A stretch of 32,074 nucleotides of DNA from Methyloligella sp. (GTDB lineage: Bacteria > Pseudomonadota > Alphaproteobacteria > Rhizobiales > HXMU1428-3). The stretch covers positions 1 to 32,074 of the forward strand of contig BQJJ01000019.1 of the NCBI GenBank assembly GCA_021604645.1. Reading direction: 5' to 3'. Positions 1 through 32,074 of the stretch are shown piece by piece. Position 1 is the stretch's first letter, and every line of letters starts with the position of its first letter. The notes beneath the pieces were generated by a model. It did no database searches, was not told the origin of the DNA, and saw nothing but the letters and a program-made list of their open reading frames with translations. The position numbers and the translations under genes were made by a program.

Positions 1-314
1 TCATCGCCAGTTCCGCCACGACTGCTAAGGTGGACGTCTTCGGTGCTTGTTTTTGTCTGATCATTGTCAGGAATTTTGCGGTGCATGCTGTCACCGGTTT
101 CACTCCTTGGGTTGTCATCAGAAGTTCCTCTATCGAAACTATCTTCTTCAAATTTAGATGGTTGGAAATTTGGATCCGTTGAAGCATCATTTTGTTTCAG
201 TGATCCTAAATGAATGTTCGAATTTACAGTATGAAGGTCATCTTCTAAAAGGGAGTTTTCATTTGTTTGTTGTGCTTTTTTAATTGCTTTTTGATAGGAA
301 TTCTCACCTGACAT
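1..314 (-). CDS. Hypothetical hydrophilic protein, N-terminal part (cut by window edge)
   Basis: An ATG at 314 on the minus strand opens a frame of 104 codons that runs off the left edge without a stop. The protein begins MSGENSYQKAIKKAQQTN and is rich in Asp, Glu, Ser, Asn, Thr and Lys. It has no hydrophobic segment or signal peptide in the visible part, so this end is probably cytoplasmic and may be disordered. The upstream GAGAG is a weak ribosome binding site. I do not recognise a family. The even, non-repetitive codon usage and the clear AT-rich leader upstream favour a real gene, but only the N-terminus can be judged. Confidence 0.5.
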   Translation of the reverse strand, partial: MSGENSYQKAIKKAQQTNENSLLEDDLHTVNSNIHLGSLKQNDASTDPNFQPSKFEEDSFDRGTSDDNPRSETGDSMHRKIPDNDQTKTSTEDVHLSSRGGTGD

Positions 315-737
315 ACTCTCGACTCTCTACTTTACTTAAAACAAAAAAGATAATTTAAAGTACAGATCTAGAAGAAATCGATTAATTAAAAATGTCGCTT
401 TTTACTTTTAAAAAGTAACCATTTGTAAACCATAAAAAATTTCAAGCTATTGAAATAAAAGAATAAATAGTAGGTATTGTATCATATGAAGTGTATTTAT
501 GTGCTTTGGTTTGTATGCAAATCAATAATTTGTTTAGGATTCTAAAAAGCTACAACAGCTTACCTATAAGATTAAAAGCAGGGAGTTATGGCTGACATAT
601 AGCTTATCTAAAAAACAACCAATACGATTTTGAAAATATACGGTCCGGATAATTTTAAATTATTGCAATAATTCATGTTCCGTCGAATTCACAGTCTCAC
701 TGCTTAGAACTTCTATCCGTTGCCCAGTATCTATTGC
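315..737. other. Intergenic region, AT-rich, no gene seen
   Basis: This 423-base stretch lies downstream of the hydratase gene and upstream of the leftward partial gene. It contains an almost perfect 17-base palindrome (arms TTACTTTT and AAAAGTAA, 402-418), about 90 bases upstream of the start at 314. That could be an operator or part of the promoter region of that gene. No open frame with a convincing ribosome binding site, no L or S repeat and no obvious terminator was found. Confidence 0.4.
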
Positions 738-1580
738 CTAGTCCGTGCTTCGAACAGCAGAAGCTTTAACTACCGTTCGGTTATCAGCACCAATCACGCA
801 TAACTCAAGCTCTTTATCACCGCGACCAACAAGATGAAGGGGTTGATCTGCAAATGCTGGAGAAACACCTTTGTAGGAGAATTGGCTGAGGGCGTCTCTT
901 CCAAATTGCCTGGCACAATGATCAAGCAATAATGTTGCCATTAGGGGACCGTGAACCACAAGGCCCGGGTAAAGTTCTTCATCCCTAGCATAGGGAAGAT
1001 CATAGTGAATGCGATGAGAATTAAACGTCATTGCAGAGTATCTGAAAAGCATGGTGGTTTTTGGCATTAAGGTTCTTGTCCAGTCCCATTCTGATAAATC
1101 GATAGGGTCTCCAGTTTCAGGTGAACAAGGTGGGAGAGGAGCTCTGGTAGTTGTTGCCTCTCTATAGACAATTGTCTGTTGTTCTCGGATCGCTTCAATC
1201 GTATTAGATCTGGTCACATGTTCAACATCTACAAAAACAAGATCCCCTGATTTACCAGATTTCTCAGTGATATTGGTAACTGTTGAACTGCGCTCTATTT
1301 TGGCATCCATCTCAATCGGGCTTAGAAACGAAACCACACTGGCCGCCCACATACGGCGAGGTAGATCAATCGGTGGTAGGAAACCACCCTTTGGCGGGTG
1401 ACCATCCAACCCCAAGTCATCAGTTGCTATATCTGGCAAACAAAGACACCAATGAAAACCTTGTGGCACGCCCTCAACCGGTGAGGTATCTAGGGTAGCC
1501 TGAAACCGGGTAACAGCCGCTTTGGAGATGGTATCGCTTTTGACTTCATTGCGACCTAGCCATTTTGAATATTCACTCAT
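738..1580 (-). CDS. MaoC/FAS1-like dehydratase (itaconyl-CoA or mesaconyl-C4-CoA hydratase type)
   Basis: 280 aa, the usual length for the two-half hotdog hydratases of this family (mesaconyl-C4-CoA hydratase, itaconyl-CoA hydratase, beta-methylmalyl-CoA dehydratase). The C-terminal half holds the family's active-site stretch FNSHRIHYD (about residues 186-194) followed by YPGLVVHGPL, the hydratase-2 signature. The N-terminal half (about 15-140) is the degenerate partner fold. The start overlaps the stop of the lyase gene by four bases (ATGA, 1577-1580), so the two are translationally coupled. It is the last gene of a three-gene unit with a CaiB/BaiF CoA-transferase and a CoA-ester lyase. Family membership is clear. 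The exact substrate (itaconyl-CoA, mesaconyl-CoA or another branched C4-C5 acyl-CoA) is inferred from neighbours only. Confidence 0.85.
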   Translation of the reverse strand: MSEYSKWLGRNEVKSDTISKAAVTRFQATLDTSPVEGVPQGFHWCLCLPDIATDDLGLDGHPPKGGFLPPIDLPRRMWAASVVSFLSPIEMDAKIERSSTVTNITEKSGKSGDLVFVDVEHVTRSNTIEAIREQQTIVYREATTTRAPLPPCSPETGDPIDLSEWDWTRTLMPKTTMLFRYSAMTFNSHRIHYDLPYARDEELYPGLVVHGPLMATLLLDHCARQFGRDALSQFSYKGVSPAFADQPLHLVGRGDKELELCVIGADNRTVVKASAVRSTD

Positions 1581-2422
1581 AAAGATCTCTCAATTAAGGA
1601 TTTAGCGAGCTTTAAGTGGGCAGCATCAATCATTTTGCCATTAATTTGTTGCGCCCCTTGCCCTGGATTACTTTCAAAAGCCTCGACAATTTGTTTGGCA
1701 TGAGCAATTTCTTCCATGCTAGGTGTAAAAGCTTTATTGATAATAGGAATTTGAGCCGGGTGAATAGCCATCATGCCGGTAAAGCCATCTTGAGCAGCCT
1801 GATTGGCGGCGATCCTCAAATTATCTTCATTTTTAAAATCAGCGAAGACAGTTTCAATCGCTGGAACTTGTGCAGCACGGGCGGCAAAAACAATTAAAGA
1901 GCGAGCTAATTTTAATGGCTCTCGTAACACGCCTTCTTGGTCGCGGCTCCCTTTTGTACCAAGAGACGCAGAAAGGTCCTCAGCACCCCAGGTCAGCCCG
2001 TATAGTTTTTCTTGAACATTTTGGTATTCGCTCAAGGAGAAAAGAGCGCCAGGTGTTTCAATCGTCAATGGTAGGATCGGAACAACAGGTCCTATTTCCT
2101 GCATGGTATGTAGTGTTTGCTGGACCGAATTTGCGCCATCAGCCTTCGGCAGCATAATTGCATCAGGATTGGCTTTGAGGATTATATTTAGATCAGTTTG
2201 AGTTAAACCACTATCAAGCGGGTTTACACGTACAATCAATTTAATACCATGGTCACGTGAACCATTTAGAAAAGCTGCTACATTGGTACGTGCACTTTCT
2301 TTATTCTCAAGAGAAACAGCATCTTCAAGGTCTAGAATGAGAGCATCAGCGCCAAGTCCTAATGCTTTTTCCATTCGGTCAGGCCTGTCACCAGGAACAA
2401 AGAGAAGAGAACGTAGCTTCAT
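1577..2422 (-). CDS. HpcH/HpaI-type CoA-ester lyase (citramalyl/malyl-CoA lyase family)
   Basis: 281 aa, typical of the CitE-like lyases that cleave or form beta-hydroxyacyl-CoA esters with Mg2+. The N-terminus MKLRSLLFVPGDRPDRM and the block LILDLEDAV (about 29-37) are hallmark family sequences. ILPLTIETPGAL supplies the metal-binding Glu and TWGAEDLSASLG the metal-binding Asp; AIHPAQI near the C-terminus is also conserved. It starts three bases after the CoA-transferase stop and overlaps the hydratase start, so the three genes form one operon. In Pseudomonas and Yersinia itaconate degradation a CoA-transferase, a hydratase and a (S)-citramalyl-CoA lyase act in that order, and this set matches. 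A mesaconate or methylmalate route would look the same. Confidence 0.87.
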   Translation of the reverse strand: MKLRSLLFVPGDRPDRMEKALGLGADALILDLEDAVSLENKESARTNVAAFLNGSRDHGIKLIVRVNPLDSGLTQTDLNIILKANPDAIMLPKADGANSVQQTLHTMQEIGPVVPILPLTIETPGALFSLSEYQNVQEKLYGLTWGAEDLSASLGTKGSRDQEGVLREPLKLARSLIVFAARAAQVPAIETVFADFKNEDNLRIAANQAAQDGFTGMMAIHPAQIPIINKAFTPSMEEIAHAKQIVEAFESNPGQGAQQINGKMIDAAHLKLAKSLIERSL

Positions 2423-2425
2423 TAT

Positions 2426-3664
2426 TTAAGATCCCGACGTTGAGTTTTCTTTGCCAGCGACCACTTTTTTGTCATGGAGGCGACCGACCTCACCTGAACT
2501 CAATTTTAAAACATCCATTAAAATTTCATCTGTATGTTCGCCAAGATAAGGCGCACGCACCGGCGTGCCTCGCTCTTCAGCTGGTAGAGTAGCTGGTGAC
2601 CCTGCTGTTGGGTAAGTTTGCCCGCTTTTATGGGATATGTCTGCAAACATCGGATTGTCCCTTACTAATGTGGCGTCATTTGAAGCCTCAGTGAGTGTAT
2701 TATAAGGGCCCCAGCATACCTTATTTTCTTCGAATGCTGCAAATAATTCAGCACTTTGACGCTTGGAGACAGCGGCCTGGATAAGTTCATTTATTTCTCT
2801 GCGGTGAATAAAGCGAAGACCTTCGTCTCGATCAAAAGTAACACCATTCGAATGCTCAATTTTATTTACACCCTCTTTAATGTTGAGAGCTTTTACAAGT
2901 CCTGTCCAGTGGTGAGGTGTGAGAGCCATAATGATTGCGCGTTTTTTATCAGCGGTTACAAAATCTCGTCCCAAGAAGCCAAAGACATCGTTACCGTAAC
3001 GTGGGCGATCCTGGCCCTCTTGAATAACCTCCGCGATCATGCCTAAGTTTGACATGGTTGCAGTTGCCATATCCATCAGGGGTATACAAATTTCCCGCCC
3101 CAGTGATGTTTCACGTCGTGAACGCTCAGCAGCGAGAAGCGCGAAAGCTGCATAAGAGCCGGTGAGTAAGTCCCATGCGGGAAGCACGTGATTGACCGGT
3201 TCATCTCCAAGCTTATCTGGCCCTGTAATCATGGGGAGACCAATTGCAGAATTCACTGTGTAATCTAGAGCGATACCTCCATCAGCTTTTCCCATCACAC
3301 GTATCGTTATGAGATCACTGCGCTCGGCACTTAGTTTTTCGTGGGATAGAAAGCCTGAGGTTGGATAATTAGTGAGGAATATACCGGCTTCGTCACCGTC
3401 TGAACAAATGAGTGATTTCGCGATTTCGCGTCCCTCTGGATCGCAAAGATTTATCGCTAAGGATTTTTTACCTTTATTTAAGCCTTCCCAATAGAAACTA
3501 GTACCCGTTTTTGAGAGGGGCCACCGGCTAAAATCTGGACCACCACCGATTTGGTCAAAACGAATTACTTCAGCCCCCATTTGCGATAAATAAAGACCCG
3601 CGCTCGGGGCAGCAACAAAAGATGATCCTTCTATTACTCGTAATGAATTAATGATATTGAACAA
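2426..3664 (-). CDS. CaiB/BaiF family (class III) CoA-transferase
   Basis: 412 aa. The opening LRVIEGSSFVAAPSAGLYL and AEVIRFD are the usual class III CoA-transferase N-terminus. The catalytic Asp is probably D165 in LPAWDLLTGSYAA, the residue that forms the aspartyl-CoA anhydride. The enzyme would activate a dicarboxylic acid as its CoA thioester for the following lyase and hydratase. The initiation codon is TTG (3662-3664): upstream ATGs are out of frame and the next in-frame Met lies inside the conserved fold, so a TTG start best fits the family. A purine-rich stretch (GGGGATGAAAAAGA) lies just upstream. It is the first gene of the leftward operon 3664-738. Confidence 0.85.
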   Translation of the reverse strand: MFNIINSLRVIEGSSFVAAPSAGLYLSQMGAEVIRFDQIGGGPDFSRWPLSKTGTSFYWEGLNKGKKSLAINLCDPEGREIAKSLICSDGDEAGIFLTNYPTSGFLSHEKLSAERSDLITIRVMGKADGGIALDYTVNSAIGLPMITGPDKLGDEPVNHVLPAWDLLTGSYAAFALLAAERSRRETSLGREICIPLMDMATATMSNLGMIAEVIQEGQDRPRYGNDVFGFLGRDFVTADKKRAIIMALTPHHWTGLVKALNIKEGVNKIEHSNGVTFDRDEGLRFIHRREINELIQAAVSKRQSAELFAAFEENKVCWGPYNTLTEASNDATLVRDNPMFADISHKSGQTYPTAGSPATLPAEERGTPVRAPYLGEHTDEILMDVLKLSSGEVGRLHDKKVVAGKENSTSGS

Positions 3665-3843
3665 ATCTTTTTCATCCCCATTTTTGTTTTCACCAGCATT
3701 TTATATTGCATGATAAGAGGAGAAAGGTTGAGTTAGGTGGGGATTATGATTGTATATGATTTTTAGATTATCACCCTCTGAGGTGGTCTAGAGGCTGTTT
3801 TCTAGCTCCTCTCGCCGATTATTAGATCAACTCAAAAGAAGTA

Positions 3844-3874
3844 GCGCGGATTTGACGCAGGGAACTTAAAGCGC
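3844..3874 (+). repeat. S repeat, degenerate copy
   Basis: The stretch keeps the outer GCGC...GCGC stem, the GCGCGGAT start and the CTTAAAGCGC end of the S hairpin, but the inner stem and GTGGGCA loop are eroded (GACGCAGGGAAC). It lies 16 bases before the larger ispG remnant. It is judged a decayed member by comparison with 23922-23951. Confidence 0.4.
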
Positions 3875-3890
3875 AAAAAATTACGCTTCA

Positions 3891-4138
3891 CCACCAAACC
3901 GTGTCTCAATAAAATTCTGTACGATCTCTTGAAATTCTTCAGCTATCCGCTCGCCGTGTAACATCATCGTTTTTTTCCATCGATGAAACAGAGGCGCCGT
4001 GGAGTCTCACCTGTGTCAGGTAGGCTAATGCCAATATCAGCATGTTTAGATTCTCAGTGCTAAGCTTTTTGGACTTCTAACTCGGCATGCTGATGTTAGC
4101 CTGGTTTTCTATATCTTGCGCCATTTCTTGGAAAACTA
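3891..4138 (-). pseudogene. Decayed duplicate of the ispG 3' end (larger remnant)
   Basis: Read on the minus strand this is a mutated copy of the last part of ispG. Its plus-strand text CCACCAAACCGTGTCTCAAT at 3891 matches the ispG 3' end at 5168, and the match continues with scattered substitutions through the segment encoding the protein C-terminus. Inside it about 60 bases corresponding to the region around GCIVNGPGE are missing, and the reading frame is broken. The right end corresponds to about 5455 of intact ispG. It is a non-functional partial duplication, older than the 63-base copy at 4921 because it has diverged. Confidence 0.85.
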
Positions 4139-4153
4139 TAATGGTTATTCGCC

Positions 4154-4813
4154 CTAGTTTCCAAAAATTGTATTAACAATTTTATCTGCACATCTCTGAG
4201 CTCGAGCATTCAGGCCATCTTTAAGTCTTTTAGCTTGATTTGCAAATAACTCATCATATGTTGGGGCTTGTTCAGCATTTTTCAAACCATGCTCAACACA
4301 GCTTGCGCTAGCAATAATACTATTATTTCTCAAATCTCTCAATTCTGCAGTAGCTCCATAATTTGCAGAATATTTACTAAAATTGAGAGTTCCATGAGCT
4401 GCGCCGAACGCAGTGCTCATAACTTTTAATTCATACTGAGCATATTGACCCTTTTCGACCACGTGCATTTTATGCTGGGCCGAAAGGCGCTGTTTCAATT
4501 TTCGACTTATAGTTAGGGCTGGGTCTTTGATATTATACGTGACAGCCAAATCTTCACTAAGTGCATGAACAGCAATAAATCCTAGTAAACCCTGACTAGC
4601 TAAAAACCCCTTGCTCGGTGTTGTAATAATAAATTTTGGTCTCTCGCCAGTAGTAATTAGAAGTTTCTTATTTTGAATGGCAGATGCACCGCTAGTATCA
4701 ATTTGTTTATTGTTAGCGCAGCCAGATAGAACTGAAAAAGTTGAAAGACATATGATGACCATATATATCTTTCTTCCCGTCAAATAACTCATAAATTTCC
4801 CCCCAAAGGCCAT
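4154..4813 (-). CDS. Putative lipoprotein of unknown function
   Basis: Up to 219 aa. A hydrophobic signal segment (MVIICLSTFSVLSGC) ends in the lipobox LSGC with the lipidated Cys at residue 32 of the long form, so the product is expected in the periplasm anchored to a membrane. The real start is probably the ATG at 4790-4792 (residue 8), because a GGGGGG run sits about 6 bases before it while the first ATG has no ribosome binding site. The mature part (KFIITTPSKGFLASQGLLGF, then an alternating charged/hydrophobic C-terminus with Cys near the end) matches no family I know. The gene sits between two duplicated pieces of the ispG 3' end, which suggests it arrived with a duplication or insertion event. 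Confidence 0.7.
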   Translation of the reverse strand: MAFGGKFMSYLTGRKIYMVIICLSTFSVLSGCANNKQIDTSGASAIQNKKLLITTGERPKFIITTPSKGFLASQGLLGFIAVHALSEDLAVTYNIKDPALTISRKLKQRLSAQHKMHVVEKGQYAQYELKVMSTAFGAAHGTLNFSKYSANYGATAELRDLRNNSIIASASCVEHGLKNAEQAPTYDELFANQAKRLKDGLNARAQRCADKIVNTIFGN

Positions 4814-4920
4814 AATTCTTTTTTCTATTTTAAGTTTAATACTCAGGCCTGGATGGTACTATATTAACCAGAGGGGTAATTTGCAAATAAGTATGAGGTA
4901 AAAGGTTATATTCTTTAATC

Positions 4921-4983
4921 AAACCGTGTCTCAATATAATCCTGCACGATCTCTTGAAACTCTTCAGCTATCCGCTCGCCGCG
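4921..4983 (-). pseudogene. Exact 63-base duplicate of the ispG 3' end
   Basis: These 63 bases are identical, base for base, to 5172-5234 of intact ispG (the last codons of the gene on the minus strand). The match stops abruptly inside CGCCGCG, after which the sequence becomes CACAAGATCAG, the same text that opens the insert in the L repeat at 21855. The copy is too short to code and is recent or kept identical by recombination. Confidence 0.9.
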
Positions 4984-5030
4984 CACAAGATCAGTTTGAT
5001 AAAAAAATCAATAAATCATGATCTAGCAAA

Positions 5031-5148
5031 CCGAAGAAGGAGCTCAGCCCTTTTCGGGCTGAGGGACATGGCAGCACCTGCTGCACGGCGCCTAGCGCCG
5101 CGCCCTCGCAGGCCTATGAGCTTCAGCACATAGAATAGCCGTGAGAGA
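5031..5148 (+). repeat. L repeat copy 1 (full)
   Basis: Full-length structured repeat: CCGAAGAAGG, hairpin H1 (CTCAGCCC/GGGCTGAG), GGACATGG, hairpin H2 (GCAGC/GCTGC), hairpin H3 (GGCGC-CTA-GCGCC), CCTCGCAGG, hairpin H4 (CTATG/CATAG), then AATAGCCGTGAGAGA. It lies between the 63-base ispG copy and intact ispG, just past the stop of ispG. No open reading frame and no T-tract follow it. Confidence 0.9.
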
Positions 5149-5162
5149 TAAAAACGTTACAC

Positions 5163-6380
5163 CTAGCCACCAAACCGTGTCTCAATATAATCCTGCACGA
5201 TCTCTTGAAACTCTTCAGCTATCCGCTCGCCGCGTAACGTCATCGCTTTTTTTCCGTCGATGAAAACAGGAGCAGCTGGGGTCTCACCTGTACCTGGTAA
5301 GCTAATGCCAATATCAGCATGCTTGGATTCGCCTGGTCCGTTAACAATACAGCCCATCACCGCAAAGTTAAGATTTTCAACGCCTGGATATTTAGTCTTC
5401 CAACTCGGCATACTAACGTTAATGTGGTTTTGAATATCTTGCGCCAGTTCCTGAAATACAGTGCTGGTTGTACGTCCACATCCCGGACATGCGGTCACAA
5501 CCGGCATAAAAGCGCGAAGCCCCATAGATTGTAAAATTTCTTGGCCCACTTGCACTTCTTTTGTTCGGTCTCCGCCAGGTTCTGGCGTCAGAGAAATACG
5601 GATCGTGTCACCAAACCCTTCTTGCAAAAGAATAGCAAGACCAGCGGTAGACGCCACTATACCCTTGGATCCCATACCAGCTTCAGTTAGTCCTAAATGC
5701 AATGCATTATTCGAGCGACTAGCAAGTAAACGATAAACCGCGATAAGGTCTTGAACCGCACTGACTTTGGCAGAGAGAATGATTTTTTCATTACTCATGC
5801 CAAGCTCGTTAGCTCGCTCAGTGCTCAAGAGAGCAGACTGGACAATCGCTTCATGCATCACATCACGCGCATCTTTGGGTTTATCAAGTTTGGCGTTTTC
5901 ATCCATGAGGCCTGTAAGCAGGTCTTGATCAAGTGAACCCCAGTTCACCCCAATGCGAACAGGTTTATCAAATTTCAAGGCCGTTTCAATCATCTGTGAA
6001 AATTGCGTATCTCTTTTTTTCTTGAAACCAACATTGCCCGGATTAATCCGGTATTTGGCAAGAGCTTCGGCCATTGCAGGGTGATCATTAAGAAGTGTGT
6101 GGCCAATATAATGAAAGTCTCCAACAAGAGGCACATCAATATTCATCTTTGCCAAATTATCACGAATATAAGGAACAGCTTTCGCCGCCTCTTCCCGGTC
6201 GACAGTAATGCGGACTAATTCAGATCCAGCGCGCGCAAGGGCAGCAACTTGTTCTGTGGTTTTTTCAATATCTGCTGTGTCAGTGTTGGTCATAGATTGA
6301 ACAACAATTGGCGCATCACCACCAATGTTAACAGAGCCAACAGTTACCGCAGTCGTCTGATGCCGAGATACGAGTGTCAC
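5163..6380 (-). CDS. ispG: 4-hydroxy-3-methylbut-2-enyl diphosphate synthase (flavodoxin)
   Basis: 405 aa, the usual alphaproteobacterial length. The enzyme is an iron-sulfur protein that reductively converts 2-C-methyl-erythritol 2,4-cyclodiphosphate to HMBPP, the penultimate step of the MEP isoprenoid pathway, in the cytosol. The N-terminal TIM-barrel part (about 1-265) holds [15 protein letters not shown], and the C-terminal part holds the 4Fe-4S cysteines C298 and C301 in ACPGCGR and C344 in [10 protein letters not shown], with E351 as the likely fourth ligand. The start is GTG (6378-6380) with AAAGG eight bases upstream. Its 3' end has been copied twice into the downstream DNA (3891-4138 and 4921-4983). 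Confidence 0.97.
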
Positions 6381-6492
6381 TAAGGAAACCTTTCACTTAA
6401 AATTCTGCCAGTTTCATATCAGATTTAATAGCACTTGCACATAAAATAGCGATGTATCTCTATTCAGTACTAATAGGATCTAAATCCGGTCC

Positions 6493-7272
6493 CTAACGTT
6501 TAACCAAACTAGTTAACAGAAAAAAGAAAGCCATGGAAACAACAATGGCGGGCCCAGTCGGTATATCAATATATAAAGAGGCCAATAATCCACAAATGAC
6601 CGAAAGACAAGATATAAGTCCTGTATAAATAACCATTTGCTCTGGGGTGCGAGAAATGCCCATAGCAGCGGCTGCTGGTATAATTAACATGGCGGTCACA
6701 AGCAGTAGGCCAACCAACTTCATTGAAAGGGCAATGGTCGCTGCAATCGCCAAAGAAAACAAAAAATCAACCCGGCCAACATGAACCCCTTCAGCAAGGG
6801 CAAGCTCACGATCTATGCTAAGCGCTAATAGGTCTTGCCAAAGCCAGGCAACGAGTCCCCAAATGGCCAGAATTCCGCCCGCAACCATGTAAAGGTCGAT
6901 ATTTGAAATAGCAAGAATGTCTCCAAATAATAAGCCCATTAAATCAACTTGCAGAGATTGAAATTGGCTTGTCACAATAAGTCCAAGTGCCAATACCACA
7001 TGCGCCAATAAACCAAGGGCTGTATCTTTCGCCAAATAAGTGGTGCGCTCAACGGCACGTAAACCAAAAGTAACCATCACTGCAGCAAGAAAAACACCCA
7101 CAGTTGGGTTGATTGACACAAGCAATCCAAACGCCACCCCAAGTAGTCCTGAATGTGCAATGGTTTCACCAAAATAAGCCATACGTTGCCAGACAACAAA
7201 ACACCCAAGCGGCGCAGCGATTAAGGCCATACCAAGACCACCAAGTGCCGCGCGTATTAAAAAATCATCCAT
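6493..7272 (-). CDS. znuB: Zinc ABC transporter permease
   Basis: 259 aa, almost wholly hydrophobic, with about seven or eight membrane helices. It belongs to the ABC-3 family of metal permeases (ZnuB/MntB/TroC). The N-terminus FLIRAALGGLGMALIAAPLGCFVVWQRMAYFG and the SGLLGVAFG, LSIDRELALAEGV and IIPAAAAMGIS blocks are characteristic. It forms the inner-membrane channel that ZnuC powers. The start lies 8 bases inside znuC, so the two are translationally coupled. Zn specificity is inferred from the adjacent Zur regulator and the His-rich ZnuC tail. The substrate-binding protein ZnuA is not in the window. Confidence 0.93.
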   Translation of the reverse strand: MDDFLIRAALGGLGMALIAAPLGCFVVWQRMAYFGETIAHSGLLGVAFGLLVSINPTVGVFLAAVMVTFGLRAVERTTYLAKDTALGLLAHVVLALGLIVTSQFQSLQVDLMGLLFGDILAISNIDLYMVAGGILAIWGLVAWLWQDLLALSIDRELALAEGVHVGRVDFLFSLAIAATIALSMKLVGLLLVTAMLIIPAAAAMGISRTPEQMVIYTGLISCLSVICGLLASLYIDIPTGPAIVVSMAFFFLLTSLVKR

Positions 7273-8197
7273 TGTTCTGATCGGTATCCCTTTTAGGCTT
7301 TGCGGTGTTAGTCTCTTCTTTAGGATCTAACTGTTTAGGATGTAAGTGTGCATCATCACAGTCATGACTATGACCTGTTACATGGCTATGTGAGCAATCA
7401 TGCCCAACCATATCTCCTGAAAGCGTATGACTATGGTCATGACTATGCGCATAAATACCATAAGTTTGCGCTCTTTCAGGTCCAAATAACCGTTCATATT
7501 CAGGATGATGGCTAATTTGTTCAGGAACGCCTGCGCAGCAAACATGACCATTTAAACAAAGTACTCGGTCACTTGAACCCATCACAATATGTAAATCGTG
7601 TGAGATAAGCAGGACAGCACAGCCAAAATTATTTCTGATATTTGAGATAAGATCATAAAGAGCTGCTTCACCAGCAAAATCCACGCCCTGCGCAGGTTCA
7701 TCCAAAACCAATAAATGAGGTTTATTCACAAGGGCGCGAGCTAGCAGCACACGCTGCATCTCACCCCCCGAAAGAGAGGACATTTGCGCATTGAGCAGAT
7801 GAGAAGATCCAACTTCATCAAGCACATTCATGAGATCTTCTTTTGAGACTTTCTGGCGAACAGTCAAAAAACGGCTGACAGTCAGAGGTAATGTACGATC
7901 AAGCTTAAGACGCTGTGGAACATAACCGATAGAAAGATTGCTTGCTCGTTTTAATTGTCCTTCATCAGCTTGAAGAACACCAAGACAAATACGAGCAAAC
8001 GTCGTTTTACCGCCCCCATTGGGGCCAATGAGGGTAACAATCTCACCAGCTGAAATTGAAAAATCTATGCCCCGTAAGATCCAGCGTCCATCTCTTTGAA
8101 ATCCAATTGAATTGGCTTCAATCAAAAAGGGAGTATGTGAAGAGGTTTGTGATTGTTTCAAAGTCGTCACGACTTTTTCTTCTGCAATCTCACTCAT
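7265..8197 (-). CDS. znuC: Zinc ABC transporter ATP-binding protein with His-rich C-terminal tail
   Basis: 310 aa. The ATPase core (about 25-235) has Walker A GPNGGGKTT (58-66), the signature LSGGEMQRV and Walker B LLVLDEPAQGVD, followed by the switch His in LISHDLH. It couples ATP hydrolysis to zinc import through ZnuB at the inner membrane. After about residue 249 there is a tail of roughly 60 residues with clusters such as HSHDHSH, HDCSHSH and HSHDCDDAHLH. This looks like a metal-binding extension that may collect or sense zinc. The tail ends in a charged linker that overlaps the znuB start by 8 bases. The 98-base gap after zur has no clear terminator, so co-transcription with zur is likely. 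Confidence 0.94.
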   Translation of the reverse strand: MSEIAEEKVVTTLKQSQTSSHTPFLIEANSIGFQRDGRWILRGIDFSISAGEIVTLIGPNGGGKTTFARICLGVLQADEGQLKRASNLSIGYVPQRLKLDRTLPLTVSRFLTVRQKVSKEDLMNVLDEVGSSHLLNAQMSSLSGGEMQRVLLARALVNKPHLLVLDEPAQGVDFAGEAALYDLISNIRNNFGCAVLLISHDLHIVMGSSDRVLCLNGHVCCAGVPEQISHHPEYERLFGPERAQTYGIYAHSHDHSHTLSGDMVGHDCSHSHVTGHSHDCDDAHLHPKQLDPKEETNTAKPKRDTDQNNG

Positions 8198-8295
8198 TAC
8201 TTAACTTTTCTCACTTTATGAATTTTGTATCAATTTTCTATTTTGATATAGGAAAGGCTTTTTAAATACGAAGCCGAATTTTCAACACTAACTCT

Positions 8296-8835
8296 TTAAG
8301 AAGAGTTTTGGCATGTATGGCATGTGCCTTTAATCTCTAGTTGACTACGATCAACTTTGAACATCTCGGAGTCTGCGACAGTTGAAATTAAAGCCCCAAT
8401 CGAAGCCCCTTCAACCTCACCAATAACACCGCACTCTTCACAAATAAGAAAAACAAGAGATGAAGCTTCAGAGCATTTATGCAAAGTAGATGGGCTCTCT
8501 TGATCAAATTCATCATCAAAATTACGTTGGCAGGCAAAATAAGAATTAGTGCTCTCCAAGCGATGAATGAGCCCTGCTTCTTGAAGAAAGTCCAAACTTC
8601 TATAAACAGAAATAGGGGCAAGCTTTTGCCCATCGGCTGCGAGGTTATCAAGAATTTGATAAGCGCCTATGGCTTTGTGGCTGGAGGCCACTTGCTCTAA
8701 AACGGTACGACGTAATTTAGTGAGTCTTAATCCTGCTTGTTGACAATAGCGATCAGCAAACTTCATCAAATTCGTTGTGCAACCGCTGTGGTCATGGTCG
8801 TGTTGTGGAAAAAGAGAGTGTGTCATACTGCGCAT
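8296..8835 (-). CDS. zur: Fur-family zinc uptake regulator
   Basis: 179 aa. The winged-helix part (about 25-110) has RLTKLRRTVLEQV and SVYRSLDFLQEAGLIHRLES, the usual Fur/Zur DNA-binding region. The C-terminal dimerisation part has two CxxC pairs (CEEC and CHTC) that form the structural zinc site, and FLICEECGV is the common Zur text. The N-terminus carries an extra His cluster (FPQHDHDHSGC). As a zinc-bound repressor it would shut off znuCB. The first ATG (8833-8835) and a second at 8824-8826 are both possible starts; neither has a strong ribosome binding site. A Zur-like palindrome lies immediately upstream, so zur-znuC-znuB is probably autoregulated. Confidence 0.92.
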   Translation of the reverse strand: MRSMTHSLFPQHDHDHSGCTTNLMKFADRYCQQAGLRLTKLRRTVLEQVASSHKAIGAYQILDNLAADGQKLAPISVYRSLDFLQEAGLIHRLESTNSYFACQRNFDDEFDQESPSTLHKCSEASSLVFLICEECGVIGEVEGASIGALISTVADSEMFKVDRSQLEIKGTCHTCQNSS

Positions 8836-8841
8836 CCAACT

Positions 8842-8860
8842 TTTGTTATATTATTCCATA
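8842..8860 (-). promoter_or_regulatory. Candidate Zur operator
   Basis: GTTATATTATTCC (8845-8857) matches 11 of 13 positions of the palindrome GTTATAWTATAAC, which is the core of known proteobacterial Zur boxes as I remember them. It sits directly before the zur start. Position and similarity suggest zinc-dependent autoregulation. Confidence 0.55.
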
Positions 8861-8892
8861 TAGCAGGTCTAAGCTAACAAGCCAAGTGTTAG

Positions 8893-8922
8893 GTGCCGAT
8901 GCAACGTGGGCATCTGAGGCAG
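8893..8922 (+). repeat. S repeat with L-type tail remnant
   Basis: Outer stem TGCC/GGCA and inner stem GATGC/GCATC with the GTGGGCA motif and CTGAGG. It is followed by AAAAAAGCAGTGAGAGAAAA (8927-8946), the end box seen after the S hairpins inside L copies 5, 7 and 10. This copy therefore looks like the 3' half of an L element without its 5' half. Confidence 0.7.
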
Positions 8923-8965
8923 AAACAAAAAAGCAGTGAGAGAAAACAAATAACAATCTAACTTA

Positions 8966-9078
8966 CCGAAGAAGGAGTGACGCTACTTTAGCGTCAGGAC
9001 ATGGCAAGCTCGCTTGCCCGGTGCCTAGCACCGCCCCTCGGAGGCCTGCAGCTTCAGCTGCAGAATAGCCGTGAGAGA
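8966..9078 (+). repeat. L repeat copy 2 (full)
   Basis: Full copy with CCGAAGAAGGAG, H1 TGACGCTA/TAGCGTCA, GGACATGG, H2 GGCAAG/CTTGCC, H3 GGTGC-CTA-GCACC, CCCCTCGGAGG, H4 CTGCAGC/GCTGCAG and AATAGCCGTGAGAGA. All stems are perfect. It lies between the divergent zur and macrodomain genes. Confidence 0.92.
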
Positions 9079-9083
9079 AACAA

Positions 9084-9112
9084 AGCGGATGCGTAGTGGG
9101 CATCTGAAGCAT
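9084..9112 (+). repeat. S repeat
   Basis: AGCGGATGC, then GTAGTGGGCATCTGAAGCA: the inner stem is GATGC/GCATC with the conserved GTGGGCA and CTGAAGC. It follows L copy 2 by six bases and is followed by an A-rich stretch and TAGCCCG, a shortened end box. It lies about 85 bases upstream of the macrodomain gene start, in its leader or promoter region. Confidence 0.75.
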
Positions 9113-9196
9113 AACAAAAAAGAGAAAATAGCCCGATAGCCTCGAATCATATATTTTCTGCTCAAAGTTTAAGTCACAGTTGTGAAGGGTATAATT

Positions 9197-9724
9197 ATGC
9201 CATCAAGAATAGAAATCAGAGAAATTGACATATCCAGCTTAAGCGTTGATGCAATCGTTAATGGTGCCCACCCAACTCTCATGCCTGCAACAACTGAAGA
9301 ACAAACTCTCCACGCATTAGCAGGTCCCAAATTAGTTGAAGAATGCAAACATGTTGCCCCCTGCCCCGTTGGAGAGGCGCGTATCACAAGAGGCTATAAC
9401 TTGCTTGCCAACTTCGTTATCCATACAGCGGGGCCAGCCTGGGGGGGCGGAGAGGCAGATGAAGATGTCTATTTAAGACAATGCTATAAAAATGCATTTG
9501 AAATTGGTAAATCATTCAACATTAAAACCATCGCTTTTCCAAGCATTTCAACAGGCCAAAATGGCTTTCCCCCTCAAAGAGCGGCCTTTGTCGCTATGCA
9601 AGAAATCTTGTTATATCTTGAAGCTCATCCCGACTTTAAAAGTGTGGTTTTGGCCTGTAAATCTGAAAAAGAAGTCTGGGAATATGAATCTGCTTTTGAT
9701 AGGTGCAGCAGCAAGAGCGCGTAA
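9197..9724 (+). CDS. Macrodomain protein, YmdB/MacroD-like, with altered catalytic loop
   Basis: 175 aa from the ATG at 9197, chosen because GAAGGG lies eight bases upstream; a GTG at 9182 would add five residues. The whole protein is one macrodomain: VDAIVNGAHPTLM, HTAGPAW, and FPSISTGQNGFP near the ADP-ribose-binding phosphate loop align with E. coli YmdB. Typical members remove ADP-ribose or O-acetyl groups. Here the catalytic Asn of NAAN is His (NGAH), the GGGG loop reads PATT, and the catalytic Asp position is Glu in TTEEQT, so ordinary hydrolase activity may be changed or lost while ligand binding could remain. The gene precedes the RimK fusion by 36 bases on the same strand and may share its transcript. 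Confidence 0.85.
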   Translation: MPSRIEIREIDISSLSVDAIVNGAHPTLMPATTEEQTLHALAGPKLVEECKHVAPCPVGEARITRGYNLLANFVIHTAGPAWGGGEADEDVYLRQCYKNAFEIGKSFNIKTIAFPSISTGQNGFPPQRAAFVAMQEILLYLEAHPDFKSVVLACKSEKEVWEYESAFDRCSSKSA

Positions 9725-9760
9725 ATACAGATTTTAAAATAGACATGCCATGCATTTAAT

Positions 9761-11206
9761 ATGGGAATATCAAATATCATGGAAAAAAAGAACCAATCAG
9801 AAACAGTTAGTATCGCTTCAATCAGCGTTGGTTGGCGCGAATGGGTAAAACTTCCCAAATTAGGTTTGGGCGCTATTCACGCAAAAATTGATACAGGGGC
9901 CAAAACTTCTGCATTACATGCCATAGATATTGAAACCTTTGGTCCGATTGATAGGCCAAAGGTGCGGTTTGGTGTAAAACCCATTGATGGCAATGAAGAT
10001 CTGGTTATTTATTGCACGGCACCAATTATAGATCGCAGATATGTCACAAGCTCAAATGGAGAAAGTGAATTTCGCACGATCATACAAACGGATTTAGCTA
10101 TTGGTGGTGAAAGTTGGCCAATTGAAGTATCTCTGACAAATCGTGAAAATTTAATGCATCGCATGTTAATCGGCCGCGAGGCTATGGATGCAGCACAACT
10201 GGTTGTTGAGCCGAGCGAAGACTACTTATTAGAAAAATTATCGTTCGATATTTATAAAAATGTAAAAACTCAAAGCCCCGTCTCGCGTGCTCTTCGTATT
10301 GGCCTGCTAACAATGGAGCCAGACAATTTTTCCAATCAGCAATTTATCAGAGCTGCAGAAGAAAAAGACCACGTTATTGAAACCATCCAAACTACCTCAT
10401 GCTACATGAACATCAATTCACTCACAGCAGGGCTTCATTATAACGGTCAACAATTACCAAGGTTTGATGCGATAATTCCTCGCATTGGGGCCCAGATCAC
10501 CTCGTACGGCACTTCAATTGTTAGACAATTTGATATGACAGGCGCCCTTTGTCTTAATTCAGCAGATTCGATTTACAGGTCGAGAGATAAATTATTAGCT
10601 CATCAGGTGATGGCGCGTCATGGCTTGCCAATGCCCATAACAGCTTTTGCAAGTTCACCAAAAAACACTGAAGATTTAATCAAGCTGGTGAATGGCGCCC
10701 CACTCGTTGTTAAGCTTTTAAAAAGTACGCAAGGTAAAGGAGTTGTTCTGGCTGAAACAAAAAAGGCGGCCGAATCGGTCATTGATGCCTTTAGAGGGAT
10801 TGATGCAGACTTTTTAGTGCAGGAATTTATCGCCGAATCAGAAGGGTCTGACATCCGCTGTCTTGTTTTAGGGAATAAAGTCATCGCTACAATGCGCCGT
10901 TCAGCCGAGCCCGGAGAGTTTCGTGCCAACATTCATCAGGGCGGATCTGCTGAGAAAGTTAAAATCACTAAAGAAGAACGTCAAATCGCGGTGAAAGCAG
11001 CTAAAGCCTTTGGATTAAGCTTGGCAGGTGTTGATATCTTGCGCTCAAATAAGGGACCATTACTGTTAGAAGTGAACTCATCACCTGGATTAAAAGGCAT
11101 CGCAAAGGTCAATGACAAAGATCTGGCCGAAGAGATAATCAGCTATATTGAAAAGAAATTATTCATGCCCAAAAGAAGAAATTTGAAACCTAAGCCAAAA
11201 CCATAG
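9761..11206 (+). CDS. Retropepsin-like (RimB/Zn_protease) domain fused to RimK-type ATP-grasp glutamate ligase
   Basis: 481 aa with two domains. The first (about 22-165) is the retropepsin-like domain annotated as ATP-dependent zinc protease, with VGWREWVKLP and KIDTGAKTSAL; the Asp at residue 44 is the expected catalytic residue. The second (about 176-475) closely resembles E. coli RimK: CYMNIN, FDAIIPRIG, RDKLLAHQ, GAPLVVKLLKSTQGKGVVLAET, LVQEFI, SDIRCLV, GVDILR and LLLEVNSSPGLKGI, the ATP-grasp Mg/ATP residues. RimK adds glutamates to the C-terminus of ribosomal protein S6 in E. coli. In a fusion the protease domain may trim the same tails. The start is uncertain (ATG at 9761 or 9779; neither has a clear ribosome binding site). 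Confidence 0.9.
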   Translation: MGISNIMEKKNQSETVSIASISVGWREWVKLPKLGLGAIHAKIDTGAKTSALHAIDIETFGPIDRPKVRFGVKPIDGNEDLVIYCTAPIIDRRYVTSSNGESEFRTIIQTDLAIGGESWPIEVSLTNRENLMHRMLIGREAMDAAQLVVEPSEDYLLEKLSFDIYKNVKTQSPVSRALRIGLLTMEPDNFSNQQFIRAAEEKDHVIETIQTTSCYMNINSLTAGLHYNGQQLPRFDAIIPRIGAQITSYGTSIVRQFDMTGALCLNSADSIYRSRDKLLAHQVMARHGLPMPITAFASSPKNTEDLIKLVNGAPLVVKLLKSTQGKGVVLAETKKAAESVIDAFRGIDADFLVQEFIAESEGSDIRCLVLGNKVIATMRRSAEPGEFRANIHQGGSAEKVKITKEERQIAVKAAKAFGLSLAGVDILRSNKGPLLLEVNSSPGLKGIAKVNDKDLAEEIISYIEKKLFMPKRRNLKPKPKP

Positions 11207-11346
11207 CCTTAAATTTCCTTTAATTTCAGACAAAATTTAAAACAAAATAATTGGAAAAATCTACCTATCTGACCAACTTGGTAACTCCATATTAATATCG
11301 CACAGGCAATGTTGAGATTGGTTTTATATAGTTTCGGATAGTAAAT

Positions 11347-13311
11347 ATGCTGCTTCAATTTCCCACATCAGTGGACGCTCACGTCTTTTCAATTGGTACC
11401 TTGCTTGATCAAGAGACACAGAATCCGCACCCTGATCAAACAATGGCGTGCCAAAACGTAAGTAATGGATTTCCAGAAGACGCGCGCCCTCTATGTGAAT
11501 TGGATGGCATGGTTGGCGCACATGATGTTGGCGCTCTTCTATCAAAAAGCGCGAGAGAAAATGCCGGCCCTCATGTTGGAGGCTTATGCGTAAGAGCAAC
11601 GCGTCCTTTTTATGAGCCAAATGCCAATCCGAACCATTGCTGGATAGCAGCCAGTCAGGTCAAAATTGTGGGGGATACAACAAACCGAGTGAGACAGGAG
11701 AACCTGTTTGCTTCAAGTTTTGTCATTAACGCCCGCCTTTGGGAGCGCCATGCCCCAGAACTTATTCTAAACTTATCAGAAGCTCCTTTTAAGTCAGAGC
11801 AATATCTTCAACCAGGTTTAAGCGGTTGTAAAGTCGTTAATAAAACCAAGTTGGAACCAAGTCAGGCTGAAGATCTAACCTTAAGTGAATTGCCTCTCGG
11901 AGTTGGTTTGATCCTCGGAGCGCTGGCTTCTGGTTATCCAGGCCAGTTTGGAACAGAAAGTTTTGCTACAACTGATGAGTTCTTAACGTCCCTTTCTTAT
12001 GTGTACAAATTACTACCCTCTGCCCTAAGACACACCATTTCATTTTCATATGGGTTCCAAAACCGTCAACCAATTTGCGCGTTGCAATATTTTGATGATA
12101 GAGAAATTTCAAACGGTGCCTTTGCAAAACCTGTTGCAGCCTTGCCATTAGGCGCAACATTAGAAAGTTCATGCCAGGAAGTCCGTGGATTATTAGCCGG
12201 TCGCTTGAAAAATATTTACGCACCTGAAATGGAAATCTCAGATTATGATGATTTTGAAGATAATGATGAACTGTTTGAAGAAGATAGCCTCTTTGAAGAA
12301 CTAAGCGGCCTGGCCCGCGAGACGAGTGCATCTCTTGGCCAAGTCCTTAATGAAATTGGCATCAATATCAGAGTTCAAGCGTCTTCCCTTTTGCCAGAAA
12401 TTGAAACAGAACAACCAAGATTAATCGCATATGAAACCTTGTTAAAAGGTGACGATACAACGCCGCAAATCGCAGGCCTCTATACTCTGTTTTCAGATTT
12501 CGACAGCGCACCTCATGTCTATCAAGCCTTACTGGAAACGATCAAGGATCATTTCAAACCAGAAATTTATGATCTCTCTTTAAGCCTTGGATGTGCCATT
12601 AGAGATGAAAAGTTTAATAGTGAAAACGATGAATTCTTAGGTCAAATGGAAGACTTATTGTGTCTTGCAAGCCGACTACCAGTCTCTGAGCCATTTTTAG
12701 AATATCGCTCTAGAATTATTGAAGGTGCTGCAGATGGTTTGCGCCAGTATGTGTCGAACTTGTCTTACCTTACACCTCAGCAACTTGTTTGCTTGTCTGA
12801 ATATGAACAAGTCTCAGACATGGTAGCTTGTATTTTAGAGACGGGTGATTGGGCCTTTACTCAGCGCCTAAATATCAGCTTTACAATTTTCGCATTGTCA
12901 GGCGAAGGTTATATCCAGGATGCGGCAGCTTTAGCACGTCGTTTGTTACCACCCTCTGTTGTTTCTCATCAATGGATCCATGCGCTGATTAACAGCCGCG
13001 CATTGGCTGAAAGCTTTGAAGCAATCATTCTTAATCCTTCGATACTTCCTCCTGAACAAGTGATCAATATACTGCAATCCATGACAGACCATCTCTCAAG
13101 AACAGGCCGTAAAGAAGTTGTCTTGGAGCATGTCACACGCTTGAGTAAATCTTTGCCGCATCAAGAGGCCGCAAATTTTGAAGATGAAGGCGCCAAAGAG
13201 CCGATGTCAGATGATTTAATGCTTCGATTGCGCATGATGACGATCCTGTCGGACGCAGCCGAAAGATTCCACGCCTCAGCCCAACACGCCAGATTAATCC
13301 TCTCAAGATAG
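11347..13311 (+). CDS. Unknown 654-aa cytoplasmic protein with a GAP1-like motif
   Basis: 654 aa, no signal peptide or membrane segment. Residues 222-236 (LLPSALRHTISFSYG) resemble the recurring LLP-x-x-LR-x-x-x-SF-x-x-G motif that I associate with the GTPase-associated protein 1 (GAP1) family from predicted NTP-dependent conflict systems; this is memory-based and tentative. An acidic stretch (about 299-318, DYDDFEDNDELFEED) separates an N-terminal half from a helical C-terminal half rich in Leu. It starts a four-gene same-strand block with a 91-aa protein, an Hsp70/actin-fold protein and a membrane coiled-coil protein. Coding is well supported by length. The function is unknown, and a scaffold or adaptor role is only a guess from the neighbourhood. 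Confidence 0.7.
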   Translation: MLLQFPTSVDAHVFSIGTLLDQETQNPHPDQTMACQNVSNGFPEDARPLCELDGMVGAHDVGALLSKSARENAGPHVGGLCVRATRPFYEPNANPNHCWIAASQVKIVGDTTNRVRQENLFASSFVINARLWERHAPELILNLSEAPFKSEQYLQPGLSGCKVVNKTKLEPSQAEDLTLSELPLGVGLILGALASGYPGQFGTESFATTDEFLTSLSYVYKLLPSALRHTISFSYGFQNRQPICALQYFDDREISNGAFAKPVAALPLGATLESSCQEVRGLLAGRLKNIYAPEMEISDYDDFEDNDELFEEDSLFEELSGLARETSASLGQVLNEIGINIRVQASSLLPEIETEQPRLIAYETLLKGDDTTPQIAGLYTLFSDFDSAPHVYQALLETIKDHFKPEIYDLSLSLGCAIRDEKFNSENDEFLGQMEDLLCLASRLPVSEPFLEYRSRIIEGAADGLRQYVSNLSYLTPQQLVCLSEYEQVSDMVACILETGDWAFTQRLNISFTIFALSGEGYIQDAAALARRLLPPSVVSHQWIHALINSRALAESFEAIILNPSILPPEQVINILQSMTDHLSRTGRKEVVLEHVTRLSKSLPHQEAANFEDEGAKEPMSDDLMLRLRMMTILSDAAERFHASAQHARLILSR

Positions 13312-13331
13312 AAAACCAGACCCTGGCTACT

Positions 13332-13391
13332 CGAAGAAAGAGCATCGCCCTCTTCGGGTAATGGAACATGGCGCCAGTGCTTCATGTGCAT
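13332..13391 (+). repeat. L repeat copy 3 (5' part only, decayed)
   Basis: CGAAGAAAGAG, an imperfect H1 (ATCGCCC/GGGTAAT), GGAACATGGCGCCAG, and then divergence at TTCATGTGCATAAAA. H3, H4 and the end box are missing. It begins 20 bases after the stop of the 654-aa gene. Confidence 0.75.
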
Positions 13392-13493
13392 AAAAAGTAT
13401 AGCTGACACGTTTTTAATTGGTTTAAAATTTGATCTTGTCATAATTCCGAATAACGATAATTCACTAAAAATTCGAATTAGAGGTATATTTTT

Positions 13494-13769
13494 GTGTCTG
13501 ATGAAATCCAAATCAAACAATTGGAAACACATTCTAAAGGTGGGTTGAAGGTAGTAATAACGCACCTGCTAAAAAACCCCTATAATAGATTTATGGGCTT
13601 CTATATTGATAGTGATGGTAAAAATCATAGTGGCATGTGGCAAGATAATGGAATGAAATGCAATGGGACTGGCAACCTTGATATTGATGTCAATAATCCT
13701 GAGATAATTCGCATAGTTGAAGATGCTAGTATTTTATGGGAATCGGAAGGATATGAACCTGAAAATTAA
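13494..13769 (+). CDS. Hypothetical 91-aa protein
   Basis: A GTG start at 13494 has GAGG eight bases upstream (13481-13484), a good ribosome binding site. The product is small, acidic and soluble (MSDEIQIKQLETHSKGG..., ending ILWESEGYEPEN) with no signal peptide or membrane segment. Patterns of short beta-strand-like segments (KVVITHLL, MGFYIDSDGK, NLDIDVNN) and few Cys suggest a compact beta-rich fold. No family is recognised. It stands between the 654-aa and 1221-aa genes, flanked on both sides by L repeats, so it may be part of that locus or a passenger. Confidence 0.6.
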   Translation: MSDEIQIKQLETHSKGGLKVVITHLLKNPYNRFMGFYIDSDGKNHSGMWQDNGMKCNGTGNLDIDVNNPEIIRIVEDASILWESEGYEPEN

Positions 13770-13784
13770 GCTAAAATAATCTAT

Positions 13785-13904
13785 CCGAAGAAGGAGTGAG
13801 GCCCCTTCGGCCTCAGGACATGGCGTAGCGCCAGCGCAGCCCGGCGCAAGCGCCGCCCCTCGGAGGCCCAAGCGCGTTTAAGCGCTTGGAATAGCCGTGA
13901 GAGA
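13785..13904 (+). repeat. L repeat copy 4 (full)
   Basis: CCGAAGAAGGAG, H1 TGAGGCC/GGCCTCA, GGACATGGCG, an H2 region with GGCG and CGCC pieces, H3 GGCGC-AAG-CGCC, CCCCTCGGAGG, H4 CCAAGCGC/GCGCTTGG and AATAGCCGTGAGAGA. H1 differs from copy 2 on both sides of the stem, preserving pairing. It lies between the 91-aa and 1221-aa genes. Confidence 0.92.
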
Positions 13905-13937
13905 AAAAAACAGTTCAAATAAAAATTAAGTCTGTAT

Positions 13938-13968
13938 ATTGCCTCAATAATCGATTATTTGAGGCAAT
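13938..13968 (+). promoter_or_regulatory. 31-base palindrome covering the ribosome binding site of the 1221-aa gene
   Basis: Arms ATTGCCTCA (13938-13946) and TGAGGCAAT (13960-13968) pair perfectly around the self-complementary core ATAATCGATTAT (13947-13958), with one unpaired T. The right arm contains GAGG (13961-13964), the only Shine-Dalgarno sequence for the ATG at 13969. As RNA the hairpin would hide the ribosome binding site; as DNA it is a strong candidate operator. Which applies cannot be told from sequence alone. Confidence 0.65.
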
Positions 13969-16900
13969 ATGGTAAAAAAAATTTCGGCTCATATTAATCT
14001 TGCCAGTCCAGGCGAGCATGAATTTCTGGCAACTGTTTCTTTTGAACATGCAAGAAGCGTTGCTTTGCGCATTCAAGAAATTAAATTACGCCCAGGCCGA
14101 AATGAAAAGCCCTACAAAGTGCCACTGAGCTTGCTGACTTGGTTCACAGAACATGCCGCAGCGGGGCGCGAGCTAACAAGGGAAGAAAATGCCCAGGCGG
14201 CAGAAGCCAAGTTGTTTACCAATCAAGCTGTATTAAGAGAACAAATAGAAACATTTTCTCTTAAAAACAACTTCTACCTTGAAGTTGAAATCACTGAATT
14301 AGACCAAAATGATGAAAGCTGTGTAAGAGACGATCAAGGTGTGATGAACATTGAGGTGCAGCTTTTTTATGGCCCAAAAGCAAAGTGTTCTATCAGCCTT
14401 GAACCACTAAAAATTGGGACAGACGAACATTTATCATTCCCAAAGAATTGCGGCGCTGAGGGGCGATTTGATTTAGCACAGGCAACTGCTAAATCTAACT
14501 TGGGTCCCTTAGATCCGCGCACAGATAAACGATTACTTCTTTGCACAGTCAAACTATCAGATACCTGGCAACCGATTCGAAACAGCTTAATCGAAAGGTT
14601 GCATATCTATGAAGGGCAGGCAGAAGTCCCAAGTGAATATATCGAAGATGAGCATCATTACGAAGAGCTCTATCAAGCGTTTCCTCATGCCCAAAATAAA
14701 AAATTCCCAAAAGGCGCTAAAGCTTTCGGCCCTCTTTTACCCTCGGCACCAAAAGAAAAAAGAGGCCCTTGGACCATCAGTTTAAAAGCTCCTTTGAACG
14801 ATCCTTTTTGGTTAGAAATGGCTGAGATTAGAGCTGCTAATAATAATCAGCCTCTAAGGGGAATCGTAAAATTAATAATTCCTGAGCCGGGTGGCAATAT
14901 CCTAGTGGAATGTCAGTTTGCAATTCAATTTGCTAATGAGGACTGGCTGATCATAACGGATGGACCAGCTGTGTCTGCCCCTTTGTTATTACCGGTAAAT
15001 CGAGAAAAAGCCTTTTGGCAGGAAGATAGTTTAGCTGGCGAGCTAACTCTTAGCGTTCCAAAGATACACTGCCCGTCTAGTCAGTTTCTCTCTATTCAAT
15101 ATTTTGGCTTTGGTCTCAGCGAAGGACCAGTGAACATTGCACTCACTCCGTCTAAAAAAGATACAGAGTTTTATAATGTTAAACCTGAAGTAACTGAGAT
15201 GAGCAATCAGCAACACCAGCTCATATTGCTCAACCAAATCGCATTGAATAAAAAACTAAAGGCTCAGAAAGCAGAATTTAAACTGAAATGCTTTTGGCCA
15301 GATAAACAAAAAACAGAAACTTTCAAAATAAATATCAAGCAGGTTGAAAAATCATACAGCCAAGCTTTATCGATTGACATTGGCTCAAAAGCAATTGCAG
15401 TTGCAACCATAAATTCCAAAAGTAATGATGACGAAATCATCACTTTGCCTTTAGGGGGGCACGCTCAAAGTCACTTCTTGGATGAAGCGTTTATCCCCTC
15501 CAAAATTTCTTTATCTGGCCGGTTAGAAAATGCAGATGCTGAAAGCCAATTAGACGAACAAAATTGGCGTACAAAAACACACCCCTTAAGTATTTCCTTC
15601 TCTAAGTCGAGCTGGAAAAGCTCAGCAATTGATAACCGGCTAAAAAAATTACAGCGGTCATATGATCTTGCGTTGCCACCCAAAATGGAAACGAAAGCCG
15701 GAGAAAAAATCAATTTAAAAAGAATATTTTCCCAAGTAAGCAATAGTGAAGATCCACCATCAAGCAAACGGCAAAGAAGTGACAGCGCAGAAAGTGGAAA
15801 AACAAAATCAGCTCAACCACTTTTCCTATCAGCAACACGTAAGCAGCAGGCAGAAAGAAGTGAGAGCGCTGAGAGAGACCCCCTGGAAACAGATCATTTC
15901 AAAACAGGTCTCACATCGACTTTGAATTCAAGTTGGCTTATGTCTGATGTGCTTGATGAACTATATAGTTTTTACGGTACTTATTTAAATTTACAACATG
16001 AAGAGCCTCAGAAGAATGATGGCTCTCAGAGTGATGAAAAACAAAAATTTTCAAAACTTAAAAAAGAAACATTTCTTACTCTCACTCATTCTGCAAACCT
16101 CTCGGCCACTGGCAAGAGACGCTATAAAATAGCTGGTTCGTCAACTCTTGCAAAATATGAGCAGGGTAGCTTTTTAGAAATGGGCCCAATGGCTGAATTG
16201 CTCGGCTTAACGAGCGCTGATCAGTTAAAGAATAATGTTCTATTGATAGATGAAATCACCGCTGCCAGCTATCATTCATTAAAGAAAATGGCAGAACGAG
16301 ATCAGCCGGCACGGGCAAAAAAAGTACAGCAAATACATATAGATATAGGTAGCAGCCATGCGTCTTTTTGTGCTCAATCTGGCTGGGTTGGTGAAAGTAA
16401 TGCATTGGTTGATACAGTTTATGCCATGTTTGAATTGCCTTTAGGTGCAAGAGCACTGGAGTTGGCATTAACAAAAGAAATTAGGGACGTCCTTGAAACA
16501 GCCATTGGCGCTGGTGCGCAAGTTATAAAGCAAACAGACTTGCCCACCAGTATTGAGGAGGTCACAGCAGCAGAAAAAGAAGCAACAGAAATCGCATATG
16601 GCCAAAACCAATTTCTAAAAAATTTAAGACAAGCTCTTTATCAATCGGCATCCGTTAAAGATAAGGCTGGAAATGACCTTCATATCGTCATAGGAAGCAG
16701 TGAAGAAAATTCACATCTTCCCTTAAGCCTTGATGCATCCATTGAACCAGGAAGCGAACCGATTAGCTTATGGCACGGATTGCGCGGAGAACAACTAGTT
16801 TGTCTGAGCTCAGAAGACAAACCCGAAGACGGAAAAGAATGGCGCATCGAGTTAAGATTAGAAATTGATGTGTTGGCACAAAGGGTCGGCCCCTTATCAA

Positions 16901-17634
16901 CTTACCTGGCCTTTGTAGCTGAGCTTCTACCAAGATCTATAGAGCAAGTACTACCGAAAGTAGGCCAAAGAGCTGAGCGACTATTCTCAGTCTCCGGCGG
17001 GGCATCGCTTTTCACTCCATTTAGAAAATTAATCGAGACAACAGCAAAAAATTTAGACTGTCGTTTGCTTCCCTTGCCCCAAGATTATAAAGAGGCAAAG
17101 TCAGCCATTTCACTGGGCGCTTTAGAGATTTTTCATCATCAAAATAAAGCCCCAATGATCAAACAGTCACCAAATGTTATTCTTGTGCCCTTATCTGATG
17201 AGAGCGAAGAAGAAAATGACATGATTTCAGTGGCTGAAAACGGCAAATTGATAGTTATTGAAACAGCAAACACAGATGGTTTGCTACAGAAAAATATCTC
17301 ATCTGTGCAATTAATAGAAACATTGCCAGGTTTTGGCAGTCTGTTAAACGAAGATCCAAAAGCTGTCTATTGTCAAACCTATCTAGATGATCTGGATAGA
17401 GCAACGGCAGATCAATGGTCTATTGCTGCAGCCGAATGGCAAACTTATCTCGATCTTTGCTACCAAACCCTATTAAACATGCCGGTTGAAAAGGCCGAAA
17501 GCGCTGGAAGTGAAGAAACCTCCTCTGTTGGACAAAGCTGGGCCTATAAAACCTTGAAAAAAGAAGAAGCTCAACTCACCATTGGCGAAAAAACCTTCTG
17601 GGTCAGCACCGGCCTCACCCGTTCAACTTTCTAG
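13969..17634 (+). CDS. Large Hsp70/actin-fold ATPase-like protein (1221 aa), function unknown
   Basis: 1221 aa. The N-terminal 460 residues are unfamiliar and beta-rich. Then comes a split Hsp70/actin-type fold: phosphate-1 motif SIDIGSKAIAVA (D470-G472), a connect motif DEITAAS (761-767) resembling NEPTAAA of DnaK, phosphate-2 motif HIDIGSSHASF (D792-G794), and adenosine motif VSGGASLFTPF (G1010-G1011) followed by AKSAISLGALEI, which mirrors the DnaK segment before AIGAA. A charged Ser/Lys/Glu-rich insert (about 600-645, SKRQRSDSAESGK) lies between the first two motifs. The order and spacing suggest a nucleotide-binding protein related in fold to SrfB or DnaK, but I would not assign it to SrfB. 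No membrane segments. It precedes a membrane coiled-coil gene, a likely partner. Confidence 0.75.
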   Translation: MVKKISAHINLASPGEHEFLATVSFEHARSVALRIQEIKLRPGRNEKPYKVPLSLLTWFTEHAAAGRELTREENAQAAEAKLFTNQAVLREQIETFSLKNNFYLEVEITELDQNDESCVRDDQGVMNIEVQLFYGPKAKCSISLEPLKIGTDEHLSFPKNCGAEGRFDLAQATAKSNLGPLDPRTDKRLLLCTVKLSDTWQPIRNSLIERLHIYEGQAEVPSEYIEDEHHYEELYQAFPHAQNKKFPKGAKAFGPLLPSAPKEKRGPWTISLKAPLNDPFWLEMAEIRAANNNQPLRGIVKLIIPEPGGNILVECQFAIQFANEDWLIITDGPAVSAPLLLPVNREKAFWQEDSLAGELTLSVPKIHCPSSQFLSIQYFGFGLSEGPVNIALTPSKKDTEFYNVKPEVTEMSNQQHQLILLNQIALNKKLKAQKAEFKLKCFWPDKQKTETFKINIKQVEKSYSQALSIDIGSKAIAVATINSKSNDDEIITLPLGGHAQSHFLDEAFIPSKISLSGRLENADAESQLDEQNWRTKTHPLSISFSKSSWKSSAIDNRLKKLQRSYDLALPPKMETKAGEKINLKRIFSQVSNSEDPPSSKRQRSDSAESGKTKSAQPLFLSATRKQQAERSESAERDPLETDHFKTGLTSTLNSSWLMSDVLDELYSFYGTYLNLQHEEPQKNDGSQSDEKQKFSKLKKETFLTLTHSANLSATGKRRYKIAGSSTLAKYEQGSFLEMGPMAELLGLTSADQLKNNVLLIDEITAASYHSLKKMAERDQPARAKKVQQIHIDIGSSHASFCAQSGWVGESNALVDTVYAMFELPLGARALELALTKEIRDVLETAIGAGAQVIKQTDLPTSIEEVTAAEKEATEIAYGQNQFLKNLRQALYQSASVKDKAGNDLHIVIGSSEENSHLPLSLDASIEPGSEPISLWHGLRGEQLVCLSSEDKPEDGKEWRIELRLEIDVLAQRVGPLSTYLAFVAELLPRSIEQVLPKVGQRAERLFSVSGGASLFTPFRKLIETTAKNLDCRLLPLPQDYKEAKSAISLGALEIFHHQNKAPMIKQSPNVILVPLSDESEEENDMISVAENGKLIVIETANTDGLLQKNISSVQLIETLPGFGSLLNEDPKAVYCQTYLDDLDRATADQWSIAAAEWQTYLDLCYQTLLNMPVEKAESAGSEETSSVGQSWAYKTLKKEEAQLTIGEKTFWVSTGLTRSTF

Positions 17635-17688
17635 AGTAGGTTGCGTTTATTTGAATTGAGATAGCATAGCCTTTTTAGGTTACATAAC

Positions 17689-17818
17689 GAAGAAGGGAGT
17701 GTTCTACTTCAGAGCACGGACATGACGCCATAGGCGTCCAGCGCCTAGCGCTGCACCTCGTAGTGCGGTTGCTATGTGGGCAACTGAAGCACCAGGAAAG
17801 CCACAGCCCGTGAGAGAG
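17689..17818 (+). repeat. L repeat copy 5 (with embedded S hairpin)
   Basis: CGAAGAAGGGAG, H1 GTGTTCT/AGAGCAC (one mismatch), GGACATGACGCC, H2 GACGCC-ATA-GGCGTC, H3 AGCGC-CTA-GCGCT and CACCTCGTAG. The H4 position is occupied by an S hairpin (17762-17793), and the end box reads GCCCGTGAGAGAGA. It lies between the 1221-aa and 825-aa genes. Confidence 0.9.
17762..17793 (+). repeat. S repeat inside L copy 5
   Basis: Outer stem GTGC/GCAC, inner stem GTTGC/GCAAC, conserved GTGGGCA and CTGAAGC. It replaces hairpin H4 of the host L element. Confidence 0.8.
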
Positions 17819-17825
17819 AGAAAAA

Positions 17826-17847
17826 ACCGTTAATAATCTTATTAACG
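17826..17847. repeat. Perfect inverted repeat after L copy 5
   Basis: CCGTTAATAA and TTATTAACGG pair perfectly over a 2-base loop. The run of A before it would be a U-tract on the minus strand, so it has terminator form only for leftward transcription, although no leftward gene ends here. The rest of 17848-18069 is AT-rich and holds no gene that I can support. Confidence 0.5.
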
Positions 17848-18069
17848 GCCATACACTTGCCTTTTATATCAAGATAATGCGGTTGGTTTGCATGCGAGCG
17901 TGAATTAAGCGACGAAAAGCGTAAAATTTCTAAGCTTTCATATCAACAATCAGTTACAAATGATATAGTCCCAAAAGGGATGTAGTTGTTCATCAAATAA
18001 TCAACGAACAATTCCAACAGCTTGTAAAAATATAGACTTAATAAAATATAGACCGGGGGTTTAGTCTAA

Positions 18070-20547
18070 ATGTCTTTATTGCGCGCACCAGCAATGGTTT
18101 TTGGTGGCTTGATGCGAACGGCTTTGACAAATGAGCGTTTGTTCCTCATGGGTCTAACCAGCTTAGCCCTCTCTTTAGCCTCAGGTTGGACAACCTTTGA
18201 AGGCATGACCAACTTCACCCGTTCTCCCGTGCTGTGTTTTCTCATTACATTTGGCGTCCAAGGTATCATGCTAGTCAGCGCCTGGATGATCGGTGAAACT
18301 TTAGTTCCAGTTAAAAATAAAAATGATGACAAAGAACAAAAAAATCGGCTCGTTCACGCGATTATGGGGCCCCTATCCTTTTTTAAAGTCTGGATGATAT
18401 GGGTTGTCTTTTTCTTTGCCATGGCCATTTCAGTTTTCTTTTCATTTGATAGTTTGTTCAGCTCGATCTTCTCCAATGAAGAACGTCAGCGTGCTGGTGA
18501 AATCAGAGCGCAAAACCAGGTCAGTGGAGTATTAACGGATCTGAAAAAACGAGTTGAGCAACGTAAATTTGAAGCCATCGATAATTTGGTCAGTTCAACA
18601 GGTTGGAAGAATTATAATGACCGTCTTGATCAGATGGGCAAAATCGCCCGCTCCGCACCCGAATTAGTCGAACAACAACTTCTAAATAAACTCCGTGGTG
18701 AGCAAGCAGAAATTGCCCGCCACCAAGAGACATTAGCCCAGGCCAATGGACAAAAGGCTGGGTTCAAATCTCAGCAATTAAAAATAGAACAAAGCATCGC
18801 CCGCCTTCAAGCAGACCGGCCTGGCCTAAGCGCTGAAGTCGATCAGTTACGCCAACAATTGCGAGAAAAACAGCGCCAACTAGATATTAAGCTGGCTGAA
18901 GCCCAGAAAGAATCCAGAGGAATTGGCGCAACAGGTCGCGAAGGCGAGGGGCCAAAATTCAGAGCCATAAAAAAAGAAGAGCGCCGCATCAAAGCTGAGC
19001 GAGATGTAATAAATACCCAAAAAGACTTGGCGTCGACAAGACTGGAGACACTAGATGGTAAAGTCGCTAAACTGACCCAAGAGCTTGAACTCATCAATGG
19101 TGAAGTGGCAAAAATTGAAGGCAAAGCTTCTGTTGCCAAGCAATTCATCGAAGCACAAACCAAGCGCCAGTCAGCGAATATCGTTGAAGACTTATCAGCA
19201 ACTGCGAGTATTGATAGTTTAGATGCAGCAAGAGACCGGTTCCAGCAAGAGCCCAATCAATCAACATTTTTAAACATTCAAAAGAACTGCACAAATTTGC
19301 ATAATGCATTAACAGAGGTTCCAAAAATCGCATCGCAAATTCGCGCGATATCTTGTGAACCAGGTGCTGCCACTGCCACAGTTGCTGCGAGAATTTTCAC
19401 CTTACAAGATGCGCAAAAATCACAAGAAAATAAATGCAGCATTGGCAAAGGTCGCCGCTCAACCAAAATTGATAGCTTATTAAAGTTAGGCCAGCGCTGT
19501 ATCCAACAATCTGGCTTACCAGAAAAAGATGCAAACTCATTCCGGAATATTCTTAGCCGCATTGATTTAAACAGAGATGATAAAGCCAAAAACTTTGTCG
19601 TCACATTAAATGCCTTTGCTGATGGCAACTGGCTTGCTTATTTGGCTCTTGGTCTAGCGATTGCGATTGATAGTCTTGTCTTTATCGCAGGCCTAATCGG
19701 CGCGAAAACCGCGTCTTATGAAAACACAGGCAGCCCTGCTGATGTGATGAAATACGGCCTCGGCATGTCCACAGAGATTTATGGCCACGAACCGGAAGAC
19801 ATTCGAACGAAGAAAATATTCTTCCGCTCGATCAGCGGCCCCTCACCTGAAAAGGGCTACTTAGCCGTGATCGATTTGAAAAACCTGATGACGGAAGAAA
19901 AACAATATGTCACCAAAGTGCTGACAATTGCAGGTGACAATATTAAGCTTGATAGCGTAAACCCCTCTGCCTATCACATAGAAGAAACCTTCTATCAAAA
20001 CCTGGCTCGTCAAGTTTATCTCTGGGATCAGTTTAACAAACCGGCCGTTAAAAAACCAAAACCGATCGCTCGAAAAAATACACCTGAGAATAAGCTGCAA
20101 AACATTCAAAAAGGTTTTGATCTTAATCAATTTGGTCAAGCACCAAAAGGTGCCATTATAAATAAAGGAGAAGTGAGAACCGCCTTTAAGAAAAATGGAC
20201 CAGAAAAGAAATCACTCGGTTTAAACCTGAAATCAACGAATAAAACGACTGATGAAATAGACCCACAAGAAACTGAAGAAGCAGTTCCATCAGTCCCGTT
20301 AGTAACACGTAGTGAAGAAAAAACATCAATCTGGCAAGCTGCTCAAATGCTAAAAGAAAAGCTCTATGGAGCTAATGAAAATAGTGAAAGCCAATCTTCA
20401 GATGAAGATGCGAAAGAAATAGCTAGCAACGAGCCCCAAGATACGTCCTCTACTGCACAGTCAGAATCTGTAAACGAGAACCTAAAAGAAATCATCGCAG
20501 ACACAACCAACGATAACTCAGAAAAAGACGGCACAGACAAAGGGTAA
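18070..20547 (+). CDS. Large membrane protein with long coiled coil, function unknown
   Basis: 825 aa. Three membrane helices near the N-terminus (about 24-40, 54-76 and 102-126) are followed by a long Gln/Lys/Glu/Arg-rich coiled coil (about 135-385, with repeats such as LRQQLREKQRQLDIKLAEAQ), a Cys-containing helical part, a fourth membrane helix (about 520-543, ending VFIAGLIGAK) and a hydrophilic C-terminal tail first basic and proline-containing, then acidic and Ser-rich. With helices at both ends, the coiled coil probably forms one large loop on one side of the inner membrane. I know no named family for it. It is the last gene of the same-strand block with the Hsp70/actin-fold protein, and its stop lies 43 bases from the convergent YdjM-like gene. 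The upstream GGGGG is a weak ribosome binding site. Confidence 0.75.
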   Translation: MSLLRAPAMVFGGLMRTALTNERLFLMGLTSLALSLASGWTTFEGMTNFTRSPVLCFLITFGVQGIMLVSAWMIGETLVPVKNKNDDKEQKNRLVHAIMGPLSFFKVWMIWVVFFFAMAISVFFSFDSLFSSIFSNEERQRAGEIRAQNQVSGVLTDLKKRVEQRKFEAIDNLVSSTGWKNYNDRLDQMGKIARSAPELVEQQLLNKLRGEQAEIARHQETLAQANGQKAGFKSQQLKIEQSIARLQADRPGLSAEVDQLRQQLREKQRQLDIKLAEAQKESRGIGATGREGEGPKFRAIKKEERRIKAERDVINTQKDLASTRLETLDGKVAKLTQELELINGEVAKIEGKASVAKQFIEAQTKRQSANIVEDLSATASIDSLDAARDRFQQEPNQSTFLNIQKNCTNLHNALTEVPKIASQIRAISCEPGAATATVAARIFTLQDAQKSQENKCSIGKGRRSTKIDSLLKLGQRCIQQSGLPEKDANSFRNILSRIDLNRDDKAKNFVVTLNAFADGNWLAYLALGLAIAIDSLVFIAGLIGAKTASYENTGSPADVMKYGLGMSTEIYGHEPEDIRTKKIFFRSISGPSPEKGYLAVIDLKNLMTEEKQYVTKVLTIAGDNIKLDSVNPSAYHIEETFYQNLARQVYLWDQFNKPAVKKPKPIARKNTPENKLQNIQKGFDLNQFGQAPKGAIINKGEVRTAFKKNGPEKKSLGLNLKSTNKTTDEIDPQETEEAVPSVPLVTRSEEKTSIWQAAQMLKEKLYGANENSESQSSDEDAKEIASNEPQDTSSTAQSESVNENLKEIIADTTNDNSEKDGTDKG

Positions 20548-20549
20548 TA

Positions 20550-20579
20550 ACGCGGTTGCTTGTGGGCAATCTAAAGCGT
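20550..20579 (+). repeat. S repeat filling a convergent intergenic space
   Basis: Outer stem ACGC/GCGT, inner stem GGTTGC/GCAATC, conserved GTGGGCA and CTAAAGC. It occupies nearly all of the 43 bases between the stops of two convergent genes. No T-tract on either side, so it is not a standard terminator. Confidence 0.8.
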
Positions 20580-20590
20580 AACTGGTAAAG

Positions 20591-21631
20591 CTATCGTTTA
20601 GGTGAGGGCTCAATGATCATGCGCCAAAGCCGTCCAAATTTTTCACGCGCATTTTCACGGTGAGTTTGATATCGCACATGTTCATCTCGCTCTGCTTCCG
20701 GTCTTAATTCAATTGAAAACAGCGCATTGAGTTCATTCGGAACAAAAGAATAGCGCACATCAATAATGCGATTTGAATTTTTCGGATCAAGCGCAGTAAA
20801 ACCATTACTAAAAAGAATAAACCGCCTTACGTCCCTGGCCTGCTGAGTGTCATTTCCAAGCCAGGGGAAATCCTCATGAGCGTTTAGTTTTGAGACGGAT
20901 GTCCCTTCGTACACTCTTGGCGCTATACCAATCCGCATAGCATCGATAAAAAATTTACCTTCGGTTTCATAAACGCTCTTCCAAACAAGAATGTTTCCAA
21001 AGCTGGGTTTTACCTCAAGTCGAAGTGGCGCATGTCCTCTTAGCGACGCTAAATCTTCAGCAGTTTCACGCGCACTTTGATGTTGCCACCAGCCTGCCCC
21101 TAAATATATGAGTGCCCATGCTAGACCAAGGTGCGCAAAAACCACATTGTTTCGCACGGCAGCCACCACGACAAATAACCCCAATGGTATTGTGAAAAGT
21201 GGATCTATGATTGAAATTATCCGCCAAGAATAGCGCGTTTCATCGAATGGCCAAAGCAACATCGTACCGTATGAAGTTGCCGTATCTAAAAACGCATGAG
21301 TTGCGTAGCCAAGGGAGCAAAAACTTACGGTTTGCCAAAATCGCAGTTGCCACCGTTTCCACAAAATCCCGTGCACTAACAGCGCTACTATGAAACCGCC
21401 AAACGGTATAAAAATGAGAGAATGTGTAAATTGTCGATGGTATGTAAGAAAAAGTAGCGGATCTGTTTTTGAAAAAATCAAGACATCGAGATCCGCAGCC
21501 ATACCACCAACCATTCCCAATAGGCCAGCAAGTAATACAGGATATTTACGGTGAGGGGAGCATTTAGTCGATTTACCCAATGTCGATTGTGGCAATGCGG
21601 CACCCAGCACACCTTGAGTTAGTGGATCCAT
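20591..21631 (-). CDS. Membrane-bound metal-dependent hydrolase, YdjM/YbcI-like
   Basis: 346 aa. The N-terminus MDPLTQGVLGAALPQ and the motifs AADLDVL, HRQFTHSL and THAFLDTATSYGTMLLWPF are those of the PF04307 family (E. coli YdjM, YbcI), in which the His and Asp residues resemble a phospholipase-C-type metal site. About four or five membrane helices lie in the first 190 residues, followed by a soluble C-terminal part of about 150 residues. The usual His of MDPLTHG is Gln here. The family's reaction is not well defined; in E. coli ydjM is LexA-regulated. It is a single leftward gene, convergent with the 825-aa membrane protein. Confidence 0.85.
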   Translation of the reverse strand: MDPLTQGVLGAALPQSTLGKSTKCSPHRKYPVLLAGLLGMVGGMAADLDVLIFSKTDPLLFLTYHRQFTHSLIFIPFGGFIVALLVHGILWKRWQLRFWQTVSFCSLGYATHAFLDTATSYGTMLLWPFDETRYSWRIISIIDPLFTIPLGLFVVVAAVRNNVVFAHLGLAWALIYLGAGWWQHQSARETAEDLASLRGHAPLRLEVKPSFGNILVWKSVYETEGKFFIDAMRIGIAPRVYEGTSVSKLNAHEDFPWLGNDTQQARDVRRFILFSNGFTALDPKNSNRIIDVRYSFVPNELNALFSIELRPEAERDEHVRYQTHRENAREKFGRLWRMIIEPSPKR

Positions 21632-21791
21632 ATCATTCCATGATTTTTTGGCTGACGAATAACAGCGATAGAAACAAAGGATATATTATAACCCTACTTA
21701 GAACCACCCGCAACCAAACCAAGACACGGCGTCATTTCTCTTATATCCACATGTCCGCAATTGGCACATAGCCGAAAAAAAACCATCAATT

Positions 21792-21966
21792 CGAAGAATG
21801 AGCTCAGCTTATTTTAGGCTGAGTGACATGACGAAGCGGCAGCGTAGCCCGGCGCACAAGATCAGCCCGAACGGAGCGAAGCGAGTACGGATAAGCTGAT
21901 CGCAAAAAATGCACCGCCCCTCGGAGGCCTATGAGCTTCAGCTTATAGAATAGCCGTGAGAGAGAG
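21792..21966 (+). repeat. L repeat copy 6 (with nested insert)
   Basis: CGAAGAATGAG, H1 CTCAGC/GCTGAG, TGACATGACG, then GGCGC, an insert of about 50 bases, GCACC, CCCCTCGGAGG, H4 CTATGAGC/GCTTATAG and AATAGCCGTGAGAGA. The insert (21856-21910) sits exactly where the CTA loop of H3 lies in other copies, and is bounded by GATCAG/CTGATC. Confidence 0.9.
21860..21901 (+). repeat. Nested hairpin insert in L copy 6
   Basis: GATCAG (21860-21865) pairs with CTGATC (21896-21901) around CCCGAACGGAGCGAAGCGAG and TACGGATAAG. A close relative with the same boundaries is inserted at the same place in L copy 10 (31300-31342), and the opening CACAAGATCAG recurs at 4984. Confidence 0.75.
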
Positions 21967-21971
21967 AAAAA

Positions 21972-22003
21972 GCGCCGGTTGTTAATGGGCAATCTGAAGG
22001 CGC
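21972..22003 (+). repeat. S repeat after L copy 6
   Basis: Outer stem GCGCC/GGCGC, inner GGTTG/CAATC, conserved ATGGGCA and CTGAAGG. It ends 13 bases before the pyrF stop. Confidence 0.8.
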
Positions 22004-22015
22004 ATCAAAGCACAT

Positions 22016-22702
22016 TTACCCCTCCATCTCATCCTGTATAGCTTGGGCAGCTTCTTGTGGGACTTCGGCTTTAGTAATCGGGCGACCAACAACAATGTAG
22101 TCTGCACCAAAACTAATCGCATCTTTGGGTGTTGTAACCCGGGCTTGATCACCAACCTCTGCCCCGCTTGGGCGAATGCCTGGAGTAACGATTAGGAAGT
22201 CAGGTCCAACAAGTTCACGAATAGCAGCAGCTTCCTGAGCCGAGGCAATAACCCCATCCAGCCCGGCATCAAAAGCAAGCTTAGCGCGGTGCAAAACAAG
22301 GTCTTTAGGAGAGCGCCCCTCAATTCCTTGCTCAATCAAATCAGCCTGCTCAAGATTTGTTAAAACTGTTACACCGAGTAATTTAAGAGAGCTATCCCCG
22401 CGCCCTTTAATGGCAGCTTTAAGAGTTTTGCTATCGCTAACATGAAGCGTTAGAAAGTCAGCGCCCATTAGGGCAATATTGGCCGTCGATTTTTGAACGG
22501 TTGCGCCGATATCAAGAAGTTTGGCATCAACAAAGACTTGATGTCCCTTATGAAGCAATTCTTGAACAAGGTCTTGCCCACCAGCGAACAAAAGTTCGAG
22601 ACCAATTTTATAAAACCGGCAAGCTGGTCCAATTTCTTTAACGCACTCACGCGCTTCTTCAATGGTTGGAAAATCAAGAGCTACAATTAATCGATTATTC
22701 AT
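22016..22702 (-). CDS. pyrF: Orotidine 5'-phosphate decarboxylase
   Basis: 228 aa, normal for the bacterial enzyme. It catalyses the last step of UMP synthesis in the cytosol. The catalytic array is visible as VDAKLLDIGATV (D59, K61, D64), with the first Asp of VALD at D10 and the phosphate-binding region IVTPGIRPSG plus DYIVVGRPI near the C-terminus. The ATG at 22702 is the natural start. The FMN reductase gene lies 33 bases upstream on the same strand, so the two are probably co-transcribed. Linkage to dnaJ/dnaK is common in Rhizobiales-type genomes. Confidence 0.97.
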   Translation of the reverse strand: MNNRLIVALDFPTIEEARECVKEIGPACRFYKIGLELLFAGGQDLVQELLHKGHQVFVDAKLLDIGATVQKSTANIALMGADFLTLHVSDSKTLKAAIKGRGDSSLKLLGVTVLTNLEQADLIEQGIEGRSPKDLVLHRAKLAFDAGLDGVIASAQEAAAIRELVGPDFLIVTPGIRPSGAEVGDQARVTTPKDAISFGADYIVVGRPITKAEVPQEAAQAIQDEMEG

Positions 22703-22735
22703 ATGAAATTTCAGTTCACTTCGTGTTTATTTTCG

Positions 22736-23323
22736 TTAAGCAGATTTCAGTTTAGTGGCTGTTTCAACAAATGCTTTCATCGCGCCACTAAGCATGGCTT
22801 CAGATTGTGGGTTTGATACAGATCCATCTTCACCTAAAACTTCATGGCCTTTACCAACGGCAACGGTCTGCGGTAGCACGTTAACCTGATAGCCATTTAT
22901 CAAAAGAGCTGAAAGCAGTTGAATACCGCGTAAGCCACCCATAAGCCCCATGCTGGTACCACCAATGGCAAAAACCTTTGCCTCTTGCCAGGGTGTACGA
23001 GGGGGCGTTTCGTCAGTCCTTATACGAGACACCCAATCAAGCGTATTCTTCAAAAGAGGTGAAATTGACGAGTTATACTCTGGCGAAGCGATGAAAACAC
23101 CATCATGAGCTTTAGCAAGCTCAGCCAAACGAAGCGCTGCGTCTGGTATACCTGTTTCTTTCTCAAGATCACCACAATAAATAGGCATGTCAAAATCTTT
23201 AAGGTCAATAAACGTAACTTCAGCATCAAATTCAGCCGCCTTTATTGAGGCTGCTTTCGCTAATCGTTTGTTTAAAGATGCACCGCGTTTACTACCGGCA
23301 AAAAATAAGAGTTTAACTGGCAT
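22736..23323 (-). CDS. NADPH-dependent FMN reductase family protein
   Basis: 195 aa flavodoxin-like protein. The N-terminus FAGSKRGASLNKRLAKAA is the FMN phosphate-binding motif GSxRxxSxN, and ASPEYNSSISPLLKNTLDWVSR is the second family signature. GTSMGLMGGLRGI lies near the flavin edge. Members (ChrR, azoreductase and NADPH:quinone reductase types) use NAD(P)H to reduce quinones, chromate or FMN in the cytosol; the natural substrate cannot be told. It is the upstream gene of a probable two-gene unit with pyrF. Confidence 0.9.
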   Translation of the reverse strand: MPVKLLFFAGSKRGASLNKRLAKAASIKAAEFDAEVTFIDLKDFDMPIYCGDLEKETGIPDAALRLAELAKAHDGVFIASPEYNSSISPLLKNTLDWVSRIRTDETPPRTPWQEAKVFAIGGTSMGLMGGLRGIQLLSALLINGYQVNVLPQTVAVGKGHEVLGEDGSVSNPQSEAMLSGAMKAFVETATKLKSA

Positions 23324-23501
23324 GTCAGCCCCCCAAGCTTTATTAATTATTCGCTTCGCCTTTTAATAGCACTAGGGCAACAAAAATCAAATAGACAAGT
23401 TAAAAACTGTTACAGAAAAGCTCTTATCGCCTTATTAGAAGAAAGAACTCTGCTTTTTTCAATCTGAAAAAACAAACAAAATTAAATCAGATTATGAAAT
23501 A

Positions 23502-23596
23502 CGAAGAAGGAGTGACGCCACTTCGGCGTCAGGACATGGTGCAGCGACAGTGTAGTTTGTCATCTGAAGTATAAAAAAGCCATTGCCCGTGAGAGA
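23502..23596 (+). repeat. L repeat copy 7 (short form)
   Basis: CGAAGAAGGAG, H1 TGACGCC/GGCGTCA, GGACATGG, then directly a truncated S hairpin (TAGTTTGTCATCTGAAGTA) and the end box AAAAAGCCATTGCCCGTGAG. H2, H3 and the CCTCGGAGG box are absent, so the element can lose its middle and keep both ends. Confidence 0.88.
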
Positions 23597-23617
23597 GAAA
23601 AAACAAAACGAGCGTTT

Positions 23618-23770
23618 CGAAGAAGGAGTATTGCCCTCTTCGGGCAATAGGACATGACGCCAGAGGCGTCCGGTGCCTAGCGCCGCACAGTGCGGTTGCA
23701 TGTGGGCAACTGAAGCACACTAAAATGTAGGCTCAAACGCTCAGCGTTTGAAATAGCCGTGAGAGAGAGA
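23618..23770 (+). repeat. L repeat copy 8 (with both S and H4)
   Basis: CGAAGAAGGAG, H1 ATTGCCC/GGGCAAT, GGACATGACGCC, H2 GACGCC-AGA-GGCGTC, H3 GGTGC-CTA-GCGCC (one G-T pair), an S hairpin (23690-23718), H4 CAAACGCT/AGCGTTTG, and AATAGCCGTGAGAGA. It follows copy 7 by 21 bases. Confidence 0.9.
23690..23718 (+). repeat. S repeat inside L copy 8
   Basis: Outer stem GTGC/GCAC, inner stem GTTGC/GCAAC, conserved GTGGGCA and CTGAAGC. Here the host element also keeps H4, so S and H4 can coexist. Confidence 0.8.
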
Positions 23771-23771
23771 A

Positions 23772-23792
23772 ACAAAACGAATTTCGTTTTGT
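23772..23792. repeat. Inverted repeat after L copy 8
   Basis: ACAAAACGA and TCGTTTTGT pair perfectly over the 3-base loop ATT. It starts two bases after the end box of L copy 8. Its role is unknown; the remaining bases up to the S element at 23922 hold no gene that I can support. Confidence 0.45.
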
Positions 23793-23900
23793 GATAATTC
23801 ACACATCTATTATTTCCGCTATCTTCTAAATTCAAATCATCAACAGCGCGGGGCAATAAAGCAAAGCGCAAACGAGATAAAAATTTAAACAGAAAAACAA

Positions 23901-23981
23901 GTTCAGTCTGAGCGGAGTTTAGCGCGGATGCTTTGTGGGCATCTGAAGCGCGAGAAGAGAGCGAGCACAGATAAACTGAAC
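23901..23981 (+). repeat. 81-base imperfect hairpin enclosing an S repeat, leader of the cationic protein gene
   Basis: GTTCAGT (23901-23907) pairs with ACTGAAC (23975-23981). Between them is an S hairpin at 23922-23951 with outer stem GCGC/GCGC, inner stem GATGC/GCATC, GTGGGCA and CTGAAGC. It ends nine bases before the GGAG ribosome binding site of the 88-aa gene and is likely in its mRNA leader. Confidence 0.6.
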
Positions 23982-24001
23982 GTCAAAATCGGAGATTTAA
24001 A

Positions 24002-24268
24002 ATGACAACTTTAAAAACAATGATCGTAAGCGCAATCGCAATTCTAACAATCAGCTTCACAGCTCTAACCGCATCAGCCACAGGCGCAAGCGCTGGCGGC
24101 TGGAAAAAACACTACGGCCATAACCACTACTACGGTTATAACTATGGCTACAAATATAAGCGCGGTTACCATGGCCACAAATTCTACAAAAAAGGTCACT
24201 TCAAATTTAAGAAATTCAAAAATGGCCGCAAATTCCGCAGAAACTTCCGCCGCAAGTTCCGCCGTTAG
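24002..24268 (+). CDS. Small secreted cationic His/Tyr/Gly-rich protein
   Basis: 88 aa. The first 25 or so residues form a Sec signal peptide (hydrophobic VSAIAILTISFTALTASA, likely cut after ASA). The mature part is extremely basic and aromatic: GWKKHYGHNHYYGYNYGY, then Lys/Phe-rich FKFKKFKNGRK and a C-terminal RRNFRRKFRR. It has almost no acidic residues. GGAG seven bases before the ATG gives a good ribosome binding site, and a strong terminator follows 30 bases after the stop, so this is a single-gene transcript. No family is recognised; a cell-surface, nucleic-acid- or anion-binding, metal-binding or antimicrobial role are all possible. Confidence 0.75.
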   Translation: MTTLKTMIVSAIAILTISFTALTASATGASAGGWKKHYGHNHYYGYNYGYKYKRGYHGHKFYKKGHFKFKKFKNGRKFRRNFRRKFRR

Positions 24269-24297
24269 GATCTAAAGAACGAAGAGAATAAGAAACA

Positions 24298-24328
24298 AAA
24301 AACCGGTCCCGAAAGAGACCGGTTTTTT
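24298..24328 (+). terminator. Rho-independent terminator after the cationic protein gene
   Basis: AACCGGTC (24301-24308) pairs with GACCGGTT (24317-24324); flanking A and T runs extend the stem and give the T-tract ending at 24328. Confidence 0.9.
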
Positions 24329-24358
24329 ATTATGTCTGATATTATTGAGCTAGCCACA

Positions 24359-24476
24359 AGAAGAAGGAGTGACGCCTTTTCGGCGTCAGGACATGGCGAA
24401 GCGTCAGCGTAGCCCGGTGCCTAGCACCGCCCTTCGGAGGCCCAAGCGCCATAAGCGCTTGGAATAGCCGTGAGAG
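24359..24476 (+). repeat. L repeat copy 9 (full)
   Basis: AAGAAGAAGGAG, H1 TGACGCC/GGCGTCA, GGACATGGCG, a weak H2 region, H3 GGTGC-CTA-GCACC, CCCTTCGGAGG, H4 CCAAGCGC/GCGCTTGG and AATAGCCGTGAGAG. It lies between the terminator and the dnaJ stop. The 5' box lacks the usual CG. Confidence 0.92.
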
Positions 24477-24495
24477 TGTAATTAAGAGAAAAAAC

Positions 24496-25656
24496 TTAAT
24501 CCGTAGATTTATCAAAAAAATCTTTTACCTTGGCAAAAAAGCTTGTTGATTCAGGGTTAGTGTCATCACTGGAAGCTTTTTCAAAATCTTTTAATAGATC
24601 TTTCTGGCGACGAGATAAATTTTTAGGTGTTTCCACTTCAACCTGCACATACATATCACCTGAAGCTTTAGAGCGAAGCACCGGCATGCCCTTAGCTTTA
24701 AGGCGGAATTGTTTAGCAGTAGATGTCCCCTCAGGGATTTTCATCCGCGTGCGCTCACCATTAACAGTTGGCACTTCAATCTGCCCGCCAAGAGCAGCTG
24801 TGATCATAGAGATCGGCACTTTACAAAAAATATCAGCACCATCACGGCTAAAAATTTCATGTGGCTCAATGGTAAGGAAAATATAAAGGTCACCAGATGG
24901 GCCACCACGAAGACCGGCTTCGCCTTCGCCAGCTAAGCGAATGCGTGTACCATCTTCAACACCAGCAGGAATATTAACACTCAAAACCCGCTCTTTTGTC
25001 ATACGTCCATTGCCAGAGCAATCCTTGCAAGGGTCAGAAATCACCTCGCCGCGTCCGTGGCAGGAAGGGCATGTCCGCTCTATTGTGAAAAAGCCTTGAC
25101 TAGCACGAACTTTACCAAGTCCAGCACAGGAAGAACAAACCGAAGGTGTTGTGCCTTTCTTAGCACCTGACCCATCACAGGTCTCACAAGTAACAGAACT
25201 AGGTACTGTGATTTCAGCAGTTTTACCTTCAAAGGCATCTTTAAGGGAAATATCCATATTGTAGCGCAAATCAGAGCCGCGCTCTTGACCATTTCGAGCC
25301 TTTTGACGGCGTTGACCACCAGCACCACCAGCGCCCATAAAGTCGCCAAATAAATCATCAAAAATGTCAGACATCGAGGCGCCAAAGTCACTGTCAAATC
25401 CAGCACCACCGCCCTGGCCATAACCACCACCGTCAAAAGCGGCGTGTCCAAGTTGATTATAAGCCGCCCGTTTCTGCGGGTCTTTTAAAATTTCATACGC
25501 TTCATTAATTTCTTTAAATTTAACTTCAGCTTCTTCATCACCCGGATTGCGATCAGGGTGGAGTTCTTTAGCAAGCTTTCTAAAAGCTGATTTTAATTGC
25601 TTTTCGTCGGCATCACGGTCAACACCTAAGACTTCATAATAATCGCGCTTTGCCAT
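24496..25656 (-). CDS. dnaJ: Chaperone DnaJ
   Basis: 386 aa, class I Hsp40. The J domain (1-70) has the HPD motif at 33-35, which stimulates the DnaK ATPase. It is followed by a Gly/Phe-rich linker ([19 protein letters not shown]), four zinc-binding CxxCxGxG repeats ([32 protein letters not shown]) and the substrate-binding C-terminal domains. It works in the cytosol with DnaK and GrpE. It lies downstream of dnaK on the same strand, but a strong hairpin terminator separates them, so it is transcribed by read-through or from its own promoter in the 143 bases before the start. AGAGG lies before the ATG. Confidence 0.98.
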
Positions 25657-25790
25657 TTAGCTTTGCCTCTAATTAACTCTCTAATCAGCTCTTCATATCG
25701 AATGAAGAAATAGTACGAATAGAAAAAGTAATCTTATATGTACAAAAATTTGCTCAAGAGAATTCAACCATTGGTTAGAACCCTCTGAAA

Positions 25791-25825
25791 ATAAAAAGAG
25801 TTCCGCCGGAATTTTCCGGCGGAAC
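25791..25825 (-). terminator. Terminator between dnaK and dnaJ
   Basis: GTTCCGCCGGAA (25800-25811) and TTCCGGCGGAAC (25814-25825) form a 12-bp stem, followed on the minus strand by TCTTTTTAT. It ends the dnaK transcript or lowers read-through into dnaJ. Confidence 0.88.
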
Positions 25826-25846
25826 ATGATTTAAAGAAAAAATCAG

Positions 25847-27781
25847 TTAAGCAGATTTTTTATCTTCCTTATCATCATCTTTCACTTCTTCAAAATCAGC
25901 ATCAACGATGTCATCATCTGTTTGGTTACCAGCATCGGCACTTGGATCATAACCTTCGTCAGCATCTTCATCTGGGTTCGCATCTTTATACATGGCTTCA
26001 CCAAGTTTCATAGCTGCTTGTGCCAGAGCTTCAGATTTTGTGTTGATGGCATCTAAGTCATCACCTTCAACAGCAGCTTTAAGCTCTTCTAAAGCAATAC
26101 CGATGGTTTCTTTATCTTCTTCGCCGACCTTTTCAGCAAATTCCTCTAAGCTTTTCTCTGTAGAGTGAATTCGTGCTTCAGCCTGATTCTTCGCGTCAAC
26201 AAGTTCGGCGCGTTTGCGGTCATCCTCAGCGTGAGATTCAGCGTCTTTAACCATCTGGTCAATATCAGCGTCTGATAGACCACCAGAAGCTTGAATGCGA
26301 ATAGAGTGCTCTTTACCAGTCGCTTTATCTTGAGCCGCAACATTTACAAGACCGTTAGCGTCAATATCAAATGTCACTTCAATCTGAGGCATGCCACTTG
26401 GTGCTGGTGGAATTCCAACGAGGTTAAACTGACCAAGCAGTTTATTATCCATCGCCATTTCACGCTCACCTTGGAAAACCCGGATTGTAACAGCATCCTG
26501 ATTGTCTTCAGCAGTTGAGAAGATTTGGCTTTTCTTGGTTGGAATGGTTGTATTGCGATCGATCAAACGTGTAAAGCGTCCACCTTTGGTTTCAATACCA
26601 AGTGAAAGAGGCGTTACGTCAAGAAGAAGAACATCCTTCACATCACCTTGAAGAACACCGCCCTGAATAGCAGCACCCATAGCAACAACTTCATCAGGGT
26701 TCACGCCTTTATTAGGCTCTTTACCGAAGAATTTTTTTACAGTCTCGGTAATTTTCGGCATTCGCGTCATGCCACCAACAAGAACAATCTCATCAATGTC
26801 ACCAGCCTTAAGACCAGCATCTTTCAGAGCATTTTCCATTGGAGCGATCGTGCGTTTGACTAAATCTTCAACCAACGTTTCAAGCTTAGACCGTGTTAAC
26901 TTCATAGTCAGGTGTTTAGGGCCTGATTGGTCAGCAGTAATAAACGGTAAGTTGATCTCTGTTTGTGTAGCAGAAGAAAGTTCAATTTTAGCTTTTTCAG
27001 CTGCTTCTTTCAGGCGTTGTAATGCAAGTTTGTCACTACGAAGGTCAATTGAGTTTTCTTTTTTAAACTCATCGGCCAAATAGTCTACAAGGCGCATATC
27101 AAAGTCTTCACCACCAAGGAATGTATCACCATTGGTAGATTTCACTTCAAAAACACCATCGCCAATCTCAAGGATTGAAACGTCAAAAGTACCACCGCCA
27201 AGGTCATAAACAGCGATTGTAGCGCCTTCATTACGATCCAGACCGTAAGCTAAAGCGGCAGCAGTTGGTTCGTTGATAATACGAAGAACTTCAAGACCAG
27301 CAATTTTACCAGCGTCTTTTGTCGCTTGGCGCTGGGCATCATTAAAGTAAGCAGGAACGGTGATCACGGCTTGAGTGACATCAGAGCCAAGATAACTCTC
27401 AGCTGTTTCTTTCATTTTTTGCAAGATAAAAGCTGAAACTTGCGAAGGAGAATATTGTTTCCCCTGAGCTTCAACCCAAGCATCACCATTGTCTGCTTTG
27501 ATGATGTCATATGGGACAAGCTTTTGGTCTTTTTTCACGGTTGGATCATCAAACCGACGACCGATAAGACGCTTAATCGCAAATAGCGTATTTTCAGGGT
27601 TAGTCACAGCCTGGCGTTTTGCCGGCAGACCAACCAAGCGTTCATCATCATCGGTAAACGCGACCATAGATGGCGTTGTACGCACGCCCTCTGCATTTTC
27701 AATTACTTTTGGAGCAGAACCATCCATAACAGATACACAACTGTTGGTGGTCCCTAAATCAATTCCGATAACTTTCGACAT
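25847..27781 (-). CDS. dnaK: Chaperone DnaK (Hsp70)
   Basis: 644 aa from the ATG at 27779-27781, giving the canonical N-terminus [16 protein letters not shown]. An upstream in-frame ATG at 27796 would add MKAEE, but the bases encoding those residues (GCAGAGGAA) look like the ribosome binding site of the shorter form. The nucleotide-binding domain has [24 protein letters not shown] and VGGMTRMP; the substrate-binding domain begins about residue 390 after [14 protein letters not shown]; and the acidic tail ends in [18 protein letters not shown]. It folds and refolds cytosolic proteins with DnaJ and GrpE. A 200-base leader separates it from a consensus heat-shock promoter. Confidence 0.98.
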
Positions 27782-27988
27782 TTCCTCTGCCTTCATATTT
27801 TATAACAAACCGAAAAGAAGCTATAAACCAGCCCTTTACCCTTAAATGCAGCCCTTAAATTATGGAATTAAGGCGCAGGAGCAAACCAGTGGTCAATCCT
27901 TCGAAACGCGGTTTCTTAAAATTTGCTATTCCGCATCATTAAGCTTCACAAGCATCTTTTGCTTAAATAGCAGTGCCTGATAGCTTGT

Positions 27989-28017
27989 ATATAGGTAGCT
28001 AGCCTAAGTACGACAAG
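27989..28017 (-). promoter_or_regulatory. Candidate RpoH (sigma-32) promoter of dnaK
   Basis: On the minus strand CTTG, 18 bases, then CCTATAT. This matches every defined position of the alphaproteobacterial RpoH consensus CTTG-N17-18-CYTATNT as I recall it. Transcription would start near 27982, giving a leader of about 200 bases before dnaK. Confidence 0.75.
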
Positions 28018-28362
28018 TATTTGTTACTGAAAATTGTGAGTAAAAATTGGCCAAACACATATCGGTCAGCTGGCTTAAAACCCGAATGACAAGGAAATAA
28101 GCAAATTTATGCGATCTGACAAGTGGGAAATGAACACCTGTAAGCATCAATTTTCGTTTGATATGTAATGAAAGCGATAAATTTTTCTGAACCGGAATTT
28201 ATTAAAATGAATTAAAAACTACTTAAAGATATTAAAAACAATGACTTAGAATTGAACAATCGTTATTCCTCCACCGCATAAAAATTAGAATTTAATTAAC
28301 TTTGGGCAATTACATTATCTACTAGAGATGTAAATCTATAAGATGATTTAAGGGTTCCAATT
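28018..28362. other. Intergenic region between divergent dnaK and chemotaxis receptor genes
   Basis: This AT-rich stretch has no open frame with a ribosome binding site and no L or S repeat, which is unusual for a gap of this size in this window. It must hold the promoter of the receptor gene, but I cannot pick a convincing one; AAGGG lies eight bases before its ATG. Confidence 0.4.
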
Positions 28363-29847
28363 ATGTTCACACTTTCAAGCTCAAATAATGATATTCAAGC
28401 CAAACTAGACGCTTTAGATAGATCTCAGGCTGTTATTGAGTTTGAAACGGACGGTACGATCATCACAGCCAACAAGAATTTTTGTGGCGCAATCGGCTAT
28501 TCACTGGATGAAATCAAGGGCAAACATCACTCTATGTTTGTAGATCCAGAGGAAGCAAATGGTGCCGAATATCGTAATTTCTGGTCAAGCCTTGCGGCTG
28601 GTGAATTTAAATCAGCAGAATTCAAGCGCGTAGCTAAAGGGGGCCGCGAAATCTGGATACAGGCCTCTTATAACCCTATTTTAGATAAAAACGGCAAAGC
28701 CTACAAAGTAGTTAAATTTGCGACTGACATCACAGACAAGAAATTGGAATATGCCGGTTTACTTGGTCGGGTAAATGCAATTAGTCGGTCTCAAGCGGTT
28801 ATTGAGTTTGACCTCGCTGGCAACATTCAAAATGCAAACGAGAATTTCTTAGGTGCTGTAGGCTATTCATTAGATGAAATCAAAGGTAAGCATCACCGTA
28901 TGTTTATGGATCCAGAAGAAGCTAATTCAGCTGCTTATCAGCAATTTTGGGATGCGCTCGCTCTCGGCGAATTCCAAGCTGGTGAATATAAGCGTCTTGG
29001 CAAAGGCGGCAACGAAATTTGGATCCAAGCCAGTTACAATCCGATTATGGATATGAATGGAAACCCATACAAAGTAGTCAAGTTTGCAATAGATAGAACG
29101 CAAGCTATTCAAGATCGTTTGCGCCGTGAAGAGGCGCAAAAAGAAATTAATACTGGCATCACAGAAATCAGAGATGCAGTAATGAACGCAAGTTCGCAAG
29201 CAACAGAAGCGGCCTCTGCCTCAGGCCAAACATCTCAAAATGTACAAGCTGTAGCGGGTGGACTTGAGGAGCTAGCTTCTTCAGTTCAAGAAATTAATCA
29301 GCAAGTGACTAATGCATTGGAAATTTCAATGCAAGCTGTGTCTCAAGCAGATAATACCAATACAATTATTTCAGGCCTGGCAACAGCAGCTCAGAAAATC
29401 GGCGATGTTGTGAGCCTCATTTCTGAAATTGCAGAGCAAACTAATCTTCTTGCGCTGAACGCAACAATCGAATCAGCAAGAGCTGGTGAAGCAGGTAAAG
29501 GTTTTGCAGTTGTGGCATCTGAAGTGAAGTCACTAGCTGGTCAAACAGCAAACGCGACGGAAGAAATTAGTAATCAGATTGCCATGGTGCAATCAACCAC
29601 AGAAGAAGCTGTAACAGCAATTCAAACAATTACTGAGACCATCGGTAAGATTAATGAGATTTCTTCAATCATCTCAGCCGCGGTTGAAGAGCAATCAGCT
29701 GTAACAGGTAACATGTCAGCAAATATGCAAACAGCAGCAGATGGTGTGAACGAGATTTCAAGTGGTGTAAACGAAATAGCCCAAGCAACAGAAATGGTTG
29801 ATGTGGCCACTCAGCGGGTACAAGAAAGCTCAGCTGCTCTAGGTTAG
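28363..29847 (+). CDS. Soluble methyl-accepting chemotaxis protein with tandem PAS domains
   Basis: 494 aa, no membrane segments, so cytoplasmic. Two PAS domains (about 10-125 and 132-247) are near duplicates: both carry SRSQAVIEF or [38 protein letters not shown] and YKVVKFA. The C-terminal signalling domain (about 258-494) has the conserved hairpin tip [34 protein letters not shown] (about 355-388) that contacts CheA and CheW. The PAS pair probably senses redox state, a small ligand or a bound cofactor. The pentapeptide for CheR/CheB tethering is absent. It is a single gene with its own terminator. Confidence 0.93.
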
Positions 29848-29892
29848 AAATAACTTTGAGAAGGTCTGACAGCATCTCAAATGTCAGAAATT

Positions 29893-29939
29893 AAAAAACC
29901 ACCGCTTCTAGTGAAAACTGAAAAGCGGTGGTTTTTTTA
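29893..29939 (+). terminator. Rho-independent terminator after the chemotaxis receptor gene
   Basis: AAAAACCACCGCTT pairs with AAGCGGTGGTTTTT across a loop of about 15 bases and ends in a run of T to 29938. Confidence 0.9.
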
Positions 29940-30103
29940 TGCTTTACAAGTCTAAACAATCGAGTATTTAAAAATTGTGGCAGCTGATTGATCATCTGAC
30001 TATCATTCAATCTCTGGTCGTGTCACAAGATTGTCAATTTAAACGGGTAGAAACCTCTAAGCGTTCCTGTTGATTTAACAACGGTTGTTTTTTCGGATGC
30101 CTC
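29940..30103. other. Intergenic region before the OlsB-like gene
   Basis: No gene is visible. A short hairpin AACAA/TTGTT followed by TTTTTT (30077-30093) has weak terminator form. The two S repeats that follow take up most of the rest of the space to the acyltransferase gene. Confidence 0.35.
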
Positions 30104-30130
30104 GCCGGTTGCTAGTGGGCATTTGAAGTG
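30104..30130 (+). repeat. S repeat
   Basis: GCCGGTTGC, then TAGTGGGCATTTGAAGTG. The inner stem is slightly imperfect (GGTTGC/GCATTT). It is five bases before a second S copy. Confidence 0.65.
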
Positions 30131-30134
30131 CAGT

Positions 30135-30164
30135 GTACGGATGCTTAGTGGGCATCTGAAGTAC
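30135..30164 (+). repeat. S repeat
   Basis: Outer stem GTAC/GTAC, inner stem GATGC/GCATC, conserved GTGGGCA and CTGAAG. The GTAC outer pair is a compensatory change from the GCGC and GTGC pairs in other copies. It is 34 bases before the acyltransferase start, so likely in that leader. Confidence 0.8.
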
Positions 30165-30198
30165 AAAAAAGATACAAATAGCAACAAAGGCAATTACC

Positions 30199-31221
30199 AT
30201 GGTTTTTAAAAATAAGTTAGAGGCCGAAACAAGCCAGCAATCAAAAAGTCAATTCACAAAACTTGGTGCATTATCAAAACATTATTTAAACGGTATCACA
30301 CATATGGCCAACGATCATAAAGCCATCGGCGCTGCGCATCATCAGCCAATTACGTCGCGCTTATTAAAAAAAAGAAAGCAACAAAAGAGCTACGGTCACA
30401 TGGGCTGTCTCGAAGTTAGATTGGCTGCCCGTAAAAAAGAAATAAAAAAAGCTCAAAGGTTACGTTACAAAGTTTTTTACAAAGAAATGTCTGCCATCCC
30501 AGATATGCAAACCAAAATGAAGCGTAGAGACATCGATGTCTATGATAAGATTTGCGACCATCTTCTGGTGCTTGATCATGAATATAACAGTAAAAGTTAT
30601 CCCTTTGCCTCTAAGTCAAAAATTGTAGCTACCTATCGCATTTTGACGGAAGAAATGGCAAAATTATCTGGTGGATTTTATTCACAAAGCGAATTTGATA
30701 TTGCCCCTCTGCTGGAGCGCCATAGTTCAACTCATAAGTTTTTAGAACTCGGCCGTTCATGCGTGATGAAGCCTTACAGAAGCAAACGCTCAGTTGAACT
30801 TTTATGGCGCGGCTTATGGGCTTATATTCAGGAAAATCAAGCAAACGCTATTATCGGATGTGCGAGTTTAGAAGGTGTCGACCCACAAGCTCATGCCTTA
30901 GCATTAAGCTTCTTGCATCATCATGCTTCGGCTCCTGAGGAGTGGAGAGTGAAGGCTCACAACTCTCGTTATGTAAATATGAATCTAATGCCAAAAGAAG
31001 AGATTGATATGAAGGCAGCGTTAAAAGCTCTGCCACCATTGATCAAAGGTTATCTTCGTCTGGGAGCATATATCGGTGAAGGCGCTGTAATTGATCATCA
31101 ATTCGGCACAACAGATGTGATGATAATATTGCCAACTGAAAATATCAGCGATCGCTACATCAATCACTTCAGTGCCCCGGAAGAAAAGAACACAAACCTC
31201 TCAGGCACTTATTTGAACTAA
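30199..31221 (+). CDS. GNAT-fold acyl-ACP N-acyltransferase, OlsB/hemolysin-like
   Basis: 340 aa. The region about 70-240 fits the PF13444 family (OlsB, ornithine-acyl-ACP N-acyltransferase; older name hemolysin-like): LEVRLAARKKEIKKAQRLRYKVFYKEM, DHLLVLDH, IVATYRIL, FYSQSEFDI and FLELGRSCVMKPYRS are its hallmarks. Such enzymes transfer a 3-hydroxyacyl chain from ACP to ornithine (or a related amine) to make lyso-ornithine lipid at the inner membrane. The N-terminal 60 residues are basic and extra relative to OlsB. No olsA-like gene is adjacent, so the substrate is not certain. AAAGG lies eight bases before the ATG. Confidence 0.85.
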   Translation: MVFKNKLEAETSQQSKSQFTKLGALSKHYLNGITHMANDHKAIGAAHHQPITSRLLKKRKQQKSYGHMGCLEVRLAARKKEIKKAQRLRYKVFYKEMSAIPDMQTKMKRRDIDVYDKICDHLLVLDHEYNSKSYPFASKSKIVATYRILTEEMAKLSGGFYSQSEFDIAPLLERHSSTHKFLELGRSCVMKPYRSKRSVELLWRGLWAYIQENQANAIIGCASLEGVDPQAHALALSFLHHHASAPEEWRVKAHNSRYVNMNLMPKEEIDMKAALKALPPLIKGYLRLGAYIGEGAVIDHQFGTTDVMIILPTENISDRYINHFSAPEEKNTNLSGTYLN

Positions 31222-31299
31222 GCGTAGTTGTTTCATGCAGATGCTTGTGAATTCGTGCCGAAGGAGATGGCGCAATGGTGGTGTCTCCGCAGCGCACCA

Positions 31300-31342
31300 G
31301 ATCAGCCCGAAAGGAGCGGATCGAGTACGGAGTAAGCTGATC
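31300..31342 (+). repeat. Nested hairpin insert in L copy 10
   Basis: GATCAG/CTGATC ends around CCCGAAAGGAGCGGATCGAG and TACGGAGTAAG. It is similar to the insert at 21860-21901 in L copy 6 and at the same position of the host element. Confidence 0.75.
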
Positions 31343-31381
31343 AAAAAAAACACCGCCCCTCGGAGGGCCCGCTGCTGAAGT

Positions 31382-31411
31382 AGCGCGGTTGCTAGTAGGC
31401 AACCTAAAGCG
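31382..31411 (+). repeat. S repeat inside L copy 10
   Basis: Outer stem GCGC/GCGC, inner stem GGTTGC/GCAACC, with TAGTAGGCA in place of the usual GTGGGCA and CTAAAGC. Confidence 0.75.
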
Positions 31412-31451
31412 CCACTAAAAAAGCAATTGCCCGTGAGAGAAAGAAAAAAAA

Positions 31452-31676
31452 TTAAGCTGCCTTCGCAGTTTTAGAACTTCCAGACGCACAATTCGAATAG
31501 GCTATAATATCGATCGCACATTGCCAGTTAGGATGGCTCAGTGTTTGTTGAACGCCATAAGTGCGCAAGGCGTCTTTAGGAGTTCCGCCTTTTCTAAATA
31601 CGTCAGCGCAAATTGACCGCGCCATAGATAAAGCAAGTTCCCATTCAATTGGATTAACATAATCAGGACGTGACAT
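31452..31676 (-). CDS. Hypothetical 74-aa protein
   Basis: 74 aa with AGAGGAA a few bases before the ATG at 31676, a strong ribosome binding site. The protein (MSRPDYVNPIEWELALSMAR..., then PKDALRTYGV and WQCAIDIIAYSNCA) is soluble, mostly helical in appearance, with three Cys, one near the N-terminal third and two near the end. No family is recognised. It is a lone leftward gene between L repeats. Confidence 0.6.
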   Translation of the reverse strand: MSRPDYVNPIEWELALSMARSICADVFRKGGTPKDALRTYGVQQTLSHPNWQCAIDIIAYSNCASGSSKTAKAA

Positions 31677-31693
31677 ACTCTATTCCTCTTCTG

Positions 31694-31720
31694 TCAAGCT
31701 TATCGTTAGATAGAGCTTGA
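31694..31720 (-). promoter_or_regulatory. Hairpin in the leader of the 74-aa gene
   Basis: TCAAGCTTATC and GATAGAGCTTGA pair with one bulge around GTTA. It lies about 18 bases upstream of the start on the minus strand, before the ribosome binding site, and may be a leader structure or operator. Nothing else is visible up to the repeat at 31852. Confidence 0.4.
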
Positions 31721-31851
31721 GCTCCAAATATGTTTAAAAAGTGCAAGTTTAAAAAGTTATCCTCAGTTAAGTGCTGTTCGTAAATTGACACCAATTTTTC
31801 GTTTGACCTCAGAGCTTTAATGAGGTGGCAGCAAAAATAAAAACTAGTATT

Positions 31852-31963
31852 ACGAAAAGGGAGTGACGCTCTTTCGGCGTCAGGAAATGACGCTATAGGC
31901 GTCCGGCACCTAGTGCCGCCCAGCGGAGGGCCCGCTGTGAAACCAGCGGAATAGCCCGTGAGT
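31852..31963 (+). repeat. L repeat copy 11 (full)
   Basis: ACGAAAAGGGAG, H1 TGACGC/GCGTCA, GGAAATGACGC, H2 GACGC-TATAG-GCGTC, H3 GGCAC-CTA-GTGCC, GCCCAGCGGAGGGC, H4 CCGCTG/CAGCGG and AATAGCCCGTGAG. It is the first of a tandem pair. Confidence 0.9.
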
Positions 31964-31968
31964 AATAA

Positions 31969-32074
31969 AAAAAGGAGTGACGCCCTTTCGGCGTCAGGAC
32001 ATGACGCCATGGGCGTCCGGCACCTAGTGCCGCCCAGCGGAGGGCCCGCTGCGAAACCAGCGGAATAGCCCGTG
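31969..32074 (+). repeat. L repeat copy 12 (cut by window edge)
   Basis: AAAAGGAG, H1 TGACGCC/GGCGTCA, GGACATGACGCC, H2 GACGCC-ATG-GGCGTC, H3 GGCAC-CTA-GTGCC, H4 CCGCTG/CAGCGG and AATAGCCCGTG at the last base of the window. It is nearly identical to copy 11 and follows it by about five bases, in direct orientation. Confidence 0.9.

Follow-up and report, generated by a model that had tools for sequence, protein, structure and literature searches.

A strand-biased intergenic multi-hairpin repeat in Methyloligella and its relatives, and its possible entry at replication forks

The window (the whole stretch analysed, 32,074 nt of contig BQJJ01000019.1 from Methyloligella sp.) carries multiple copies of a dispersed repeat, here called L, for which an earlier note on the same DNA had counted twelve copies, some partial. 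A covariance model, R1, built from 42 intact L copies, finds 11 copies in the window, 11/11 of them on the + strand; together with a 3' half recognised by eye (31353-31440), they make up the twelve. All are reported below, with their R1 scores and their counterparts at the same site in other genomes (G001, G002 and so on). M and N denote further hairpin elements lodged within L copies.

5032..5148, +, L copy, full length (R1 114.1 bits); same-site copy with altered stems in G002
8967..9078, +, L copy, full length (R1 113 bits); degenerate same-site copy in G002, none in G003
13332..13393, +, L 5' half (R1 22.1 bits); G006 is without the whole stretch from here to 13904
13786..13904, +, L copy, full length (R1 115.9 bits); same-site copies in G002, G003 and G001, none in G006
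17688..17817, +, L copy with an M element in its P4-H4 part (R1 68.2 bits; repeat family D5)
21792..21963, +, L copy with N nested in the H3 loop, N at about 21852-21918 (R1 94.3 bits)
23502..23596, +, L copy, shortened internally (R1 37.9 bits)
23618..23766, +, L copy with M nested 5' of H4 (R1 103.5 bits)
24359..24477, +, L copy, full length, with an odd 3' flank, GTGTAATT, common to G002 and G003 (R1 119.1 bits; alignment)
31353..31440, +, L 3' half with M in the H4 loop (sequence reading; repeat families D13-D15; absent from the R1 rows)
31853..31965, +, L copy, CCAGCGGAGGGC subtype (R1 90.9 bits)
31967..32074, +, L copy, CCAGCGGAGGGC subtype, in tandem with the preceding copy and cut by the contig end (R1 84.6 bits)

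The N within the copy at 21792..21963 is also found in G002; in G003 and G006 the same L is without N. N-like sequence is present also at 31292-31331, directly upstream of the 3' half.

The order of boxes and hairpins proposed earlier, CGAAGAAGGAG-H1-GGACATG-H2-H3-CCTCGGAGG-H4-AATAGCCGTGAGAGA, was confirmed. Within the window, the 5' box has 17 matches with up to 2 mismatches, against 8.1 expected, and the 3' box 9 matches with up to 3 mismatches, against 0.71 expected; these numbers were reached in 0/100 shuffles for either box. By reading, H2 is a genuine hairpin, heterogeneous and falling into three classes. Two additional stems, missed in the earlier note as were the orientation of L and the nested insertions, are a 2-bp stem with a triloop (C-G or A-T) inside the CCTCGGAGG box, and a stem GGC/GCC or GGGC/GCCC enclosing H4. 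The conserved unit is also longer than first described, having A-rich stretches at either end, roughly CTANCTATA preceding CGAAG, for a size of about 145 nt with these ends counted in. About six helices make up L, and their asymmetric order is the same from copy to copy. In agreement with the earlier description, no terminal inverted repeats were seen by eye. Read on the L strand, L and M each end in an A-rich tail, and so, as judged by eye, does N.

The genome of the window contains at least 150 L copies, and R1 matches were obtained in 25 of the 61 genomes searched, including 8/8 of the genus, among which G002 is rich in L; the search with a covariance model, which had been suggested as a check, establishes L as a real dispersed repeat. 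Density is uneven: among the 150 matches listed for the genome of the window, contigs C6 (206 kb) and C14 (94 kb) hold 20 and 12, while C7 (203 kb) and C8 (197 kb) hold 3 each. The repeat had not been assigned to a known RNA, and no Rfam match was found at the gathering score over the whole window. Below that score, two weak Rubella_3 rows were obtained for one L copy at E up to 5, and two leader rows in L089 when three loci were searched at E up to 0.5. One L copy with its flanks had no blastn match in plasmid and phage records, and the L motif strings had none in the literature text searched.

H1, H3 and H4 covary as claimed. In L copies from other genomes, outside the model-building set, both-sided change was seen at 29/30 pairs, with a covariation score of 0.486 versus 0.130 for shuffled alignments. 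The earlier note had concluded from compensatory change that the fold is selected: the covariation is strong, held-out copies included, but selection is one possible cause among others. The arms of a hairpin may also come to match through templated (quasipalindrome) correction, or through one copy converting another, and in several stems the differences span whole blocks. In 100 rows of copies from the genome of the window, G.T pairs outnumber A.C pairs in stems (112 vs 68), which fits folding of the L strand; in the full set of copies from other genomes, the two are equal (88 vs 85). Folding of both strands, as DNA and as RNA, did not distinguish which one is folded.

Many L copies are also old residents of their sites. 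Counterparts were found in G002 for 7/7 of the copies compared, and at some sites shared between relatives L is kept, with stems replaced yet still paired, while the spacers have diverged. At 24359, G003 shares the odd 3' flank and has a different, still paired H4; L120 and L050 differ by three compensated H4 pairs. Being old and shared by site, many copies do not by themselves demonstrate present mobility. Presence or absence of L differs at other loci, between L044 of the genome of the window and both L117 and L171, and between L123 and L051 of the genome of the window, besides the window sites 13786 (no L in G006) and 8967 (no L in G003). The compared region has no R1 match in G004 and G007. 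Target sites, where compared, follow no single rule: at the first there may be a 14-bp duplication, at the second there is an A run, and the third has neither. Counted by eye, half copies comprise a single 5' half and some four 3' parts, too few for judging 5' truncation. Inserts of at least 28 nt sit in apical loops of L in 80/80 cases, as the model aligns them.

Gene context was analysed for 65 of 72 R1 copies in 21 sources from the genome of the window, seven weak or end copies being omitted. Of these, 61/65 are intergenic. The other four, including 31853-31965 in the window, share more than 30% of their length with an open frame of 100 codons or longer, and such frames do not amount to evidence of genes. 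In tandem gene contexts, L is co-directional with the neighbouring genes in 18 cases and opposite in 18; only 4/57 copies lie in divergent gaps.

Orientation is, by contrast with gene direction, highly regular. Counting strands from R1 rows rather than from loose pattern matches, and comparing each copy with the majority of its own contig, 377 of the 387 listed copies from four genomes lie on the majority strand: 146/150 in the genome of the window, 147/150 in G002 (strand count by eye), 49/52 in G004 and 35/35 in G032, a member of another family. The majority strand is the C-rich, lagging-type strand in 36/37 stretches, replication direction being read from base skew and not from a mapped origin or terminus. 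The majority L strand is the one indicated by the sign of mean third-position GC skew in 20/21 L-holding stretches of the genome of the window, 9/9 of G004 and 7/7 of G032; means of paired skew values were taken by eye, and they lie within 0.03 of zero in three stretches of the genome of the window and one of G032. Plain GC skew gave no strand separation in several contigs of the genome of the window; separation was obtained with GC skew at third positions and with plain AT skew. In stretch L224 of the same genome the sole copy (C3:43157) is isolated and contrary to skew.

Of the ten minority copies, nine have an opposite copy no more than 400 nt away, an arrangement that local inverted duplication would produce more readily than independent insertion. 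Outside the 150 listed, further minority copies were seen at about 201.4 kb of C4 (isolated) and 87.0 kb of C15 in the genome of the window, and at about 183.6 kb of C7 in G002, the last two adjoining opposite copies; a lone minority copy, L132:4680, occurs in G007. In G001, which belongs to this genus too, 32/37 copies are on the local majority strand and the other five adjoin opposite copies, counting examined loci with at least 2 copies only. G018, which represents one family, shows no bias (40/59 on the contig majority strand), and 35/59 of its copies have an opposite copy within 400 nt. Inverted pairs are many in G018, some in G001, few in the genome of the window, G002 and G004, and absent in G032. 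For M, which occupies 234 places, the orientation is the same in 96 of the first 100.

Across the genus, the presence of L is not matched by that of a Y1/RAYT transposase or an RVT_1 reverse transcriptase. At E up to 0.001, Y1_Tnp matches are found in 0/7 other genus members, though all carry L. The genome of the window has two Y1_Tnp genes, with frames of 224 and 225 aa. Both sit within the first 20 kb of C1, a part with no L or M found in it, the ends of the genes being covered by a motif scan. RVT_1 has no match in the genome of the window nor in 5/7 other genus members, the L-rich G002 included, and matches in 2/7.

On balance, L is probably a non-autonomous, intergenic, multi-hairpin mobile element whose insertion is coupled to replication forks. 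Copy number, fold, skew-linked orientation, differences in presence, long retention at the same site and smaller elements in loops were directly observed; from them we infer a single-stranded intermediate, coupling to the fork and an enzyme provided in trans. New copies would enter the chromosome single-stranded, at forks and one way round, so that the conserved strand would end on the strand of lagging-type skew, its complement being the lagging-strand template. The enzyme would fall outside the recognisable Y1/RAYT transposases and the RVT_1 reverse transcriptases. Once inserted, copies would persist for long, compensated change keeping the stems paired, and their loops would take up further hairpin elements such as M and N. 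A wider proposal, tentative and somewhat doubtful, is that L, M and N form a class of oriented hairpin inserts, spreading on the lagging-strand side of the fork without Y1 transposase or recognisable reverse transcriptase. They might do so by an unrecognised enzyme, or the replication machinery might suffice, with an A-tailed hairpin strand that primes or is ligated like an Okazaki fragment; they might also use each other's hairpin loops as landing sites.

KOPS, Chi and the single-strand initiation site are polar DNA signals read at the fork, and L might likewise be kept for a chromosomal job, wrong-way copies being selected against. Strong orientation in two families, same-site retention across species while spacers diverge, and conserved structure and boxes suit this explanation, which is nevertheless unlikely: density varies too much between contigs of one genome (among the 150 listed), G004 and G007 are without matches in the compared region, and a different hairpin, M, is biased likewise. 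Movement of L as a REP/REPIN-type element by a RAYT (TnpA-REP) transposase acting on single-stranded DNA would explain hairpins, intergenic sites, tandem pairs and the inverted pairs of G018 and G001, in a genome with two Y1_Tnp genes; compensatory changes are known in REPINs too (PMC3116915). It is improbable given the seven L-bearing relatives without a Y1_Tnp match, the two Y1_Tnp genes with no L or M nearby, and a repeat that is not a single tagged hairpin. Much the same low probability is assigned to SINE-like retroposition, in which a structured RNA with an A-rich 3' tail would prime at the lagging-strand template and be copied into DNA. The A-rich tails, the G.T excess in copies of the genome of the window, the possible 14-bp target duplication and the lagging-type position of the L strand point this way; lack of RVT_1 in most of the genus, half copies too few for 5' truncation to be seen and the equality of G.T and A.C in other genomes point away from it. 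Pol I can copy RNA. Finally, a family of cis-regulatory or trans-acting RNAs, whose copies would be functional RNA genes or leaders, could account for conserved single-stranded boxes and covarying stems, but was set aside as very improbable, since L is indifferent to gene orientation, tied to replication skew, rare between divergent genes and without Rfam match.

Replication-linked orientation bias has been described for Tn7 and IS200/IS605. L is a non-coding element having such a bias in nearly every listed copy, in four genomes and two families, and without the enzymes that explain it elsewhere. L may thus serve as a natural record of fork insertion, and raises the question of which activity inserts it; nested inserts confined to loops, and stems still paired at shared sites, offer a test of selection against templated correction in DNA hairpins.

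The small dispersed repeats of Nostoc are very small and mobile and sit inside other repeats, and may be compared with the present elements. Rhizobial RIME, Sm-repeats and A, B and C palindromes are intergenic and conserved in sequence and fold (PMC2573895), and by this description L, from the same bacterial order, resembles them. A search with R1 under stricter filters, covering one S. meliloti record in which the known repeats were not located (CP090106.1, labelled pSymB but 3.72 Mb), gave no match. The two sides of the genome differ in the direction of tandem REP/REPIN (BIME) arrays, forward on one and reverse on the other (PMC3116915). L is similarly a small intergenic hairpin repeat with many copies, tandem and mosaic arrays and compensatory hairpin changes. 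By reading, it is not a single hairpin tagged GTAG or CGTC, although many H3 loops contain CTAG, and it differs in its helices of fixed asymmetric order, its strong replication orientation, the rarity of inverted pairs in the genus (G001 excepted) and the seven L-bearing genus members without Y1_Tnp match. IS200/IS605 elements (IS608, ISDra2) move as a single strand, with hairpins, and their orientation follows replication (PMC5371812, PMC6006769). The orientation of L tracks replication skew in the same way, except in G018; it differs from these elements and their derivatives in that 7/8 genus members, L-bearing all the same, have no Y1_Tnp match, and in a structure that fills the whole element, not just the ends.

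Matches to the 3' box of L, the dispersed multi-hairpin repeat under study (AATAGCCGTGAGAGA), number 9 in the window at up to 3 mismatches, against 0.71 expected, and those to the 5' box 17 at up to 2 mismatches, against 8.1 expected. Counts as high as these did not occur in any of 100 shuffles for either box, which confirms the recurrence of both boxes reported in the earlier note. A covariance model of L (R1) identified 11 copies in the window, all on the + strand; the genes of the window are found in both directions. The whole genome (3.57 Mb in 27 contigs, the window being contig C19) contains the 3' box 149 times at up to 1 mismatch, compared with 0 for the reversed control, and at least 150 R1 matches. 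The extension of the model search to relatives, as the earlier note had proposed, gave matches (E up to 0.001) in 25 genomes out of a set of 61 from the order that includes the own genome, and in 8/8 members of the genus. L-rich genomes are also found in two other families (G018, 59 matches; G032, 35 matches). A pattern scan of named genomes retrieved at least 77 stretches, chiefly from Hyphomicrobiales MAGs; Rhodomicrobium sp. DHS20C08 and Cohaesibacter sp. are among the matches listed.

The secondary structure was written from an alignment of 42 intact own-genome copies (A2), and consists of 30 pairs in six helices:

L helices: H1, H2, H3, P4, P5, H4
P4: 2 bp with a triloop, within the CCTCGGAGG box
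P5: GGC/GCC or GGGC/GCCC, enclosing H4

In A2, 96.0% of the cells are paired, both partners vary in 21 of the 30 pairs, and covariation scores 0.515, versus 0.158 for shuffled alignments and at most 0.069 for slid ones, a control that favours the structure, since this was derived from the same sequences. A4, a set from other genomes (147 distinct rows, from 150 of the 173 matches) in a model alignment that leans towards the structure, has 94.3% paired cells, two-sided change at 29 of the 30 pairs, and a score of 0.486, versus 0.130 for the shuffled version and no more than 0.049 for the slid ones. The stems covary, as previously claimed; that the fold is under selection, the other part of that claim, is likely rather than proven. 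According to flank composition, L extends on the 5' side into an A-rich stretch and roughly CTANCTATA ahead of CGAAGAAGGAG (77 own, 95 other flanks), and on the 3' side into about 7-10 A-rich nt after GTGAGAGA (89 own, 136 other flanks). As to the strand that folds, G.T pairs exceed A.C pairs in own copies (26 vs 14 in A2; 112 vs 68 in 100 rows of A3, the own model-aligned copies), contrary to the skew, from which an excess of G-to-A on the L strand would be expected; the figures for A4 are 50 vs 28 in the best 100 rows and 88 vs 85 in all 147. Given the relatedness of the rows, and the use of the model to align A3 and A4, the excess is only a hint.

Longer L copies hold other hairpin elements, M and N. 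M has a core GGTTGC-loop-GGGCAAC, an A-rich tail and a covarying outer stem, whose Watson-Crick fraction of 0.76 in 42 copies exceeds the highest shuffled value, 0.577; N is AGATCAG...CTGAT. All 80 inserts of at least 28 nt (44 in 102 distinct A3 rows, 36 in the 147 of A4) fall, by the model alignment, in one of five apical loops and none in joints, a count that covers L copies matching the model and excludes those too broken to match. M occupies 234 places; among the first 100 of these, 96 are on the strand of L. At window 23893-23985, by eye, an N-like hairpin (GTTCAGT...ACTGAAC) seems to enclose an M-like one (GCGGATGC...GGGCATCTGAAGCGC), a further nesting.

An L subtype, in which CCAGCGGAGGGC replaces CCTCGGAGGC, is found at window 31853-32074 and, on the - strand, near 1954 of L041 and near 9469 of L045 (fetched stretches). 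By eye, it often terminates in GAGT instead of GTGAGAGA, as if P4 loop and tail varied together. Within window 3875-5477 the end of ispG and its downstream region are repeated in pieces, so that related stretches of about 100 nt lie on either side of the L copy at 5032:

3875-3976, 4900-5001 and 5151-5252: first set of repeated pieces
4044-4154 and 5367-5477: second set of repeated pieces

Relatives were compared with own stretches and with window positions 4.9-24.8 kb. Comparison with L117 and L171 shows own C5 to be free of L near 86.6 kb, and comparison with own L051 shows the same for L123; other sites free of L are window 13786 in G006, where the 13332-13904 block is missing, and window 8967 in G003. 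A possible 14-bp direct duplication surrounds the insert in L051; none is clear at the other sites. G002 carries L at 7/7 compared window sites, in aligned blocks 81-89% identical, and G003 keeps it at 5 of the 6 sites covered by its contigs. At window 24359 an odd 3' flank in common with G003 supports common descent of the two copies, whose H4 differ in sequence and are still paired; three compensated pairs distinguish the two H4 stems at the L120/L050 site. In the region corresponding to window 4.9-24.8 kb, R1 has no match in either G004 or G007.

Copies are strongly oriented in four genomes. The majority strand of the contig holds 146/150 listed copies in the own genome (G000), 147/150 in G002 (counted by eye), 49/52 in G004 and 35/35 in G032 (30/30 on contigs with at least two copies), together 377/387. 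Of the 10 minority copies, nine have a neighbour of opposite orientation no more than 400 nt away, the exception being C3:43157. Outside the 387, additional minority copies are isolated at own C4 (about 201.4 kb), or adjoin opposite copies at own C15 (about 87.0 kb) and G002 C7 (about 183.6 kb). Local-majority counts, on fetched loci with at least two copies and with G005 left out, are 32/37 in G001, 42/42 in G003, 30/31 in G006 and 6/7 in G007; minority copies are all within 400 nt of an opposite one in G001 and G006, the single one of G007 is not. In G018 just 40/59 copies are on the contig majority, and 35/59 lie no more than 400 nt from an opposite one. Inverted L pairs about 115 nt apart are frequent in G018 and in L146, L160 and L169 (Cohaesibacter sp.), in contrast with the genus of the window, where copies are oriented; G001, of the same genus, also has five such pairs.

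Transcription does not account for this orientation: tandem gene contexts are 18 co-directional and 18 opposite; 17 contexts are convergent and 4 divergent (57 of 65 copies, those with both neighbours in view). In the window, dnaK and dnaJ lie on the strand opposite to L. By mean third-position GC skew, calculated on genes of both strands, the majority L strand is the C-rich one in 20/20 own L-bearing stretches, 9/9 of G004 and 7/7 of G032; with own stretch L224, whose sole copy is the minority C3:43157 and which disagrees, agreement is 36/37. The mean is within 0.03 of zero in three own stretches and one of G032; the 20 own stretches give the same assignment by plain AT skew. The leading strand is usually G-rich; by this rule the conserved strand of L lies on the lagging-type side, replication direction being read from base skew.

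Two Y1_Tnp transposase genes are found in G000 and none in the 7 other genus members at E up to 0.001; RVT_1 (reverse transcriptase) is matched once each in G004 and G006, and not in G000 or the other five members. G002, with at least 150 L copies, matches neither; each enzyme was searched by one Pfam model, which divergent enzymes could escape. The G000 genes (L032, L033; C1:11499-15370; frames of 224-225 aa) are surrounded by short frames resembling, by reading, a polymorphic-toxin locus, and C1:1-20000 contains no L and no M.

L is real: it is folded and dispersed, and no earlier description of it was found. R1 did not match the one S. meliloti record searched. The literature searched, with most subscription journals outside its scope, showed no comparable oriented multi-hairpin element. 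L is best read as a non-autonomous hairpin element inserting as single strand at replication forks. It would enter forks in one orientation, driven by some activity; copies, once inserted, would be retained, and smaller hairpin elements then added. Known systems described in the literature include RIME, Sm-repeats and A, B, C palindromes (PMC2573895), GTAG/CGTC REPs (PMC3733652), REPINs (PMC3116915) and HUH transposases (PMC6006769); orientation with respect to replication is treated for Tn7/TnsE and IS200/IS605 (PMC5371812).
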